Assembly: GCF_900182545.1 (NCBI RefSeq)
Contig: NZ_FXTJ01000004.1
Coordinates: forward strand, 186,001 to 250,000
Length of the DNA: 64,000 bases
Reading direction: 5' to 3'
Source of the DNA: Geodermatophilus aquaeductus
Lineage (GTDB): Bacteria; Actinomycetota; Actinomycetes; Mycobacteriales; Geodermatophilaceae
In this document: positions 1 to 64,000 of the stretch, piece after piece
How the letters are laid out: each line of letters begins with the position of its first letter
Numbering within the stretch: the stretch's first letter is position 1
Translations under genes and position numbers: made by a program
Notes under the pieces: generated by a model
What the model was told of the DNA's origin: nothing
The model's input: only the letters and a program-made list of their open reading frames with translations
The model's database searches: none

Positions 1-802
1 AGTGGTGGGAGACGCCGCGGTGCCGGGGGCGGGGGTCGGCGTCGGAGATCCGCAGCGCGCCGATCGGCTCGCCGCCGAGCACGCTGACGGCGTTGCACGC
101 CTCGCCGGCGGCCACGCCGGAGAAGCCCCACGGCGTGCCGGTGCCCAGGTTGCCCGGTCCCTGGGTGACCACGGTGACGTCGGCGCCGAGCACGTGCCGG
201 GCGGCCAGCAGGCCGGTGTGCAGGGTGACGGCCTCCAGGTCGCCGCCGAAGGCCTGCCCGACGGTGACGACGCCGGCCAGCGACGGCGCCAGCGTGTGCA
301 GCGTGCGGGAGAACCCGGCGACCAGCGCGCCGCCGTCGGTCATGACGTAGGCGACCTTCAGGTCGGGGTCGGTGGCGAACAGGCCGATGAGCACGGCCGG
401 CAGCGCCGAGTGCAGGTCGGCGACGACGACCGGCATCCCGCCGAGGTCCTCGGCCGCGGCGATGGTGTCGTGGTGCTCGGTGTCCTGCTCGTCGACGCCC
501 TGCACGCTCACCTGCAGCGGCGTGTAGCGCGCCTTGACCAGGTGGCCGGGGCCGGTGGGGTCGGGGGGCAGCCGGTCGGGGACGGCGACGACGAGGGCGT
601 ACCCGCCGGTGCCCAGCCGCTGCGCCCACGCGGTGGTGTTGAGCAGCACCGCGTCGCCGACCTCGGGGACGCCCACCAGCGACGGGTGCGCCAGCGAGCG
701 CACCTCGCCGTCGCCGGGCACCTCCACGGTCAGCTCCAGGGCGTCGCGCCAGCTCCTGCCGATCGCGGTCACCGTCCCGCGTCGCCAGCGGATCCGTCGC
801 AC
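1..802 (-). CDS. DUF3866 family protein (3' end beyond the window)
   Basis: About 267 codons are visible and the gene runs off the left edge. The translation starts VRRIRWRRGTVTAI and continues through conserved-looking stretches such as LAHPSLVGVPEVGDAVLLNTTA, GGMPVVVADLHSALPA and VTQGPGNLGTGTPWGF, which I recognise as the actinobacterial DUF3866 family of unknown function. The family is usually found beside the Pup-proteasome genes, which fits the divergent pafB next door. The chosen start is the GTG at 802-800; a second in-frame GTG lies seven codons upstream. No signal peptide or membrane segment is seen in the visible part. Function unknown. Confidence 0.8.
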   Translation of the reverse strand, partial: MRRIRWRRGTVTAIGRSWRDALELTVEVPGDGEVRSLAHPSLVGVPEVGDAVLLNTTAWAQRLGTGGYALVVAVPDRLPPDPTGPGHLVKARYTPLQVSVQGVDEQDTEHHDTIAAAEDLGGMPVVVADLHSALPAVLIGLFATDPDLKVAYVMTDGGALVAGFSRTLHTLAPSLAGVVTVGQAFGGDLEAVTLHTGLLAARHVLGADVTVVTQGPGNLGTGTPWGFSGVAAGEACNAVSVLGGEPIGALRISDADPRPRHRGVSHH

Positions 803-944
803 GGTCGTTCCGTTCTCCCCCACGGGGGGAGAGTAAGGACCCCGGTGCCCCCCGCGCCTCGCCAGCTCGGTGCGGGCCCCTGCACCGGGGCCGCTCCGAG
901 CGGCGGTCCGCGGCCCGGGACGGGTGCTCCGGCCCCGGGCTGAC

Positions 945-950
945 TAGCCT
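945..950 (+). promoter_or_regulatory. leaderless -10 box of pafB
   Basis: TAGCCT lies seven bases before the GTG start at 958, with no room for a ribosome binding site. This is the common leaderless arrangement of actinobacteria, in which transcription begins at the start codon. The same spacing recurs at a dozen other genes in this window. Confidence 0.6.
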
Positions 951-957
951 GGGGCGC

Positions 958-1938
958 GTGTCGGCGAAGCGGGCGGAGCGGCTGGTCAACCTGGTCATCG
1001 CCCTGCTCGGGACGCGCCAGTACGTGACGGCCGCCCGGATCCGCGCGATCGTCCCCGGGTACGAGCCCGACGACGGCTCCGCCCGCGCCGACGAGGCGTT
1101 CAAGCGGATGTTCGAGCGGGACAAGGCCGAGCTGCGGGAGATGGGCGTCCCGCTGGAGACCGGCCGCACCAGCGTCTTCGACACCGAGGACGGCTACCGG
1201 ATCGCCCGCGCCGACTACGAGCTGCCCGAGATCACGCTGACCGGCGAGGAGGCCGCCGCCGTCGGCCTGGCGCTGCGGCTGTGGGAGTCCGCCCAGCTCG
1301 CCGGGGCCGCGCAGAGCGCGCTGGTGAAGCTGCGCGCCGCCGGGGTCGACGTCGACCCGGCCCGGGCGCCGATCTCGCCGCGGCTGGACTCCGACGAGCC
1401 GGCCTTCGAGCCCTGCTACGCCGCCGCGCGTGACCGGCGGGTGCTGCAGTTCGACTACCGCCGTCCCGACGAGGACGCCCCGGCCCGCCGCCGGGTGCAG
1501 CCCTGGGGCGTCGTCGCGTGGCACGGCCGCTGGTACCTGGTGGGCCTGGACCTCGACCGGCAGGCGCCGCGGGTGTTCCGGCTCTCCCGCGTCGTGGGCA
1601 CGCCGCGGGCCAGCGGGCCCGAGCACGCCTTCGAGCCGCCGGCCGACGTCGACCTCGCCGGGCTGGTCGCCGGGGCCTTCGGCGGCCGGGGAGAGGAGCA
1701 GCTGGTGGTGGTGCGTGCCCGCCCGGGCGCCGCGGTGGGGCTGCGCCGGTGGGCGACGCCGCTGGGCGCCGGTCCCGACGGCGACGACCGGCTGCAGCTG
1801 CGCACCACCGAGCCCTGGCGGCTGGCCGACCAGCTGGCCGCCTACGGTCCCGACGTGCTCGTGGAGTCCCCGGCGTCCGTGCGCGACGCCGTCGTGGAGC
1901 GGCTCACCCGGCTCGCGGCGACGGGGGCGAACCCGTGA
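958..1938 (+). CDS. pafB: PafB, WYL-domain transcriptional activator subunit
   Basis: 326 residues. It has an N-terminal winged helix-turn-helix (about residues 1-70, LVNLVIALLGTRQYVTAARI), then a WYL domain (RVQPWGVVAWHGRWYLVGLD, about residues 175-200) and a WCX C-terminal extension. In mycobacteria PafB and PafC form the activator of the LexA-independent DNA-damage response; the WYL domain is thought to sense a nucleic-acid ligand. The gene overlaps pafC by 4 bp (GTGA), so the two are co-translated and probably made in equal amounts. The GTG start follows a leaderless TAGCCT box. Upstream is DUF3866, downstream pafC, a small membrane protein, tatA and tatC, the standard actinobacterial order. 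Confidence 0.93.
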   Translation: MSAKRAERLVNLVIALLGTRQYVTAARIRAIVPGYEPDDGSARADEAFKRMFERDKAELREMGVPLETGRTSVFDTEDGYRIARADYELPEITLTGEEAAAVGLALRLWESAQLAGAAQSALVKLRAAGVDVDPARAPISPRLDSDEPAFEPCYAAARDRRVLQFDYRRPDEDAPARRRVQPWGVVAWHGRWYLVGLDLDRQAPRVFRLSRVVGTPRASGPEHAFEPPADVDLAGLVAGAFGGRGEEQLVVVRARPGAAVGLRRWATPLGAGPDGDDRLQLRTTEPWRLADQLAAYGPDVLVESPASVRDAVVERLTRLAATGANP

Positions 1939-2900
1939 CCAGCCCGGCCACCAACGAGCGGATGACGCGGCTGCTGTCCCTCGTCCCGTACCTCACTGCC
2001 CGGCCCGAGGGCGTGCCGCTGCCGGAGGTGGCGCGCGACTTCGGCGTCCCCGAGCGGCAGCTGCGCCGCGACCTCGAGCTGCTGTGGATGTGCGGGCTGC
2101 CCGGCTACGGCCCCGGCGACCTCATCGACCTGTCCTTCGAGGGCGACCGGGTGCGGGTCACCTTCACCGCCGGGATGGTCCGCCCGCTGCGGCTGACCAC
2201 CGACGAGGCGGTCGCCCTGGTCGTCGCGCTGCGGACGCTGCTGGACCTGCCCGGCCTGGCCGAGCAGGAGGCGGTCAGCCGGGCGCTGGCCAAGGTCTCG
2301 GCCGCCGCCGGGCACGCCGCCGAGGGCGTCACCCCGGTGGCGCTGAGCGTCGACGCCCGCGAGCAGGCCCTCGCCGTCGTCCGGCAGGGGCTGGAGCGGG
2401 GACGGGCGCTGCACCTGCACTACTACGTCCCCACCCGCGACGAGCGCACCGAGCGCACCGTCGACCCGATGCGGCTGCACCTGGTCGACGGCCGCTGGTA
2501 CCTGGAGGCGTGGTCCCGGGAGGTCGCCGGGGTGCGGCTGTTCCGCCTCGACCGCATCGACGACGTCCGGGTGCTCGACGAGCCGGCCGCCCCGCCGCCG
2601 CAGGCCGCCCCGCGCGACATCGAGGCCGGCGTCTACCAGCCCGCTCCGGACGCGCCCGTGGTGCGGCTGCGGCTGGCCCGCACCGCCCGCTGGGTGGCCG
2701 AGTACTACCCGGTCGAGGACGCCCGCGAGGTCGACGACCCGCCGGGCGGCCTCGCCGTGGCGCTGCGCACGCACGACCTGGCCTGGGCCCGCCGGCTGGT
2801 GGCCTCCCTGGGCGGCGCGGCGACCGTCGACGAGCCGGCGGAGCTGGCCGAGGCCGTGACCGCCGACGCGCGCGCCGCCCTCGCCCGGTACGGCGCCTAG
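1935..2900 (+). CDS. pafC: PafC, WYL-domain transcriptional activator subunit
   Basis: 321 residues, partner of PafB in the mycobacterial-type DNA-damage regulator. The N-terminal helix-turn-helix (LLSLVPYLTARPEGVPLPEV) is followed by the WYL core (DPMRLHLVDGRWYLEAWSRE) and a C-terminal WCX domain. The start is the GTG that overlaps the pafB stop in a GTGA; much longer in-frame upstream sequence exists inside pafB but is only its shadow. The stop TAG is also the first part of the TAGGGT -10 box of the next small gene, so the genes are tightly packed. Targets in this organism cannot be read from the window. Confidence 0.92.
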   Translation: MTSPATNERMTRLLSLVPYLTARPEGVPLPEVARDFGVPERQLRRDLELLWMCGLPGYGPGDLIDLSFEGDRVRVTFTAGMVRPLRLTTDEAVALVVALRTLLDLPGLAEQEAVSRALAKVSAAAGHAAEGVTPVALSVDAREQALAVVRQGLERGRALHLHYYVPTRDERTERTVDPMRLHLVDGRWYLEAWSREVAGVRLFRLDRIDDVRVLDEPAAPPPQAAPRDIEAGVYQPAPDAPVVRLRLARTARWVAEYYPVEDAREVDDPPGGLAVALRTHDLAWARRLVASLGGAATVDEPAELAEAVTADARAALARYGA

Positions 2901-2909
2901 GGTCTCCCC

Positions 2910-3152
2910 GTGCTGATGCTCGTCGTCTGGATCGCCGTCCCCGTCCTGTGCCTGGTCGTCCTGGGCGCCCTGGCGTACGGGCTGCTGGGGGCGTTCCAGC
3001 GGCTGGGCCGGGAGCTGGCGGCCGCCGAGCGGGACGTGCGGCCGGTCCTCGAGCAGGCGCAGGCGACCGCCGCCCGGGCGGCGGCTGTGCAGGCGGGGGC
3101 TGTGCAGGCGGGGGAGGGGCGGGCCGGCGAACGGCGGGCGGACGCGGGCTGA
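2910..3152 (+). CDS. small single-pass membrane protein
   Basis: 80 residues. One hydrophobic segment (about residues 3-28, LVVWIAVPVLCLVVLGALAYGLL written in part) is followed by a charged, Ala/Gln/Glu-rich tail likely to form a helix or coiled coil. The GTG start sits six bases after TAGGGT (2898-2903), a leaderless pattern. It lies between pafC and tatA. I do not recognise a family; its position suggests a conserved accessory of the paf/tat cluster, but it may be only a locally conserved small protein. Confidence 0.6.
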   Translation: MLMLVVWIAVPVLCLVVLGALAYGLLGAFQRLGRELAAAERDVRPVLEQAQATAARAAAVQAGAVQAGEGRAGERRADAG

Positions 3153-3238
3153 ACGCCGCCCGCACGACCGCTCGAGGCCCCGGGGACGAACACTCCTCGG
3201 CGTAGCATCAGCCCCGCCCCCCGCGACCTGGAGGACGC

Positions 3239-3544
3239 ATGAACCTCGGCCCGCTCGAGATCGGCCTGATCATCCTGGCCGTCCTGCTGCTGTTCGGCTA
3301 CAAGAAGCTGCCCGACGCCTCGCGCTCGCTGGGCCGCTCGATGCGCATCTTCAAGGGCGAGATGAAGGGCATGAAGGACGACGACGCGCGCGCCGTGCCG
3401 CCGTCCCCGGCCTCGCCCGCCGCGCTGCAGGCCGCCGACGCCGACCGGCGCGCGCAGCTCGAGGCCGAGGCGGCCGCCGCCGAGGCGCGCGCCGCGGAGC
3501 TGCGGGCCCGCGCCGCGCAGCCCGGCGCCGCCGACGCACGCTGA
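3239..3544 (+). CDS. tatA: TatA, Sec-independent translocase pore subunit
   Basis: 101 residues. The single N-terminal membrane helix ([23 protein letters not shown]) followed by an FGxKKLP hinge and an amphipathic helix ([17 protein letters not shown]) is diagnostic of TatA. TatA oligomers form the passage for folded twin-arginine proteins with TatC. The tail is Ala/Glu-rich and of low complexity, usual in this phylum. A clear ribosome binding site (TGGAGG) precedes the ATG. tatC follows after 20 bp, making a tatAC operon; no tatB is present in the window, as expected because actinobacterial tatB usually lies elsewhere. Confidence 0.95.
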
Positions 3545-3564
3545 CACCGCCGCAGGAGCGCACC

Positions 3565-4497
3565 GTGAGCGGTCCGTCGCTGCGGCGCCGCCGGCGCCGG
3601 CCGCCGCGCGACCCCGAGGCGACGATGAGCCTCATCGCGCACCTCACCGAGCTGCGCAACCGGGTCGCCAAGGCCCTGCTGGCGCTGGCGCTGGGCACCG
3701 TCGCCGGCTTCCTCTGGTACGACCACGGGCTGCTGACCTTCCTGTCCGAGCCCTACTGCTCGGTGCCGCCGGAGCTGCGCTACCAGGGCGCCGAGGACTG
3801 CCAGCTCGTCGTCCTCGACGTCTTCGGCGGGGTGCTGCTGCGGCTGAAGATCGGCCTCATCGCCGGCGCGGTGCTGTCCTCGCCGTTCTGGCTGTGGCAG
3901 CTGTGGGCGTTCATCACCCCGGGGCTCAAGCGCAACGAGAAGCGCTACGCGGTCTCCTTCGTCGCCGTCTCCACGTCGCTGTTCGCCCTGGGCGCGGTCC
4001 TGGCCTACGTCACCCTCTACAAGGGCCTGGAGCTGCTGCTCTCCCTCGCCGGTGACGAGGTCGCCTTCCAGCTGACCGCGGCGGACTACCTCGGCTTCGT
4101 CGTCAGTCTGCTGGTGGCCTTCGGGCTGAGCTTCGAGCTGCCGCTGGTGGCCGTCGCGCTCAACCTCGTCGGCGTCCTGTCCCACGCGGCGCTGGCCCGC
4201 AGCCGGCGGTGGATCTTCTTCCTCACCATCGTCTTCGCCGCGTTCGTCACGCCCACCCAGGACCCGTTCACGATGCTCGCGATGGCGCTGCCGATGGTGG
4301 TGCTCTTCGAGCTGGCCATCCAGGTCGCCCGCGTCGTCGACAAGCGGCGGGCCCGCCGGGAGGCGATCGAGTCCTTCCACGACGTCCCCGACGGAGAGGC
4401 GTCCCCGCTCGACGCCCGGCCCTCCCCGCTGGACCGGGAGCCGACCGGCCCCGAGGACCTCGTGGCCGGCCCGCCGGCGGAGCGCTCCCGCCGCTGA
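3565..4497 (+). CDS. tatC: TatC, Sec-independent translocase receptor
   Basis: 310 residues with six predicted membrane segments and the N-terminal motif MSLIAHLTELRNRV, which is the signature of TatC, the receptor for twin-arginine signal peptides. The periplasmic loop after the first segment contains two cysteines (EPYCSV and AEDCQL). The cytoplasmic C-terminus is charged and Pro-rich. GTG start with an upstream GGAG-type site (CAGGAGC). An ATG at codon 21 (MSLIAHLTE) would also give a full-length family protein, so the true start could be there. It ends one base from the convergent oxidoreductase gene, so no terminator can lie between them. Confidence 0.95.
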   Translation: MSGPSLRRRRRRPPRDPEATMSLIAHLTELRNRVAKALLALALGTVAGFLWYDHGLLTFLSEPYCSVPPELRYQGAEDCQLVVLDVFGGVLLRLKIGLIAGAVLSSPFWLWQLWAFITPGLKRNEKRYAVSFVAVSTSLFALGAVLAYVTLYKGLELLLSLAGDEVAFQLTAADYLGFVVSLLVAFGLSFELPLVAVALNLVGVLSHAALARSRRWIFFLTIVFAAFVTPTQDPFTMLAMALPMVVLFELAIQVARVVDKRRARREAIESFHDVPDGEASPLDARPSPLDREPTGPEDLVAGPPAERSRR

Positions 4498-4498
4498 C

Positions 4499-5884
4499 TC
4501 AGGCCGCCGCCAGCGCCGCCAGCAGCACCTGCCGCGGCGGGGCCTGCGGCGGGCCGGCCGGCCGGCCCTCGCCGGCCTGGTCGGCGGGCGGGCGCCCGGG
4601 CCGCCACCCCTCGGCCAGCATCGCGGCCACCCGGGGGTGCACCGCGGTCAGCGCCGACGGCGGGTCGACCAGGTGCGCGTGGCGCAGCACGGCCCGGCCC
4701 ACCACCGGGTCGGCGCCCGCGGCGGCCATCACCAGCCAGCCCGGCAGCGGCGTCCCGGGGCCGAACGCCGGGGGCCCGCCGCCCCACCCGGCGCCGTCGC
4801 GGGCCGCCCGCCAGGCCGCCGCGCGGGCGGCGTCGGTGCGGCAGCCGTCCTCGAACCAGTCGTGCAGCTCGCCGCGGACCCAGTCGTCGACCTGCGCGCG
4901 CCAGGACCGGGCGTCGCCGGGTGCGTCGGCCACCGCGCCGGCCAGCCGCAGCGCGTGCGCGACCGCCAGCGCCGAGCCGCGGCCGAAGTGCGGGTTGCTG
5001 GTGCTCACCGCGTCGGCGAGGGGGTGCAGGCCCAGCGGCGCGGCGTCGTCCAGTAGCCGGAAGGTGCTGCGCAGGCCGCCCATGACCATGACCGGCGAGA
5101 TCGGCACGGCGCGCGCCGGATCGGTCCACAGGGCGGCCAGCGGCACCGCCCGGGTGGCCGCCTCGAAGCTGGACAGCTCCCGCAGGCAGGCGAGGTCCTC
5201 GTCGTCGGGAAGCCGGGTGAGGCAGACCGAGAACGTGCCGGCGTCGTGGGGGAAGACGAGCACCGCGTACCCGTCGCCCTCGGCCACCGAGACCACGCCG
5301 CGCTCCACGGGCCCGAACTCCGCCCCGGGCAGCAGCCGGTAGCGGCGGGAGACGTACACCTCGTCGGTGGGGACGTCGACGGTGTCGCCGGACCAGCGGC
5401 GCGACAGCCGGCCGCGCCGGCCGGTCGCGTCGACGACGAGGTCGGCGGGCAGCACCGCGCCGTCGACCAGCCGCACCCCGGCGACCGCGCCGCCGGCGGT
5501 CTCGACGTCGGCCACGGCGGCGTGCCGCAGCTCCACGCCGGGCTCGGCCTCCGCCGCGGCCTGCAGCACCCACTCCAGCGTGCTGCGCCGGCACCACAGC
5601 GCGCGCAGCCCGTCGGGGAGGTCGACCGGGGCGGCGCCGTGCGCGACCAGCGAGGCCAGCACGTCGGGCAGGCCGGCGTCGAGCTCGGCGTGCAGCCGGG
5701 CGAGGAAGGCGTGCGGCTGGTGGAACTGCGCCACGCCCCGGCGCTCCCAGGCCGCCGCCGCGTCCACCCCGGCGGGCCGTGCCGTGCCGTCGCGGTCCAC
5801 GACCCGCACCCGGTGCCCCTGCCGGGCGAGGGCCAGGGCGGCGGTGAGGCCCGAGATCCCGGCACCAGCGACGACGACCTGCAC
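4499..5884 (-). CDS. FAD-dependent oxidoreductase (geranylgeranyl reductase/halogenase-like)
   Basis: 461 residues. The N-terminus has a Rossmann FAD-binding signature (VVVAGAGISGLTAALALARQGHRV cut short here: GAGISG then an acidic VVDRD), a middle DLVVDATGRRGRLSR motif and a later FAD-contact region (APLGLHPLADAVSTSNPHFGRG). This is the class-A flavoprotein monooxygenase-like fold; substrate unknown. The start was set at GTG 5884 because GGGAGG lies just upstream and the FAD motif then begins within ten residues; a longer reading frame to 5965 lacks a site. It is divergent from the lipid kinase gene, with an operator-like palindrome between them. Confidence 0.75.
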   Translation of the reverse strand: MQVVVAGAGISGLTAALALARQGHRVRVVDRDGTARPAGVDAAAAWERRGVAQFHQPHAFLARLHAELDAGLPDVLASLVAHGAAPVDLPDGLRALWCRRSTLEWVLQAAAEAEPGVELRHAAVADVETAGGAVAGVRLVDGAVLPADLVVDATGRRGRLSRRWSGDTVDVPTDEVYVSRRYRLLPGAEFGPVERGVVSVAEGDGYAVLVFPHDAGTFSVCLTRLPDDEDLACLRELSSFEAATRAVPLAALWTDPARAVPISPVMVMGGLRSTFRLLDDAAPLGLHPLADAVSTSNPHFGRGSALAVAHALRLAGAVADAPGDARSWRAQVDDWVRGELHDWFEDGCRTDAARAAAWRAARDGAGWGGGPPAFGPGTPLPGWLVMAAAGADPVVGRAVLRHAHLVDPPSALTAVHPRVAAMLAEGWRPGRPPADQAGEGRPAGPPQAPPRQVLLAALAAA

Positions 5885-5992
5885 GACGACCTCCCGAGGA
5901 CCCGGACCTGACCAGCGCGGACGCCCGGTGGTTGCGCTGGGCACCGACTGGGTGAGCCGGCTCATGGACCCACCGGGCGACGGCGGGTGTCA

Positions 5993-6007
5993 ACACCGTG
6001 ACGGTGT
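5993..6007. promoter_or_regulatory. operator-like palindrome between divergent genes
   Basis: ACACCGTGACGGTGT is a perfect 6-bp inverted repeat around TGA. It lies in the 276-bp gap between the oxidoreductase and the lipid kinase, where it could control either. No regulator gene is adjacent, so the binding protein is unknown. Confidence 0.35.
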
Positions 6008-6160
6008 GGCGACGAAGAGTGCGGCCTGAGGCGTGGCGGGCGGGCTCCGGGGCTCCGACCTGGGGCGATGGGCTCCCGCGTCGGAGGTAGGAGGCCCACC
6101 GGAGATCGTTGCCGAGCCGTAACGTGGGCCGGCCGCAGCCGCGCAGGGGAGGAGGACCGG

Positions 6161-7057
6161 ATGGGCGTCGACGTCGCCGTCCTGGTCAGCGCCGCCGCCG
6201 GCCGCGGCCGGGCGCGCACCGTGTCGGCGACCGTCCTGGAGGCGCTGCGCCGCGGCGGGCTCACCCCCACCGTGCTGACCGCCACCACCCGCGCGGAGGC
6301 CGAGCAGGCGGCGGCCGCCGCCGTCGCCGCCGGCACCGCCGCCGTGGTCGCCGTCGGCGGGGACGGCACCGCGCACGCCGCGCTGCAGGCGGTCGCCGGG
6401 ACCGGCACGCCGCTGGCCGTCGTCCCGGCCGGCACCGGCAACGACCTCGCGCTGGCCCTCCACGTGCCGCCCGAGCCGGTGGCCGCGGCGACGGCGGCGG
6501 CCACCGACCTGCGCGAGGGCGCCGTCCGCACCCTCGACGCCGGGCGCACCGGCGACCGCTGGTGGGCCACCGTGCTGTGCTGCGGCTTCGACTCCGCGGT
6601 CACCGACCGGGCCAACCGGCTGCGCTGGCCGCGCGGGCCGCGCCGCTACGACGTCGCGATCCTCGCCGAGCTGGCCCGGCTGCGGCCCCGGGAGGTCACG
6701 CTCACCCTCGACGGCGCGGCGCGGACCCTGCCGGTCACGCTGGTCGCCGTCGGCAACACCGCCTGGTACGGCGGCGGCATGCGGGTGTGCCCCGACGCCG
6801 ACCCCGCCGACGGGCGCCTCGACGTCACCGTGGTCGGGCCGGTGACCCGCCGCGAGCTGGTGCGCACCCGGCCGCGGCTCACCGACGGCACGCACGTGGC
6901 GCACCCCGCCGTCACCGTGCACCGCGCCGCGCGGGTGGAGCTGGCCGGGGCGGGGCTGACCACCTACGCCGACGGCGAGCCGGTGGCCGCCCTGCCGGTG
7001 GTCGCCGAGGCGGTGCCCGGCGCGCTGCGGGTGGTGGGCTCGGCGCGTCCCGCGTGA
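6161..7057 (+). CDS. diacylglycerol/lipid kinase (DagK catalytic-domain) family
   Basis: 298 residues. The glycine-rich nucleotide motif VVAVGGDGTAHAALQAV (about residues 62-78) followed by VVPAGTGNDLALAL is the signature of the DagK/sphingosine kinase fold (YegS, LCB5, M. tuberculosis Rv2252). These enzymes phosphorylate diacylglycerol or related lipids at the membrane face. Start at ATG 6161 behind GGAGGAGG; an upstream extension in frame is rejected. The location between tatC and helY is conserved in corynebacterial relatives. Specific lipid substrate cannot be inferred. Confidence 0.88.
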   Translation: MGVDVAVLVSAAAGRGRARTVSATVLEALRRGGLTPTVLTATTRAEAEQAAAAAVAAGTAAVVAVGGDGTAHAALQAVAGTGTPLAVVPAGTGNDLALALHVPPEPVAAATAAATDLREGAVRTLDAGRTGDRWWATVLCCGFDSAVTDRANRLRWPRGPRRYDVAILAELARLRPREVTLTLDGAARTLPVTLVAVGNTAWYGGGMRVCPDADPADGRLDVTVVGPVTRRELVRTRPRLTDGTHVAHPAVTVHRAARVELAGAGLTTYADGEPVAALPVVAEAVPGALRVVGSARPA

Positions 7058-7132
7058 TCAGGTGACCTGATCGTGCCGCGTCCTGGCTCTACGTCGGCGG
7101 TGAGCCAGGACGCGCGGCGGTGAGCCAGGACG
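7056..7132. repeat. clustered inverted and direct repeats after the lipid kinase
   Basis: Three elements overlap the gene end. GATCAGG-TGA-CCTGATC (7056-7072) includes the stop codon. CGTCCTGGCTC (7079-7089) pairs with GAGCCAGGACG at 7102-7112 and again at 7122-7132; the last two are an 18-bp direct repeat with a 20-bp period. The hairpins could end transcription; the alternative pairing of one left arm with two right arms is unusual. Confidence 0.5.
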
Positions 7133-7165
7133 TGCCGAAGCGGACTCGTCACACCCCCGTGTGGA

Positions 7166-7180
7166 CCGTTATCCCCAACT
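7166..7180 (-). repeat. polar 15-bp motif, copy 1 (29 kb left of dif)
   Basis: CCGTTATCCCCAACT on the plus strand, exact copy. It sits in the gap before helY, about 100 bases ahead of its -10 box, so it is unlikely to be a core promoter part. The flank GCGCCGAACG that follows is shared with copy 2. Confidence 0.8.
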
Positions 7181-7281
7181 CAGGCGCCGAACGACGCGAG
7201 GGAAGGCCCGGCGACGACGAGGGGAGCGGCTCGCGCGATCGGCGGCGTCCCGCCCGCGCTGAGGACATCCCGGCGAGCGCC

Positions 7282-7287
7282 TAACGT
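7282..7287 (+). promoter_or_regulatory. leaderless -10 box of helY
   Basis: TAACGT ends seven bases before the ATG at 7295. It supports that ATG rather than the GTG at 7286, which would place the -10 box inside the gene. Confidence 0.55.
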
Positions 7288-7294
7288 GGAGCGC

Positions 7295-10147
7295 ATGTCC
7301 AGCCCCGCCGAGCGGTACGCGGCTGCCCGGCGGCGCAGCGCGCACCCGACCCTGGCCGACTTCACGTCCGACCTCGGGTTCTCCCTCGACCCGTTCCAGG
7401 TGGAGGCCTGCGAGGCGCTCGACGAGGGCGCCGGGGTGCTGGTGTGCGCGCCCACCGGGGCCGGCAAGACCGTCGTCGGCGAGTTCGCGGTGCACAAGGC
7501 GCTGGCCGAGGGCCGCAAGGCGTTCTACACGACGCCGATCAAGGCGCTGTCCAACCAGAAGTACAACGACCTCGTCGACCGCTACGGCGCCGACCGGGTC
7601 GGCCTGCTGACCGGCGACAACGCCGTCAACGGCGACGCCCCGGTGGTGGTGATGACCACCGAGGTGCTGCGCAACATGCTCTACGCGGAGTCCCCGGCCA
7701 TCGACGGTCTCGGTTACGTGGTCATGGACGAGGTGCACTACCTCGCCGACCGATTCCGCGGCGCCGTGTGGGAGGAGGTGATCATCCACCTGCCGGCGTC
7801 GGTGACCCTGGTGTCGCTGTCGGCCACGGTGAGCAACGCCGAGGAGTTCGCCGACTGGCTGGTCACCGTGCGCGGGCACACGCGGGTCGTCGTCAGCGAG
7901 GTGCGGCCGATCCCGCTGTGGCAGCACATGCTCGTCGGCAACCGGGTGTTCGACCTGTTCAGCCTGCGCCCCGCGGCGCACGCCGCCGAGCAGGGGGAGA
8001 CGCCGCGGACGCTGTCCACCCGCGACCGCGGCGCCAGCGTCGTCGACCCCGAGCTGGTGCGGTTCGTGCGCGAGTACGAGCGCCGGCTGGACACCTGGGG
8101 CGGAGGCGGCGGCGGGTCGCGGCGTGACCGGGACCGCGACTGGCACAAGCCCCGCTACCGCCCGCCGGCCCGCCCGGAGGTGGTCGAGCGGCTCGACCGC
8201 GCCGGGTTGCTGCCGGCGATCACCTTCATCTTCAGCCGCAACGGCTGCGACGCCGCCGTCGCCCAGTGCCTGCAGTCGGGCCTGCGGCTGACCGACGAGT
8301 CCGAGCGCGCCGAGATCGCCCGGATCGTCGACGAGCGCACCGGCGGCCTGCCCGACGAGGACCTGCACGTCCTCGGCTTCTGGGAGTGGCGCGAGGGGCT
8401 GCTCGCCGGGATCGCCGCCCACCACGCCGGCCTGGTCCCGGCGTTCAAGGAGACCGTCGAGGAGTGCTTCGTCCGCGGCCTGGTCAAGGCCGTGTTCGCC
8501 ACCGAGACCCTCGCGCTGGGCATCAACATGCCGGCGCGCACCGTGGTGCTCGAGCGGCTGGTCAAGTGGAACGGCGAGGCGCACGTCGACGTCACGCCGG
8601 GGGAGTACACGCAGCTCACCGGGCGCGCCGGGCGCCGCGGCATCGACGTCGAGGGGCACGCCGTCGTCGTCTGGGCGCCGGGCATGGACCCCTCCGTCGT
8701 CGCCGGGCTGGCCAGCACCCGCACCTATCCGCTGCGCTCGTCGTTCCGGCCCAGCTACAACATGGCCGTCAACCTGGTCGGCTCCTTCGGCCGCGCCCGC
8801 GCCCGGGAGCTGCTGGCCTCCTCCTTCGCCCAGTTCCAGGCCGACCGCTCGGTGGTGGGCCTGGCCCGGCAGGCGGCCCGCTCCGAGCGCGACGCGGAGA
8901 AGTTCGCCGCCGAGATGAGCAGCGAGGGCGGCGACGTGCTGGCCTACGCCCGGCTGCGGCGGGAGATCGCCGACCGGGAGAAGGAGCTGTCCCGCGACTC
9001 GCAGGCCAAGCGCCGCATCGAGGCCGCCGACGCGCTGGCCGCGCTGCGCCCCGGCGACGTCATCCGGGTGCCCTCGGGCCGCCGGCAGGGCCTGGCCGTC
9101 GTCCTCGACCCCGGCGTCACCGACCTGTCCGACCCGCGGCCGCTGGTGCTCACCGAGGACAAGTGGGCCGGGCGGCTGGGCAGCGTCGACTTCCCGACGC
9201 CGGTCACCGCGCTGGCCCGGGTCCGGGTGCCGAAGAACTTCAACCACCGCAGCCCGCACGCCCGCCGCGACCTCGCCTCCACGCTGCGCTCGGCACGGCT
9301 GGAGAACGACCTCGGCGCGCGGCGGGTGAAGAACCGCTCCGCGGCCGCCGACGACCCCGTGCTGCACGACCTGCGCCGCGCGGTGCGTCACCACCCGGTG
9401 CACGCGCTGCCCGACCGCGAGGAGCGGGTGCGCTTCGCCGAGCGGTACCTGCGCGCGGTCGCCGACGCCGAGGCCACCCACCGGAGGATGGCCGAGCGGA
9501 CCGGTTCGCTGACCCGGCAGTTCGACCGCATCTGCGACGTCCTGGAGGAGCTGGGCTACCTGGTGCCCGAGGTGGTGCCGCTGGTCCCGGCCGACACCGA
9601 GGAGCCCACCCCCGTCGACGACATCCCGCGGGTGACCGAGGAGGGACGGCGCCTGGCGCGGATCTGGTCGGAGGCCGACCTCCTGGTCGCCGAGTGCTTG
9701 CGCGCCGGGACGTGGCGCGGGCTGGGCCCGGCGGAGCTGGCCGCGGCGGTGTCGACGCTGGTGTTCGAGGCCCGCCGGGAGATGCCCGGCCAGCCCGCGG
9801 TCCCGGCCGGGAAGGTGGCCGGCGCGATCGCCGAGATGCGTGGCATCCGGGCCCGGCTGCAGGACGTCGAGCTCGACCGCGGCCTGCCGGCCACCCGTGA
9901 CCTCGACCTCGGCTTCGCCTGGGCGGCCTACCGGTGGGCCGACGGGCAGAGCCTCGACCGGGTGCTCGCCGGCGCCGAGCAGGCCGGCACCGAGCTCTCC
10001 GGCGGCGACTTCGTCCGCTGGGCGCGGCAGCTGGTCGACCTGCTCGACCAGCTGGCCAAGGTGGCCGACGAGACGGTGGCCGGGGTGGCCCGCGCCGCGG
10101 TCGGCCGGGTCCGGCGCGGCGTGGTCGCGGTCGCGGTCAGCGGCTGA
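7295..10147 (+). CDS. helY: HelY, Ski2-like DEVH-box RNA helicase
   Basis: 950 residues, the usual length for actinobacterial HelY. Motif I is APTGAGKT (residues 52-59), motif II MDEVH (about 145), motif III SATVSN, and motif [12 protein letters not shown], followed by the long C-terminal Ski2/Mtr4-type helical region. The family unwinds structured RNA and probably assists RNA turnover; the exact role in actinobacteria is not settled. A Gly/Arg-rich linker ([18 protein letters not shown]) separates the two RecA-like domains. The leaderless TAACGT box selects ATG 7295. It continues the tat-adjacent block known from mycobacteria. Confidence 0.92.
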
Positions 10148-10234
10148 CCCGGCCGGGGGAACGGCTCCCGACGCGGAGGGCGACCACGGCGCGCACGGGC
10201 TGCCGGAGGCCTCCGGTGGTGCACAATCCCCCCG

Positions 10235-10259
10235 CTCCCGGGACGCGGTGTCCCGGGAG
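10235..10259. terminator. hairpin between helY and the next gene
   Basis: CTCCCGGGAC pairs perfectly with GTCCCGGGAG around a five-base loop. There is no T tract, as is usual in this GC range. It could end helY transcription or fold in the leader of the following gene, which starts 38 bases later. Confidence 0.5.
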
Positions 10260-10296
10260 GACCCGTCCGGGTCGAACGGAACGAGCAGGAGCGACG

Positions 10297-10935
10297 ATGA
10301 CCAACCCACCGCAGGGTGGCCAGCCGGGGCAGTACGGGCAGCCGGGCCAGTTCGGCCAGCAGCCCGGCCAGTACGGGCAGCCGGGGCAGTACGGCCAGCC
10401 GGGTGGTGGGCAGTACGGGCAGCCGGGCCAGTTCGGCCAGCAGCCCGGCGGGTACGGCCAGCCGGGCCAGCAGCCGGGCCAGTACGGCCAGCCCGGCTAC
10501 GGCCAGCAGCCGGGCCAGTTCGGGCAGCCGGGGCAGTACGGGCAGCAGCCCGGCCAGTACGGCCAGCCCGGGTACGGCCAGCAGCCGGGGCCCTACGGCC
10601 AGCCCTACGGCCAGCAGCCGCCCAAGAAGTCGCGCACGGGGCTGGTCATCGGCCTGGTGGCGCTGGCCGTCGTCGTGATCGCCGCGGCGATCATCCTGCC
10701 GATCGTGCTGGGCAAGGACGTCCTGGACCAGGCGCGGGCCGAGGACGACATCGCCACCCAGTTCGAGGAGACCTTCGGCGTGTCCGTCGACGTGACCTGC
10801 GACGACGAGATGGTCGTGGAGAACGGCGCCACCTACGAGTGCACCGGCACGACCGGCGACGGCGAGGACGTGACCCTGCAGGTCGCGATCACCGACGCCG
10901 ACGCGGCGGCCTACACCTGGGAGGTCGCCTCCTAG
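10297..10935 (+). CDS. membrane-anchored DUF4333 protein with Gln/Gly/Tyr repeats
   Basis: 212 residues in three parts. Residues about 5-107 are a low-complexity cytosolic region built from GQYGQPGQ and GQFGQQPGQ units, a composition like that of phase-separating or prion-like proteins. Then comes one membrane helix (residues about 114-136) and a C-terminal domain with two cysteines ([21 protein letters not shown]) typical of DUF4333, presumably outside the membrane. A good AGGAG site precedes the ATG. Function unknown. DUF4333 proteins often carry Pro/Gln-rich cytosolic tails in actinobacteria. Confidence 0.8.
10312..10620 (+). repeat. degenerate GQYGQPGQ-coding repeat
   Basis: Short DNA units resembling cagccgggccagtacggg repeat irregularly through the 5' third of the DUF4333 gene. 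They encode alternating Gln-Pro-Gly-Gln and Tyr/Phe-Gly blocks and are likely to vary in copy number between strains. Confidence 0.75.
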
Positions 10936-10968
10936 CGGGGCGTCCCCGAGGACGGGGCCGGCCGGCGC

Positions 10969-11895
10969 TCACCCCAGCGCGTCGGCCGGCCACCCGAGGG
11001 CCGCGCCCAGCCGGCCCAGCGACGACCGCAGCCCGTGCGCGTCGGCCAGCGCGGCCAGCGCGTCGGCGTCGGCCGGGCGGCGGGGCAGCGCCCCCTCGAC
11101 CGCCGGCATGTCGATGTCGCGCGCCACGGCGACGACCACGGGCGCGGCGTCGAGGTACTCCCCGCCGGCGTGCAGCCGCTTGAGCACCGCCGCGGTCAGC
11201 GGCGCCTTCGGCACCACGGTGCGGGCCGCGGCCGCGCGGATGCCGGCCAGGTCGCCGAACTCCGTGATCAGCGCCGCCGCCGTCTTCGCGCCGATGCCGG
11301 CGACGCCGGGCAGGCCGTCGCTGGGGTCGCCGCGCAGCACCGCGAAGTCGGCGTAGGACCGCCCGGGGATCCCGTACTTCGCCGCCACCGCCGCCTCGTC
11401 GACCACCTCGATGTCGGCGATGCCCCGGTTGGTGTAGAGCACCCGCACGCCGCGGGCGTCGTCGACGAGCTGGAAGAGGTCCCGGTCCCCGGTGACGACG
11501 TCGACCGGCCCGCGCGCCCGGGTGGCCAGCGTGCCGATGACGTCGTCGGCCTCGAAGCCCGGCGCCCCGACCCGCGTGATCCCGGCCGCGGCCAGCACGT
11601 CGACGAGCACCGGCACCTGCGGCCCCAGCTCGTCGGGCGTCTCCTCCCCGCCATCGGGGGAGAGCCGGTGCGCCTTGTACGACGGCAGCGCCTCGACGCG
11701 GAAGGCCGGGCGCCAGTCGTCGTCCCAGCAGGCCACCAGCCGGTCGGGGGAGTGGGCGGTGAGCAGCCGGGCGGTCATGTCGAGGAACCCGCGGACGGCG
11801 TTCACCGGCCGGCCGTCGGGCGAGGTCACGCTGGTCGGGACGCCGTAGAAGGCCCGGAAGTAGAGGCTCGCGGCGTCGAGCAGCATCGTCGTCAC
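10969..11895 (-). CDS. 5'-3' exonuclease (FEN/Pol I N-terminal nuclease-like)
   Basis: 308 residues, matching a stand-alone Pol I-type 5' nuclease such as M. tuberculosis Rv2090. Visible metal-binding acidic motifs include MLLDAASLYFRAF near the start, GFEADDVIGTLA and VVTGDRDLFQLV, followed by the helix-hairpin-helix SDGLPGVAGIGAKTAAALI that grips DNA. The enzyme should cleave 5' flaps or degrade DNA 5' to 3' during repair and Okazaki fragment processing. The GTG start at 11895 lies eight bases after TACCGT on the minus strand, a leaderless arrangement; the longer reading frame to 11970 is not needed. Convergent with the DUF4333 gene. Confidence 0.9.
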   Translation of the reverse strand: MTTMLLDAASLYFRAFYGVPTSVTSPDGRPVNAVRGFLDMTARLLTAHSPDRLVACWDDDWRPAFRVEALPSYKAHRLSPDGGEETPDELGPQVPVLVDVLAAAGITRVGAPGFEADDVIGTLATRARGPVDVVTGDRDLFQLVDDARGVRVLYTNRGIADIEVVDEAAVAAKYGIPGRSYADFAVLRGDPSDGLPGVAGIGAKTAAALITEFGDLAGIRAAAARTVVPKAPLTAAVLKRLHAGGEYLDAAPVVVAVARDIDMPAVEGALPRRPADADALAALADAHGLRSSLGRLGAALGWPADALG

Positions 11896-11963
11896 GGGCG
11901 GGGACGGTAACGGTCCGGGAAACCCCGGCGGGAGCGGTCGGTCCCCGGGGTTAGTGTCCCGGG

Positions 11964-13103
11964 GTGGCAAGCAGCACGGGGGCCCTCGTCAGCATCGACC
12001 GCGTGCACGCCGCGCGCAGCGTCGCCGCCGAGCTCGGCGTCGACGTCCTGGTCCTCACACCGGGTTCGGACCTGCGCTACCTGTGCGGCTACGACGCCCA
12101 CGCGATGGAGCGGCTGACCGCACTCGTGGTGCCCCGGGCCGGGGAGCCGCTGCTCGTCGTCCCGCGGCTCGAGGCGCCGATGGTCGACGCGAGCCCGGCC
12201 GGCTCGCTCGGGCTGGAGTTGCTCGCCTGGGACGAGACCGACGACGCCTTCGCCGTCCTGGCGCGGGAGGTGACCGCCCGGCTGGGCGGCGCGCCGACGC
12301 GGGTCGCGGTGGGGGCGCGCACCTGGGCCGAGCACGCGCTCGGCGTGCACCGGGCGCTGCCGGGGTCGGCGCTGGAGCTGGCCACCCCGGTGCTCGACCG
12401 GCTGCGGATGGTCAAGACGCCGGCCGAGGTGGAGGAGCTCGCCCTCGCCGGTGCCGCCATCGACCGGGTGCACGCCCGGATGGGGGAGTGGCTGCGCGTG
12501 GGCCGCACCGAGGCGGAGGTGGGCGCCGACATCGCCGCGGCCATCCTCGCCGAGGGGCACGTGGGCGTGGACTTCACCATCGTCGGGTCCGGCCCCAACG
12601 GCGCCAGCCCGCACCACGAGCTCTCCGGCCGGGTGGTGGAGGCCGGCGACCTCGTCGTCGTCGACATCGGCGGGGAGACGGCCACCGGCTACCGCTCCGA
12701 CTGCACCCGCACCTACGTCGTCGGCGGCGAGCCCGACGCCGAGGTGGCCGAGTGGTACGCGGTCCTGCAGGACGCGCAGGAGGCCGCCGTCGCCGCCGTC
12801 CGCCCCGGGGTGAGCGCCGAGGAGGTCGACGCCGTCGCCCGCGACCGGATCACCGCCGCCGGGTGGGGCGGGCACTTCATCCACCGCACCGGCCACGGCA
12901 TCGGCCTCGACACCCACGAGGCGCCCTACATCGTCGCGGGCAACACCCTGCCCCTGGAGCCGGGCATGGCCTTCTCCGTGGAGCCGGGCATCTACCTCGC
13001 CGGGCGCTGCGGCGCGCGCATCGAGGACATCGTGGTCTGCACCGACGACGGCGTCCGCACGCTGAACGAGGGTCCCCGTGAGCTCGTCGTCCTCCCCGGC
13101 TGA
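11964..13103 (+). CDS. M24 family Xaa-Pro dipeptidase/aminopeptidase (PepE-like)
   Basis: 379 residues. An N-terminal creatinase-like domain precedes the pita-bread catalytic domain. The five metal ligands of M24 enzymes can be placed: the Asp of VVVDIGG, the Asp of RSDCTRTYV, the His of RTGHGIGL, and the two Glu of SVEPGIY and RIEDIVV. It should release the N-terminal residue before proline from small peptides in the cytosol. Its GTG lies six bases after TAGTGT, so it is probably leaderless. Rv2089c (pepE) has the same neighbour, the exonuclease, in M. tuberculosis. The 3' end overlaps the Lrp gene by 26 bp. Confidence 0.9.
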   Translation: MASSTGALVSIDRVHAARSVAAELGVDVLVLTPGSDLRYLCGYDAHAMERLTALVVPRAGEPLLVVPRLEAPMVDASPAGSLGLELLAWDETDDAFAVLAREVTARLGGAPTRVAVGARTWAEHALGVHRALPGSALELATPVLDRLRMVKTPAEVEELALAGAAIDRVHARMGEWLRVGRTEAEVGADIAAAILAEGHVGVDFTIVGSGPNGASPHHELSGRVVEAGDLVVVDIGGETATGYRSDCTRTYVVGGEPDAEVAEWYAVLQDAQEAAVAAVRPGVSAEEVDAVARDRITAAGWGGHFIHRTGHGIGLDTHEAPYIVAGNTLPLEPGMAFSVEPGIYLAGRCGARIEDIVVCTDDGVRTLNEGPRELVVLPG

Positions 13104-13545
13104 GCACACCGCCGACGTCGACCGGGCGCTGCTGGCCGCCCTGGCGCGGGACGGGCGGGCCAGCTACACCGAGCTCGCCGAGCGGGTGGGCCTGTCGGTG
13201 TCGGCGGTGCACCAGCGGGTGCGCCGACTCGAGCAGCGCGGCCTGATCACCGGCTACCGGGCGACGATCGACGCCCGCCAGGTGGGCGCGGGGCTGACGG
13301 CGTTCGTGTCGATCACCCCGCTGGACCAGGCACAGGCCGACGACGCCCCCGCCAAGCTCACGCACCTCGACGCCATCGAGGCCTGCTACTCGGTGGCCGG
13401 GGTGGAGAGCTACCTGCTCAAGGTGCGGGTGGCCTCGCCGGAGGCGCTCGAGGCGCTGCTGCGCGAGATCCGCACCACCGCCAACGTGGCCACCCGCACC
13501 ACCGTCGTCCTCTCGACCTTCTACGAGGACCGTCCACCCGTGTGA
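13078..13545 (+). CDS. Lrp/AsnC family transcriptional regulator
   Basis: 155 residues: N-terminal winged helix-turn-helix (LLAALARDGRASYTELAERVGLSVSAV, given in part) and a C-terminal RAM/ACT-like ligand domain (YSVAGVESYLLKVRV). Family members bind amino acids and control amino-acid metabolism. The GTG start lies inside the 3' end of the M24 peptidase gene, so the two are co-translated. A peptidase coupled to an amino-acid sensor makes physiological sense, but the ligand is unknown. Confidence 0.88.
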   Translation: MSSSSSPAEHTADVDRALLAALARDGRASYTELAERVGLSVSAVHQRVRRLEQRGLITGYRATIDARQVGAGLTAFVSITPLDQAQADDAPAKLTHLDAIEACYSVAGVESYLLKVRVASPEALEALLREIRTTANVATRTTVVLSTFYEDRPPV

Positions 13546-13573
13546 GCCGCGCCCGGCCCGGCAGAGTGGTGCG

Positions 13574-14494
13574 GTGACCGCCTGGGCCGCCGCAGCGTCC
13601 GCGTCCGCCCAGGACCTGCCCCGCGGGGCGGGCGAGCACCTGCCCGGCACGGTGCTGGCCCTGGTGGCGGCGCTGCTCTTCGGTCTCGGCTCGGTCCTCC
13701 AGCACGAGGCGGCCGCCCGCGCGGCCGCCGGCGGGCGGCTGCGGATGCGGACGCTGGTGCGCCAGCGCACCTGGCTGCTGGGGCAGGTGGCCACCACGAC
13801 CGGCACCGGGGCGCAGGTGGCCGCGCTCGCGCTGGCGCCGGTGGCCCTCGTGCAGCCGCTGCTCGCCGGCGCGCTGGTCGCCGCGCTCGGGGTGCGCGCC
13901 GTCCGTGCGCGGCAGCTGCCGAGCCGAACGGAGTGGGCCGGGGCCGTGCTGACGGTGGGCGGGCTCGTCGTCTTCGTGGTGGCCGCCCGCCCGGGCCGGG
14001 GGATGCCCGACGGGCCGCCGTCCGGCTGGGCTCCCGTGGTCGCCGTCGCGCTGGTCGTGCTCGCGGTGGCGGCCACGGCGCGGCTCGGCACGGGCCCCGG
14101 TCCCGCCCTGGCCTGCGGCGTCACCGGGGGCCTGGCCGCCGGCGTGGCCGCGGTGCTGGTCTCGGCGGCACTCACCGGGCTGGAGACCGCGGGCGTGACC
14201 GGCACGCTGGTCCGTCCCGCGCTCTGGGGCGCGGTGGTGGCCTCCGTGGCGTCCCAGGTGGGCGCCCAGCAGGCCTACGGGCGCGGCTCGCTCAACTGGT
14301 CGCTGCCCGCGCTCGTGGTGTTCGACCCGCTCACCGCCGTGCCGGCAGCCCGGCTGCTGCTCGACGAGCACCTGGAGCCCGGGCGGGCGGGGGTGTGGGG
14401 CTGCGCCGCGCTCGTCGCCGTGGTCGGCGTCGTCCTGCTCACCCGCAGCGGCGGGCAGGCGCCGGAGCCGGCGGGGACCGCGGTCCGCGGCTGA
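13574..14494 (+). CDS. DMT-type multi-pass transporter
   Basis: 306 residues with about nine to ten hydrophobic segments, an internal duplicated appearance, and the drug/metabolite transporter-like segment VALVQPLLAGALVAALGVRAV followed later by LLLDEHLEPGRAGVWG. Closest in style to the actinobacterial DMT/NIPA-like proteins annotated as integral membrane transporters. GTG start 28 bases after the Lrp gene, so possibly in one operon with it and maybe regulated with an amino-acid exporter role; that is inference. Substrate not determinable. Confidence 0.7.
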   Translation: MTAWAAAASASAQDLPRGAGEHLPGTVLALVAALLFGLGSVLQHEAAARAAAGGRLRMRTLVRQRTWLLGQVATTTGTGAQVAALALAPVALVQPLLAGALVAALGVRAVRARQLPSRTEWAGAVLTVGGLVVFVVAARPGRGMPDGPPSGWAPVVAVALVVLAVAATARLGTGPGPALACGVTGGLAAGVAAVLVSAALTGLETAGVTGTLVRPALWGAVVASVASQVGAQQAYGRGSLNWSLPALVVFDPLTAVPAARLLLDEHLEPGRAGVWGCAALVAVVGVVLLTRSGGQAPEPAGTAVRG

Positions 14495-14528
14495 CCTGCG
14501 CCCGGTCCTCGTCCCGCGGACCACATGA

Positions 14529-14543
14529 CCGTTATCCCCAACT
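14529..14543 (-). repeat. polar 15-bp motif, copy 2 (21.7 kb left of dif)
   Basis: Exact CCGTTATCCCCAACT on the plus strand in the gap between the DMT gene and the radical SAM gene. It is followed after two bases by GCGCCGAACG, also found after copy 1. It lies 74 bases ahead of the SOS box. Confidence 0.8.
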
Positions 14544-14616
14544 ACGCGCCGAACGCACTCGGTGGGCACGTCAGAAGTGGGGAAGAGCAGCAACGGCGGT
14601 GCGACTGGACACGGCG

Positions 14617-14632
14617 TCGAACACGTGTTCGC
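14617..14632. promoter_or_regulatory. LexA SOS box of the radical SAM gene
   Basis: TCGAACACGTGTTCGC matches the mycobacterial/Gram-positive LexA operator TCGAAC-N4-GTTCGA at 11 of 12 specified bases and its inner 14 bp are a perfect palindrome. It ends nine bases before the ATG, so LexA bound here would cover the start region of a leaderless or nearly leaderless mRNA. It predicts induction by DNA damage. Confidence 0.85.
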
Positions 14633-14641
14633 ATCAGCAGC

Positions 14642-16225
14642 ATGAGGTGGGACGCCCAGCGGCTCGACGCCGACGACGAGTCGCTGCTGCCGGGCATGCC
14701 GAGCCTGCGCGGGCTGCTGCGCAGCGTCGAGGTGCCCGAGTTCCCCGGTGTGACGATGCACGAGGTGCTGTGCCGGTCGGCGCTCAACCCGGTGCCCGAG
14801 GGCTCCCGGATGCCGTTCTCGCACACGATCAACCCCTATCGGGGTTGCCTCCACCAGTGCGTGTACTGCGTAGCCGGTGACACACGGATCCTCATGGCCG
14901 ACGGCAGCCAGCGGCCGATCTCGGACCTCCGGGTGGGGGACCGCATCGTCGGCACGGAGCGCCGTGGCACCTACCGGCACTACGTGCCGACCGAGGTCCT
15001 GGCCCACTGGGGCACCGTCAAGCCCGCCCACCGCGTCACCCTGGCCGACGGCACGGAGCTCGTCGCCAGTGGCGACCACCGGTTCCTCGCCACGGGCGGA
15101 TGGGCGTACGTCACGCCGTCCCCGGCCGGCCCCTCCCTGACGACCGGTGACCGATTGCTCGGATGCGGACAGTCGGGGGCGGTCCCGGTCGTGGGCGCCG
15201 CCGTCACGGGCGATGCGGCTCTCGAGGTCGCCGACCTGCAGGCGCTCGGTCTCGAGATGCCGATGTTCGACATCACCACCGGGACCGGTGACTTCGTGGC
15301 CAACGGGGTCATCAGCCACAACTGCTTCGCTCGCTCGACGCACGAGTGGCTCGACCTGGACGCCGGTCGGGACTTCGACACGCAGATCGTCGTGAAGACC
15401 AATCTCGTCGAGGTGCTGCGCCGCGAGCTGGCCAGGCCGTCGGCGAAGCGCCGGCACGTGGCGCTGGGCACGAACACCGATCCCTACCAGCGCGCCGAGG
15501 GGCGCTACCGGCTGATGCCCGGGGTCATCCGGGCGTTGGCCGACTCCGGGACGCCGTTCTCCATCCTCACCAAGGGCACGCTGGCCCGCCGCGACCTCCC
15601 GCTGCTCGCCGACGCCGCGCGGGACGTCCCGGTCGGCTTCGGCGTCTCCCTGGCCATCTGGGACGACGACCTGCACGCGAGCCTCGAGCCGGGCGTGCCC
15701 TCGCCTCGCGCCCGGCTGGACCTGGTGCGCGCGGTCACCGACGCCGGCCTGCCCTGCGGTGTCTTCCTCGCCCCGGTGCTGCCGGGCCTCACCGACCGGC
15801 AGTCCGACCTCGACGCGGCGCTCGGGGCGATCGCCGAGGCCGGCGCCACCGGCGTCACCGTGGTGCCGCTGCACCTGCGCCCCGGCGCCCGGGAGTGGTT
15901 CTCCGCCTGGCTGGCCCGCGAGCACCCCTCCCTCGTCGGGCGCTACCGGCAGCTCTACCGCGGGGGTGCCTACGTGCCGGCGGAGTACCGGGCGTGGCTC
16001 GCCGAGCGGGTCACGCCGCTGCTGCGCCGGCACGGGCTCGACGGCCGCTCCGGGGGAGCGGCACGGGGTGCCGAGGCGCCCTCGGGCGTCCCCGGCGACG
16101 ACGAGGCGGCCTTCCCGGCCGGCAGCCTGCCGCCGGCCCGCGACGCCGCCACCGACCGCCCGCGGGGAGCCCGGTCGCGGAGGGCCCGGGCCGACGACGT
16201 CCCCGGCCAGCTCGCCCTCGTCTGA
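14642..16225 (+). CDS. radical SAM protein (Rv2578c/SplB-like) interrupted by a mini-intein
   Basis: 527 residues as translated; 375 after splicing. The extein begins MRWDAQRLDADDESLLPG and resembles M. tuberculosis Rv2578c, a radical SAM protein related to spore photoproduct lyase. The cluster motif reads CLHQCVY, then the intein, then C-FARSTHEWLDLD, so the third iron-sulfur cysteine is the first residue of the C-extein and the enzyme cannot build its 4Fe-4S cluster until splicing occurs. Later motifs LGTNTDPYQRAEGRYRLMPG and FSILTKGT are conserved in the family. No good ribosome site precedes ATG 14642; the longer frame from 14525 would cross the SOS box and is rejected. The SOS box suggests a DNA-damage role. 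Confidence 0.9.
   Translation: MRWDAQRLDADDESLLPGMPSLRGLLRSVEVPEFPGVTMHEVLCRSALNPVPEGSRMPFSHTINPYRGCLHQCVYCVAGDTRILMADGSQRPISDLRVGDRIVGTERRGTYRHYVPTEVLAHWGTVKPAHRVTLADGTELVASGDHRFLATGGWAYVTPSPAGPSLTTGDRLLGCGQSGAVPVVGAAVTGDAALEVADLQALGLEMPMFDITTGTGDFVANGVISHNCFARSTHEWLDLDAGRDFDTQIVVKTNLVEVLRRELARPSAKRRHVALGTNTDPYQRAEGRYRLMPGVIRALADSGTPFSILTKGTLARRDLPLLADAARDVPVGFGVSLAIWDDDLHASLEPGVPSPRARLDLVRAVTDAGLPCGVFLAPVLPGLTDRQSDLDAALGAIAEAGATGVTVVPLHLRPGAREWFSAWLAREHPSLVGRYRQLYRGGAYVPAEYRAWLAERVTPLLRRHGLDGRSGGAARGAEAPSGVPGDDEAAFPAGSLPPARDAATDRPRGARSRRARADDVPGQLALV
14867..15322 (+). other. in-frame mini-intein (152 residues)
   Basis: Residues 76-227 of the radical SAM product. Block A is CVAGDTRILMADGS with the nucleophile Cys1; block B is ELVASGDHRFLATGGW with the conserved His (Ser replaces the usual Thr in TxxH); block F is MFDITTGTGDFVANG; block G ends ISHN, giving the terminal His-Asn pair, and the next residue is the Cys+1 nucleophile. 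All residues needed for standard class 1 splicing are present. At 152 residues there is no room for a LAGLIDADG homing endonuclease, so this is a mini-intein that can no longer home by itself. Confidence 0.93.
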
Positions 16226-16234
16226 GGCCCCGGA

Positions 16235-16263
16235 AATGGTCAGGGAAGGCTGTCCTGACCATT
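16235..16263. terminator. hairpin after the radical SAM gene, overlapping DtxR-like box 1
   Basis: AATGGTCAGG pairs perfectly with CCTGACCATT around a nine-base loop, ten bases after the stop. It can act as a terminator. The same bases contain the first of three DtxR/IdeR-like boxes, so the palindrome may also be a protein site. Confidence 0.5.
16241..16258 (+). promoter_or_regulatory. DtxR/IdeR-like box 1
   Basis: CAGGGAAGGCTGTCCTGA. Aligned to the IdeR/DtxR iron box (TTAGGTTAGGCTAACCTAA) I count 13 of 19 matches, with the AGG, AGGCT and CCT blocks kept. First of three related copies upstream of the DUF1540 gene. Confidence 0.5.
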
Positions 16264-16292
16264 GCGGACCGCAACCGAAATGGCCGCCCAGG

Positions 16293-16310
16293 CGAGGGTA
16301 GCCTTCCCTG
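16293..16310 (-). promoter_or_regulatory. DtxR/IdeR-like box 2
   Basis: On the minus strand CAGGGAAGGCTACCCTCG, 13 of 19 against the iron box and nearly identical to box 1 over its first 11 bases. Opposite orientation to boxes 1 and 3. Confidence 0.55.
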
Positions 16311-16347
16311 AAACGAGACGCCATCGGGCCGCTGACCTGTTGTTGCG

Positions 16348-16365
16348 CAGGCAAGGCTACCCTCA
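16348..16365 (+). promoter_or_regulatory. DtxR/IdeR-like box 3
   Basis: CAGGCAAGGCTACCCTCA, 13 of 19 against the iron box, lying about 105 bases before the DUF1540 start, where a promoter would be expected. Three copies in 125 bases argue for a real metal-responsive operator. Confidence 0.55.
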
Positions 16366-16469
16366 GGAATGGCGGGGATTCGACACGCGGAATGGTCCTC
16401 GGCTCGTTCTCTGAGCCATTCTGCGGCACACTCTGGTCAGCCGATCCATCCGACTCCGGAGGACCAGAG

Positions 16470-16766
16470 ATGACCACCGTCATGCCCCCCGTCAGTGAGT
16501 GCACCGTCAGCGGCTGCTCCTACAACGACCACGACCACGGCTGTCACGCTTTCGCGATCACCGTGAGCGGTCACGACGGCAGCGCGGACTGCGGCACCTT
16601 CATCCCCCTGACCGTCCGCGGCGGGCTGCCGCGGGCCGAGGCCCAGGTCGGTGCCTGCCAGCGCACCGACTGCCGGCACAACGACGCCCTCGAGTGCCGT
16701 GCCGACGGCATCCGGGTGGGCCTCGACCACGACACCGCCCACTGCCTGACCTTCTCTCCCGCCTGA
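16470..16766 (+). CDS. DUF1540 Cys-rich putative metal-binding protein
   Basis: 98 residues with two DUF1540-like modules. Module 1 has C11, C16, C25 and C41 with the typical SECTVSGCSYND start and SADCGTF end; module 2 has C63, C68, C76 and C92 (ACQRTDCRHNDALEC, AHCLTF). The even spacing of eight cysteines plus several His suggests two metal sites, probably zinc or iron; this is inferred. ATG 16470 follows GGAGG; an upstream in-frame ATG at 16392 lacks a site. The upstream gap holds three DtxR/IdeR-like boxes, which predicts control by iron or manganese. Function of the family is unknown. Confidence 0.82.
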   Translation: MTTVMPPVSECTVSGCSYNDHDHGCHAFAITVSGHDGSADCGTFIPLTVRGGLPRAEAQVGACQRTDCRHNDALECRADGIRVGLDHDTAHCLTFSPA

Positions 16767-16787
16767 CGCTCCACCGCACCTCTACGC

Positions 16788-16813
16788 ACGGCCCGGGCAC
16801 CCGCCCGGGCCGT
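16788..16813. terminator. bidirectional terminator hairpin
   Basis: ACGGCCCGGG and CCCGGGCCGT form a perfect 10-bp stem with a six-base loop, midway between the convergent DUF1540 gene and the 16840-17694 gene. Confidence 0.65.
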
Positions 16814-16839
16814 CGTGCTGTGCGGGGGAGGGGAGGGGC

Positions 16840-17694
16840 TCAGGCCGGCGGTGCGGCCGCGGCCCTGTTCGCCCGGGTCGCCCGCTCGGCGCGGACGGCG
16901 CCGCGGGCGGCCACCGGCTCGGCGCCGGCGGCGAGGGCCAGCCGGCGGTAGGAGTCGTAGGACAACGTCTCGTAGACGGCGGCCAGCGCCTCGGCCCGCG
17001 CGCGGCGTGCGCCCGCCGTCGTGGCCCGCAGGTACAGCGCCGTCCGCACCGCGTGCTTGGTGAACGTCACCTGCAGCGCCTGGCTGGACAGCCGCCCGCC
17101 CACGTGTGAGGTGTAGCCCGGACCGCGACGCAGCGCGGGCAGCACCCACGGGCTGTCGGCCAGGGCGGGGAAGCGGTTGCGCACCGCCTCCCAGGCGTGC
17201 CACGCGGTCAGCGCCCCGGGCACCGACCACTCGCCGTCGTCGGTGGTGACGACCAGGCGCCTGGCCGTGGCGTGCACCTGCTCGCGGCGCAGGTCCCGGA
17301 AGCTGCCCACGGGCGCCGGCCAGCGCAGCGCGATCGCGCACCAGACGACCGTGCGCAGGTGCTCGGGGTCCTCGCTGCGGACCTCGGTGAGCGGCCGCAG
17401 GTCCAGCGTCCGCGGGTCGGGCTCGGGCGTCGGGGGCGTGGGCAGGGGGACGCCGCCGTAGCGGGCGACCTTGCTGTAGAGGGTGACGGTGGCCGGCTTC
17501 CAGCCCCGGGCCGCGGCGACGTCGTCCATCCCGCCCTCGGCGAGCTCCTCGGGACCGAGGCCGAGCTCCAGGGCGGCGTCGACGAGCCGGCGCCACTGCA
17601 CGGCGTAGCCCTCGGGTGCCGCGAGCCTGGCCCATGCGCGCGCCGCGGGCAGTGCCGGCATCGCCGGCAGCGGTCCCTGCCACCCCTTCGCCAT
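16840..17694 (-). CDS. uncharacterised putative DNA-binding protein with a polar motif in its promoter
   Basis: 284 residues, family not recognised. The N-terminal third contains a helix-turn-helix-like stretch (DDVAAARGWKPATVTLYSKV, residues about 56-75). The rest weakly resembles a tyrosine recombinase catalytic domain in layout (IALRWPAPVGSFRDLRREQV, then GGRLSSQALQVTFTKHAV, then YETLSYDSYRRLALAAG), but a convincing Arg-His-Arg-Tyr set is not seen, so it is probably not an active recombinase. The C-terminus is Ala/Arg-rich. The ATG lies six bases after TAAGGT, a leaderless promoter, and a copy of the window-wide 15-bp motif sits one base upstream of that -10 box. A binding protein that represses its own gene would be placed like this. 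Confidence 0.6.
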   Translation of the reverse strand: MAKGWQGPLPAMPALPAARAWARLAAPEGYAVQWRRLVDAALELGLGPEELAEGGMDDVAAARGWKPATVTLYSKVARYGGVPLPTPPTPEPDPRTLDLRPLTEVRSEDPEHLRTVVWCAIALRWPAPVGSFRDLRREQVHATARRLVVTTDDGEWSVPGALTAWHAWEAVRNRFPALADSPWVLPALRRGPGYTSHVGGRLSSQALQVTFTKHAVRTALYLRATTAGARRARAEALAAVYETLSYDSYRRLALAAGAEPVAARGAVRAERATRANRAAAAPPA

Positions 17695-17700
17695 GACGGT

Positions 17701-17706
17701 ACCTTA
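17701..17706 (-). promoter_or_regulatory. leaderless -10 box TAAGGT of the 284-residue gene
   Basis: On the minus strand TAAGGT is followed by ACCGTC and the ATG at 17694. The polar motif begins one base upstream, so a protein on the motif would cover the -14 to -28 region and block RNA polymerase. Confidence 0.6.
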
Positions 17707-17707
17707 C

Positions 17708-17722
17708 CCGTTATCCCCAACT
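17708..17722 (-). repeat. polar 15-bp motif, copy 3 (18.5 kb left of dif), in a promoter
   Basis: Exact CCGTTATCCCCAACT on the plus strand. It overlaps the core promoter of the divergent-reading 16840-17694 gene and borders an unusually AT-rich stretch (17722-17760). Confidence 0.85.
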
Positions 17723-17766
17723 AACCGTCAATTTTTCACGACCAAGAACAACACCCGACAACGACG

Positions 17767-17788
17767 CCACGGGGGGCTCCCTCCGTGG
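17767..17788. terminator. hairpin after the two-helix membrane protein gene
   Basis: CCACGGGGGG and CCCTCCGTGG form a stem with one mismatch and a two-base loop. It lies just past the stop of the gene at 17790-18113. Confidence 0.5.
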
Positions 17789-17789
17789 G

Positions 17790-18113
17790 TCAGAGGAGGT
17801 CGAGGGCGTCGAGCAGCCCGGATCCGCCGTCCGCGGAGGCGCCGAGGTCGGGGAGCCCGGCCAGGGCCGTCCCGATGCCGGCCGCGGACGCGGCGGCGCC
17901 CGCAGCCGGCCGGCCGCCGGGGGAGACCGGCACCCGCGGCCGGCCGGTGACCGCCATGCCCGCCGTCACCAGCACCAGGAGGACGCCGATCCCCGCGACC
18001 ACCCAGCCGCCCGCGGCCTGGTCGGGCCGCTGGTCGGCCAGGTACCAGCCCAGGAACACGGCGAGACCGCCGACGGGCAGGAGGGCGATGCCGAGGATGC
18101 GGCCGAGCGTCAC
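17790..18113 (-). CDS. small two-helix membrane protein
   Basis: 107 residues. Two hydrophobic segments (about residues 5-26 and 37-58) are followed by an Ala/Gly-rich tail. The GTG start has AGGAGG upstream. I recognise no family. It lies downstream of the acyl-CoA synthetase operon on the same strand, 73 bases from it, and may be co-transcribed. Confidence 0.55.
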   Translation of the reverse strand: MTLGRILGIALLPVGGLAVFLGWYLADQRPDQAAGGWVVAGIGVLLVLVTAGMAVTGRPRVPVSPGGRPAAGAAASAAGIGTALAGLPDLGASADGGSGLLDALDLL

Positions 18114-18185
18114 GGGGTCCTCCTGGGGGTGCGGGCGCGGATGGGTACCACGCCCGCGGGCCCGCGGGGGAGGGGTCGCGGCCTG

Positions 18186-19742
18186 CTAGGTCCCGTCGGC
18201 GAGTACCAGGCGTGCGCGGATGTCGGGCTTGAGCACCTTGCCGACCTTCGAGCGGGGGAGGTCGGGCCAGACGAGCACCTCCTTGGGCGCCTTGACGCCG
18301 CCGACGCGCGCGCGGGCGAAGGCCCGGACGTCGGCGGGATCGAGCGCCGCGCCGACACGGGCCTGCACGACGGCGACCACCCGCTCGCCCCACTTCTCGT
18401 CGGGCAGCCCGACGACGGCGCAGTCCTGGACGCCGGGATGGGCCATCAGCGCCTGCTCGACCTCGGCGGAGTACACGTTGAAGCCGCCGCTGATGATCAT
18501 GTCCTTCGCGCGGTCGACGAGGTACAGCCAGCCCTCCTCGTCGAGGTAGCCGACGTCGCCGGTGTGGTGCCAGCCGAAGCGGCTCGACTCGGCGGTGGCC
18601 GCGGGGGCGCGGTGGTAGCCGTCCATCACCAGCGACCCGCGGACGACGATCTCCCCGCGCTCGCCGGCCGGGAGCAGCCGCCCCTCGTCGTCCATGACGG
18701 CCACGGTGGTCAGCGGGGTCGGCCGGCCGGCGGAGGAGAACCGCTCGCGCGCCGGGGTGCCGTCGGGGTGCAGGTGCTCGGCCGGCGACATCGTCGAGAT
18801 CATCATCGGCGCCTCCGACTGCCCGAACAGCTGCCCGAGCACGGGGCCGATGCGCCGGATGGCCTCCTCGAGGCGGTGCGGGGACATGGGCGCGGCGCCG
18901 TACCAGAGGCACTGCAGCGAGGACAGGTCCGTGCCCTCGAGGTCGGGGTGGTCCAGGAGCATGTAGACCAGCGTCGGCGGCAGGAAGGCGTGGGTGACCC
19001 GGTGGCGTTGCGTCAGCGCCAGGAACTCCCCGAGGTCGGGCGCGGGCATGACGACGATCTCGCCGCCGAGGGCCATCACCGGGAAGCACAGGACGCCGGC
19101 GGCGTGGGTGAGCGGGGCGAGCGCCAGGTAGGTGGGCCGCCCGTCGAACGGGTAGCTCATCAGCGTCAGCGCCGACATGGTCTCGACGTTGCGGTCGGTG
19201 AGCCGGACGCCCTTGGGCCGGCCGGTGGTGCCGCCGGTGCCGACCAGCATCACCAGGCCGCCGGGCGGTTCGGCGTCCGCGGCCCAGGTGTCGTCGCCGT
19301 CGGGGGCGCCCTCGAGCCAGTCGGCCAGGGACGGGTCGTCGCGGTCGCCCTCGCCGTCGAGGCAGACCAGCGTGGCCAGCCGCGGCAGGGAGTCGCGGAT
19401 CGCGGCCACGAGCGGCGCGTAGGAGCGCTGGTAGAGCAGCGCGGTGCACCCGAACAGGTCGAGCAGCTCGCGGTTCTCCCCGGCCTCGTTGCGCGGGTTG
19501 ACCGGGCACCACACCGCGCCGGCCCGGGCGATGCCGAACACGGAGGCGAAGGCGGTGGGGTCGTTGCCCGACAGCACCGCCACCGGGTCGCCCGGCAGGA
19601 CGCCGGAGCGCGCGAGCGCCCCGGCGACCCGCCGGCTGTGCCGCTGTACCTCGGCGTAGGTCATCGTGCGGTCCCCGCAGGTCAGGCACGCGGCGTCCGG
19701 GCCGATCGAGGCCCCCTTGTCGAGGTACGCGGTGAGGCTCAT
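18186..19742 (-). CDS. acyl-CoA synthetase (AMP-dependent synthetase/ligase)
   Basis: 518 residues. Core motifs of adenylate-forming ligases are present: P-loop VGTGGTTGRPKGVRLTDRN, the YGAAPMSPH region, GWHHTGDVGYLDEEGWLYLVDR, KDMIISGGFNVYS, and the C-terminal catalytic lysine in LPRSKVGKVLKPDIR. It should activate a carboxylic acid as acyl-AMP and transfer it to CoA. The start overlaps the stop of the upstream saccharopine dehydrogenase-like gene (ATGA), so they are co-translated; together with the SDR they look like a catabolic or lipid-modifying operon. Chain-length preference is not readable. Confidence 0.9.
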   Translation of the reverse strand: MSLTAYLDKGASIGPDAACLTCGDRTMTYAEVQRHSRRVAGALARSGVLPGDPVAVLSGNDPTAFASVFGIARAGAVWCPVNPRNEAGENRELLDLFGCTALLYQRSYAPLVAAIRDSLPRLATLVCLDGEGDRDDPSLADWLEGAPDGDDTWAADAEPPGGLVMLVGTGGTTGRPKGVRLTDRNVETMSALTLMSYPFDGRPTYLALAPLTHAAGVLCFPVMALGGEIVVMPAPDLGEFLALTQRHRVTHAFLPPTLVYMLLDHPDLEGTDLSSLQCLWYGAAPMSPHRLEEAIRRIGPVLGQLFGQSEAPMMISTMSPAEHLHPDGTPARERFSSAGRPTPLTTVAVMDDEGRLLPAGERGEIVVRGSLVMDGYHRAPAATAESSRFGWHHTGDVGYLDEEGWLYLVDRAKDMIISGGFNVYSAEVEQALMAHPGVQDCAVVGLPDEKWGERVVAVVQARVGAALDPADVRAFARARVGGVKAPKEVLVWPDLPRSKVGKVLKPDIRARLVLADGT

Positions 19743-20857
19743 CGGTGCTCGGTCACCACCGGGTCGAGCACGAGGCCGAACTGGCGCAGCACCCCGAGCA
19801 GTTGCCGGTGCCCGAAGGCCTGGCAGCCGGAGGCCAGCCCGGTGCGCAGCGGCGGCTGCTGCAGCAGCGACATGGCCGCCCACGCCTGCAGCAGCCCGGT
19901 CTGCTTGTAGTTCGAGTTGCCGTGGATGACGACGTGCTTGCGGCCCAGCGGGCCCGAGGCGTGCACCGAGTCCACCGAGGTGTTCAGTCGCGGGTTCTCC
20001 CGGGGCGGCATGCCCGAGGACCACGCCGCGGCGATCTCGGCCAGCTTGTCGTCCCACTGCTCGCGCGGCAGCGTCTTGATGTCGCTCTCCACCATCGCGG
20101 TGGTCGCCACGACGGCCTCCATCACCGGGCGGTTCATCACCCCGCCGGCCACCTTGACGCTGGACACCCGCGGATCGTCCTTGAACCACACCGGGTGCGC
20201 GGTGCCGCCCCACGGCACGGCCAGGCCGAGCTCGTGCTGCCCGGGGACGACGACGTCCCACTTCGCCAGGGGGTCGACCTTCACGTACTGGTTCTCGGCC
20301 AGGTGGAACCACTCCGCCTTGAGGATGGTGAAGATCGTCTCGGTGGAGGCGGCGGTCGGGAACCCCTTCCACAGGACCAGGACGTCGAGGGTGTCCAGGC
20401 CGGGGGTCTCCAGCGCGATGTTGGCCGCGATCTCCCCGGTCGTGTACATCTGCGCGATGCCGGGGGCCAGCAGCAGCCCCTTCTCGGCGAACGCCGTCCC
20501 GAAGCGCTGCTGGGCGTCGAGGACCCAGTCCTGCTCGCCGGTGGTGTCCAGGTAGTGGGCGCCGGTGGCCAGGCACGCCTCGGCCACCTCGGGCCCGTAC
20601 TTGATGAAGGGCCCGACGGTGTTGCACACGACGCTCGCGCCGGTGAACAGGTCGGTGAGCGCCTCGACGGTGTGCTCGACCTCGACGACGTCGTGGTCGG
20701 CGGTCTCGATGCCGGGGATCCTCCCGACGACGTCCTGCACGCGGTCCTTGTCCCGGCCGGCGGCGACGAAGGGGACGTTGAGCTCGCGCAGGTACTCGCA
20801 GATCAGCCGGCCGGTGTAGCCGGAGGCGCCGTAGACGACGACGGGCTTGGTGCTCAT
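19739..20857 (-). CDS. saccharopine dehydrogenase-like NAD(P)-binding oxidoreductase
   Basis: 372 residues. The N-terminus VVVYGASGYTGRLICEYLREL is a Rossmann motif of the saccharopine dehydrogenase-like/trans-acting enoyl reductase superfamily, and VVCNTVGPFIKYGPEVAEACL is the usual second block. The remaining half lacks close matches I can name (DUF5938-like style). Located between an SDR and an acyl-CoA synthetase on one strand, it is probably an enzyme of the same pathway. A GGAGG-type site precedes the ATG. Substrate unknown. Confidence 0.78.
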   Translation of the reverse strand: MSTKPVVVYGASGYTGRLICEYLRELNVPFVAAGRDKDRVQDVVGRIPGIETADHDVVEVEHTVEALTDLFTGASVVCNTVGPFIKYGPEVAEACLATGAHYLDTTGEQDWVLDAQQRFGTAFAEKGLLLAPGIAQMYTTGEIAANIALETPGLDTLDVLVLWKGFPTAASTETIFTILKAEWFHLAENQYVKVDPLAKWDVVVPGQHELGLAVPWGGTAHPVWFKDDPRVSSVKVAGGVMNRPVMEAVVATTAMVESDIKTLPREQWDDKLAEIAAAWSSGMPPRENPRLNTSVDSVHASGPLGRKHVVIHGNSNYKQTGLLQAWAAMSLLQQPPLRTGLASGCQAFGHRQLLGVLRQFGLVLDPVVTEHR

Positions 20858-20883
20858 GGCGGGTCTCCTCGTGGGGATGGGGG

Positions 20884-21687
20884 TCAGGAGCCCATGCCGC
20901 CGTCGACGGCGAGCCCGGTGCCGTTGACGAAGCGGGCGGCGTCGGAGGCGAGGAAGACGACGGCGTCGGCCATGTCGGCCACCTCGCCGAGCCGTCCGGA
21001 GGGGGTCTGGGCCACGACGGCCTCGACGGCGGCCTGGGGGTCGTCGAACAGGCCGATCTCGGCGCAGTCGACGGCGAGCTGCATGCCCATCGCGGTGGGC
21101 ACCAGGCCGGGGTAGACGCAGTTGACGCGGACGCCGTAGCCGAGCTTCCCGGCCTCGGCGGCCGCGATGCGGGTCATCCGGTCGACGGCGGACTTGGTGG
21201 CGGAGTAGCCGGCGATCCCCGGGAAGGCGATGGTCGCCGCCACCGAGGAGACGTTGACGATCGAGCCGCCGGTGCCCGCCGCGCCGCCGGGGCGCATCGC
21301 GCGCAGCCCGTGCTTGAGGCCCAGGGCGGTGCCGACGACGTTGACGTCGAGCATGCGGCGCAGGTCGGCCGGGTCGATCTCGGTGACCAGGGCGGTGATC
21401 TCCACCCCGGCGTTGTTGACCAGGACGTCGAGCCCGCCGAGCTGCTCCACCGTGGCGGCGACCGCAGCCTCCCAGCCGGCCTCGTCGGTGACGTCGAGGT
21501 GCACCGCGCCGGCGGTCACGCCCTCCTTGGCGAGGACCCGGGCGGTCTCGGCGGCCTCCTCGTCGAGGACGTCGGCGACGACCACCGAGGCGCCGGCGCG
21601 GGCCAGGGCCTGGGCCATGCCCTGGCCGAGGCCGCGGGCACCTCCGGTGACCAGCGCCTTGCGGCCGTGCAGTGCGGGGACCGTCAT
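20884..21687 (-). CDS. SDR family NAD(P)-dependent oxidoreductase
   Basis: 267 residues, classical short-chain dehydrogenase length. TGGARGLGQGMA is the cofactor motif, NNAGVE the structural motif, then the catalytic Ser in VNVSSVAA and YSATK as the YxxxK pair; YPGLVPTAMG and the C-terminal NGTGLAVDGGMGS complete the fold. Acidic VADVLDEE after beta-2 suggests NAD preference. The start is ATG 21687 behind GAGGAGAG, not the upstream in-frame ATG at 21753, which would run through the operator repeats region. First gene of a three-gene operon divergent from a TetR regulator. Confidence 0.9.
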   Translation of the reverse strand: MTVPALHGRKALVTGGARGLGQGMAQALARAGASVVVADVLDEEAAETARVLAKEGVTAGAVHLDVTDEAGWEAAVAATVEQLGGLDVLVNNAGVEITALVTEIDPADLRRMLDVNVVGTALGLKHGLRAMRPGGAAGTGGSIVNVSSVAATIAFPGIAGYSATKSAVDRMTRIAAAEAGKLGYGVRVNCVYPGLVPTAMGMQLAVDCAEIGLFDDPQAAVEAVVAQTPSGRLGEVADMADAVVFLASDAARFVNGTGLAVDGGMGS

Positions 21688-21766
21688 GGGTCTCTCCTCG
21701 TCGTCGAGGCGTCCGGGGGCGCAGGGCTGGGCCGCCGGTGTGACGCGGGTCATGCTCGACCCGTCT

Positions 21767-21806
21767 CTGGACGACCGTCAAGACTTTCCTGGACACTCGT
21801 CAAGAC
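21767..21806. promoter_or_regulatory. direct-repeat operator between the SDR operon and tetR
   Basis: CTGGACGACCGTCAAGAC and CTGGACACTCGTCAAGAC match at 15 of 18 positions and start 22 bp apart, two helical turns. On the minus strand each unit holds GTCTTGAC, so they may also carry a -35 element. Likely binding site for the adjacent TetR protein. Confidence 0.6.
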
Positions 21807-21874
21807 AGCGGTCGCGCGGCTACGCTCCGTCCGGGCGCAGGACCGCTGCCCGCCCCCTGCACCGGAGGAGAGCC

Positions 21875-22483
21875 GTGGGTCCCGCAGTCGAGGGGCGCGC
21901 CGTGGACAAGGTGGCCCAGCGCCGCAGCGAGCTCGCCGCGGCCGCGCTGGAGACGCTCGCCGAGCTCGGCTACGCCCGCACCGGCCTGCGCGACATCGCC
22001 GCCCGCTCGGAGTTCTCCCACGGGGTCCTGCACTACTACTTCCGCGACAAGGTGGAGCTGATCACCCACTGCGTGCGCGAGTACAAGGCGCGCTGCGCGA
22101 CCCGCTACGACGAGGCGGTGGCCACGGCGCGCACCGCCGAGGAGCTGGTCGCGGGATTCCTGCGGGAGCAGACCGCGACCCTCACCGGCGAGCCGCAGAT
22201 GCACCGGCTCTGGTACGACCTGCGCAACCAGTCGATGTTCGAGCCCGCCTTCCGCGCCGACGTCGCCGAGATCGACCTGCTGCTCGAGCGGATGGTGTGG
22301 CGGGTGGTCAGCCGCTACGCCGAGCTGTCCGGCACCCGCCCGCGGGCGTCCTCGGCGGCCTTCTACGCCGTCCTCGACGGGCTCTTCCAGCAGGCCCTGC
22401 TGCGCCAGCTCGCCGGGGACCCGCAGGCGGCGCCGTCGCTGCGGGCGGCCGTGCAGGAGGTCCTGCCGCAGCTCGTGCACTGA
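21875..22483 (+). CDS. TetR family transcriptional regulator
   Basis: 202 residues. The helix-turn-helix is visible in TGLRDIAARSEFSHGVLHYYFRDKVEL (part), residues about 32-58, followed by an all-helical ligand domain. GTG start behind GGAGGAG. Divergent from the SDR/acyl-CoA synthetase operon, so it probably controls that operon in response to an acyl-CoA or related ligand; this is inference from position. Confidence 0.88.
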   Translation: MGPAVEGRAVDKVAQRRSELAAAALETLAELGYARTGLRDIAARSEFSHGVLHYYFRDKVELITHCVREYKARCATRYDEAVATARTAEELVAGFLREQTATLTGEPQMHRLWYDLRNQSMFEPAFRADVAEIDLLLERMVWRVVSRYAELSGTRPRASSAAFYAVLDGLFQQALLRQLAGDPQAAPSLRAAVQEVLPQLVH

Positions 22484-22510
22484 CCCGTCCTGCGGTCCCC
22501 GGGAACGGCG

Positions 22511-23680
22511 GTGAACGATGTGCCGGTGCGCACGGTCGGGGTCGAGGAGGAGCTGCTCGTCGTCGACCCGTCGGGGACGCCGGTGCCACGGGGCCCGGAG
22601 GCCCTGGCGGTAGCCGCCCGGCGCGGGGAGGGCGAGACCCCGGAGCAGCACGAGCGGGCCGGCGACGGGGGAGGGGAGTCCCCCGGGCACCTGGTGCCCG
22701 AGCTCAAGCAGGAGCAGCTCGAGCTCGGCACGCGGGTGTGCACCGACCTGGCCGAGGTGACCGGCGAGCTGCGGTACTGGCGCGGGCGGGCCGACGCCGC
22801 CGCCCGCGCCGTGGGGGCCCGGGTGGCGGCGCTGGCCACCTCGCCGGTCGCGGTGCAGCCGGAGACGACGCCCGGTGAGCGCTACGGCGACATGACCGAC
22901 ACCTTCGGGCTCATCGCCCGCGACCAGCTGACCTGCGGGTGTCACGTGCACGTCTCGGTGGCCGACGACGAGGAGGGCGTGGCCGTCCTCGACCGGATCC
23001 GCGTGTGGCTGCCGGTGCTCACCGCGCTGACCGCGAACTCGCCGTTCTGGCTGGGCGCGGACTCCGGGTACGCCAGCTTCCGGTCGCAGGCGTGGAACCG
23101 CTGGCCCTCCTCGGGCGCCACCGAGACCTTCGGCGACGCCGCCACCTACCACCGCGTGGTCGCCGACCTCGTCGCCACGGGCACGATCGTCGACGCCGGG
23201 ATGGTCTACTTCGACGCCCGGCTCTCGCGGACCTGGCCGACGGTCGAAGTGCGCATCGCCGACGTCGCGCTGCGGGTGGAGGACGCCGTCACCCACGCCG
23301 GGCTGGCCCGCGGCCTGGTGGAGACCGCCGCCCGCGAGTGGCGCGAGGGCGTCCCGGCGCCGCAGGTGCGCAGCGAGCTGCTGCGGGTGGCCGCCTGGCG
23401 GGCCGGCCGCTCGGGGACCACCGGCGACCTGGTGCACCCGCGGACGGGCCGCCCCGCCCCGGCCGCCGACGTCGTCGCGGCGCTGCTGGAGCACGTGGGA
23501 CCGGCCCTGGAGGCCACCGGCGACCGGCGGCGGGTTGCCGACGGCGTGGCGGCGGTCCTGGACCGCGGGACCGGCGCGGACCTGCAGCGGCGGGTGCACC
23601 GCGAGACCGGGGACCTGACCGCGGTGGTGCGCGCGGCCGTGCACCTCACGGCCGGGGATCTCACGACGATCGGGGAGTGA
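22511..23680 (+). CDS. carboxylate-amine ligase, GCS2/YbdK family
   Basis: 389 residues, typical for YbdK-type glutamate-cysteine ligase 2 proteins. The start VRTVGVEEELLVVDPSG and the block LTCGCHVHVSVADDE are hallmark ATP/metal and substrate motifs, and RSQAWNRWPSSGATE matches the family. It may form gamma-glutamylcysteine or another amide from a carboxylate and an amine with ATP; many members have weak or unknown activity. GTG start 28 bases after tetR, same strand. The frame is intact and full length. Confidence 0.85.
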   Translation: MNDVPVRTVGVEEELLVVDPSGTPVPRGPEALAVAARRGEGETPEQHERAGDGGGESPGHLVPELKQEQLELGTRVCTDLAEVTGELRYWRGRADAAARAVGARVAALATSPVAVQPETTPGERYGDMTDTFGLIARDQLTCGCHVHVSVADDEEGVAVLDRIRVWLPVLTALTANSPFWLGADSGYASFRSQAWNRWPSSGATETFGDAATYHRVVADLVATGTIVDAGMVYFDARLSRTWPTVEVRIADVALRVEDAVTHAGLARGLVETAAREWREGVPAPQVRSELLRVAAWRAGRSGTTGDLVHPRTGRPAPAADVVAALLEHVGPALEATGDRRRVADGVAAVLDRGTGADLQRRVHRETGDLTAVVRAAVHLTAGDLTTIGE

Positions 23681-23721
23681 CCACACAGGACGTCCCCAGG
23701 AGAGCCGGATATCGTCCCGTC

Positions 23722-24588
23722 ATGTACACCGCCAGCTGGCACGACGTGGTGCGGCGCGACCTGTTCGGACGGCGGCCGGGCCGCGGGGACGGGCCCTACC
23801 GGCTGGTCATCCGGGTCGCGCTGGTGGTCTTCCGGCTGCTGCGCCTGCGGTTCGACGTCCGCGGCTCCGAGCACGTGCCGACCTCCGGCGGCGCGGTGAT
23901 CTGCAGCAACCACGTCAGCTACCTGGACTTCACCTTCCTGGGCCTGGGCGCGCTGCCCCGGCACCGCCTGGTGCGGTTCATGGCCAAGGCCTCCGTGTTC
24001 GGCCACTGGTTCGCCGGGCCGTTCATGCGGGCCATGAAGCACATCCCGGTCGACCGCAAGGCCGGCGCGGCCGCCTTCGACGCCGCCGTCCGGGCCCTGA
24101 AGGACGGCGAGCTGGTCGGCGTCTTCCCCGAGGCGACGATCAGCCAGTCCTTCACCGTCAAGGACCTCAAGGCCGGCGCGGCCCGCATGGCCTTCAATGC
24201 CGGCGTGCCGATCATCCCGGCCGCGGTGTGGGGCGGGCACCGGGTGGCCACCAAGAAGCACCCCGTGGACCTCACCCGCGGCCGCGCGGTGACCGTGCTC
24301 CTCGGCGAGCCCATCACCCCCGCGCCCGGCGAGACGCCCGCGGAGCTGCTGGCCCGCACCCGTGAGGCCATGGTGGCGCTCCTCGACGAGGCCCAGCGCA
24401 GCTATCCGCAGCAGCCCGAGGGCCCCGACGACCTGTGGTGGGTCCCCCGGCACCTCGGCGGCACCGCACCCACGCTGGAGGAGGCCGCCCGGCGCGACCG
24501 CGACGACGCCAACGGCACCCGGGTCAAGCCGCGGACCTCCCGCCGCGCCCGCCTGCGCGCCCTGACCCGCCGCCGCGATGCCGCCTGA
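23722..24588 (+). CDS. 1-acyl-sn-glycerol-3-phosphate acyltransferase (PlsC-like)
   Basis: 288 residues. The catalytic HX4D motif is SNHVSYLDF; the substrate block FPEATIS and PIIPAAVWG follow as in PlsC enzymes. One hydrophobic segment near residues 28-42 would hold it at the inner membrane face. It should acylate lysophosphatidate in phospholipid synthesis. The C-terminus is an Arg-rich extension. TATCGT (23710-23715) lies six bases before the ATG, another leaderless start. Confidence 0.9.
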   Translation: MYTASWHDVVRRDLFGRRPGRGDGPYRLVIRVALVVFRLLRLRFDVRGSEHVPTSGGAVICSNHVSYLDFTFLGLGALPRHRLVRFMAKASVFGHWFAGPFMRAMKHIPVDRKAGAAAFDAAVRALKDGELVGVFPEATISQSFTVKDLKAGAARMAFNAGVPIIPAAVWGGHRVATKKHPVDLTRGRAVTVLLGEPITPAPGETPAELLARTREAMVALLDEAQRSYPQQPEGPDDLWWVPRHLGGTAPTLEEAARRDRDDANGTRVKPRTSRRARLRALTRRRDAA

Positions 24589-24595
24589 CGCTCGG

Positions 24596-25138
24596 CTACT
24601 CCACCACAACCGGCGCCATCAGCCGGAAGACCTCCAGCTCGACGTCGTACCAGCGGCGCAGCCGCCCCAGCGACGCCATGCCCAGGCGCCGGCAGACCGC
24701 CAGGGACGCCTCGTTGCCGGGCCGCACGACGGCGTAGACCTCCGGCAGCCCGGCGCCGAAGGCGTGCGCGACCACCGCGCGCGCCGCCTCGGTGGCGTAG
24801 CCGCGGCCCCAGCAGTCCGGGTGCAGGTGCCAGCCCACCTCGACCTCCCCGACGCCGCCGGGCAGCGGCTTGAGCAGCACCGTGCCGGCGACCACCGGCG
24901 CGGACCCCGCGGGGCTCTCGTCGCGGACCTCGATCGCCCAGGTGCCGTGCAGGGGGTCGGCGCGGCGGATCTGCGCCCAGCGGCAGACCAGCTCGACCGG
25001 GCCCACCGAGGGGGTGCCGCCCAGCCAGCGGGTGACCTCCTCGCGGCAGTAGATGTCGGTCAGCCGGGCGAGGTCGTCGCGGCGGGTGGTCCACGGGCGC
25101 AGCCGCAGCCGGTCGGTGAGCAGTTCCCCGTCCGGCAC
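24596..25138 (-). CDS. GNAT acetyltransferase (RimJ/RimL-like)
   Basis: 180 residues. LTDRLRLRPWTTRRDD at the start and the acetyl-CoA loop DCWGRGYATEAARAVVAHAF with a following NEASLAVCRRLGM are typical of the RimJ/RimL subgroup that acetylates N-terminal amines or small amines. GTG start. Convergent with the acyltransferase gene, seven bases apart. Target unknown. Confidence 0.85.
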   Translation of the reverse strand: MPDGELLTDRLRLRPWTTRRDDLARLTDIYCREEVTRWLGGTPSVGPVELVCRWAQIRRADPLHGTWAIEVRDESPAGSAPVVAGTVLLKPLPGGVGEVEVGWHLHPDCWGRGYATEAARAVVAHAFGAGLPEVYAVVRPGNEASLAVCRRLGMASLGRLRRWYDVELEVFRLMAPVVVE

Positions 25139-25221
25139 CGCGGCTGCCTACCCGGCACGCCCCGCGCTATCCCCGGCACCCGTCCCCGGACCCGCCGCCG
25201 GAGCGGTCCGGGCGCGCCGTC

Positions 25222-26769
25222 ATGCTCGGCGCCGTGACCCCGCCCCCCGACGCGCCGCCCGACCTGCTGCTCACCGACGTGACCGTCGGCGACCGTCCCG
25301 GCCGGGCCGTGCACGTCGCCGGCGGGCGGATCGCCTGGGTGGGCGCCGCCGCCGACGCGCCCCCGGCCGGGCAGGTGCTCGCGGGGGAGGGCGCGCTGCT
25401 CACGCCGGCGTTCGTGGACGCGCACGTGCACGCCACGGCGACCGGCCTGGCGCTCACCGGTCTCGACCTCCACTCGAGGTCGAGCCTCGGGGAGGCCGTG
25501 GCGGCGGTCGCGCAGGCGGTGCGCACCGCACCGCCGGGCATCGTGCTCGGCACCGGGTGGGACGAGACCGGCTGGCCCGAGGGCCGCGGGCTGACCCGCG
25601 CCGACCTCGACGCCGTCGTCGGGGACCGCCCGGCCTACCTCGCCCGGGTCGACGTCCACTCCGCCACCGTCTCCACGGCGCTGCTCGACCTCGTGCCCGG
25701 CATCCGCGACCTGCCCGGCTTCCTCCCCGACGGGCAGCTGCGCCTCGACGCCCACCACGCCGCCCGCCAGGCCGCCTACGGAGCCGTGACGGCCCAGCAG
25801 CGCGCCGCCGCGCAGGCCGCCACGCTCGCCGAGGCGGCCCGGCTGGGCATCGGCAGCCTGCACGAGATGGCCGGCCCCGAGGTGTCCAGCGCCGAGGACC
25901 TGCGCGCGCTGCTGGCCCTCGCCGGGGAGCGTCCCGGACCGCGGGTCACCGGCTACTGGGGGGAGCTGGCCGAGCGCGGCGGGCTGGACCTGGTGCGCGA
26001 GCTCGGCCTGGCCGGCGCCGGGGGCGACCTGTTCTGCGACGGCGCGTTCGGCTCGCACACCGCGGCGCTGAGCGCTCCCTACCGCGACCGCCCCGGGACC
26101 GCGGGCGCGCTGCGCTTCGCGACCGGGCAGCTGGTCGAGCACGTGCGCGCGTGCACCGTCGCCGGGGTGCAGGCCGGCTTCCACTGCATCGGCGACGCCG
26201 CCGTCGGCCAGGTCCTCGACGCCGTCGGCGCGGTGGTCGAGGAGCTGGGCCCGGCGGCGGTGCGCGCCTGCCGGCACCGGCTCGAGCACGTGGAGATGGC
26301 CGCGCCGGAGGCGGTGGAGCGCATGCGGGCGTGGGGGATGGTCGCCAGCGTGCAGCCGGCCTTCGACGCCGCATGGGGCGGACCGTCGGGGATGTACGCC
26401 GAGCGCCTGGGCGCCGACCGGGCCGCGGCGTGCAACCCCTTCGCCGACCTCGCCGACGCCGGCGTCGCCCTCGCGCTGGGCAGCGACGCCCCGGTGACGC
26501 CCATGGACCCCTGGGGCGGCGTGCACGCGGCGGTCGACCACCGCACCCCGGGCGCCGGCCTGCGCCCGTTCGACGCCTTCGACGCGGCCACCCACGGCGG
26601 CTGGCACGCCGTCCGCGCCGAGACCGCGGCCGGCCCGCTCGCGCCCGGCGCGCCCGCCGACCTGGCGCTGTGGGGCACCGACGCCACCCTCTCGGCCGTC
26701 CTCGACCACCGCCTGCGGCCCGCCTGCCGCCGGCTCGTCGTCGCCGGGGCCCCGCTGCAGCCGCTGTAA
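25222..26769 (+). CDS. amidohydrolase (YtcJ-like, Amidohydro_3)
   Basis: 515 residues. Metal-site motifs are VDAHVHATATG (HxH), FHCIGDAAVGQ, RHRLEHVEMA and LGSDAPVTPMDPWGG, and GTGWDETGWPEGRG is characteristic of the YtcJ subgroup. These enzymes hydrolyse amides of largely unknown physiology. ATG 25222 is used; the GTG four codons later is an equally possible start because neither has a clear ribosome site. Monocistronic as far as visible. Confidence 0.88.
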   Translation: MLGAVTPPPDAPPDLLLTDVTVGDRPGRAVHVAGGRIAWVGAAADAPPAGQVLAGEGALLTPAFVDAHVHATATGLALTGLDLHSRSSLGEAVAAVAQAVRTAPPGIVLGTGWDETGWPEGRGLTRADLDAVVGDRPAYLARVDVHSATVSTALLDLVPGIRDLPGFLPDGQLRLDAHHAARQAAYGAVTAQQRAAAQAATLAEAARLGIGSLHEMAGPEVSSAEDLRALLALAGERPGPRVTGYWGELAERGGLDLVRELGLAGAGGDLFCDGAFGSHTAALSAPYRDRPGTAGALRFATGQLVEHVRACTVAGVQAGFHCIGDAAVGQVLDAVGAVVEELGPAAVRACRHRLEHVEMAAPEAVERMRAWGMVASVQPAFDAAWGGPSGMYAERLGADRAAACNPFADLADAGVALALGSDAPVTPMDPWGGVHAAVDHRTPGAGLRPFDAFDAATHGGWHAVRAETAAGPLAPGAPADLALWGTDATLSAVLDHRLRPACRRLVVAGAPLQPL

Positions 26770-26917
26770 CCACCCGGTCCGGTGACCGCACACCCGGGGG
26801 CACCGCGCAGGTCGCGCCGGAGGACGCGCACCGCGGGGTGGGATGCTGGTCGACGGGCCACGACCGTGGCCGTGCCGCGGGCGCCGCCCGCGGACAGTCC
26901 TCGCGGGGAGGTCGGGA

Positions 26918-28543
26918 GTGCCGCCAGCAGCCGTGACCGAGGCGGTCGCCACCGGCTCCGGCGGTTCCGCGCGCGGCGGACGCCGCCGCCTCCCGTGGCG
27001 CACCCTGCTGGCCGCCGCCGGTGGCCTCGCGCTGCTGCTCGCCTTCCCGGGGTACTCCCTCCCGCCGCTGGCCGTGCTGGGCCCCGCGGCGCTCGCGCTG
27101 GCCGTCCACGGCCGCCGCGCCCGCTCCGGGGCGTGGCTGGGCCTGGTCCTCGGCCTGGCGTTCTTCGTGCCGCTGCTGTCGTGGAGCGGCATCTACGTCG
27201 GCTCCTTCCCGTGGCTGGCGCTCGCGGTCTCCCAGGCGCTGTTCGTGGCGCTGCTGGGGGCGGCGACGGCGGCGGTCTCCCGCTCCCGGCTGTGGCCGCT
27301 GTGGACCGCGGCGCTGTGGGTGGCCCAGGAGGCCCTGCGCGGCCGCGTCCCCTTCGGCGGGTTCCCCTGGGGCCGGCTGGGGCTGAGCCAGACCGACGGG
27401 CCCTTCCTCTCCCTCGCCGCCTACGGCGGGGTGCCGCTGGTCTCCTTCGCCGTCGCGCTCACCGGCACCCTGCTGGCCGCCGCCGTCCTGGCGCTGGTCC
27501 GGGCCCGGCGCGCCGCCGGGCGGGCGACGGCGACCCGCGGGCCGGCGCTGCGGACGGCGGCCGCCGCGCTGGCCGCCGCCCTCGCCGTCCCCCTGCTCGG
27601 CGCGCTCGCCTGGCTGCCCCTGCCCGGTCCCTCCCTCACCGAGGGCGGCCCCACCCGGACCGTCGCGGTCGTCCAGGGCGACGTCCCCGAGCCCGGCCTG
27701 GACTTCAACGCCCGCCGCCGCGCTGTCCTGGACAACCACGTGCAGCAGACGCTCGACCTCGCCGCGGCCGTGCAGGCCGGTGACGAGGCGCAGCCCGACC
27801 TCGTGGTGTGGCCGGAGAACAGCTCCGACATCGACCCCTACCTCAACGCCGACGCCGCCCGGCAGATCAGCCGGGCCGCCGAGGCCGTCGGCGCGCCGAT
27901 CCTGGTCGGCGCGGTCGTCGAGGGACCGGGCCGGTTCATCAGCAACACCGGCATCGTCTGGGACCCCGACACCGGGCCCGGCGACACCTACGTCAAGCGG
28001 CACCCGGTCCCGCTCGCCGAGTACGTGCCCGCGCGGGACTTCTTCCGCCTCTTCAGCGACAAGGTCGACCTGGTCCGCCGCGACTTCGTGCACGGCACCG
28101 AGGTCGGCGTCCTGGAGATGGGCGGCGCGCGGGTCGGGGACGTCATCTGCTTCGAGGTGGTCTACGACTCCCTGGTGGCCGACACCGTGGAGGCCGGCGC
28201 GGGCATGCTCGTCGTCCAGACCAACAACGCCACCTTCGGCTACACCGACGAGAGCGAGCAGCAGCTGGCGGCCAGCCGGCTGCGCGCGGTCGAGTTCGGC
28301 CGCACCGTCCTCGTCGCGGCCACCAGCGGCATCTCCGCCGTGGTCGCCCCCGACGGGTCGCTGGCCCGCCGCTCGGAGCTGTTCACCCCCGCGGTCTTCG
28401 TCGAGGACGTCGCCCAGCGCGACTCCACCACCGTCGCCGAGCGGCTGGGCGCCGCGCCGGAGTGGGTGCTGACGGCGCTGGGCGCGGGCGCCGTGCTCGC
28501 CGTCGCCGTCCCCGCCGCGCGCCGCCGCCGGGCCGCCGCGTGA
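26918..28543 (+). CDS. lnt: apolipoprotein N-acyltransferase
   Basis: 541 residues: several N-terminal membrane segments and a C-terminal periplasmic nitrilase domain. The catalytic triad can be placed at E300 (WPENSSD), K360 (YVKRHPVPLAEYVP) and C411 (VICFEVVYD). It transfers a third acyl chain onto the N-terminal cysteine of lipoproteins. GGGGAGG six bases ahead supports GTG 26918 over the far-upstream ATG. It overlaps the ppm1 gene in a GTGA; in M. tuberculosis the two are fused as Rv2051c, here they are separate. Confidence 0.93.
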   Translation: MPPAAVTEAVATGSGGSARGGRRRLPWRTLLAAAGGLALLLAFPGYSLPPLAVLGPAALALAVHGRRARSGAWLGLVLGLAFFVPLLSWSGIYVGSFPWLALAVSQALFVALLGAATAAVSRSRLWPLWTAALWVAQEALRGRVPFGGFPWGRLGLSQTDGPFLSLAAYGGVPLVSFAVALTGTLLAAAVLALVRARRAAGRATATRGPALRTAAAALAAALAVPLLGALAWLPLPGPSLTEGGPTRTVAVVQGDVPEPGLDFNARRRAVLDNHVQQTLDLAAAVQAGDEAQPDLVVWPENSSDIDPYLNADAARQISRAAEAVGAPILVGAVVEGPGRFISNTGIVWDPDTGPGDTYVKRHPVPLAEYVPARDFFRLFSDKVDLVRRDFVHGTEVGVLEMGGARVGDVICFEVVYDSLVADTVEAGAGMLVVQTNNATFGYTDESEQQLAASRLRAVEFGRTVLVAATSGISAVVAPDGSLARRSELFTPAVFVEDVAQRDSTTVAERLGAAPEWVLTALGAGAVLAVAVPAARRRRAAA

Positions 28544-29331
28544 GCGCGCCGCGGGTCCTCGTCGTCATCCCCACCTACGACGAGGTGGACAACCTCGAGC
28601 CGGTCCTCGGCCGGCTGCACGCCGCCGTCCCCGGCGCGCACGCCCTCGTCGTCGACGACGGCTCGCCCGACGGCACCGGGGAGCTGGCCGAGGAGCTCGC
28701 CGCGCGGGACGCGCGGGTGCACGTGCTGCGGCGCACCGAGAAGGCCGGACTGGGGCCGGCCTACGTCGCGGGCTTCCGGTGGGGCCGCGAGCGCGGCTAC
28801 GACGTGCTGGTCGAGATGGACGCCGACGGCTCCCACCACCCCGAGCAGCTGCCGGCGCTGCTGGCCGCCCTCGACGACGCCGACCTGGCGCTGGGCTCGC
28901 GCTACGTCCCGGGCGGGAGCGTGGAGGACTGGCCGCGCCGGCGGCTACTGCTGTCGCGGCTGGGCAACGTCTACACCCGTCGCGTCCTGCGGCTGCCGCT
29001 GGCCGACGCCACCGGCGGCTTCCGCGCCGTCCGCGGCGAGCTGGTGGACCGGCTGCCCTTCGACCGGGTGGCCAGCCAGGGCTACTGCTTCCAGGTCGAC
29101 TGGGCCTGGCGGGCCTGGCGGGAGGGCGCCCGCGTGGTGGAGGTGCCGATCACCTTCAGCGAACGGAAGTCCGGCAGGAGCAAGATGACGTCCTCGATCG
29201 TTGTAGAGGCGTTGGCACGGGTCACCGGATGGGGCCTGCAGGACCGGCTGGCCGATCGCCTGCCGGGCCGGGTCCCTCCGCCCGTGCCGGGACGGGTCCG
29301 CGACGGCGGGCGGTCCAGCGAGGTCCGGTAG
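28540..29331 (+). CDS. ppm1: polyprenol monophosphomannose synthase (GT2)
   Basis: 263 residues. GT2 motifs are VVIPTYDEVDNLEPVL, LVVDDGSPDGTG and EMDADGSHHPEQLP (the DAD metal motif); SGRSKMTSSIVVEAL near the end is typical of dolichol-phosphate-mannose synthases. It transfers mannose from GDP-mannose to polyprenyl phosphate, supplying lipomannan synthesis and protein O-mannosylation. Membrane helices are absent, so it probably relies on its neighbour Lnt for membrane association, as the fused mycobacterial protein does. Start overlaps lnt. Confidence 0.92.
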   Translation: MSAPRVLVVIPTYDEVDNLEPVLGRLHAAVPGAHALVVDDGSPDGTGELAEELAARDARVHVLRRTEKAGLGPAYVAGFRWGRERGYDVLVEMDADGSHHPEQLPALLAALDDADLALGSRYVPGGSVEDWPRRRLLLSRLGNVYTRRVLRLPLADATGGFRAVRGELVDRLPFDRVASQGYCFQVDWAWRAWREGARVVEVPITFSERKSGRSKMTSSIVVEALARVTGWGLQDRLADRLPGRVPPPVPGRVRDGGRSSEVR

Positions 29332-29371
29332 GCGGACCCGGACCGCCCGCGTGGCCGGACCGAGGAGTGCC

Positions 29372-29851
29372 GTGGCATCCCGGGTACGCGTGCTGGCAGG
29401 GCTGTGGGCCCTCGCCGAGATCGTCGTCTTCGCGCTCGTCGCCGCCTGGATCGGCGTGGGCTGGACGCTGCTGGCCGCGCTGGCCACCACCGTCCTGGGC
29501 TGGACGCTCGTGGCCCGCCAGATGAGGGACGTCACCGCCCCCCTCCGCGCGCAGGCCCGCGGCGGGACCCTGCAGCGGAGCCGGGCGGCGACCGACGCCG
29601 GGCTGGTCGCCGCCGGCGGCGTGCTCATGGTGCTGCCGGGGTTCCTCGGCGACGTCGTCGGGCTGCTGTGCCTGCTGCCGCCCACCCGGCCCCTGGTGCG
29701 CGCCGCCGTCGGCCGCGGGCTGGCCGCCAAGCTGGGCGTCGCCGGGCCGGTGCGGGTGCGCAGCACCCGGGTGGAGACGTTCCCGCGCCCCGAGGGCCCG
29801 GTACGGGTCATCGAGGGAGAGGTGGCGGGAGAGAGCCACCTGATCCGCTAG
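29372..29851 (+). CDS. fxsA: FxsA family membrane protein
   Basis: 159 residues with hydrophobic segments near the start and in the middle and the family motif TDAGLVAAGGVLMVLPGFLGDVVGLLCLLPPTR (given in part by LMVLPGFLGD). E. coli FxsA affects phage exclusion; the cell role is unknown. GAGGAG four bases before GTG 29372 sets the start, rather than the upstream GTG 29351. In M. tuberculosis fxsA (Rv2053c) also lies beside ppm1. Confidence 0.88.
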   Translation: MASRVRVLAGLWALAEIVVFALVAAWIGVGWTLLAALATTVLGWTLVARQMRDVTAPLRAQARGGTLQRSRAATDAGLVAAGGVLMVLPGFLGDVVGLLCLLPPTRPLVRAAVGRGLAAKLGVAGPVRVRSTRVETFPRPEGPVRVIEGEVAGESHLIR

Positions 29852-29858
29852 AGCTCCT

Positions 29859-30416
29859 CTAAGCCTGTTCGCGGGGGAGGACCCGGAACCGCAGGCCGGT
29901 CCGCTGCCCGACGTCGTCGACGGCGAACTTCTCCAGCCGCGCCGGGCCGACCGCGTCGAACAGCGGCATCCCACCGCCCAGCAGCACCGGCACGACGTCG
30001 ACCCGCAGCTCGTCGGCCAGGCCGGCGTCGATCAGCTGCCGGTTGAGCTGCGCTCCGCCGACGACGGTGACCGCCCGCTCGCCGGCCAGCTCGCGGGCGG
30101 TGGCCGCCGCCTCGCCGACGTCGCCGGCGAAGGTGACCCACAGCCGGTCGTTGCGCCGCGGCGCGACCTCCGGCGGGCGCGAGGTCAGGACGACGATCGG
30201 CACCTGGTACTCGTAGTCGACGGCGTAGCTGTCGGGGTCGGCCAGGTCGAAGGTGCGCCGGCCCATCAGCACCGCGCCGGTCTCGGCCTGCGACGCCGCC
30301 AGGTACCGCTCGCCGGCCGGGCTGCCGAGGTCGGCGTAGAGCATGCCGAACTCCCCGCGCTCGTCGGCGAGGTAGCCGTCCAGGGACATGGTCATGCCGG
30401 CGATCAGGTGCGCCAC
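29859..30416 (-). CDS. dihydrofolate reductase family protein (RibD C-terminal-like)
   Basis: 185 residues. GMTMSLDGYLADERGEF at the start, VLMGRRTFDLAD and VTVVGGAQLNRQLIDAGLADEL are the usual blocks of the small RibD_C/DHFR-like reductases common in actinobacteria. They bind NADPH; substrates are mostly unknown, and folate reduction should not be assumed. GTG start with GGAGG-type site. Convergent with fxsA. Confidence 0.87.
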   Translation of the reverse strand: MAHLIAGMTMSLDGYLADERGEFGMLYADLGSPAGERYLAASQAETGAVLMGRRTFDLADPDSYAVDYEYQVPIVVLTSRPPEVAPRRNDRLWVTFAGDVGEAAATARELAGERAVTVVGGAQLNRQLIDAGLADELRVDVVPVLLGGGMPLFDAVGPARLEKFAVDDVGQRTGLRFRVLPREQA

Positions 30417-30514
30417 GGAGGTCCTCCTCGGTCCGGTTCCTGGGAGGAGGACCGGCGGGGGAGCGGGAACTCAGCGGTCCCCTCCACCGTGCCCTTCCAC
30501 CGTGTTCCGGACGC

Positions 30515-30552
30515 GGAACGGCCCCGGTGGGGAGTCCCACCGGGGCCGTTCC
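30515..30552. terminator. strong hairpin after rbpA
   Basis: A perfect 17-bp stem (GGAACGGCCCCGGTGGG with its complement) closes on a GAGT loop, 16 bases past the rbpA stop and 99 bases upstream of the reductase start. No T tract follows. It should insulate rbpA from the next gene on the same strand. Confidence 0.8.
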
Positions 30553-30567
30553 TACGAAGAGCCGAGC

Positions 30568-30912
30568 TCAGCTGGCGCGGGTCCGCCGGCCGCGCAGCAC
30601 CTCGAGCCGCTCGGCGAGGACCTCCTCGAGGTCCTCCACGGAGCGACGCTCGAGCAGCATGTCCCAGTGCGTCCGCGGCGGCTTGACCTTCTTGGGCGCC
30701 GGCTCGGAGCCGCCGACCAGCTTGGCCGATCCGCCGTCGAACTTGCACTCCCAGGTGTCGGGCACCTCGGCGTCGTCGGCGAGGGGAACCGTGAACTGGT
30801 GACCCGAGGGGCACTTGTACTCGACGTACTGCCGCTCGATCGGGGCGGTGTTCCGCTCGGTCTCGTAGCTCACGCTGCCCAGTCGGCTGCCCCGCAGGGA
30901 ACGCTCGCCCAT
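30568..30912 (-). CDS. rbpA: RNA polymerase-binding protein RbpA
   Basis: 114 residues, close to M. tuberculosis RbpA (111). It starts MGERSLRGSRLGSVSYETERN, has a core fold with CPSGHQF and WECKF cysteines, a basic linker EPKKVKPPRTH-like (here APKKVKPPRTHWD) and the sigma-interaction helix WDMLLERRSVEDLEEVL. RbpA stabilises open complexes of the housekeeping sigma factor and contributes to rifampicin tolerance. ATG 30912 is conserved; the extra upstream frame is leader. The promoter region carries a SigR/SigH-type element. Confidence 0.97.
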   Translation of the reverse strand: MGERSLRGSRLGSVSYETERNTAPIERQYVEYKCPSGHQFTVPLADDAEVPDTWECKFDGGSAKLVGGSEPAPKKVKPPRTHWDMLLERRSVEDLEEVLAERLEVLRGRRTRAS

Positions 30913-31000
30913 GGCACACCGTCCTCTCGTGCTGGTGGTGTCGGTCAGGACTCTCCGGCGCAGCAGGGGATACCCACTGCGGGAGGGTGTCATGGAGACC

Positions 31001-31026
31001 AACGGCGGATTTCGCGGAGAGATTCC
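31001..31026 (-). promoter_or_regulatory. SigR/SigH-type promoter of rbpA
   Basis: On the minus strand GGAAT is followed after exactly 18 bases by GTT, which is the oxidative/disulfide-stress sigma factor consensus of Streptomyces SigR and mycobacterial SigH. It lies about 90 bases before the rbpA ATG. rbpA is a known SigR target in Streptomyces, which supports the assignment. Confidence 0.75.
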
Positions 31027-31104
31027 GCTGAGTCGGTTCCCCATCATCGCATGGGGTGGTATTGGCGCCCACACCGCCCCTCGGACGGGGGAGGACGCCC
31101 CTCC

Positions 31105-31836
31105 TCACGGGAGGGCGAGCTGCCCCGGCCCGGCCGCGGTGGGGCCGAGCTGGCCGAGGACGTGGTGGCGCCGGCACAGCACCTGGTAGTGCACGTCGGT
31201 GCCGGTGGCCGGGTCGTCGGTCTCCTCCGGCGCCGGGGTGGGCGCGGTGTCGGCCACGACCACGGTGGCGCCGGAGCGCACCATCGCGCCGTCGACGACG
31301 CGGGCGTTGAGCAGCCCCGGCAGGCCGCACCAGCACAGCACCTCGACCTGGATGCGCTGCACGTCGTCGGCGACCTCGAGCAGCCGCTGCGTGCCGGGGA
31401 ACAGCCGGGTGCGGAAGTCGGTGGTCAGCCCGAAGGCGTAGACGTCGACGTGCGAGGCGTCGACGAGCTCGGCGAGCTGGTCGACCTGCTCGGGGGTGAG
31501 GAACTGCGCCTCGTCGACGATCAGGTAGTCCACCCGCCGCCCGTCGGCCCAGTGGCTGCGCACCAGCAGCGTCAGGTCGGTGCCGGGGTCGACCTCGACG
31601 GCGTCGCGCGAGAGCCCCACCCGGGAGCTGATCCGCGGCTGCGCCGAGCGGTCGCCCTGGGTCACCAGCAGCCCCGAGCGGCCCTGCCGGCTCTGGTTGT
31701 GGTCGACCTGCAGGGCCAGGGTGGACTTGCCGCAGTCCATCGGCCCGTGGAAGAACCGCAGGTGCGCCGGGGCGAGGGCGCGCCGCCGGTCACCCGCGGC
31801 CGGGACCGCCGTGAGCGGCACGGACGGATCGCTCAC
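31105..31836 (-). CDS. tdk: thymidine kinase, type II
   Basis: 243 residues. P-loop FFHGPMDCGKST (residues 29-39), the DYLIVDEAQFLTPEQV Walker B/lid block, FGLTTDFRTRLFPG and the zinc-ribbon cysteines in VLCWCGLP and VLCRRHH fit the TK1-like family. It phosphorylates thymidine with ATP in nucleoside salvage. The GTG start overlaps the stop of the upstream transporter gene (GTGA), so they are co-translated. C-terminal tail is slightly longer than usual. Confidence 0.92.
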   Translation of the reverse strand: MSDPSVPLTAVPAAGDRRRALAPAHLRFFHGPMDCGKSTLALQVDHNQSRQGRSGLLVTQGDRSAQPRISSRVGLSRDAVEVDPGTDLTLLVRSHWADGRRVDYLIVDEAQFLTPEQVDQLAELVDASHVDVYAFGLTTDFRTRLFPGTQRLLEVADDVQRIQVEVLCWCGLPGLLNARVVDGAMVRSGATVVVADTAPTPAPEETDDPATGTDVHYQVLCRRHHVLGQLGPTAAGPGQLALP

Positions 31837-33182
31837 AGCCGCTCCGGTGGAGTGTTGCCGGCGGCCAGCACGGCCCGGCGCATCGGCAGCCGCAGCAGCA
31901 GCAGGAACCCGGCGACGAAGAACACGACCAGGCTGATGATGGCGTACCGGTAGGAGCCGGTCAGCTGGTAGGTCAGGCCGAAGGCCAGCGGCCCCAGCCA
32001 GCTGGTCCCGCGGTCGCTGATCTCGTAGAAGCTGTAGTACTCCGCCTCCCGGCCGGCCGGGATCAGGTGGCTGAACAGCGACCGCGACAGCGCCTGGGTG
32101 CCGCCCTGCACCAGCCCGATGACGGCGGCCAGCGCGTAGAACTGCGCGACCGCGCCCTCCTGCAGCGTGTACGCGGCCACCAGCACCGCCGTCCAGGCCA
32201 CCAGGCAGCCGAGCACCGTGCGCTTGGCGCCGTAGCGGGCGGCCACCCGGCCCAGGCCCAGCGCCCCGAACACCGCCACCACCTGGACCATGAGGATCGC
32301 GCCGGTGAGCACCGACTGCGACAGCCCCAGCTCCTCGCTGGCGTACGTGGCCGACAGCGAGATCACCGTCTGCACGCCGTCGTTGAACAGCAGGTAGGCG
32401 CCGAGGAACCACAGCGTCAGCGGGAACGCCCGCATGCCCTTCAGCGTCGCGGCCAGCTGCCGGAAGCCGTTGGTGGCCGCGCCGTGCGCGGCGGCCACGG
32501 GCGGCCGGTCGCGCAGCAGCGAGACGGTGACCAGCGTGAACAGGCCCCACCACAGTCCCGCCGTCGCCAGGCAGATCCGCACCGCCTCACCCTCGGTTAG
32601 CCCGAGGGAGTCCGCGCCGAGGAACAGCCCCAGGTGCACGGCGAGCAGCAGCGCGCCGCCGACGTAGCCGAACGCCCACCCGCGGCTGGACACCGCGTCG
32701 CGCTCGTCGGGGCCGGCCAGATCGGGCAGCCAGGAGTAGTAGACGACCGTCGCCGCGCCGAAGGCGACGTTGGCGACGACGAACAGCGCCGCGCCGAGCA
32801 GGTAGCGCCCGTCGGCGACGAAGAACAGGCAGGTCGCGGCCAGCGCACCCACCGCCGCCAGACCCCCGAGCAGCCGCCGCTTGCGCCCCGACCGGTCGGC
32901 GACGGCACCGGTGAGCGGCAGGACGAGCACCTGCAGCACCACGGAGAAGGACAGGACGTAGGAGAACCAGCTGCCGGGCGGGATGGACAGCCCGAGGAAG
33001 GGCAGCCGGCCGTCGGCGCCGACGGCGTCCTCGGCCACGGTGGTCAGGTACGGGCCCAGGAAGACCGTGGTGACGCTGGTGTTGAACACCGACATCGCCC
33101 AGTCGTAGGAGTACCAGCCGAAGCGTTCACGGCGCAGGGCGCGGTCGACGGGTTGCACGGCGTCGACGTCGGGGACGGTCAC
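31833..33182 (-). CDS. MFS transporter, UMF1 (Atg22-like) type
   Basis: 449 residues with about twelve membrane segments. The start VDRALRRERFGWYSYDWAMSVFNTSV and DRSGRKRRLLG are characteristic of the UMF1/Vacuole effluxer Atg22-like family. Substrate unknown; eukaryotic relatives export amino acids. The GTG at 33182 is preferred because the family homology begins right after it; a longer frame to 33257 is possible. Co-translated with tdk. Confidence 0.85.
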   Translation of the reverse strand: MTVPDVDAVQPVDRALRRERFGWYSYDWAMSVFNTSVTTVFLGPYLTTVAEDAVGADGRLPFLGLSIPPGSWFSYVLSFSVVLQVLVLPLTGAVADRSGRKRRLLGGLAAVGALAATCLFFVADGRYLLGAALFVVANVAFGAATVVYYSWLPDLAGPDERDAVSSRGWAFGYVGGALLLAVHLGLFLGADSLGLTEGEAVRICLATAGLWWGLFTLVTVSLLRDRPPVAAAHGAATNGFRQLAATLKGMRAFPLTLWFLGAYLLFNDGVQTVISLSATYASEELGLSQSVLTGAILMVQVVAVFGALGLGRVAARYGAKRTVLGCLVAWTAVLVAAYTLQEGAVAQFYALAAVIGLVQGGTQALSRSLFSHLIPAGREAEYYSFYEISDRGTSWLGPLAFGLTYQLTGSYRYAIISLVVFFVAGFLLLLRLPMRRAVLAAGNTPPERL

Positions 33183-33228
33183 CGGCGCAGGGTGCCAGCC
33201 GCGTGGCGCCGATTCCAGCACCGCCCGG

Positions 33229-34128
33229 TCACGGGATGTCCTCGGGCACCACGCCACCGGGGAACGCCGCCGCGCCCGTCGTCGGCCGGGTGGGGTCGGG
33301 GTGCAACGGCCGGCCGGCCGCGCGCAGCGGCACGAGGCCGCGGGTGATCGCGGCGGCGATCCGCATCCGCGCGCGGTTGGCGTCGCCCACCCGGCCCACC
33401 TCGAGGTCCTCCATGAACACCGGCGGCCCGACGTGCACCCGCAGCACCGGCCGCTGCACCAGCGAGCGCGCCAGGGTGCGCAGCTTCCCCCAGTCGTTGC
33501 CGTACTGCAGGACCTCCTGGGCGCCCCACTGGCTGACCGGGATCACCGGCACGCGGACGCCGAGGGCCAGCCGCGCCATGCCGGTGCGGCCGCGCTCGGG
33601 CCACCCGTCCGGTGCCAGGCCGACCCGGCCCTCGGGATAGGCGACGACGTGCCCGCCGTGCACCAGCGCCACCTCGGTGACCCTGGCCGCGTGCCGGGCG
33701 TCCTCGGTGCCGCGCTGCACCCGGATGCCGCCGGCGCGTTCGAGCAGCGGCCCGGCGACCGGCGCGGAGATGATCCCGCCGGTGGCCATGATCCGCGGCA
33801 CGACGCCCAGGCGGTGCAGCGCGACGGCGACGAGGAAGGGATCGAAGTCGCCGACGTGGTTGGCGGCCAGCAGCAGCGGCCCGCGGCGCAGCTCCTCGGG
33901 GATGGTGCCGGTGATCTCCACCCGGCCGAACAGGTCGACCAGCCAGGAGAAGTTGCGCAGCACGAACCGCCAGAACCACCACGGCGGCGCCGCGGCGATC
34001 GCCAGCTCGCGGACGAACCACTCGGGGTCGCCGTCGCGCAGGATGGCCTCGAGGTGGTCGGGCAGCGGCGGCGGCGTCGGCCGCCACTCCCGCAACCCCG
34101 TGCGCAGCCGCTCGGACAGGGCGCTCAC
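33229..34128 (-). CDS. lysophospholipid acyltransferase family protein
   Basis: 299 residues. ANHVGDFDPFLVA holds the HX4D catalytic motif, and YPEGRVGLAPDG is the FPEGT-like motif III. Pro-rich N-terminus and an unstructured C-terminus. Likely glycerolipid acyl transfer at the membrane. The GTG start overlaps the stop of the glycerophosphodiesterase gene (GTGA); a diesterase that releases glycerol-3-phosphate and an acyltransferase that could use it make a sensible lipid-recycling pair, by inference. Confidence 0.87.
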   Translation of the reverse strand: MSALSERLRTGLREWRPTPPPLPDHLEAILRDGDPEWFVRELAIAAAPPWWFWRFVLRNFSWLVDLFGRVEITGTIPEELRRGPLLLAANHVGDFDPFLVAVALHRLGVVPRIMATGGIISAPVAGPLLERAGGIRVQRGTEDARHAARVTEVALVHGGHVVAYPEGRVGLAPDGWPERGRTGMARLALGVRVPVIPVSQWGAQEVLQYGNDWGKLRTLARSLVQRPVLRVHVGPPVFMEDLEVGRVGDANRARMRIAAAITRGLVPLRAAGRPLHPDPTRPTTGAAAFPGGVVPEDIP

Positions 34129-34901
34129 CGGCCGCTCCACTGGCCGCGCTTCTCCAGCAGCTCCTTCAGCATGGCCGGGCGGTCGGTCATGATCCCGTCG
34201 ACGCCGAGGTCGAGCATCGTCGTCGCCTCCTCCTCGGTGTCGACGGTCCACACGTGGACCTGCAGGCCGCGGGCGTGCGCGGCGGCGACGAACCGCTCGT
34301 CGACCAGCGCTCGGCCGCCGAGCTGCAGCGGCACCTGGGCGCAGCCGGCCTGCATCCGCACCAGCCCCGCCGCGCGGGGGGAGTAGGACGACAGCCGCAG
34401 CGCCGCCACGCCCCGCGGGCCCAGCGACGTGCACACCGTGGGCCCCAGCAGCCGGCGGGCGGCCGCGACGCGGGCGTCGGAGAACGACGCGAGGCACACG
34501 CGGTCGAGCACGTCCATCCGCCGCAGCACGCGGACCAGCGGCGCGAGCACGCCGGCGGCCTTGATGTCGAGGTTGAACCGGACGTCGGGCCAGGCGCCCA
34601 GCAGCTCCTCCAGCCGCAGGATCGGCTCCCGGCCGCCGATGCGCGCGCCGGCGACCTCGGCCCACGGCAGCTGCTCGATCCGGCCGGTGCGGTCGGTGAC
34701 CCGGTCCAGGCTCGGGTCGTGGAAGACGACGACGACGCCGTCGGCGGTCACCCGGACGTCGGTCTCCAGGTACCGGTAGCCCAGGTCCACGCAGGCCTGG
34801 AAGGCCGGCATGGTGTTCTCCAGGTGCTCGATCGCGCCACCGCGGTGGGCCACGGCCAACGGGACCGGCCCGTCGAGGAAGGCGAACCGGGCGGGGGGCA
34901 C
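34125..34901 (-). CDS. glycerophosphodiester phosphodiesterase (GDPD)
   Basis: 258 residues. AVAHRGGAIEHLENTMPAF gives the HRG and EN motifs, YLETDVRVTADGVVVVFHDPSLDR the ETD and HD catalytic block; LQVHVWTVDTEEEATTML is the usual C-terminal strand. It hydrolyses glycerophosphodiesters to an alcohol and glycerol-3-phosphate. No signal peptide, so cytosolic. Start chosen at GTG 34901, seven bases after TAGCGT (leaderless); in-frame GTGs up to 34940 are alternatives. Confidence 0.9.
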   Translation of the reverse strand: MPPARFAFLDGPVPLAVAHRGGAIEHLENTMPAFQACVDLGYRYLETDVRVTADGVVVVFHDPSLDRVTDRTGRIEQLPWAEVAGARIGGREPILRLEELLGAWPDVRFNLDIKAAGVLAPLVRVLRRMDVLDRVCLASFSDARVAAARRLLGPTVCTSLGPRGVAALRLSSYSPRAAGLVRMQAGCAQVPLQLGGRALVDERFVAAAHARGLQVHVWTVDTEEEATTMLDLGVDGIMTDRPAMLKELLEKRGQWSGR

Positions 34902-35006
34902 GGCCGACACGCTAACCGGACGCTCCGACGCGCTCACCAGCCCCTTCTTCCGGGCCGTCGGGCGTGTCCGTCGGGACTGTCGGTGGGGCCGTCTAGCGTG
35001 CCCGCC

Positions 35007-35438
35007 GTGGGCAAGCAGCAGGTCGACCGGGTGATCGACGCAGCGGTCGGGACGACGGACGGGAAGGCGACGGGGACGACGGCACGGCAGGGGAGTGGCG
35101 CCGAACGGCGGTGCGGGTGGTGCCGGCGGGTGCTGCCCCAGGCCGGCTCGGTCGGCCGGCCACGGATGTACTGCGGCCAGGCCTGCCGGCAACGGGCGTA
35201 CGAGCAGCGCACGGCGACGGCCAAGGCCGGCCTGTCCGAGGACGTCGTCCTCGTGCGGCGCGCCGAGCTCGACGGCCTGCAGGACCGGCTGTACCAGCTG
35301 CGCTGCGCCCTCGAGGACGTGCAGACGCTGCTCGGTGAGCGGCACACCAAGGCCGAGCTCGAGCGCATGCTCGCCGACCTGGTGCACTCGACCGGCCGGC
35401 TCGACAAGCTCTGGGTCTCCGAGCGCGCCGCCGGCTGA
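35007..35438 (+). CDS. hypothetical protein with a Cys cluster and coiled-coil tail
   Basis: 143 residues. The middle holds a four-cysteine cluster, CGWCRRVL followed by MYCGQACRQRAYEQR, which could bind zinc and resembles the short C-x2-C ... C-x3-C ribbons seen in some actinobacterial proteins. A helical C-terminal half (VLVRRAELDGLQDRLYQLRC) looks like a coiled coil. GTG lies seven bases after TAGCGT. I do not recognise the family. The protein is probably cytosolic; a nucleic-acid role is possible but unproven. Confidence 0.65.
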   Translation: MGKQQVDRVIDAAVGTTDGKATGTTARQGSGAERRCGWCRRVLPQAGSVGRPRMYCGQACRQRAYEQRTATAKAGLSEDVVLVRRAELDGLQDRLYQLRCALEDVQTLLGERHTKAELERMLADLVHSTGRLDKLWVSERAAG

Positions 35439-35471
35439 GTCCTGCGGCTGCGCCGGCCGGTCAGCGACCGG

Positions 35472-35714
35472 TCAGTCCGGGTCCTGCGTGTCGTCGTCCT
35501 GGTCCTCGGGCGCGCCCGGGTCCTCGTTGCTGTTGTCCGGCAGGTTGTCCTGCGAGTCCTCGGACGGGTCGTCGCCGCTGGTGTTCTCGCTGTCGTCGGT
35601 GGTCCCGTCGTTGCGGTCCAGCCCCGCCGGGTCGCCGCAGGCAGTGAGCGTGGCGCCGCCGCCGAAGAGCGCCAGCGCGGTCATCAGAGCAGCGATCGGA
35701 CGTCGGAGTTGCAT
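35472..35714 (-). CDS. small acidic lipoprotein
   Basis: 80 residues. A signal peptide (RRPIAALMTALALFGGGAT) ends in the lipobox LTAC, so the mature protein would be a lipid-anchored peptide of about 55 residues, made almost only of Asp, Glu, Asn, Gln, Ser, Thr, Gly and Pro, hence disordered and strongly acidic. The ATG lies seven bases after TAGGGT. Function unknown; such tails can bind cations or cell-wall polymers. Confidence 0.7.
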   Translation of the reverse strand: MQLRRPIAALMTALALFGGGATLTACGDPAGLDRNDGTTDDSENTSGDDPSEDSQDNLPDNSNEDPGAPEDQDDDTQDPD

Positions 35715-35758
35715 GTTCTCGACCCTACGTAGGCACCCGGCGGGCCGCCCGTCGAAGC

Positions 35759-35811
35759 CACGGACACCTCCGTCAATACGTCACTGTGACGTATCGACGG
35801 AGGTGTCCGTG
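35759..35811. repeat. 26-bp inverted repeat with one-base loop
   Basis: Left arm 35759-35784 and right arm 35786-35811 are complementary at 25 of 26 positions around a single T. Outer part CACGGACACCTCCGTC, inner part ATACGTCAC. It lies about 45 bases upstream of the lipoprotein start and 385 bases from the dif-like site. Could be a large operator, a cruciform, or the remains of a palindromic mobile element. Confidence 0.85.
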
Positions 35812-36195
35812 CATGGGGGCGAGGGGGCACCGGCGTGGTCGAGGCGGCCGGACCGGGTGTCGGGACGGAGGTCACCGACGGGTTCGGAGGGCCATAGGAC
35901 GGACCCGGAGAGCCGGGTGGCCGGAGAGCCAGGTGGCCGAGGGCTCGGGCGGAGCGGCGACGGGCGTCGGCCGGGGATCGGTCGGTCCGACGGAGATCCG
36001 CGGGCGCCACGGGCGCGGCGGCGACCGGCGCTGCGCGGCCACGCGATCCGCCGGCGACCTGGAGGCGCGTGCAGCCGGACGTCGACGGCACATCGTCGGG
36101 GACACGTCGTCGGGCGTCGGGACGGTCGGGTGCTCGAGGTGGACCCGGATGGCGTACCGGCGGCGCCCCGAGCCCCTTCCGGCGCCCGTCAGCGG
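35812..36195. other. gene-free stretch left of dif, strongly G-skewed
   Basis: No reading frame here looks coding on either strand; those present are Arg/Gly-rich shadows. In 35821-36000 I counted about 91 G and 48 C on the plus strand, a large noncoding G excess, as expected for the leading strand of a fork arriving from the left. Confidence 0.5.
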
Positions 36196-36223
36196 TCCGC
36201 CGATAATGCGCATTATGTCAACT
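36196..36223 (+). other. dif: chromosomal dif site (XerC/XerD recombination site)
   Basis: A 28-bp site with dif architecture: XerC arm TCCGCCGATAA, six-base centre TGCGCA, XerD arm TTATGTCAACT. The XerD arm matches E. coli TTATGTTAAAT at 9 of 11. Against the actinobacterial dif consensus as I recall it, 25 of 28 positions agree. The core ATAATGCGCATTAT is a perfect palindrome and stands out from the surrounding GC-rich DNA. It lies in a gene-free stretch, as dif sites do. It marks where chromosome dimers are resolved and where replication ends. Confidence 0.85.
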
Positions 36224-36320
36224 CGACTGGAGCGGATCGGCTCCCCACACCGGCCGCGGCGGCAGCTGCAGGACGTCGACCCGCTGGAACACCGCTCGAC
36301 GAGCAACGGTCCACACGGGT
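36224..36320. other. gene-free stretch right of dif
   Basis: Ninety-seven bases with nothing recognisable. In 36241-36300 I counted about 18 G and 27 C on the plus strand, the reverse of the skew left of dif, although this sample is short. Confidence 0.4.
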
Positions 36321-37652
36321 TCATGCAGAGCCGCGGAGCACGACGCGAGTGGGTCCGCCCGGCAGGTTCTGGTTGATGAGGAGTTCGGTCTCGGCGCTCC
36401 CCTGCGGGCCGGCTCTTTCGTAGGTCACCTCGAAGGAGCACTCCGCTGCCGGTGCGCTCGTCGCTGCCGGTGCAAGCGTCTGATTCGCACAACGGTCATC
36501 GAACGAGAAGCGCTCTTCGCCGGGATCGGCGAACTCGATGGCATCCACTCTCAGCGCCTCGAAGCCCGTGCTGCGAATGGTCACCGACCCGCAACTGCCG
36601 AGACCGGCGCAGACGACCGGGTTGGGAGTGACCACGATGCCAGGCCCTGCAGGGACCTCGCCGCGGAGCGTGACGGAAGTGGGTCCGCCCGGCAGGTTCT
36701 GGTTGATGAGGAGTTCGGTCTCGGCGCTCCCCTGCGGGCCGGCTCTTTCGTAGGTCACCTCGAAGGAGCACTCCGCTGCCGGTGCGCTCGTCGCTGCCGG
36801 TGCAAGCGTCTGATTCGCACAACGGTCATCGAACGAGAAGCGCTCTTCGCCGGGATCGGCGAACTCGATGGCATCCACTCTCAGCGCCTCGAAGCCCGTG
36901 CTGCGAATGGTCACCGACCCGCAACTGCCGAGACCGGCGCAGACGACCGGGTTGGGAGTGACCACGATGCCAGGCCCTGCAGGGACCTCGCCGCGGAGCG
37001 TGACGGAAGTGGGTCCGCCCGGCAGGTTCTGGTTGATGAGGAGTTCGGCCACTCCGGCCCCCTCTGGGTCGGCGGCTGTGAGCATCACCTCGAAGGAGCA
37101 CTCCGCTGCCGGTACCAACGTCTGATCCGCACAACGGTCATCGAACGAGAAACGCTCTTCGCCGGGATCGGCGAACTCGATGGCATCCACTCTCAGCGCC
37201 TCAGACCCCGTACTGCGAATGATCACCAACCCGCAACTGCCGACACCGGCGCAGACGACCGGATCGGGAGTGACCTCGATGCCCGGTGCCCCAGCATCCG
37301 GGGCCGACACGCCGGGCGGTATCGGAAACGTCGCTGCACTGCTTTCCGCGAAGTTCGCCGTGGTCACGGTCGTGTAAGTCACGAGCACTGCCACGACAAC
37401 GACGACCACCACGATGAGAGGGCGCGATCTGCCCTTGGGCAGCACCTGCGGGAGCATCGCCGGAACGAGGGCACCGAGAATGGCGGCGAGCAGGTTGAGT
37501 TCCGGACTGCCGTAGACGGACTTCCCCACCCAGGTGCCGAGTAGCGAGCCTGCCACCGAGAGCAGTAGACCCACCACGACCTGCTCACGAGCCTCCATCT
37601 GTGGTCCCGCCCGAGGTGGACCCGTCCCTCGGTTCGGAGAGGGCTCGGCCAT
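36321..37652 (-). CDS. membrane protein with three tandem Ig-like (ASH/choice-of-anchor-D-like) domains
   Basis: 443 residues. After a charged N-terminus come two hydrophobic segments (residues about 24-66 and 78-92), then three 110-residue repeats: GIVVTPNPVVCAGLGSCGSV, FADPGEERFSFDDRC and LLINQNLPGGPTSVTL mark each. Each repeat has three cysteines and resembles the abnormal-spindle/Hydin-like Ig fold used in surface proteins. Repeats 2 and 3 are almost identical in DNA. ATG 37652 follows GGAG. Base composition is clearly less GC-rich than the neighbours, suggesting acquisition. Predicted to be surface exposed; function unknown. Confidence 0.75.
   Translation of the reverse strand: MAEPSPNRGTGPPRAGPQMEAREQVVVGLLLSVAGSLLGTWVGKSVYGSPELNLLAAILGALVPAMLPQVLPKGRSRPLIVVVVVVVAVLVTYTTVTTANFAESSAATFPIPPGVSAPDAGAPGIEVTPDPVVCAGVGSCGLVIIRSTGSEALRVDAIEFADPGEERFSFDDRCADQTLVPAAECSFEVMLTAADPEGAGVAELLINQNLPGGPTSVTLRGEVPAGPGIVVTPNPVVCAGLGSCGSVTIRSTGFEALRVDAIEFADPGEERFSFDDRCANQTLAPAATSAPAAECSFEVTYERAGPQGSAETELLINQNLPGGPTSVTLRGEVPAGPGIVVTPNPVVCAGLGSCGSVTIRSTGFEALRVDAIEFADPGEERFSFDDRCANQTLAPAATSAPAAECSFEVTYERAGPQGSAETELLINQNLPGGPTRVVLRGSA
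36349..37290 (-). repeat. 330-bp tandem repeat, three units
   Basis: Units begin at 36349, 36679 and 37009 (exact period 330 bp). The first two in coordinate order are near-identical over the whole unit; the third has diverged and lacks about 18 bp. Such DNA identity implies recent duplication or gene conversion and predicts length variation between strains. Confidence 0.9.
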
Positions 37653-38060
37653 GAGGAGCTCCGCTCAGCCGACCTGCACTCCGTACGAGCATCGTGGGGC
37701 CTCATCATCTTCGCGTCACCAAGTCGTCACCAACGGCGCCCGGACACCTCAGCCGCCGTCAGCCCGGCTGAGGGGAGGGGCGCCCCGCCCTGCTCCTCCC
37801 CCGGCGAGGAATGGAGACAGTCAGCGGAGGCCCACCCGGTCAGCGCTCAGTCGCGAGATCCCAGAATGGTTCCAGGACGGACATGGGGGCTCACCTCAAC
37901 CTGGAGGGACCCTCCGGGCACCCGTTCCCGGCGTCCTGGTGGTCTCCCGCAGCTGGAGATCAGGTCGCCGCGTTGGCGACCATCACCGTCGCGATGACCA
38001 CCGTGGTGAGCCCGATGAGCAGCGCCTTGTCGTGCGCCCGGATCGCGCCCAGGACGGCCG
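37653..38060. other. long intergenic stretch without a convincing gene
   Basis: No full-length gene is seen. On the minus strand a frame ending at 37960 reads HDKALLIGLTTVVIATVMVANAAT, a hydrophobic fragment without an obvious beginning. Together with the permease remnant beyond it, this looks like decayed DNA. Confidence 0.45.
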
Positions 38061-38165
38061 CACGCGCTGGTCGCGCCGAGCCTCGTGCTGGTCGTCGCGG
38101 TGGCCGCCCTCGTGCTCCTCGGCGAGGGGCTGCGCAGCGCCGGCCGGACCACGGCCCACCGATGA
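38061..38165 (+). pseudogene. remnant of an oligopeptide ABC permease C-terminus
   Basis: In one plus-strand frame the DNA reads HALVAPSLVLVVAVAALVLL then GEGLRSAGRTTAHR and a stop. This resembles the last membrane helix and the G(D/E)GLRDA tail of DppC/OppC-type permeases. No upstream part of the gene is present, so it would be a short leftover of a deletion. The match is brief, and chance resemblance is possible. Confidence 0.35.
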
Positions 38166-38214
38166 GTCCGGCCCCTCCCGGCCGTCCTCCCCGTGACGAC
38201 CCCGAGGAGGTCCC

Positions 38215-38577
38215 GTGCCCAGCAGCGTCCAGGCGATCCTGGTGACCCCTGACGTGGAGCGCCTCGTGCGCTTCTACACCGGCGTGGCCGGCGCCGCGCC
38301 GACCCAGCGCGTCCCCGACGACGGCCCGGTGTTCTTCCAGGGCCTGCGCATCGGGGACTCCGACCTCGGCGTCGTCGCCGACGCCGACGGAACGCCCGGC
38401 TCCCCCGGTCGCGTGCTGGTCAGCATCGAGGTCGCCGACGTCGACGCCGCACTCCCCCGCGTCGCCGAGCTCGGCGGCGAGATCCAGGGCCCGCCCACCG
38501 ACATGCCCTGGGGCCAGCGCGTCGCCCACGTCCGGGATCCCGACGGCAACCCGGTGAACCTGACGACCACCCGGTAA
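38215..38577 (+). CDS. VOC superfamily (glyoxalase/bleomycin resistance-like) protein
   Basis: 120 residues. The pattern QAILVTPDVERLVRFYTGV and the closing VAHVRDPDGNPVNLTTT are typical of a single-module vicinal oxygen chelate fold, which dimerises to form one metal or ligand site. It could be a dioxygenase, isomerase or drug-binding protein. GTG start behind GAGGAGG. Convergent with the TetR gene. Confidence 0.88.
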   Translation: MPSSVQAILVTPDVERLVRFYTGVAGAAPTQRVPDDGPVFFQGLRIGDSDLGVVADADGTPGSPGRVLVSIEVADVDAALPRVAELGGEIQGPPTDMPWGQRVAHVRDPDGNPVNLTTTR

Positions 38578-38625
38578 CTGCTCCTTCCCCACCGCGGAAC
38601 GGGACCACGGGTCTGCATCGACTCT

Positions 38626-38640
38626 CGTTAGGGATAACGG
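38626..38640 (+). repeat. polar 15-bp motif, copy 4 (2.4 kb right of dif), two mismatches
   Basis: CGTTAGGGATAACGG agrees with AGTTGGGGATAACGG at 13 of 15. It lies between two convergent genes, so it cannot serve a promoter there. Orientation is that of the right-hand group. Confidence 0.7.
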
Positions 38641-38657
38641 AGGAGGGAGGGGCTCCG

Positions 38658-39434
38658 TCAGCGCTGCGAGGTGGTCCGCGCGATGAACGCCGCCACACCG
38701 TCGAGGTAGCAGCTCAGCGCGAAGGCGAACTCGGGCCCGAAGTCGTCGTACCCCTCGGGCGGGGTGTCCTCACCGCCCGGGCCGCCCGGACCGAAGACGC
38801 CCGAGGCGATCACCCTGCTCAACGCCGGGTAGCGGGCCGGGTCGACCACCGTGGCCAGGGCGTGCGCGAAGCCGGCGCCGAAGGCCTCCGGATCGGCCTC
38901 GTAGCCCGCGGCGAGGTCGATCGACAGCCGGGCCTGGCCGTGCACGACGGGCATGAGGCCGGTGACGACGAGGACCTTCTCGCCCTCGGGCAGGCCGGTG
39001 TCGGCCAGGGCGGCCAGGGCGCGGTCGAACCACTCGAGGTTGCGCGGCCCCACCGGCGGCCCGCTGATGGGGATCTCCCGGTACCACGGGTGCCGCCGGA
39101 AGCAGGCCAGCACCGCGTACGCCCAGGAGGTCAGCCGCTCGCGCCAGTCGGCGCCGGCCAACTCGGGTGCGCCCTCGAGGGCGGCGTCGGACATGAGCAG
39201 CAGCAGCTCGTCCTTGCTGTCCACGTGGCGGTACAGGGACATCGGCGCGCTGTGCAGCTCGGCCGCGACCCGGGCCATCGAGACGGCGCCCAGCCCCTCG
39301 GCGTCGGCGATGCGGATGGCCGCCTGGGTGATGGCCTCGACGCTCAGGCCGGAGGTGCGCCCGCGGCGGGCCGGGCCGCGCCGTCCCCAGAGCAGCGCGA
39401 CCTGCGGCGGCAGCTCGGGCCGTTCGGCGTCCAT
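38658..39434 (-). CDS. TetR family regulator of the ABC exporter operon
   Basis: 258 residues. The helix-turn-helix (GAVSMARVAAELHSAPMSLY, about residues 45-70) and a TetR_C-type ligand domain with many helices resemble the regulators of drug exporters. ATG 39434 has GGGAGG eight bases upstream. It is divergent from the ABC operon, with two palindromes between them, so it most likely represses that operon until an inducer binds. Inducer unknown. Confidence 0.9.
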   Translation of the reverse strand: MDAERPELPPQVALLWGRRGPARRGRTSGLSVEAITQAAIRIADAEGLGAVSMARVAAELHSAPMSLYRHVDSKDELLLLMSDAALEGAPELAGADWRERLTSWAYAVLACFRRHPWYREIPISGPPVGPRNLEWFDRALAALADTGLPEGEKVLVVTGLMPVVHGQARLSIDLAAGYEADPEAFGAGFAHALATVVDPARYPALSRVIASGVFGPGGPGGEDTPPEGYDDFGPEFAFALSCYLDGVAAFIARTTSQR

Positions 39435-39495
39435 GCGCACGGCCTCCCCTCCCCCGCGGACCCGGCGAGCGTAGCCGGGGGCTTGTGCCGCGTTC

Positions 39496-39532
39496 AGCGT
39501 ACGTCATACGCTGTTTCGCGTACGGCGTACGC
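39496..39532. promoter_or_regulatory. paired palindromic operators for the TetR regulator
   Basis: AGCGTA-CGTCA-TACGCT (39496-39512) and GCGTAC-GGC-GTACGC (39518-39532) share the GCGTA half-site. Their centres are 21 bp apart, two helical turns, in the gap between the divergent tetR and ABC operon. TACGCT and related words also provide -10-like sequences. Confidence 0.7.
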
Positions 39533-39561
39533 ACCAGCGATCCCACCGTAGAGGAGGAGCC

Positions 39562-40518
39562 GTGCTCGTCGAGGCGACCGGCCTGTGCAAGTCGTTCGGG
39601 GCCACCCGCGTGCTCGACGGTGTCGACCTGTCCGCGGCCGAGGGCGAGGTCCTCGCCCTGCTCGGACCCAACGGCGCCGGCAAGACCACCATCGTCCGCA
39701 TCCTCAGCACGCTCACCCGGCCCGACGCCGGGACCGTGCGCATCGCCGGCGTCGACGCCGTCCGGGAGCCCGCCCGGGCCCGGGCGCTGTTCAGCCTCAC
39801 CGGCCAGGCCTCCGCCGTCGACGACCGGCAGACCGGGCGGGAGAACCTCGTCATGATGGGCCATCTGGCCCACCTCGGGCGCCGCGAGTCCCGCCGGCGG
39901 GCCGACGACCTGCTCGAGCGCTTCGACCTCACGCACGCCGCCGACCGGCGGGTGCAGACGTGGTCGGGCGGGATGCGCCGGCGCATCGACCTGGCGATGA
40001 GCCTCGTCGGCGGGCCGCGCGTCCTGTTCCTCGACGAGCCGACCACCGGCCTGGACCCGGCCGGCCGGGCCACGATGTGGGACACCATCGGCGACCTGGT
40101 CCGCGGCGGGACGACGCTCGTCCTCACCACCCAGCACCTCGAGGAGGCCGACCGCCTCGCCGACCGGGTGGTCCTGGTGGACGGCGGCCGGGTGACGGCC
40201 TCGGGCACGCCGGAGGCGCTCAAGACGCTGGTCGGCGGGGACCGGCTCGAGATCCGGGTGGCCGACGCCGCCGGGCTGCGGCGCGTCGCCGACCTCCACC
40301 CGGCCGCGGTGGTCGACCGTGAGGGCCGCACGGTCACCCTGCCCTCGGACGGCGGTGCGGCGCACCTGCACGCCGTCCTCGACGAGCTGCGGGCCGCGGG
40401 CGTCGCCGTCGACGGGGTGCGCTCGGCCCGCCCGACCCTCGACGACGTCTTCCTCGCCCTGACCCGACCCGCGTCTCCCTCCGCGCCGCAGCCGGTCGCC
40501 GCCGGCACGGCCGCCTGA
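39562..40518 (+). CDS. ABC transporter ATP-binding protein (DrrA-like)
   Basis: 318 residues. Walker A LGPNGAGKTTIVR, Q-loop SLTGQASAVDD, signature WSGGMRRRIDLA, Walker B VLFLDEPTTGLDP and the switch His in TTQHLEEADR are complete. The C-terminal extension with RPTLDDVFLALT is typical of daunorubicin/antibiotic exporters of the DrrA family. GTG start behind GAGGAGGAG. Operon with the permease 18 bases downstream. Confidence 0.93.
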   Translation: MLVEATGLCKSFGATRVLDGVDLSAAEGEVLALLGPNGAGKTTIVRILSTLTRPDAGTVRIAGVDAVREPARARALFSLTGQASAVDDRQTGRENLVMMGHLAHLGRRESRRRADDLLERFDLTHAADRRVQTWSGGMRRRIDLAMSLVGGPRVLFLDEPTTGLDPAGRATMWDTIGDLVRGGTTLVLTTQHLEEADRLADRVVLVDGGRVTASGTPEALKTLVGGDRLEIRVADAAGLRRVADLHPAAVVDREGRTVTLPSDGGAAHLHAVLDELRAAGVAVDGVRSARPTLDDVFLALTRPASPSAPQPVAAGTAA

Positions 40519-40536
40519 CCCGCCCGGAGGCCCTCC

Positions 40537-41337
40537 GTGACCACCGCCCTCGCCGCTCCGGCCGTCCGGCACACCGGAGCCCGCGCCGCCCTCTCCGACC
40601 GGCTCACCATGAGCGCGCGCAGCCTCCGGCTGACCAGCCGCGACGCCGACACCCTGGTCATGTCGATCGTGCTGCCCGTGCTGCTCATGGCGCTGTTCGT
40701 CTACGTCTTCGGCGGGGCCATCAGCGGCCGGGCCGAGTACGTCGACTACGTCGTCCCCGGCATCGTGCTGCTCTGCGCCGGCTACGGCGCCGCCTCCACC
40801 GCGATGGTCGTCGCTGCCGACACCACCAGCGGCATGGTCGACCGGCTGCGCTCCCTGCCGGTGCGCAGCTCGGCCGTCCTCACCGGCCACGTCGTGGCCA
40901 GCGTCGCCCGCAACGCCCTGTCGACGGCGGTGGTCGTCGGCGCCGCCCTGCTCATGGGCTTCCGGCCCGACGCCGGCCCGCTCGAGTGGCTGGCCACCGC
41001 GGGCGTGCTCCTGCTCTACGTCCTCGCGCTGTCGTGGCTGGCCGCCCTGCTCGGCGTCCTCGCCTCCGGCGTCGAGTCGGCCAGCGCGCTGAGCTTCCTC
41101 ATGCTCTTCCTGCCCTACCTGAGCAGCGCGTTCGTCCCGCCGGAGACCCTCCCGACGGCGCTGCGCGCGGTGGCCGAGCACCAGCCGATCACCCCCGTCA
41201 TCGAGACGGTCCGCGGCCTGCTGACCGGCACCCCGATCGGGTCCTCCGGGTGGCTCGCGGTCCTCTGGTGCGGCGGCATCCTCGCCGTCGCGGTCACCGC
41301 GGCGGGTTGGGCGTACCGGCGGCGCGGCCGCACCTGA
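40537..41337 (+). CDS. ABC-2 type permease (DrrB-like)
   Basis: 266 residues with six hydrophobic segments and the ABC-2 motif LSFLMLFLPYLSSAFVPPETLPTALRAVAEHQPITPVIE (quoted only in part: SSAFVPPETLP, HQPITPVIE). Partner of the upstream ATPase; together they probably export a drug or secondary metabolite, controlled by the divergent TetR protein. GTG start with GGAGG. Confidence 0.92.
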   Translation: MTTALAAPAVRHTGARAALSDRLTMSARSLRLTSRDADTLVMSIVLPVLLMALFVYVFGGAISGRAEYVDYVVPGIVLLCAGYGAASTAMVVAADTTSGMVDRLRSLPVRSSAVLTGHVVASVARNALSTAVVVGAALLMGFRPDAGPLEWLATAGVLLLYVLALSWLAALLGVLASGVESASALSFLMLFLPYLSSAFVPPETLPTALRAVAEHQPITPVIETVRGLLTGTPIGSSGWLAVLWCGGILAVAVTAAGWAYRRRGRT

Positions 41338-41418
41338 CCCGCCGCCCCGAGGGGCACCCGCGTCATGGTGGGTGCCTTCTCGAGGCTGTTGTTCTGTCTT
41401 TCTCAAATGGCGATGGTT

Positions 41419-41433
41419 AGTTGGGGATAACGG
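41419..41433 (+). repeat. polar 15-bp motif, copy 5 (5.2 kb right of dif)
   Basis: Exact AGTTGGGGATAACGG on the plus strand, in the gap after the ABC operon and 48 bases ahead of the -35 box of the MFS gene. Preceded by GGTT as in copy 3. Confidence 0.8.
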
Positions 41434-41480
41434 GCGAGGGAGGAATGGTCACGGTCCGGCGTCGGAACGAGCCGGTGCCG

Positions 41481-41510
41481 TTGACCGCTGCAACAATGCG
41501 TCGCTACGTT
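41481..41510 (+). promoter_or_regulatory. promoter of the MFS gene
   Basis: TTGACC and TACGTT are separated by 18 bases. The predicted start near 41517 falls on an inverted repeat, so a regulator could act there. Confidence 0.55.
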
Positions 41511-41515
41511 GCGCG

Positions 41516-41539
41516 CCGGTGTGGTCCGCGCCACACCGG
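41516..41539. promoter_or_regulatory. inverted repeat at the predicted start of the MFS mRNA
   Basis: CCGGTGTGG and CCACACCGG are perfect arms with a six-base spacer. Placed at the expected transcription start, it could be an operator or a 5' hairpin. Confidence 0.45.
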
Positions 41540-41605
41540 TGGACCGGTCGTGAGGCCGGGCCGCCCTCCCACCCGTGCTCGGCGCTGCGCCGGGAAGGGA
41601 CCACC

Positions 41606-43585
41606 GTGGCCGCAACCGCTGTACGTCCGAACGAGATGCCGGCACCCCCCGACAGCGGGGGCCTCCGCCGGCTCTGGGACCGCACGCTGCACCGCTACCC
41701 CGAGACCGGCCCCCGGTCGCTGTACCTCGGCATCACCGTGCTCGCGACGGTGGTCCTCTACTACGAGCTCTACGTGGGCGGCGCCGTCGCGACGCAGATC
41801 ATCGCCGAGCTCGGCTACACCTTCACCGGCTACGTGTTCGTCTCCGTGATCGGCAACCTGGTCGGCGCCTTCGCCTCGCTCTTCGCCGGCCTGGCCGACC
41901 GCTGGGGCCGGGCCAACCTGGTGGTCGGCGGGCTGCTCATCACCGGCCTGATCCTCCTGGTGGGCCTGCCGCAGGCGCCGAACAAGACGGTCTTCACCGT
42001 GCTGTTCGCCGTCCTGAGCTTCGTCGAGGGCGTCGTGCTGGTGGCCACACCGGCGCTGATCCGCGACTTCTCGCCGCAGGTCGGCCGCGGCGTCGCCATG
42101 GGCTTCTGGACCCTCGGCCCGGTGCTCGGCAGCCTCGTGGTGACGACGGTGTCGAGCAACACCCTCGACGACCACCCCGACTGGCGCTGGCAGTTCTACG
42201 TCTGCGGCATCGCCGGCCTGGTCGTGTTCGTGATCGCGCTGGTCGGGCTGCGCGAGCTCTCCCCCGCCCTGCGCGACCAGCTCATGGTCAGCATGCGCGA
42301 CCGCGCGCTGGTCGAGGCCCGCGCCCGCGGTCTGGACACCGAGCAGGCGCTGCAGGGCCACTGGCGGCAGATGCTGCGCTTCGACGTCGTCGGGTCGGCC
42401 TTCGCCATCAGCATCTTCCTGCTGCTCTACTACATCCTCGTCGGCTTCGCCGTCGTCTACTTCGCCACCGTGTTCGGCTACTCCGAGCAGCGCGCCAACG
42501 CCCTGGCCAACTGGTACTGGGTGACCAACGCGATCGCCCTGGTGGTCACCGGCGTCCTCACCGACCGGTTCCGGGTGCGCAAGCCGTTCATGATCGCCGG
42601 CACGCTCATCGGCCTGGTGGGCTCGGTGCTGTTCACCCTGTCGGCGACGCGGCCGGAGACCGGCTACTACACCCTCGCGGTGTACTTCATCCTCTCCGCG
42701 GCCGGCGGCGGCATGGCCTACGTGGCGTGGATGGCCTCCTTCACCGAGACCGTCGAGCGGCACAACCCCGCGGCCACGGCCACCGGCCTGGCCATCTGGG
42801 GCTGGCTGCTGCGGCTCGTCGTGACGGTCTCGCTGGCGGTCTTCACCCTGGTCGTCCCGGCGACCTCGGTGCTGGTCGACCAGGGCTCGCGGGTCACCGA
42901 GATCGTCGAGGCGCACCCGGAGGAGGTCGCCGTCCTCTCGGCGATCGACCCGGCCACCTCGGCGGCGCTCGCCGAGGACCCGGCCGACGTCGACGCCCTG
43001 GCCACCGCCCTGGGCTCGGTGGCCGCCCAGCAGGGCGCCGGTGCCGACGAGGCGGCCGCGGTGTCCGACGCGGTGCGCACCCGGGCGCCGCAGCTGGCCG
43101 CCGCGCAGGCGGTCGACCCGGCCACCCTGGCGGCGCTGCAGGCCGACCCCGCCGACGCCGCGGCCGGTGCCGCCGCCGTCGGGCAGATCGCGCAGGCCCT
43201 CGGCGTCGACGCCGGCACCGCCACCCAGCTGCTGGTCAGCCTCGGCGACCCGGCGGTGCAGGCCGACCTCGCGCTCGTGCAGCGCTACGGGGCGGTGCTC
43301 GAGGAGGCCAACGCGGCGATCCCGGCCGAGGACCTGGCCTTCCTGTCCGCCAACGGCGCCGAGGTGGCCCAGGCCGCCGAGGGCAACCCCGGCCAGTGGC
43401 AGCGCTGGTGGTGGGTCTGCGTCGCCGGGCAGGTGCTCTTCCTGCCGTTCGTCTTCGTGATGGCCGGCCGGTGGAGCCCGCGCCGCGCCCGCCAGGACGA
43501 ACGGGAGCACGAGGAGAGGGTGGCCCGGGAGCTCGCCGCGCTGGAGCGGACGACCGAGCCCGCCGGCGAGCACGCCCACGCCTGA
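41606..43585 (+). CDS. MFS transporter with a large Ala-rich loop before the last helix
   Basis: 659 residues, much longer than the usual 400-550. Eleven membrane segments occupy residues about 35-430, with the sugar/metabolite-type loop motif LADRWGRANL after segment 2. Residues about 432-600 form a hydrophilic insertion rich in Ala, Asp, Glu and Val (AIDPATSAALAEDPADVDAL; GDPAVQADLALVQRYGAVLE), followed by the last segment (WWWVCVAGQVLFLPFVFVMA) and a charged tail. The insertion should face outside. GTG 41606 follows AAGGGA; M11 is another possible start. Substrate unknown. Confidence 0.85.
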   Translation: MAATAVRPNEMPAPPDSGGLRRLWDRTLHRYPETGPRSLYLGITVLATVVLYYELYVGGAVATQIIAELGYTFTGYVFVSVIGNLVGAFASLFAGLADRWGRANLVVGGLLITGLILLVGLPQAPNKTVFTVLFAVLSFVEGVVLVATPALIRDFSPQVGRGVAMGFWTLGPVLGSLVVTTVSSNTLDDHPDWRWQFYVCGIAGLVVFVIALVGLRELSPALRDQLMVSMRDRALVEARARGLDTEQALQGHWRQMLRFDVVGSAFAISIFLLLYYILVGFAVVYFATVFGYSEQRANALANWYWVTNAIALVVTGVLTDRFRVRKPFMIAGTLIGLVGSVLFTLSATRPETGYYTLAVYFILSAAGGGMAYVAWMASFTETVERHNPAATATGLAIWGWLLRLVVTVSLAVFTLVVPATSVLVDQGSRVTEIVEAHPEEVAVLSAIDPATSAALAEDPADVDALATALGSVAAQQGAGADEAAAVSDAVRTRAPQLAAAQAVDPATLAALQADPADAAAGAAAVGQIAQALGVDAGTATQLLVSLGDPAVQADLALVQRYGAVLEEANAAIPAEDLAFLSANGAEVAQAAEGNPGQWQRWWWVCVAGQVLFLPFVFVMAGRWSPRRARQDEREHEERVARELAALERTTEPAGEHAHA

Positions 43586-43602
43586 GCACCACCGACCGAC
43601 GA

Positions 43603-43638
43603 CACGGGGCCGGGGAGCGAGCGCTCCCCGGCCCCGTG
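43603..43638. terminator. bidirectional terminator hairpin
   Basis: A perfect 16-bp stem (CACGGGGCCGGGGAGC and complement) with loop GAGC, between the convergent MFS and monooxygenase-like genes. Confidence 0.8.
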
Positions 43639-43655
43639 CCCCGTCCGGGAACCGG

Positions 43656-44258
43656 TCAGCGGGCGCGCCGCTCCCGCCACGGCCGGCCGTGCAGCCACCA
43701 CGAGAGCCGGCGGGTGATCCACGGCAGCAGCAGGTACGTCATCAGCGGGGTGAGCGTCAGGGTCACGACCAGCACCCGCAGGGCCACGGGCACGTCGGCG
43801 AGCGCCGCGCCCAGGGTCACCGTGGCCAGCAGGTTGAGCGGGTAGAACACCAGCCAGATCGTCGTCGCCTGCTTCCACCGCGGCGGAGCCGGCGGGGCCG
43901 CGGGGGTGACCACCTCGGTGCTCACCGGGGAGTCGAACCAGCCCTCGATGCCGGTGCGCCGCTCGGTGCGGGTGACCTCGGCCAGTCCCTCGGCCGAGCG
44001 CAGCCACCAGGCCCGCTCCGTCGACGCCTCCCACGCCTCGAGCGCCTCCTGGTCGGCGAAGCGGCACAGCATGTGCCACTCGTCGGAGCCGTCGTGCGAG
44101 CGCACCCAGCCGGCGCCGAGGAAGCCCGGGAAGGACTCGGCCATCGTCAGACCGGCCCGGATCCAGGCGGTCATCTCGCGCGTGTGCGCGGGATCGGCGC
44201 GGCGGGTGAAGGAGACGGTGACCGGCAGGTGCCGGGCGGCGACCGGGAGCGACGTCAC
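43656..44258 (-). CDS. ABM-domain protein with two C-terminal membrane helices
   Basis: 200 residues. Residues about 10-105 look like an antibiotic biosynthesis monooxygenase-type ferredoxin fold (VTVSFTRRADPAHTREM; EWHMLCRFADQEALEAWEAS), then two hydrophobic segments (about 130-150, 155-178) and a basic end. This combined form is common in actinobacteria; activity is unproven. The start GTG 44258 fits the domain start; the longer frame upstream is not supported. Confidence 0.75.
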   Translation of the reverse strand: MTSLPVAARHLPVTVSFTRRADPAHTREMTAWIRAGLTMAESFPGFLGAGWVRSHDGSDEWHMLCRFADQEALEAWEASTERAWWLRSAEGLAEVTRTERRTGIEGWFDSPVSTEVVTPAAPPAPPRWKQATTIWLVFYPLNLLATVTLGAALADVPVALRVLVVTLTLTPLMTYLLLPWITRRLSWWLHGRPWRERRAR

Positions 44259-44370
44259 CGTTCCAGGATGGGCGAGCCGCGGCCCCCGGCGCAGGTCGGA
44301 GGAGCGTGATCTCCCCCGCTCTCGCTGCTCCTCCCCCTCGCTGACGTGACCACCGTCTCCTGTGTCCAGG

Positions 44371-44385
44371 AGTTGGGGATAACGG
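44371..44385 (+). repeat. polar 15-bp motif, copy 6 (8.2 kb right of dif)
   Basis: Exact AGTTGGGGATAACGG on the plus strand in the gap between two divergent genes, 62 bases ahead of the M50 gene. Confidence 0.8.
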
Positions 44386-44447
44386 ACGACACGGCAGGCG
44401 GACGCGCCTCCGGGGAGCTCCCAGGCCGGTGCGGTTGACTCGCCGCG

Positions 44448-45152
44448 ATGGACGCCGTCGACCGCCTCTGGACCCGCGTGAGCGCCGCGGCCCCGCTTCC
44501 CCTCGAGGTCCTGGCCGCGGCCGCCGCCGTGGCGCTGCTCGTCGTCGCCACCCCCGCGCTGTGGCGGCCGGCGCGGACGGTGGTGACCATCGCCCACGAG
44601 GGCGCCCACGGGCTCGCCGCGCTGGCCACCGGCCGGAGCCTGGCCGGGATCCGGCTGCACTCGGACACCTCCGGGCTCACCGTCTCGCGGGGCCGCCCCA
44701 GCGGGATCGGCATGGTGCTCACCTGCGCGGCGGGCTACGTGGGCCCGGCCCTGTTCGGCCTGGGCGCGGCGGCGCTGCTCGCGGCCGGGCACGCCGTCGG
44801 GGTGCTGTGGGCGCTGCTGGCCCTGCTCGCGCTCCTGCTGGTGCAGATCCGCAACCTCTACGGGCTGTGGGCGGTGCTGGTCACCGCCGCGGGCCTGGCC
44901 GCCGTCACCGCGTGGCTGCCGCCGGCCGGCCAGGCCGCCGTCGCCGCGGCCGTGACCTGGTTCCTGCTGCTGGCCGCGCCGCGCACCGTGCTGGAGCTGC
45001 AGGCGGCGCGCCGGCGGCGGGCGGCCCCGGACTCCGACGCCGACCAGCTGGCCCGCCTCACCCGGGTGCCCGCGCTGCTGTGGGTGGGCGTGTTCCTGCT
45101 GGTCGACGTCGCCGCGCTGGCGCTCGCGGTCAGGTGGCTGCTGGTGCCCTGA
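44448..45152 (+). CDS. M50 family membrane metallopeptidase
   Basis: 234 residues. The zinc motif HEGAH (residues 50-54) lies in a predicted membrane region, followed by about five more hydrophobic segments; a second zinc ligand is probably the Asp/Asn of IRNLYGLW. This is the M50B-like group widespread in actinobacteria, intramembrane proteases of unknown substrate. ATG start without a strong ribosome site. Confidence 0.85.
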   Translation: MDAVDRLWTRVSAAAPLPLEVLAAAAAVALLVVATPALWRPARTVVTIAHEGAHGLAALATGRSLAGIRLHSDTSGLTVSRGRPSGIGMVLTCAAGYVGPALFGLGAAALLAAGHAVGVLWALLALLALLLVQIRNLYGLWAVLVTAAGLAAVTAWLPPAGQAAVAAAVTWFLLLAAPRTVLELQAARRRRAAPDSDADQLARLTRVPALLWVGVFLLVDVAALALAVRWLLVP

Positions 45153-45179
45153 GGACGACCCGGAGCGTCACCCTGAGCG

Positions 45180-47555
45180 TCACTCCGCCCCGTAGCGGCT
45201 GCGCCGGCGCGGCTCGGCCCCGTGCGGCTGGGTGACCTTGCCGGTGTCGGGCGCCGGGGGGATGTCGACCACCAGGTCGTCGTGGTCGACGGTCAGCCGG
45301 CGGCCGTGGTGGTGCACGTCGAGCGCCTCGCCGTCGAGCAGCCGGTAGGTGGCCTGCTCCTTGGTGACCGTCACCTGCAGGGCGCGGCCCTGGTAGGCTA
45401 GCCGGAAGCGCAGCCGGCTGATGCGCTCGGGCAGCCGCGGCGCGAACAGCAGGTGCCCGTCGTGGTCGCGCATGCCGCCGAACCCCGCGACGGCGACCGT
45501 CCAGCCGCCGGCCATCGAGGCGATGTGCAGGCCGTGGCCGGAGTTGCCGTGCAGGTTCTGCAGGTCGGTGAGCGTGGCCTCGGCCCAGTAGTCGTAGGCC
45601 AGCTCCAGGTGCCCGGTCTCGGCGGCCACCACCGCCTGCTGGGCCGCCGACAGCGACGAGTCGCGCACCGTGCGGGCCTCGTAGTAGGCGAAGTCGGCGA
45701 CCTTCTCCTCGAAGGTGAACGCGTCCCCGCGCAGGTGCAGCGCCATGACCAGGTCGGCCTGCTTGACCACCTGCTTGCGGTAGATGTCGAAGTACGGGAA
45801 GTGCAGCAGCAGCGGGTAGCACTCCCGCGGCGTGTTCGCGAAGTCCCACTCCTCGTGGTGGGTGAACGCGTCGGACTGCATGTGCACGCCCAGCCGCGTG
45901 TCGTAGGGCACGGCCATGAGGCGGGCGGCCCGCTGCCAGGTCGCGGCCTCGTCCTCGGTGACCTGCAGCCGGCCGGCGACGTCGGGCTGCCGCTCGACCG
46001 CGGCGGCCGCCTCGCGCAGGTTCCGCTGCGCCATCAGGTTCGTGTAGACGTTGTTGTCCACCACGGCCGTGTACTCGTCGGGCCCGGTGACGCCGTCGAT
46101 GCGGAAGCCGTGCTCCTCGTCGAAGTGGCCGAGCGAGGCCCACAGCCGGGCGGTCTCGACGAGCAGCTCCGTGCCGAAGTCGCGGTCGAACTCCTCGTCC
46201 TCGGTGGCGTGCAGGTAGCGGACGACGGCGTCGGCGATGTCGGCGTTGATGTGGAAGGCCGCCGTCCCCGCCGGCCAGTACCCCGACGTCTCCTCGCCCC
46301 GGATGGTCCGCCACGGGAAGGCCGCGCCGTGCAGGCCGAGCTCGCGCGCCCGGGAGCGGGCGAGGTCCAGCGTCGAGTGCCGCCACCGCAGCGCGTCGCG
46401 GGCGGCCTCCGGCGCGATGTAGGTGAGCACGGGCAGCACGTAGGTCTCGGTGTCCCAGAAGGTGTGCCCGTCGTAGCCGGGGCCGGTGAGCCCCTTGGCC
46501 GGGATCGGCTGCCGCTCGGCGCGCAGGCCGGCCTGCAGCACGTGGAAGACGCCGACCCGCACGGCCTGCTGCAGCTCGTCGTCGCCCTCGATCTCGACGT
46601 CGGCCCGCGCCCAGAACTCGTCGAGGACGGACCGCTGCTCCTCGGCCAGCCGGGCGAAGCCGGCCAGCTTGGCCGTGGCCAGCGCCCCCTCCACCTGGTC
46701 GCGCAGCGCCGCCGCCGACCGCCGCGACGACCAGCCGTAGGCCAGGTACTTGACCAGCTTCACGCCCGAGCCCCTGCCGGGCAGCCGCGCGGCCAGCGTG
46801 TAGCGGGCGAGGTCCTCGCCGGCCTCCATGTCCTCGGTGACCTGGTCGGGGACGTCGATGACGTGCTCCATCCCGGCGGCCATGCGCAGGTGGCTGCGCT
46901 TGGTCCGGTGCACCAGGACGGCGCGGTGGCCGCGGCCGACGGCGAGCTCGCTGACCAGCGGCCGGCGCAGCGCCGCCGCGGCGCGGGGATCGTCGCCCTC
47001 GCTGCCGCTGTCGACCGGCTCGTTGGCCAGCAGGTCCGACTGCAGCGCGATGTAGAGGTCACCGCGGTCGTCGGTGCACTCGACCTGGTACTCGATGGCG
47101 GCGATCGACCGCCGGCGCAGCGACACCAGCCGGGTGCTGGTCACCCGCACGGTGCGGCCGTTGGGCGAGCGCCACTCGGTGACCCGGCGCAGCACGCCCC
47201 GGCGCAGGTCGAGGGTGCGGCGGTGCTCGATCACCTCGCCGTAGTCGAGGTCCAGCGGGGTGTCGCCGACCAGCAGCCGGATCAGCTTGCCGTCGGTGAC
47301 GTTGACGACCGTCTGCCCCTGCTCGGGGAAGCCGTAGCCGGCCTCGGCGTAGGGCAGCGGCCGCTCCTCGAAGAAGCCGTTGAGGTAGGTGCCGGGGACG
47401 ACGATCGGCTCGCCCTCCTCGAACGACCCGCGCATGCCCACGTGGCCGTTGGCGAGGGCGAACACCGACTCGTGCACCCCGAGCGAGTGGTGGTCCAGGC
47501 CGATCTCGGTCAGCGCCCACGGCTCGACCGGGAAGGTGGCGCGCCCCTCCGTCAC
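45180..47555 (-). CDS. glycoside hydrolase family 65 (disaccharide phosphorylase-like)
   Basis: 791 residues, typical of bacterial GH65 enzymes (maltose, trehalose or kojibiose phosphorylase). Motifs include LGVHESVFALANGHVGMRG at the N-terminus, PGYDGHTFWDTETYVLPVL, the catalytic acid near residue 494 in TGPDEYTAVVDNN, and KQADLVMALHLRGDAF. The enzyme should cleave a disaccharide with phosphate and release beta-glucose-1-phosphate. Its GTG overlaps the stop of a beta-phosphoglucomutase-like gene, whose product would convert that sugar phosphate to glucose-6-phosphate. The exact disaccharide cannot be told. Confidence 0.92.
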   Translation of the reverse strand: MTEGRATFPVEPWALTEIGLDHHSLGVHESVFALANGHVGMRGSFEEGEPIVVPGTYLNGFFEERPLPYAEAGYGFPEQGQTVVNVTDGKLIRLLVGDTPLDLDYGEVIEHRRTLDLRRGVLRRVTEWRSPNGRTVRVTSTRLVSLRRRSIAAIEYQVECTDDRGDLYIALQSDLLANEPVDSGSEGDDPRAAAALRRPLVSELAVGRGHRAVLVHRTKRSHLRMAAGMEHVIDVPDQVTEDMEAGEDLARYTLAARLPGRGSGVKLVKYLAYGWSSRRSAAALRDQVEGALATAKLAGFARLAEEQRSVLDEFWARADVEIEGDDELQQAVRVGVFHVLQAGLRAERQPIPAKGLTGPGYDGHTFWDTETYVLPVLTYIAPEAARDALRWRHSTLDLARSRARELGLHGAAFPWRTIRGEETSGYWPAGTAAFHINADIADAVVRYLHATEDEEFDRDFGTELLVETARLWASLGHFDEEHGFRIDGVTGPDEYTAVVDNNVYTNLMAQRNLREAAAAVERQPDVAGRLQVTEDEAATWQRAARLMAVPYDTRLGVHMQSDAFTHHEEWDFANTPRECYPLLLHFPYFDIYRKQVVKQADLVMALHLRGDAFTFEEKVADFAYYEARTVRDSSLSAAQQAVVAAETGHLELAYDYWAEATLTDLQNLHGNSGHGLHIASMAGGWTVAVAGFGGMRDHDGHLLFAPRLPERISRLRFRLAYQGRALQVTVTKEQATYRLLDGEALDVHHHGRRLTVDHDDLVVDIPPAPDTGKVTQPHGAEPRRRSRYGAE

Positions 47556-48283
47556 CGACCCGCCTCCAGCAGCTGGTCGAGGTCGGTGACGACGACGTCG
47601 GCCCCGTTCTCCTTGAGCGCGTCGGCCTGCCCCACCCGGTCCACGCCGACGACGAACCCGAAGTCCCCCGCCCGGCCGGCCGCGACGCCGGCGAGGGCGT
47701 CCTCGAACACCGCCGCGGCCGAGGGCTCCACGCCCAGCGCGCGGGCGCCGGCGAGGAAGGTGTCGGGGGCGGGCTTGCCGCGCAGGCCCTCGCGGGCGGT
47801 CACCACGCCGTCGACGCGGGCGTCGATGAGGTCGGCGAAGCCGCCGGCGGTGATGACCTGCTCGCCGTTGGCCGAGGCGGTGACCACCGCGGTGCCCAGC
47901 CCGGCCTCCTTGGCCGCGCGCAGGTAGCTCATCGACCCGGGGTAGACCTCGACGCCGTTCTCCTCGAGCTCGGTGAGCAGCAGCTCGTTCTTGCGGCGGC
48001 CGACGCCGTGCACCGTCTGCGCGCCCGGCGGGTCGTCGGGCGTGCCCTCGGGCAGCCTGATGCCGCGGCTGGCGAGGAAGTCGCGGACGCCGTCGGCGCG
48101 CGGCTTGCCGTCGACGAAGCGGTTGTAGTCGAGCTGGGTGAACTCCGGCGCCTGCGGGTCCCGGGCGCGGAGGAACTCGTCGAAGGTCCGTTTCCACGCC
48201 GCCATGTGCACGGTGGCGGTGCGGGTGAGCACGCCGTCCATGTCGAAGAGGCAGACGCGGATGCCGTCGGGGAGTCCGAGCAC
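47552..48283 (-). CDS. HAD hydrolase, beta-phosphoglucomutase-like
   Basis: 243 residues. The nucleophile motif is FDMDGVLT (Asp14, Asp16), motif II VVTASANGE, motif III REGLRGKPAPDTFL and motif IV VFEDALAGVAAG. Asp+2 and the cap domain fit beta-phosphoglucomutase. It precedes and overlaps the GH65 gene, the standard pairing for disaccharide phosphorolysis. GTG start eight bases after TAGCGT, hence leaderless. Confidence 0.9.
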   Translation of the reverse strand: MLGLPDGIRVCLFDMDGVLTRTATVHMAAWKRTFDEFLRARDPQAPEFTQLDYNRFVDGKPRADGVRDFLASRGIRLPEGTPDDPPGAQTVHGVGRRKNELLLTELEENGVEVYPGSMSYLRAAKEAGLGTAVVTASANGEQVITAGGFADLIDARVDGVVTAREGLRGKPAPDTFLAGARALGVEPSAAAVFEDALAGVAAGRAGDFGFVVGVDRVGQADALKENGADVVVTDLDQLLEAGR

Positions 48284-48443
48284 GATCCCCCACGCTACGG
48301 CGCGCGGCGCGCGGCCACCTCCCGAGAGCCGGAGACCCCCGCCCGGGGCTCCTCCCCGCCGCCGGGGCGCGCGGCGCAGGCCGGCTGCCTAGGGTCGGCC
48401 CGGGCGGCAGCGGCCGCCCCGCCGATCCGAGGAGAGGACCGCC

Positions 48444-48989
48444 ATGGCCGACCGGCCTGTCCCGCCGAGCCCGTACGACTTCCTGCCGCCCGTCCCGTCG
48501 TTCACGGTGACCAGCACCGACGTCCGCGACGGCGAGGTGCTGCCGATGCCGCACGTCAGCGGTGTCATGGGCGCCGGCGGCGACGACCGCTCTCCCCAGC
48601 TGTCCTGGTCGGGCTTCCCCGAGGGCACGAGGGGCTTCGCCGTCACCGTGTTCGACCCCGACGCCCCCACGGTGTCCGGGTTCTGGCACTGGGTGGTCAC
48701 CGGCATCCCCGGCGACGTCATCGAGCTGCCGTCGGGCGCCGGGTCGCAGGACGGCGCCGCCCTGCCCGCCGGCGCGCGGCAGCTGCGCAACGACGCCGGC
48801 TTCGCCGGTTACGTCGGGGCCGCTCCGCCGGCCGGGCACGGCCCGCACCGGTACTTCACGGTGGTGCACGCCCTCGACGTCGAGGACATGGGCGTGCCCG
48901 CCGACGCCAGCCCCGCCTTCCACGGCTTCAACCTCTTCGGCCACACGCTGGCCCGGGCCGTCCTCGTGCCGGTGTACGTCCAGGACTGA
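48444..48989 (+). CDS. YbhB/YbcL family (PEBP-like) protein
   Basis: 181 residues. [27 protein letters not shown] and [14 protein letters not shown] are hallmark phosphatidylethanolamine-binding-protein strands, and [17 protein letters not shown] the third block. No signal peptide, so cytosolic. The bacterial family has no agreed function. ATG with GAGGAGAGGA upstream. Confidence 0.93.
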
Positions 48990-49094
48990 ACGGAGCCGCT
49001 CCGTCCTCCCCGCGGCGGGAGGCGGGGCCGGCACGGGGTACCCGGGGACCATGACGCCCCGGGTGCCCCGCCGCCCCGGTGCCCGACGCCGGGC

Positions 49095-49889
49095 TCAGCC
49101 CGCCGGGCGGGCGGCGACCCCGGTCGAGCCCAGCCAGGCGAAGCCGACCCGCTCGTAGACCCGTGCGACGTCGTCGTCCCCGGCGGTGAGGAAGACCAGG
49201 TCGGCGGTCTCGCGGGCCTGGGCGACCAGCGCCGAGGCCAGCGCGGCGCCGACCCCCCGGCCGCGCCGGCGCGGCGAGCTGGCCACCCCGACGACCTCGC
49301 TGATCTCGGTGCCGTCGACGTCGACCGGCTGGTGCGCGCCGACGGCGACCGGCGTGCCGTCCTCGACGGCGACCATCACCACCGTGCGGCCGCTGGCGAC
49401 CCGCTCGCGCAGGACGGCGGTGCGCGCCTCGTCGGGCGGGCCGGGGTCGTCGGTGTCGTCCTCCGCGTGCGGGGCGAACCCGCTCTCCAGCAGGTGCTGG
49501 TAGTGCGGCAGCGCCGGGTCGTCGCCGCCGACGAGGTACAGCCGCACGCCGTGCGGGAGCAGCAGCTCGACCGGCTCGTCGGCGACCAGCAGCGGGAACT
49601 CGGTGACCACCAGCCCGGCCGCGCGGGCGGCGGCGGCGAGGGTCGGCGTCCGGTCGACCACCCACTCCACGGCGGCCGGCAGCTCCGCCTCCTCCTGCAG
49701 CGCCACCGCGGCCCGGACGTCGTCGGCGGGGACCGTGCGGGTGCCGGGCAGCGGCCGGGCGGGGAACGGCCAGGCGGGCGGCCCGATGGGGACGGCCAGG
49801 GTGCCGGCGGTGACCGGCGGCGCGTCGGGCAGCGACGCGGCGACGGCGTACTGCTCGACGCGGTCGAGCAGCCCGGGGCGGGTCGGCAC
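49095..49889 (-). CDS. GNAT family N-acetyltransferase
   Basis: 264 residues. Residues 1-150 are a divergent N-terminal half; the C-terminal half has the acetyl-CoA motif VVGVASSPRRRGRGVGAALASALV and VYERVGFAWLGS. The GTG start is six bases after TAGGGT (leaderless). Target unknown. Convergent with the PEBP gene. Confidence 0.85.
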   Translation of the reverse strand: MPTRPGLLDRVEQYAVAASLPDAPPVTAGTLAVPIGPPAWPFPARPLPGTRTVPADDVRAAVALQEEAELPAAVEWVVDRTPTLAAAARAAGLVVTEFPLLVADEPVELLLPHGVRLYLVGGDDPALPHYQHLLESGFAPHAEDDTDDPGPPDEARTAVLRERVASGRTVVMVAVEDGTPVAVGAHQPVDVDGTEISEVVGVASSPRRRGRGVGAALASALVAQARETADLVFLTAGDDDVARVYERVGFAWLGSTGVAARPAG

Positions 49890-50003
49890 ACCGGCACCCT
49901 AGACGCGCCCGGGCGCGGGAGCGCCGGGGAAGCCCGGTCCGCGGCGGCGCCCCACCCCCGCGGGTGACCCCGGCGACGTGGCCGTGCGGGCCCGGGCGGC
50001 ACG

Positions 50004-50966
50004 ATGGACACCGTGACGGCCGGGACCCGCCCCTCCATCTCGCCCTACGCGGCCTTCGACCGCGACGCGTGGCGGGCGCTGGCCGCCGTGCGCACGCTGC
50101 CGCTGGACGAGGCCGACCTGCGCGCGCTGCGCAGCCTCGGCGACCGCATCGACCTCGACGAGGTCGCCACCGTCTACCTGCCCCTGGCCGAGCTGCTCAA
50201 CCTGCACGTCACCGCCAGCCAGCGGCTGTGGGCCGCGCAGAACCGCTTCCTCGGCGACACCACCGCCAAGGTGCCCTACGTCATCGCCGTCGCCGGCAGC
50301 GTCGCCGTCGGCAAGAGCACCACCGCCCGTCTGCTGCAGACGCTGCTGGCCGCCGCCCCCGGCTCCCCGCGGGTCGACCTGGTCACCACCGACGGGTTCC
50401 TGTGGCCCAACGCCGTCCTCGAGGCCCGCGGGCTCATGGCCCGCAAGGGCTTCCCCGAGAGCTACGACCGGCGGGCGCTCATCCGCTTCCTCGCCGACGT
50501 GAAGTCCGGCCGCGGCGAGGTGCGCGCGCCGGTGTACTCCCACCAGTCCTACGACGTGCTCGGCGGGCAGCGGCAGGTGGTGGACCGCCCCGACGTCCTC
50601 GTCGTCGAGGGGCTCAACGTGCTGCAGGCCGGCCGCCGCGACGACGGCCGCGTGCCCGAGGTCTTCCTCTCGGACTTCTTCGACTTCTCCGTCTACGTCG
50701 ACGCCGCCGAGAGCGACATCCAGCAGTGGTACGTCGAGCGCTTCCTCGCGCTGCGCCGCACGGCCTTCGCCGACACCTCGGCCTACTTCCACCGCTACGC
50801 CGACCTCAGCGACGACGACGCCCGGGCCACCGCGCTCTCGATCTGGGCCGCGGTCAACGGGCCCAACCTGCGGCAGAACATCGCCCCGACCCGCTCGCGC
50901 GCCCGCCTGGTGCTGCAGAAGTCGGCCGACCACTCGGTGCGCCGGGTGCTGCTGCGCAAGCTCTGA
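50004..50966 (+). CDS. coaA: pantothenate kinase, type I
   Basis: 320 residues. The P-loop GSVAVGKST (98-106), the [12 protein letters not shown] block, [20 protein letters not shown] and [11 protein letters not shown] match bacterial CoaA; it phosphorylates pantothenate, the first and rate-limiting step of CoA synthesis, and is normally inhibited by CoA. ATG 50004 or GTG 50013 could be the start; neither has a clear ribosome site. Confidence 0.95.
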
Positions 50967-51013
50967 CCCCTCCCCTCACCGTGTCTTCCCGTCCGCGCCG
51001 GCATCGGCAGCTA

Positions 51014-51028
51014 AGTTGGGGATAACGG
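51014..51028 (+). repeat. polar 15-bp motif, copy 7 (14.8 kb right of dif)
   Basis: Exact AGTTGGGGATAACGG on the plus strand, 37 bases upstream of the CehA-like gene and just ahead of where its -35 region would lie. Confidence 0.8.
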
Positions 51029-51064
51029 ACGCAGCGGCAGGACGGCCGTGCCAGGGTCGCCGGC

Positions 51065-53065
51065 ATGTGCTGTGGCGAGGACGCGGTGCTCGGGCTGCCG
51101 GCGCCAGTGCTGGAGGCGATGGCCGGGTACCGCCGGATGCGCGACGCGCACGGCTGGGGCTGGGGCGAGGCGGCGCTGCCCGACCTGTTCCGCTGGGCCC
51201 GCTTCTCCCTGCTCGGCCCGGCCTTCGACGCCGTCGCCGCCACCGGCGACTGGCCCGCGGCCGTCCGCGCCGCGCTCGGGGACGGCGACCCGCCCGCCGG
51301 GGTCGCCGTCGTCACCCTCGGCCCGGGCGGGGACCTGGCCGTGCGCACCGGCCCGCCGCGGCCGGGCCCGGCGGGCGCGTCCCTGCCGGTCGACGTCGTC
51401 GTGCTCTCCGACGCCCCGGACGACCGGACGGTGACGGTCGGCGGGACCCCGGTCCCCGTGGCGGCCGGCGGGGCGGGGCTGGCGGTGGTCGACGTCGACC
51501 CCGCCTCCCCCGAGGTGCCCGTCGCCTGCGGCGCGGCGCGGGCCGGCGTCGTAGCGGTGCGCGAGGTGCCGGCGGCCCGGCTGCGCGTGTCGGCGCCGGT
51601 GTGCGCCCGCTGGTCGGTCACCGACGCCACCGGCGGCGGGTGGGGTCCGCCCGGCCTGCCCGCCAAGTGGGACGCCACGCACCGGCCCTACTGGCACGCC
51701 CGCGAGGCGGAGTTCGACGTCCCCGCCGGCCCGCTGGAGGTGGTGGTCGCCCGCGGGCTGGAGTACCGGCGCACGACGCTGACGGTGCAGCCCGGCCCCG
51801 GGGAGACCGCCGAGGTCACCTGGGAGCCGCGGCGGCGCTTCGACCCCGCGGCCGCCGGCTGGTACGGCGGGGACCTGCACGTGCACCTCAACTACTCCGG
51901 CGACACCGTCCTCGAGCCCGCCGACGCCGCCCGCATGCAGGCCGGCGAGGGCCTGCACCTGGTGCAGCTGGTGGCCGGCAACCTCGGCGGGGCGCTGGTC
52001 TACGACCGCGAGCTGCTCGAGACCACCGCCGGCACCGAGCTGTGGTCCGGCGACCGGGTCGGGGTGGCCGGCCTGGAGCACCGCAACGACCTGCTCGGCC
52101 ACGTGCACGCCCTGGGCCTGGCCGGCGTGCCGGAGGTCCTGCACACCGGCCACGAAGGCACCGCGGCGCCCTGGGACTGGCCGCCCAACGCCGCCGCCTG
52201 CGCGGCCCTGCGCGACCGCGGCGGGCTGGCCACCTACGCCCACCCCGTCTACTCCGCGCTCACCGACGTCGCCCAGCTCTACGCCCCGGCGCGCACCGTC
52301 GAGGCCCGCGAACTGGTCGCCGACGCCGCGCTCGGCCTGGTCGACGCCGTCGAGGTGGTGTCCTGCTTCGACGACCGCGGCGCCGTGGTGCTCTGGCACC
52401 GGCTGCTCGACTGCGGGCTGCGGCCGGCCGCGGTCGCCGGCACCGACGTCTTCCTCTCCTTCGCCCACGGTCCCGGCGTCGCGTCCAACCCGCCGGGCTG
52501 GGGCCGGGTCTACGCGCACCTCGGCGACGAGCCGCTCACCGCCGCCGCGTTCCGGTCGGCGGTGGCCGCCGGGCGCACCGTGGTCACCAACGGCCCCTGG
52601 CTCACCCTCGACGTCGACGGCGCGGGGCCCGGCGCTGTGCTCGACCGCTCCCCCGGCGACCGGCTCGCCGTCCGCGCCACCGTCACCGGCGGCGGGGTGG
52701 ACCGGCTGGTGCTGCACGGGGCCGGCGGCGCGGTGCTCGCCGAGACTCCCGGGACCGAGCTGCGGGCGCAGGTGCCCGTGGCGGCCGGCACCTGGCTGGC
52801 CGCGGCGGCCTACGGCGGGGACGACGAGCACACCCTCGGAGCGCCGGTGTTCGCGCACACCGGGCCGGTGTTCGTCGACGTCGGCGGCCGGCGGGTGGCG
52901 GTGCCGGCGTCGGCCCGCTGGTGCCTGGCCGCCCTCGACGCGCTGGAGGCGCTCGGAACCGCCGAGGGCCGCTTCGACCCGGCCCGCCGCGAGGCGCAGC
53001 TCGGCGCGCTGGTCGACGTCGTCGAACGCGCCCGGGCGGTCTACCGGGAGGTGGCCGACCGGTGA
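51065..53065 (+). CDS. CehA/McbA-type metallohydrolase
   Basis: 666 residues. The C-terminal two thirds hold a PHP-like metal site (WYGGDLHVHLNYSGD, TYAHPVYSAL, VVSCFDD, AVAGTDVFLS) typical of the CehA/McbA family named after a carbaryl esterase. The first third is a beta-rich domain. No signal peptide. The ATG lies seven bases after CAGGGT. It overlaps the SDR gene by 4 bp, so the two form an operon, perhaps for degradation of an ester or sugar derivative; substrate unknown. Confidence 0.82.
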   Translation: MCCGEDAVLGLPAPVLEAMAGYRRMRDAHGWGWGEAALPDLFRWARFSLLGPAFDAVAATGDWPAAVRAALGDGDPPAGVAVVTLGPGGDLAVRTGPPRPGPAGASLPVDVVVLSDAPDDRTVTVGGTPVPVAAGGAGLAVVDVDPASPEVPVACGAARAGVVAVREVPAARLRVSAPVCARWSVTDATGGGWGPPGLPAKWDATHRPYWHAREAEFDVPAGPLEVVVARGLEYRRTTLTVQPGPGETAEVTWEPRRRFDPAAAGWYGGDLHVHLNYSGDTVLEPADAARMQAGEGLHLVQLVAGNLGGALVYDRELLETTAGTELWSGDRVGVAGLEHRNDLLGHVHALGLAGVPEVLHTGHEGTAAPWDWPPNAAACAALRDRGGLATYAHPVYSALTDVAQLYAPARTVEARELVADAALGLVDAVEVVSCFDDRGAVVLWHRLLDCGLRPAAVAGTDVFLSFAHGPGVASNPPGWGRVYAHLGDEPLTAAAFRSAVAAGRTVVTNGPWLTLDVDGAGPGAVLDRSPGDRLAVRATVTGGGVDRLVLHGAGGAVLAETPGTELRAQVPVAAGTWLAAAAYGGDDEHTLGAPVFAHTGPVFVDVGGRRVAVPASARWCLAALDALEALGTAEGRFDPARREAQLGALVDVVERARAVYREVADR

Positions 53066-53943
53066 GTCCCGCGGCCGGTGCCGGTCACCCCTCCATGCGC
53101 AGGTTCGAGGGCAGGACCGTGTTCGTCACCGGGGCCGCCCGCGGCCAGGGCCGGTCGCACGCCGTCCGGCTGGCCCGCGAGGGCGCCGACGTGCTGGCGG
53201 TCGACGTCTGCGCGCCCCTCGGCACCGTCGCCTATCCGCTCGCCACCCCGGCCGACCTCGCCGAGACCGCCCGCCTGGTCGAGGCCGAGGGCCGCCGGGT
53301 GGTTCCCGCGCAGGCCGACGTCCGCGACGCCGACGCCCTGGGAGCCGCGGTGGCCGACGGCGTCGCGCGCCTGGGTGGTCTCGACGTCGTGCTCGCCAAC
53401 GCCGGCATCGGGCTCATGGACCCGGCCGCCGACCCCCGGCAGGCCTTCCGCGACCAGCTCGACGTCAACCTCGTCGGCGTCTGGAACACCGTGCACGCCG
53501 CCGTGCCGGTCCTGGTCGAGCAGGGCCGCGGCGGCGCCGTCGTGCTCACCAGCTCCGCCTTCGGCCTGACCGGCCGCGGCGGCGACGGCAGCGGCGGGGG
53601 TGACGGGTACGTGGCGAGCAAGCACGGCGTCGTCGGGCTGATGCGCACCTTCGCCACCTGGCTGGCGCCGCACGGCATCCGGGTCAACTGCGTGAACCCC
53701 TCGGGTGTGGCCACGCCGATGGTGCTCAACCCCGCCGTCGAGGCGCTGTTCGGCGGCCCCCTGACCGAGGACGGAGACGGCGGCGGCGGCGGCAAGGACC
53801 CCGACGACGTCGCCAACCTGCTCGACGTGACGCTGGTCGACCCCGGGGACGTGAGCGCGGCGGTGGCCTTCCTCGCCTCCGACGAGGCGCGCTACGTCAC
53901 CGGGGTGGCCCTGCCGGTGGACGCCGGCATGCTCGTGCGCTGA
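53062..53943 (+). CDS. SDR family oxidoreductase of the mycofactocin-coupled type
   Basis: 293 residues. The N-terminal signature VTGAARGQGRSHAVRLAREG and acidic VDVCAPLGT match the mycofactocin-dependent SDR subgroup, whose NAD stays bound and is recycled by the redox peptide mycofactocin. NAGIG, SSAFGL and YVASK complete the catalytic set. No mycofactocin synthesis genes are in this window. A GTG overlapping the upstream stop is used; ATG 53095 at the domain start is the alternative. Confidence 0.85.
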   Translation: MSPAAGAGHPSMRRFEGRTVFVTGAARGQGRSHAVRLAREGADVLAVDVCAPLGTVAYPLATPADLAETARLVEAEGRRVVPAQADVRDADALGAAVADGVARLGGLDVVLANAGIGLMDPAADPRQAFRDQLDVNLVGVWNTVHAAVPVLVEQGRGGAVVLTSSAFGLTGRGGDGSGGGDGYVASKHGVVGLMRTFATWLAPHGIRVNCVNPSGVATPMVLNPAVEALFGGPLTEDGDGGGGGKDPDDVANLLDVTLVDPGDVSAAVAFLASDEARYVTGVALPVDAGMLVR

Positions 53944-54018
53944 GCCCGGCGCGGCCCTCCCCGGCGGAGGGATATGGCGAGGTGTGACGACCCGAAGGGG
54001 TCAGCTGGTGAGTTTCGT

Positions 54019-54031
54019 CACCTGACAGGTG
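54019..54031. promoter_or_regulatory. short palindrome upstream of the DUF5999 gene
   Basis: CACCT-GAC-AGGTG, perfect arms of five bases, about 100 bases before the gene. Weak evidence for an operator. Confidence 0.3.
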
Positions 54032-54129
54032 CGGAGTCGTGCGCGCACACTCGGAGACGTCCGGTAACCGGACGTTCACCGCCAGTGACATCTCGGCCTT
54101 CCCCGCCGACCCGATCGGGAGTCCTCCTG

Positions 54130-54333
54130 ATGTGCGTACACACCACCCCGTGCCCCGACTCCACCAGCGACGCGCGTGACCTCGCGGCCGTCGTGAGCAG
54201 TCACCCCGAGCAGGGCTGGAGCCTGCTGTGCAACGGCGTCGTCCTCTTCGACGACGACGGCGAGCTGCTCCCCGACGGCAGCGCCGTCGCCGACCACCAC
54301 GAGTGGCGCGCCCCCGGCCTCGTCCCCGCCTGA
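54130..54333 (+). CDS. DUF5999 family small protein
   Basis: 67 residues. MCVHTTPCPDSTSDARDLA and PEQGWSLLCNGVVLFDDDGE followed by LLPDGS are the family pattern, widespread in actinobacteria. Cys2, Cys8 and Cys34 with His4 could form a metal site. No signal peptide. ATG 54130 follows a weak GGGAG; the longer frame from 53974 is rejected. Function unknown, often highly expressed in relatives. Confidence 0.88.
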   Translation: MCVHTTPCPDSTSDARDLAAVVSSHPEQGWSLLCNGVVLFDDDGELLPDGSAVADHHEWRAPGLVPA

Positions 54334-54385
54334 GACGAGGAGCCCCCCACCACTCGCGGTGGGACCCCGCGGGCAGGCCACGGCA

Positions 54386-54418
54386 CGGCGCCCGTCCCCT
54401 GCCCCGGGACGGGCGCCG
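54386..54418. terminator. bidirectional terminator hairpin
   Basis: CGGCGCCCGTCCC pairs perfectly with GGGACGGGCGCCG around a seven-base loop, between the convergent DUF5999 and lipoprotein genes. Confidence 0.75.
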
Positions 54419-54432
54419 CGGTGTGCCGGGGC

Positions 54433-55317
54433 TCAGGCGAAGGCCGCGGCCCCCGCCTGCTCGAGCAGGCCGGCGAAGGCCGCGGCGTCGGGCGCCGCGT
54501 CGCCGGGCCCCGCGGTCTGGCTCAGCACCACCGCGCGCGGGCCCTCGACGGCGATGCCGACCAGCGCGGTCATCTCCATGCCCCCGCCCGAGACCGTCAC
54601 CTGCACCGCGCCGCTGTCGGCCCCGACGGCCGGCACCTGCACCTGCGTGAGCGCGACGGTGGCGTCCCACCCGCCCGGGCCGTCCACGGTGACCGAGGAG
54701 CAGGCGGCGACGAGCTCCTCGACCGGCAGCGCCAGCCCCTCGAGCTCGGGGGCCTCGGCGATGACCTGGTAGGTGTGCACCGCATCGGTGTGCGCGGCCT
54801 GCGCGGCGACCGCCGGGTCGGCGGCGTCCTCGGCCGGCATCGGCAGCGACTCCACGAAGTCCGCGCACGAGGAGGGCGTCACGGCGACGTCGTCGAGCCA
54901 GGCGTCGTGGTCGCCGTCGCCATCCCCGTCACCGTCGTGGTGCCAGCCGCCCCAGCCCCAGCCCCAGCCGCCGTGCCAGCCGTCGTGCCAGCCGTCGTGG
55001 TCGCCGTCGTGATCGTGGTCGCCGTCGAGGCGGACGACCTCGGCGTCGGGGCCGAACGCCTCGGCGGGCAGCAGCCGGCCGGCCAGGTCGGCGGCCGCGC
55101 CGTCGTCGGGAGCGGGGTCCTCGGTCGGGGTGGGCGCCGGGGTCGGCTCGGGGGCCTCCTCGGTGGCGGCCGCGGGGCTGACCGCGCCCGGCCCGGCCGC
55201 CTGGTCGTCCGCGCCCCCGTCGGAGCCGCCGCACGCGGCGAGCAGCACCGCGCCGCTCGCCAGCAGCGCCGCGCACGCGCCCTGCCGCACCCGATCCCGC
55301 GTTCTCCTCAGCGCCAT
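54433..55317 (-). CDS. lipoprotein with a His/Asp/Trp-rich segment (PknH-sensor-like)
   Basis: 294 residues. Signal peptide ends in the lipobox LLAACGGS. A Pro/Glu/Ala linker is followed by an unusual run (about residues 98-136) of HD, DGD and GWGW units, e.g. GDHDHDGDHDGWHDGWHG, then a globular C-terminal domain with two Cys (SSCADFVESLP, VAACSSVTVDG) resembling extracellular PknH-type sensor domains. The His/Asp run could bind metal ions. ATG 55317 behind GAGGAG-like sequence. Function unknown. Confidence 0.75.
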   Translation of the reverse strand: MALRRTRDRVRQGACAALLASGAVLLAACGGSDGGADDQAAGPGAVSPAAATEEAPEPTPAPTPTEDPAPDDGAAADLAGRLLPAEAFGPDAEVVRLDGDHDHDGDHDGWHDGWHGGWGWGWGGWHHDGDGDGDGDHDAWLDDVAVTPSSCADFVESLPMPAEDAADPAVAAQAAHTDAVHTYQVIAEAPELEGLALPVEELVAACSSVTVDGPGGWDATVALTQVQVPAVGADSGAVQVTVSGGGMEMTALVGIAVEGPRAVVLSQTAGPGDAAPDAAAFAGLLEQAGAAAFA

Positions 55318-55430
55318 GCGGCGATGCTCCTCCCCCGGCCGTGACGGCGTCGACGGGCCAGAGGTCGGAACCGGACCACGACCCCGGGCGTTGGTCGGCG
55401 GTCCGCCGTCGCCGTCGCCGGAGGTGCCCC

Positions 55431-56069
55431 GTGCCCACCGCCCTGCTGACCCTCCCGTCCCCCGCCGCCCAGGCCGAGCGGCTCGTCGCCGCCGGCGCCC
55501 ACGAGCGCGCGGGGTTCTCCGCCGCCGAGCTGCGCGGTCTCGCGGCCAGCGCACCCGACGACGGCCTGCTGGTCCTGGCGCCGTCGCTGCTGCCGGCCTC
55601 GGCGCTCGCCGGCCTGCTGACCTGGCGGGACCGGCCGGTGTTCGTGGTCGTGGACATGACCGACCTCGACGACTTCGCGCCGCTCGCCGACGCCGTCCCG
55701 CCCGCGCCGGCCTACGCCCTGTCCGCCCCCGACCGCGGCGACGCGTACCGCAACTGCACGCCCGACGAGTCGCTGCCGCGGATCCGCGCGGCCGGGCGGA
55801 CGCCGCTGACGGTGACCGAGGGCCTGACCTGGCTGCTGCAGTGCCCGGACCTGCTCGAGCGCAACGCCTGCACGATGACCGTCGGCTCCCGGCTGCGGCG
55901 GGCCAACGGCTCCCTGGACGCGCGGACGCCGGCGCTGTGGATCAGCAACGGCACCGGCCGCGACGGCCGCGAGCGACGCGGCGCGGCGAAGGTCGGCTGG
56001 TGCTGGGCGGGCAACCGGCACACCTGGCTGGGCATCGCCTCCGCCGCCGGCCGCACGCCGCTCTCCTGA
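55431..56069 (+). CDS. DUF5701 family protein
   Basis: 212 residues. DRGDAYRNCTPDESLPRIRAAGRTPLTVTEGL in part, RNACTMTVGSR, PALWISNG and KVGWCWAGNRHTWLGIASAAGR are the conserved blocks of DUF5701, found across actinobacteria. Cytosolic, function unknown. GTG start after GGAGG. Divergent from the lipoprotein and convergent with gcvP. Confidence 0.88.
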   Translation: MPTALLTLPSPAAQAERLVAAGAHERAGFSAAELRGLAASAPDDGLLVLAPSLLPASALAGLLTWRDRPVFVVVDMTDLDDFAPLADAVPPAPAYALSAPDRGDAYRNCTPDESLPRIRAAGRTPLTVTEGLTWLLQCPDLLERNACTMTVGSRLRRANGSLDARTPALWISNGTGRDGRERRGAAKVGWCWAGNRHTWLGIASAAGRTPLS

Positions 56070-56071
56070 CG

Positions 56072-56133
56072 CGCGGGATCTGCACACCCGGGCCTCTCGT
56101 GGCGCCGAACACCTCGGGTGTGCAGATCCCGCG
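56072..56133. terminator. 19-bp inverted repeat between convergent genes
   Basis: CGCGGGATCTGCACACCCG (56072-56090) is perfectly complementary to 56115-56133, with a 24-base loop. It lies two bases past the DUF5701 stop and six bases before the gcvP stop, so it can end both. The loop is long for a terminator; a repeated palindromic element is the alternative. Confidence 0.65.
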
Positions 56134-56138
56134 GGCGG

Positions 56139-59126
<2,988 letters not shown>

Positions 59127-59133
59127 TGCCGCG

Positions 59134-59139
59134 ACGCTA
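59134..59139 (-). promoter_or_regulatory. leaderless -10 box of gcvP
   Basis: TAGCGT on the minus strand, seven bases before ATG 59126. With no leader there is no room for a glycine riboswitch, which many other actinobacterial gcv operons have. Confidence 0.6.
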
Positions 59140-59226
59140 CCAGCGGCGCGGCGGCCATCCCGCACGGTGGGACGGCCTCGGGAGCGGAGATCGGCGTCTG
59201 TGGCGTCCGCTGGGGTCTTCCACGTA

Positions 59227-59254
59227 CTCCTGGGGTGCTGCAGGACCCCAGGAG
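59227..59254. repeat. inverted repeat CTCCTGGGGT upstream of gcvP
   Basis: CTCCTGGGGT and ACCCCAGGAG are perfect arms with eight bases between; a further ACCCCAGGAG follows at 59265-59274. About 90 bases before the gcvP promoter, so possibly an operator or activator site. Confidence 0.5.
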
Positions 59255-59298
59255 CGCGAGGACGACCCCAGGAGGCACCGGCGGTGGGCCCGCACGCA

Positions 59299-59336
59299 CC
59301 GAGGGGGCGCCCCGCGGATGCGGGACGCCCCCTCGG
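59299..59336. terminator. hairpin after the second merR gene
   Basis: Seventeen-base arms (CCGAGGGGGCGCCCCGC and complement, one mismatch) with a GGAT loop, directly past the merR stop. It should separate merR from gcvP. Confidence 0.75.
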
Positions 59337-59353
59337 GACGGATCAGCTCGAAC

Positions 59354-59929
59354 TCAGGCGGGCTGGGCGCGGCGCCGTCGGCGCATCGCCAGCTCGTCGT
59401 CGGCGGTGTGCAGCGGCGCGCCGTCGAGCCGCTCGGCGGGCAGCTCGGCCAGCTCGCCGGACAGCTCGCGCAGCGCGCCGGACACCGCGATGCCGAAGAC
59501 CCCCTGGCCGCCGGCCAGCAGGTCGACGACCTCCTCGGCCGAGGTGCACTCGTAGACCGTCGCCCCGTCACTGAACAGCGTGACGTTGGCGAGGTCCTTG
59601 ATGCCCCGGTTGCGCAGGTGGTCGACGGCCTTGCGGATGTTCTGCAGCGACACCCCGGTGTCCAGCAGTCGCTTGACCACCTTGAGCACGAGGATGTCGC
59701 GGAACGAGTACAGCCGCTGTGTCCCCGAGCCGGTGGCACTGCGCACGGACGGCGCCACCAGTCCGGTACGGGCCCAGTAGTCCAACTGCCGGTAGGTGAT
59801 CCCGGCGGCGGCACACGCCGTAGGGCCGCGGTACCCGACGAGGTCGCTGTCGACCTCGTCGAAGTCCGTCGCCCCCACGGCGGCGTCGCTGAAGAGCTGA
59901 CCCTGGGAGCCCTCGCTCTGGTCGCTCAC
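59354..59929 (-). CDS. MerR family regulator (Rv1830-like)
   Basis: 191 residues. The helix-turn-helix YRGPTACAAAGITYRQLDYW with ARTGLVAPSVRS and the following RDILVLKVVKRLLDTGVSLQNIRKAVDHLR helix is MerR-like; the C-terminal part has no metal-binding cysteines. The place between gcvP and the DUF151 gene matches Rv1830. GTG start behind AAGGAGGA. Likely regulates the local cluster. Confidence 0.92.
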   Translation of the reverse strand: MSDQSEGSQGQLFSDAAVGATDFDEVDSDLVGYRGPTACAAAGITYRQLDYWARTGLVAPSVRSATGSGTQRLYSFRDILVLKVVKRLLDTGVSLQNIRKAVDHLRNRGIKDLANVTLFSDGATVYECTSAEEVVDLLAGGQGVFGIAVSGALRELSGELAELPAERLDGAPLHTADDELAMRRRRRAQPA

Positions 59930-60125
59930 GTCAGCGTCCTCCTTCGAGTCCCGCCACGGGCGCGGCGGAGCGTCCCGGAGTGCTCCCGCTTCCCCACGGG
60001 TCACACCGGTGTTGTCCGCGACCGTAAGCCGGGCCCCCAGGGCGGTCAACTGACGAGGGCGGCGTGTCGCCCCATCCACCCCGAGAGGGTGGTATCGGCA
60101 GGTCCGCGCCGGACTCCAGCGATCC

Positions 60126-60169
60126 GGGACGCGTGTGACGACCGGGACGGGAGTGGTCACACGCGTCCC
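60126..60169. terminator. hairpin after the DUF151 gene
   Basis: GGGACGCGTGTGAC and GTCACACGCGTCCC are perfect 14-base arms with a 16-base loop, seven bases past the stop. Confidence 0.7.
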
Positions 60170-60175
60170 GCGCGT

Positions 60176-60661
60176 TCAGGCGCCGCCGGAGCCCGAGCCG
60201 GCGCCGAAGTCCTCGGGCGAGATCTGGTCGAGGAACTCGCGGAACTTCTCGACCTCGTCCTCCTGCTCGTCGGGGATCTCGATCCCGACCTCGTCGAGCA
60301 GGTCCTCCGCGCCGTAGATCGGCGCGCCGGTGCGCACGGCCAGGGCGACGGCGTCCGACGGCCGGGCGCTGACGACGCGGTCGTCGCCGAACACGAGCTC
60401 GGCGATGTAGATGCCGTCGCGCATCTCGGTGATGTTGACCGCCTCGAGGGTGGCCCCCAGGGTGCGCACGACCTCGCGCAGCAGGTCGTGGGTCATCGGC
60501 CGCGCCGGGCGCACGCCCTGCTGCTCGAAGGCGATGGCCGCGGCCTCGACCGCCCCGATCCAGATCGGCAGGTACCGCTCCCCCTGCGTCTCCTTGAGCA
60601 GCAGGATCGGCTGGTTGCCGGGCAGTTCGACCCGGACCCCGACGACTCTGAGTTCCTGCAC
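60176..60661 (-). CDS. DUF151 bifunctional nuclease family protein
   Basis: 161 residues. QPILLLKETQGERYLPIWIGAVEAAAIAFE (part) and RPSDAVALAVRTGAPIY are the family blocks; a plant homologue has DNase and RNase activity, but in actinobacteria (Rv1829) function is unproven. Acidic C-terminal tail. GTG start. Between the two merR genes as in M. tuberculosis. Confidence 0.93.
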   Translation of the reverse strand: MQELRVVGVRVELPGNQPILLLKETQGERYLPIWIGAVEAAAIAFEQQGVRPARPMTHDLLREVVRTLGATLEAVNITEMRDGIYIAELVFGDDRVVSARPSDAVALAVRTGAPIYGAEDLLDEVGIEIPDEQEDEVEKFREFLDQISPEDFGAGSGSGGA

Positions 60662-60750
60662 GGTGTTGCTCCCTCAGCTGCGGCGGTACGGGTGGGCGCC
60701 GGTGCGCGGCGGGCGACCGGTCCGGCGGCTGGGTCCACCGTACGCCGGAG

Positions 60751-61515
60751 TCACGGGCGCAACAGGTCCCGGAGGCGTGCCTCCAGCAGCGCCCGGTGCA
60801 GTTGCGCCGACAGCGCGGCGAGCTCGGCCAGCTGCTCCCCGGCCCGCGTGCGGGCGTCCTCCGAGCGCGACCGCAGGACCGGCGCCAGCAGGGACTCCAC
60901 CAGCGCCGCCTCGCGCTCGGCGCCGTTGCGGAACACCCGCAGGTGCCGCGGCTCGATGCCGTGGCGGGCCAGCCCGGCGGCCGCCTGGGCGATCGGCAGG
61001 TCGGCGGCGGGGTGCCGCCCGTCGGCGTCGGGGGCGAGCACGCCGAACTGGACGCAGTCGGCCAGCTGGGCCGGCGTCAGCCCCGCCGCGCGGGCGAACT
61101 CACCGGCCTCCATGGGCCCCGCGACGGCGGCCGGGACGTCCTCCGGGGCCTCCGTGGGGGCCTCCGTGGGGGCCTCTGTGGGGGCCTCTGTGGGGGCCGC
61201 CGGCCCGCCGGGCACCGGCTGCCCCCGGTCGAGGGCGTCGAGGTGCTCCTTGATGACCCGCAGCGGCAGGTAGTGGTCCCGCTGGGCGGTGAGCACGTAC
61301 CGCAGCCGGTCGACGTCGGCCCGGGAGAACTTCCGGTACCCCGACGGCGTCCGCTGCGGAGCGACCAGCCCCTCCCCCTCGAGGAACCGGATCTTGCTGA
61401 TGGTCACGTCCGGGAAGTCGCCGCGCAGCGCCGCCAGCACCGCCCCGATGGTCAGTCGGGGGGTGCGGGCGTCGGCGGCGCCGTCCCCGGACGCGCCGGC
61501 GGGCGCACCAGGCAA
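60751..61515 (-). CDS. MerR family regulator (Rv1828-like) with TEAP repeats
   Basis: 254 residues. The DNA-binding domain LTIGAVLAALRGDFPDVTIS with KIRFLEGEGLVAPQRTPSGYRKFSRADVDRL is typical. A linker with four TEAP units joins the C-terminal helical domain. The only plausible start in frame is TTG 61515, weakly supported by GGGGG upstream. It follows garA at 17 bases, so they are probably co-transcribed. Confidence 0.88.
   Translation of the reverse strand: MPGAPAGASGDGAADARTPRLTIGAVLAALRGDFPDVTISKIRFLEGEGLVAPQRTPSGYRKFSRADVDRLRYVLTAQRDHYLPLRVIKEHLDALDRGQPVPGGPAAPTEAPTEAPTEAPTEAPEDVPAAVAGPMEAGEFARAAGLTPAQLADCVQFGVLAPDADGRHPAADLPIAQAAAGLARHGIEPRHLRVFRNGAEREAALVESLLAPVLRSRSEDARTRAGEQLAELAALSAQLHRALLEARLRDLLRP
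61144..61197 (-). repeat. 12-bp tandem repeat in merR linker
   Basis: GGGGGCCTCCGT-type units, about four and a half copies, encode TEAP units. Likely to vary in number by slippage without breaking the frame. Confidence 0.8.
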
Positions 61516-61532
61516 GGGACCAGCGCCCCCGG

Positions 61533-62051
61533 TCAGCGGGTGGCGGGCTCGCCGGTGCGCGGGCCGGTGAGGTAGACGAGGCGGAACTTGCCGATCTGCA
61601 CCTCGTCACCCCCGGCGAGGGTCGCGACGTCGACCGGCTCGCGGTTGACGTAGGTGCCGTTGAGGCTGCCGACGTCGTGCACCGAGAAGCCGCCGCCCTC
61701 GCGGTGGAACTCGACGTGCCGGCGGCTGACGGTCACGTCGTCGAGGAAGATGTCGCTGTCGGGGTGCCGGCCGGCGGTGGTGACGTCCTGGTCGAGCAGG
61801 AAGCGGCTGCCGGCGTTGGGGCCGCGCTTCACCACGAGCAGGGCCGACCCGGCGGGCAGGGACTCGACCGCGCCGGCGTGGGCGTCGGCGGACGGCTCGG
61901 CCGCCTCGGGGACGTCACCGGTGTCCTCGCCGCCGACCTTGGGGATCACGCTGGTCGACTCACCCACGCGCTCCTGGGAGAGGGCGGCGCCGCACTGCGC
62001 GCAGAAGCGACTGCCCTCGGGGTTGTCGTGGCCACAACGAGTGCAGTGCAC
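61533..62051 (-). CDS. garA: GarA/OdhI-type FHA-domain metabolic regulator
   Basis: 172 residues. N-terminal zinc ribbon (CTRCGHDNPEGSRFCAQCG), then the phospho-acceptor region ESTSVIPKVGGED corresponding to the ETTSV motif, and a C-terminal FHA domain (GRHPDSDIFLDDVTVSRRHVEF in part, GSLNGTYVNREP). Unphosphorylated GarA inhibits 2-oxoglutarate dehydrogenase and activates glutamate synthase; phosphorylation by PknB/PknG relieves this. The zinc ribbon is an extra over mycobacterial GarA. GTG behind GGAGGAG. Confidence 0.93.
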   Translation of the reverse strand: MHCTRCGHDNPEGSRFCAQCGAALSQERVGESTSVIPKVGGEDTGDVPEAAEPSADAHAGAVESLPAGSALLVVKRGPNAGSRFLLDQDVTTAGRHPDSDIFLDDVTVSRRHVEFHREGGGFSVHDVGSLNGTYVNREPVDVATLAGGDEVQIGKFRLVYLTGPRTGEPATR

Positions 62052-62327
62052 GTCTGTCTCCTCCGGTGCAGGGGGCACCGCCGCGGGCGAGGGGGTCTGC
62101 CGCGGGCGGCCGGCGGACGACGGAACCGGACGGTGCCGTCGCGGGTCGGCCGCCGTGCGGGGCACGGCGGGCCGTTGGTCATGGAACCAGCGGTGGTCCC
62201 GAGGGTCAACCGGACGCCGGGGTGGCGTCACAGCAGTCCCACGAGGCCGCTCGGGGGCCGGTCGGCGCCGGTCCCGAGGCGAGCATAGTGATCGGCCCGG
62301 GGTCCCCGACCGGCCCGGGGGGTGCGG

Positions 62328-62732
62328 TCAGGACGCGTCGACCAGTGCCTCGTACGCGGCGGCGTCGAGCAGGTCGGCGGTGGGGTCCCCGCCGTCGCCG
62401 GCCACGGTGACCTCCACCAGCCAGCCGTCGCCGTAGGGATCGGCGTTGATGGTCTCCGGGGCGTCGGAGAGCGCCTCGTTCACCGCCGAGACCGTGCCGG
62501 CCACCGGCGAGTAGACGTCGGACACCGACTTGGTCGACTCGACCTCGCCGATCGCGTTGCCGGGGCCGACCTCCTCGCCGACCGCCGGCAGCTGCACGAA
62601 CACGATGTCGCCGAGCGCGTCCTGCGCGTGGTCGGTGATGCCGATCCGCACGACCGTGCCCGACCCCCCGCTCCCCTGCACGAGCGCCCACTCGTGCTGG
62701 TCGGTGTAGCGGCGGTCGTCCGGGGTGCTCAT
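62328..62732 (-). CDS. gcvH: glycine cleavage system H protein
   Basis: 134 residues. The lipoyl lysine is K68 in GEVESTKSVSD, within a typical RYTDQHEWALV ... GDIVFVQLPAVGEEV fold. It carries the aminomethyl group between P, T and L proteins. ATG start. Order gcvH-garA-merR-DUF151-merR-gcvP is conserved with mycobacteria. Confidence 0.96.
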   Translation of the reverse strand: MSTPDDRRYTDQHEWALVQGSGGSGTVVRIGITDHAQDALGDIVFVQLPAVGEEVGPGNAIGEVESTKSVSDVYSPVAGTVSAVNEALSDAPETINADPYGDGWLVEVTVAGDGGDPTADLLDAAAYEALVDAS

Positions 62733-62789
62733 GCGGCGTCGTCTCCAGGGTCTCGGGGGGATGTCTCGGGCCGGCGCCGCGTCGGGCGG

Positions 62790-63677
62790 TCAGTCGCCGG
62801 AGTCGGGCCGAGCGTATTGAGGCTCGTCGAGCGGCCGCAACGCGTCCACCACGACGCGGTCGCGCTGCTCGATCTCGACGCTGCCGCCCTGGCGTCCCAC
62901 CCGGTCGACCACGCCGCCCGGGATGCTCATGGCCGTCTGCAGGTCCTGCGGGGAGCCGATGACGACGACCTCGTAGGGCGCCGTCACCGCCCGGCCGTCG
63001 ATCTGCAGGTCGCCCGGGGTGCCGGTGACGGCGGTGGAGACGCCGATGCGCACGCCGTCGATCTGCATCGTCTCCGCGCCCGCGCCGCGCAGCTCCTGGA
63101 TCGCGTCGAGCAGGTCGGCCACCCGCACCTGCCCGTCGGGGTCGCGGATGGTCATCACCAGGCCGGGGCCCTCGGCGGCGACGGTGCCGTTGAGGATGGC
63201 CAGGGCGTCGGCGCGCTCCCGGGCGTCCTCGAGCGCGGCGTCCGCGCGGCTGTCGGTGTCGGACAGCTCGCGCAGCGCGCCGCGCTGGTCGGCGATCTGG
63301 GCGCGCAGCCGCTCCTCCTCGAGGTCGAGGTCGTCGAGGATGGCGACGAGCTCCTCCTCGCGGGCGCCCTCGAGCGCCTGGCCGGTGTCGGTGCTGCGCA
63401 CCTGCACGGCGATGGCGAAGCCGAGCAGGACGGTGAGGACGGCGATCAGCGAGGCCGCCACGAGCCCCTGACGCCCCCGCGAGGCGGGCGCCGGGACGGG
63501 CGCGGGAGCGGGCTCCTCCGGCGGCGCCTCGGCGACCTCCTCGGCGGGCGGGTCCGGCGGCGCCACGTCGTCCCGGCGCGGCGGCTCGTCGTCCCGGCGC
63601 GGCGGCTCGTCGTCCCGGCGCGGCGGCTCGTCGTCCCGGCGCGGCGGCTCGTCGTCGGGACGCGGGGTGTCGCTCAT
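62790..63677 (-). CDS. DUF881 family membrane protein (Rv1825-like)
   Basis: 295 residues. A disordered N-terminus with four DDEPPRR units, a Pro/Glu-rich stretch, one membrane helix (GLVAASLIAVLTVLLGFAIAV, about residues 71-91), a coiled-coil (LDDLDLEEERLRAQIADQRG) and the DUF881 domain (GPGLVMTIRDP ... VRVADLLDAIQELRGAGAE) outside. Related to DivIVA-neighbour proteins; role unknown, possibly cell-envelope. Overlaps the upstream sbp gene (ATGA). Confidence 0.9.
   Translation of the reverse strand: MSDTPRPDDEPPRRDDEPPRRDDEPPRRDDEPPRRDDVAPPDPPAEEVAEAPPEEPAPAPVPAPASRGRQGLVAASLIAVLTVLLGFAIAVQVRSTDTGQALEGAREEELVAILDDLDLEEERLRAQIADQRGALRELSDTDSRADAALEDARERADALAILNGTVAAEGPGLVMTIRDPDGQVRVADLLDAIQELRGAGAETMQIDGVRIGVSTAVTGTPGDLQIDGRAVTAPYEVVVIGSPQDLQTAMSIPGGVVDRVGRQGGSVEIEQRDRVVVDALRPLDEPQYARPDSGD
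63566..63649 (-). repeat. 21-bp tandem repeat, four exact copies
   Basis: Four consecutive identical units encode the seven-residue period RRDDEPP in the DUF881 protein. Exact identity suggests recent expansion. Confidence 0.9.
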
Positions 63678-64000
63678 GCCCGGAACAGGTGCCGGCGGAT
63701 GGCCGCGGCGTTGCCGAAGATGCGGATGCCGAGGACGACGACGACCGCCGTGGACAGCTGCGCGCCGACGCCGAGCTGGTCGCCGAGGAACACGATCAGC
63801 GCGGCGACGACGACGTTCGACACGAACGAGATGACGAACACCTTGGCGTCGAAGATCCCGTCGAGGCGCGCGCGGGCACCCCCGAACACCGCGTCGAGGG
63901 CGGCCACCACGGCGATCGGCAGGTAGGGCTGCAGCCACAGCGGGACGGTGGGGTCGAGGAACAGGCCGAGGGCGATGCCCACGGCCAGGCCGATGACGGG
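63674..64000 (-). CDS. sbp: small basic protein Sbp/DUF1290 (5' end beyond window)
   Basis: At least 108 residues visible. PVIGLAVGIALGLFLDPTVPLW, LQPYLPIAVVAALDAVFGG and DGIFDAKVFVISFVSNVVVAAL match the three-helix small basic protein family (Rv1824 type). A GTG at 63982 is possible, but family alignment suggests the start lies upstream of the window. Co-translated with the DUF881 gene. Confidence 0.9.
   Translation of the reverse strand, partial: PVIGLAVGIALGLFLDPTVPLWLQPYLPIAVVAALDAVFGGARARLDGIFDAKVFVISFVSNVVVAALIVFLGDQLGVGAQLSTAVVVVLGIRIFGNAAAIRRHLFRA

Follow-up and report, generated by a model that had tools for sequence, protein, structure and literature searches.

A putative polar ter-like motif around dif and a candidate terminator protein in Geodermatophilaceae

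Polar sites around dif in the window and its genome

The 64,000-nucleotide stretch of DNA analyzed here (the window) carries a chromosome dimer resolution site, dif, at positions 36199..36223 on the plus strand (a single match in the genome), and seven ter-like copies of the 15-bp motif CCGTTATCCCCAACT, whose polarity flips around dif. In a word search, exact plus-strand copies were located left of dif at 7166..7180, 14529..14543, and 17708..17722, and exact minus-strand copies right of dif at 41419..41433, 44371..44385, and 51014..51028, the last being the outermost in the window; a further minus-strand copy with two mismatches (CCGTTATCCCTAACG) lies at 38626..38640. A preliminary description of the window had given these positions, strands, and mismatch counts correctly, and all seven sites lie in noncoding DNA outside gene calls, as it had claimed. 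The single copy that it placed between convergent genes is the one at 38626, flanked by a glyoxalase gene (plus strand) and a TetR gene (minus strand). Overall, the neighbors of the window sites are genes of unrelated functions.

A minus-strand gene (16840..17694), whose start is 13 bp downstream of the exact copy at 17708..17722, encodes a 284-amino-acid protein, P0001, predicted to have a tyrosine-recombinase-like fold, apparently without catalytic residues. We propose that this partner protein binds the sites and that the gene-proximal copy is autoregulatory. Between this copy and the start codon lies a putative -10-like hexamer, TAAGGT (17701..17706, minus strand), which, together with the consensus of this spacer in 78 relatives, is suggestive of a leaderless promoter. 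Neither the partner gene nor its promoter-proximal motif copy figured in the preliminary description.

A search of the whole source genome (G000; 5.43 Mb, 28 contigs, family Geodermatophilaceae) recovered nine exact copies of CCGTTATCCCCAACT, all on contig C4 (73357-264268) and all within 191 kb around dif, of which C4:73357 (plus), C4:172035 (plus), and C4:264254 (minus) lie beyond the window; the two-mismatch copy at 38626 is the tenth. Five exact copies are on the plus strand left of dif and four on the minus strand right of it, and the single flip with dif inside it, described for the window, holds for the nine exact copies as well. The reversed control pattern of CCGTTATCCCCAACT gave 0 matches in this genome. 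Dinucleotide shuffles of the window averaged 0.31 matches at ≤3 mismatches and none of 100 reached 10. Three more matches with three mismatches occur in the window (810, 28562, and 48587), all without the CCGTTAT core, and these look like background; those at 810 and 28562 point to dif and that at 48587 points away. Two matches with one or two mismatches lie on other contigs, one within a LigD-like reading frame (C8:124705, coding word DIVDRYPELSRLP) and one without the CCGTTAT core (C6:76092).

Polarity, clustering, and gene context in relatives

Among the matches listed for genera g1 and g2 (35 genomes, among them the source genome), all 116 CCGTTATCCCCAACW sites on contigs carrying dif face dif; the polarity count for this word, g3 included, covers 131 of the 150 matches listed, the other 19 lying on contigs without dif. 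When one mismatch was allowed, 138 of 139 sites face dif among the matches listed for 19 g1 genomes; the LigD-type word accounts for seven of these 138. At ≤2 mismatches, ten genomes of g1, g2, and g9 gave 78 sites, all facing dif, or 77 of 77 without the CCGTTAC site G007:3492319. Copy number ranged from 2 to 11 per genome, with 77 of 82 sites within 200 kb of dif (≤2 mismatches, g3 members included). These 82 were drawn from 109 matches and comprise 81 with the CCGTTAT core plus G007:3492319; the set omits 21 matches without the core, a single match from another contig, and the five from G107, in which no match to dif was found. The LigD-type word is present at three of the 82 sites, and its coding status was established for the own genome's copy only. 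Core-less matches faced dif in 8 of 18 cases (18 of the 21 omitted matches were examined for direction). In 11 relatives, dif lies at 0.46 to 0.61 of the chromosome measured from dnaA. Because the relatives are related by descent, such counts are not independent events. The chance of about 1 in 64 that the preliminary description assigned to perfect polarity understates the case, because polarity recurs in relatives; the search of the genome and its relatives returned terminus clustering with polarity, and the orientation was neither random nor unconserved.

In a PWM scan of 18 segments that did not require the core, sites scored >20 bits and background <12 bits, with none between. Information in the site alignment is limited to ~17 asymmetric positions, and there are no two inverted half-sites. 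The site alignments and the gene-context and orthologous-interval counts were preselected on the CCGTTAT core, whose invariance there is by construction. All 74 sites in 1.03 Mb (16% noncoding) fall outside gene calls, 25 in convergent, 25 in divergent, and 24 in tandem contexts, and the tandem-context sites divide 13/11 by orientation; i.e., site direction is independent of gene direction. The gene calls came from our own script, and the partner-gene start was misplaced in several genomes. Promoter elements are put low as an explanation, given the 25 of 74 sites in convergent intergenic gaps. Across orthologous intervals of six genomes, a site was in the same orientation or absent and never inverted, with many comparisons unresolved.

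A partner gene and its predicted product

A motif copy lies 12 to 16 bp upstream of the partner-gene start at all 78 scored loci (79 were named; L138, without an in-frame start codon, was left unscored) and 12 to 15 bp upstream in the best 30 of 93 gene-bearing genomes, own genome included. Among 112 genomes, the protein is present in 93 and the motif in 91: both occur in 91, the protein alone in 2, the motif alone in none, and neither in 19. The two protein-only genomes bear variant gene-proximal sites. Genus g8 has neither motif nor protein, yet dif was found in 8 of its 9 genomes; 8 of the 9 are 99% complete, and many of the motif- and protein-negative g5 to g7 genomes are incomplete. The gene lies 7.7 to 23.5 kb from dif, on one constant side and reading away from it, in all 80 testable genomes, the other 13 of the 93 having gene and dif on separate contigs or no dif match. 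A sample of the order (397 genomes) yielded 67 positive family members and one marginal partial match (E = 8.7e-4), and a sample of the phylum (396 genomes) was positive for the own genome only; no clear orthologue outside Geodermatophilaceae was found in these two samples. The strongest case for a Tus/RTP-like system comes from this partner gene and the motif copy found at its probable promoter.

The same locus is where polarity with respect to dif breaks down. In genus g3, 9 of 15 sites face dif among the matches listed for 10 genomes, and in two of its members (G049 and G057) no sites occur within 200 kb other than two convergent ones at the gene, separated by 164 bp and lying 19.4 to 19.9 kb from dif, which is outside this pair. 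A second, convergent site, opposite to the first, occurs upstream of the partner gene at 24 of 78 named loci, and at such loci and in g3 the gene itself, up to ~20 kb from dif, marks the change of polarity; the one g1 site of 139 that points away from dif is such a second upstream copy (G013). The initial statement that every copy points to dif is thus true of the window and fails in g3 and at these loci. GC skew, tried for g3 (pair versus dif), did not locate the terminus position, and the g3 gene-strand switch falls between the convergent pair and dif and fits neither specifically.

The partner protein is 278 to 290 amino acids long among the named loci. Structure models are of moderate confidence (pLDDT, 72.6 to 73.6; pTM, 0.38 to 0.49) and gave no Foldseek match at E ≤ 0.001, and the predicted fold appears to resemble that of tyrosine recombinases (Xer/Cre), a claim that excludes the low-confidence C-terminal third of the models. 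When its profile was compared with those of XerC and XerD from Geodermatophilaceae, no significant similarity emerged (probability, 0.3% and 0.05%), and therefore it is the predicted fold alone that suggests kinship with Xer. Active tyrosine recombinases have the catalytic set R..K..HxxR..Y. In the partner protein, all 79 sequences have Gln at both box-II positions where His and Arg would be expected (register set by eye), the Arg I position is Pro or Thr in the weak XerC/XerD profile alignment, and in the alternative register H214-x-x-R217 the Arg is not conserved. Catalytic residues are apparently missing, and a tyrosine nucleophile may persist. Pfam and NCBIfam include models of Tus and RTP, and at E ≤ 1 they returned 0 families for three and two orthologues, respectively. 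PHROGs gave no match, a search of PDB sequences gave two weak matches (E > 1), and a viral fold library gave weak matches, some being integrases; Tus was absent from the fold matches listed for these models of moderate confidence.

A candidate fork trap, its alternatives, and known systems

We consider it fairly probable that the motif is a polar ter site and that the 284-amino-acid gene encodes its terminator protein, together forming a third, independently evolved replication fork trap. The protein would bind the asymmetric 15-bp site such that a fork arriving from the 5' (CCG) side passes and a fork arriving from the 3' (AACT) side is halted, and the two opposed site groups would let both forks enter the terminus and neither exit, with fusion near dif. 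The gene-proximal copy over the probable promoter would allow the protein to repress its own gene, as for tus and rtp. Site binding, autorepression, fork arrest, and the direction of arrest are inferred here from sequence. We are evenly divided on a more ambitious joint reading, namely, that this is a third, independent trap, seemingly the first in Actinomycetota, that its terminator is a domesticated dead tyrosine recombinase, and that within one family such traps range from ten sites to one pair; within that joint reading, the protein is possibly Xer-derived and the ter site possibly came from a dif half-site.

Of the three roles offered in the preliminary description, the fork trap fits best and a terminus organizer is possible. 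An organizing or segregation factor, i.e., a protein that binds the sites and acts on terminus organization or on FtsK/XerCD activity at dif but does not halt forks, seems to us unlikely but deserves serious attention. The clustering of sites around dif, the linkage of the gene to dif in all 80 testable genomes, the Xer/Cre-like predicted fold, and the resemblance, by eye, of the motif core TTAT..CAAC to the XerD arm of dif all agree with such a role. However, polarity has no obvious use in domain organization, 2 to 11 sites per genome are few for a macrodomain, and G049 and G057 keep one pair only, with dif outside it. As to MatP-matS, matS is a palindrome that is nonpolar and spread over a large terminus domain; this system was ruled against, as the sites here are asymmetric and polar.

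We regard as improbable a local transcription regulator whose operators lie near its own gene by chance. A motif copy covers part of the gene's probable promoter, and a dead tyrosine recombinase acting as a repressor that binds repeated elements has a precedent in MrpR (YopR) of SPbeta, as described in PMC10516654. Nevertheless, the convergent-intergenic sites, the independence of site orientation from gene direction, and the unrelated functions of the window neighbors argue against regulation, which would also leave the polarity unexplained.

Still less probable is that the sites are DnaA boxes, targets of recombination, or what is left of mobile-element ends. Three genomes have, near dnaA, a TTGTCCCCA word that differs from the core TTATCCCCA by one base, but neither TTATCCCCA nor CCGTTATCC occurs in the 8 kb around dnaA in three genomes, and G078 has dnaA and no sites. 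The protein does resemble recombinases, as recombination targets would suggest, but its catalytic residues are apparently absent, and the lack of inverted sites among the orthologous intervals of six genomes, many comparisons being unresolved, speaks against this group of readings. KOPS (FtsK-orienting sequences), the third role in the preliminary description, share the polarity toward dif but are hardly credible here, since KOPS are frequent over both replichores with a rising bias, whereas these sites are too few, are not distributed across the replichores, and are tied to a family-specific protein that, like the motif, is absent in g8 even where dif is found.

To our knowledge, there are only two well-known bacterial fork-trap systems. 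We found no fork trap in Actinobacteria in the open-licence literature, judged mostly by title, and no open-licence full text naming Geodermatophilaceae with such a system; the seven full texts listed as containing the 12-base motif core were, by title, on unrelated subjects. If the fork-trap reading is true, a third invention with matching anatomy would be a strong natural replicate, polar arrest could arise from another protein fold, fusion of the forks in g3 would be limited by the lone 164-bp convergent pair to a single intergenic gap, and Geodermatophilaceae would offer trap-bearing and trap-free genera to compare. The purpose of fork traps is debated because mutants show little phenotype, according to the available text of PMC13220808.

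Among proteins of similar predicted fold, XerC and XerD differ from the partner protein in that profile comparison shows no sequence homology and the box-II His/Arg are replaced by Gln. MrpR differs in being a phage repressor, and we know of no link between it and the terminus, dif, or polarity. The sites here are like Tus-ter in being short and asymmetric and in forming two opposed groups around dif (in g1 and g2; 9 of 15 among the matches listed in g3), and in having a site in what is probably the binding-protein gene's promoter. According to PMC10331603 and PMC13220808, tus and rtp are autoregulated through a ter site in their own promoters, and dif lies between the innermost ter sites in species with Tus. 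In Edwardsiella and Dickeya, whose traps are classed as "type I" in PMC10331603, the site at the tus promoter is innermost on its side, and so is the gene-proximal site of the window. In contrast to Tus-ter of Enterobacterales and relatives, the system described here has no Pfam match, another predicted fold, another site sequence, and another phylum as host. Opposed sites and probable autoregulation are likewise shared with RTP-ter. As described in PMC13220808, the ter sites of Bacillus subtilis span 32 bp, each an imperfect inverted repeat to which two RTP dimers bind, unlike the asymmetric ~15-bp site and the 278- to 290-amino-acid protein without a Pfam or NCBIfam match described here. In the same text, terI and terII lie ~0.1 kb apart in opposite orientations, an arrangement that the 164-bp convergent pair of g3 resembles.

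Motif copies and their orientation relative to dif

In the 5.43-Mb G. aquaeductus genome (28 contigs), a whole-genome search recovered nine exact copies of the 15-bp word, only within C4:73357-264268 on the contig carrying the window (C4:186001-250000), and no match to a reversed control pattern. The chromosome dimer resolution site dif (C4:222199) splits these copies, with five on the plus strand to its left and four on the minus strand to its right; the window copy at 38626 is a tenth, diverged one. All seven window positions in the preliminary description were recovered. On contig C8, a word with one mismatch (CCGTTATCCCGAACT; G000:C8:124705 = L032:1205) is coding, within a LigD-like frame. 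Among the matches listed, it was seen about once per genome in many g1 genomes, hundreds of kilobases from the terminus sites where both share a contig. The motif core, TTAT..CAACT (17708-17722), looks similar to the dif XerD arm (TTATGTCAACT, 36199-36223), which might be a hint that the motif derives from a dif half-site. About 100 bp from dif, three ~300-nt direct repeats (36330-37271; the later two 99% and 63% identical to the first) lie inside a minus-strand open reading frame (36321-37652; DUF1573 match below the cutoff).

The preliminary description had suggested searching relatives with mismatches allowed, and the motif indeed proved conserved in the genus and family, with clustered polar sites at dif. 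It occurs with at most one mismatch in all 26 genus genomes and as CCGTTATCCCCAACW in 91 of 112 Geodermatophilaceae genomes, 106 of which have an identified dif. Polarity counts cover sites on dif contigs among the matches listed, from relatives that are not independent. For CCGTTATCCCCAACW, all 116 sites face dif in genera g1 and g2 (35 genomes, own included), as do 9 of 15 in genus g3 (10 genomes). When one mismatch is tolerated, 138 of 139 g1 sites in 19 genomes face dif. The 138 include seven copies of the LigD-type word, and 11 of 150 matches listed lay on other contigs; the sole exception (G013:209176) belongs to a convergent pair upstream of the partner gene, of which it is the second copy. 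When two mismatches are tolerated, 80 of 82 sites face dif (own genome plus 11 relatives), both misses being in g3. Across 18 segments, a position weight matrix trained on sites of 11 genomes scored the sites at more than 20 bits and the background at less than 12, with no scores in the gap. In one g8 genome, dif was present and no site was found. In six genomes (G003, G007, G008, G032, G034, and G047), the innermost sites are asymmetric: the one on the gene side is ~13 to 15 kb away from dif, and its counterpart across dif 1.3 to 2.7 kb.

The partner gene and its promoter-proximal site

The innermost left window site is 13 bp upstream of the start codon (ATG) of a minus-strand gene (16840-17694), whose 284-amino-acid product is the proposed site-binding partner. 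Among 79 named orthologue loci, 78 were scored, and all 78 have an opposite-strand motif copy 12 to 16 bp upstream of the start (exactly 12 bp in 65); 24 have a second, convergent copy at 147 to 177 bp. A hexamer between site and start, TA-R-N-N-T, matches a leaderless −10 box in 54 of the 78 loci under a loose pattern. Bound protein would thus cover the putative promoter, from which we infer that the partner protein may repress its own gene. A second conserved element, roughly cGGCAGGTGNCCAC, was seen by eye at about −60 to −46 relative to the partner gene's start in relatives (e.g., L072 and L081).

The protein is present in 93 of the 112 family genomes, one copy each (two pieces in G042, a fragment in G094), and the gene appears split or frame-broken in G042 (C2:58827-59664) and locus L138, possibly through sequencing error. 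Among the 112 genomes, both protein and exact motif are absent from genera g5 to g8 and from one 72%-complete g9 genome, and two genomes with the protein and without the exact word carry variant gene-proximal sites (co-occurrence, Fisher's exact test, P = 1.5e-19, ignoring shared descent). In all 80 testable genomes, the gene is found 7.7 to 23.5 kb to the same side of dif and points away from it. Titles of 77 of the 79 named loci name Geodermatophilaceae or Geodermatophilus, Blastococcus, Modestobacter, Trujillonella, or Goekera, which we take to be genera of that family; the other two carry the titles "Frankiales bacterium" and "Bacillus sp.," the latter unverified. The closest is from Geodermatophilus amargosae (95%). 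No clear orthologue turned up outside the family among 397 sampled genomes of the order and 396 of the phylum.

Fork-trap reading and gene context of the sites

Reviews describe fork traps as asymmetric sites in two opposed groups, with dif between the innermost sites and, for tus and rtp, a ter site within the promoter of each terminator-protein gene (PMC10331603, PMC13220808). The present system resembles Tus-ter and RTP-ter in its opposed asymmetric sites, the dif between them, and the site at the partner gene's probable promoter, and by this analogy it is probably a replication fork trap. Any blocking of forks would have to occur at the inward face of each site, because forks otherwise could not enter the terminus, an argument from logic rather than data. 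Clustered polar sites might instead belong to a terminus organiser that does not arrest forks or to a modulator of XerCD/FtsK, which we consider rather unlikely.

In 1.03 Mb of terminus DNA from 14 genomes, only 16% of it noncoding, all 74 sites fall outside our gene calls, with 25 convergent, 25 divergent, and 24 tandem neighbor arrangements. Neighbors of the window sites are of unrelated function (YegS-like lipid kinase, DEAD/DSHCT helicase, NIPA-like, radical-SAM, glyoxalase, TetR, ABC-2, MFS, ABM, M50B, and PRK-like proteins), and one has no Pfam match. In orthologous intervals of six genus genomes, a site keeps its orientation or is absent, never inverted, among the resolvable comparisons, many being not resolvable. 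Noncoding sites, mixed gene contexts, and unrelated neighbors make a gene-regulatory pattern very unlikely.

That all copies point at dif, as first described, holds in the window and for the CCGTTATCCCCAACW sites listed in g1 and g2 but not where a convergent pair exists at the gene (g3, g10, and G013); there, polarity flips at the gene instead. The g10 genome G107, in which the dif pattern used found no dif, has a single flip among its five sites with up to two mismatches, and a sixth, weaker copy is the convergent partner at the gene. In two g3 genomes (G049 and G057), a single convergent pair upstream of the partner gene, its sites 164 bp apart, makes up the entire system, and dif is 19.4 to 19.9 kb outside it. 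On the fork-trap reading, such a pair would still form a closed trap, and the g3 pair at the partner gene resembles terI/terII of B. subtilis.
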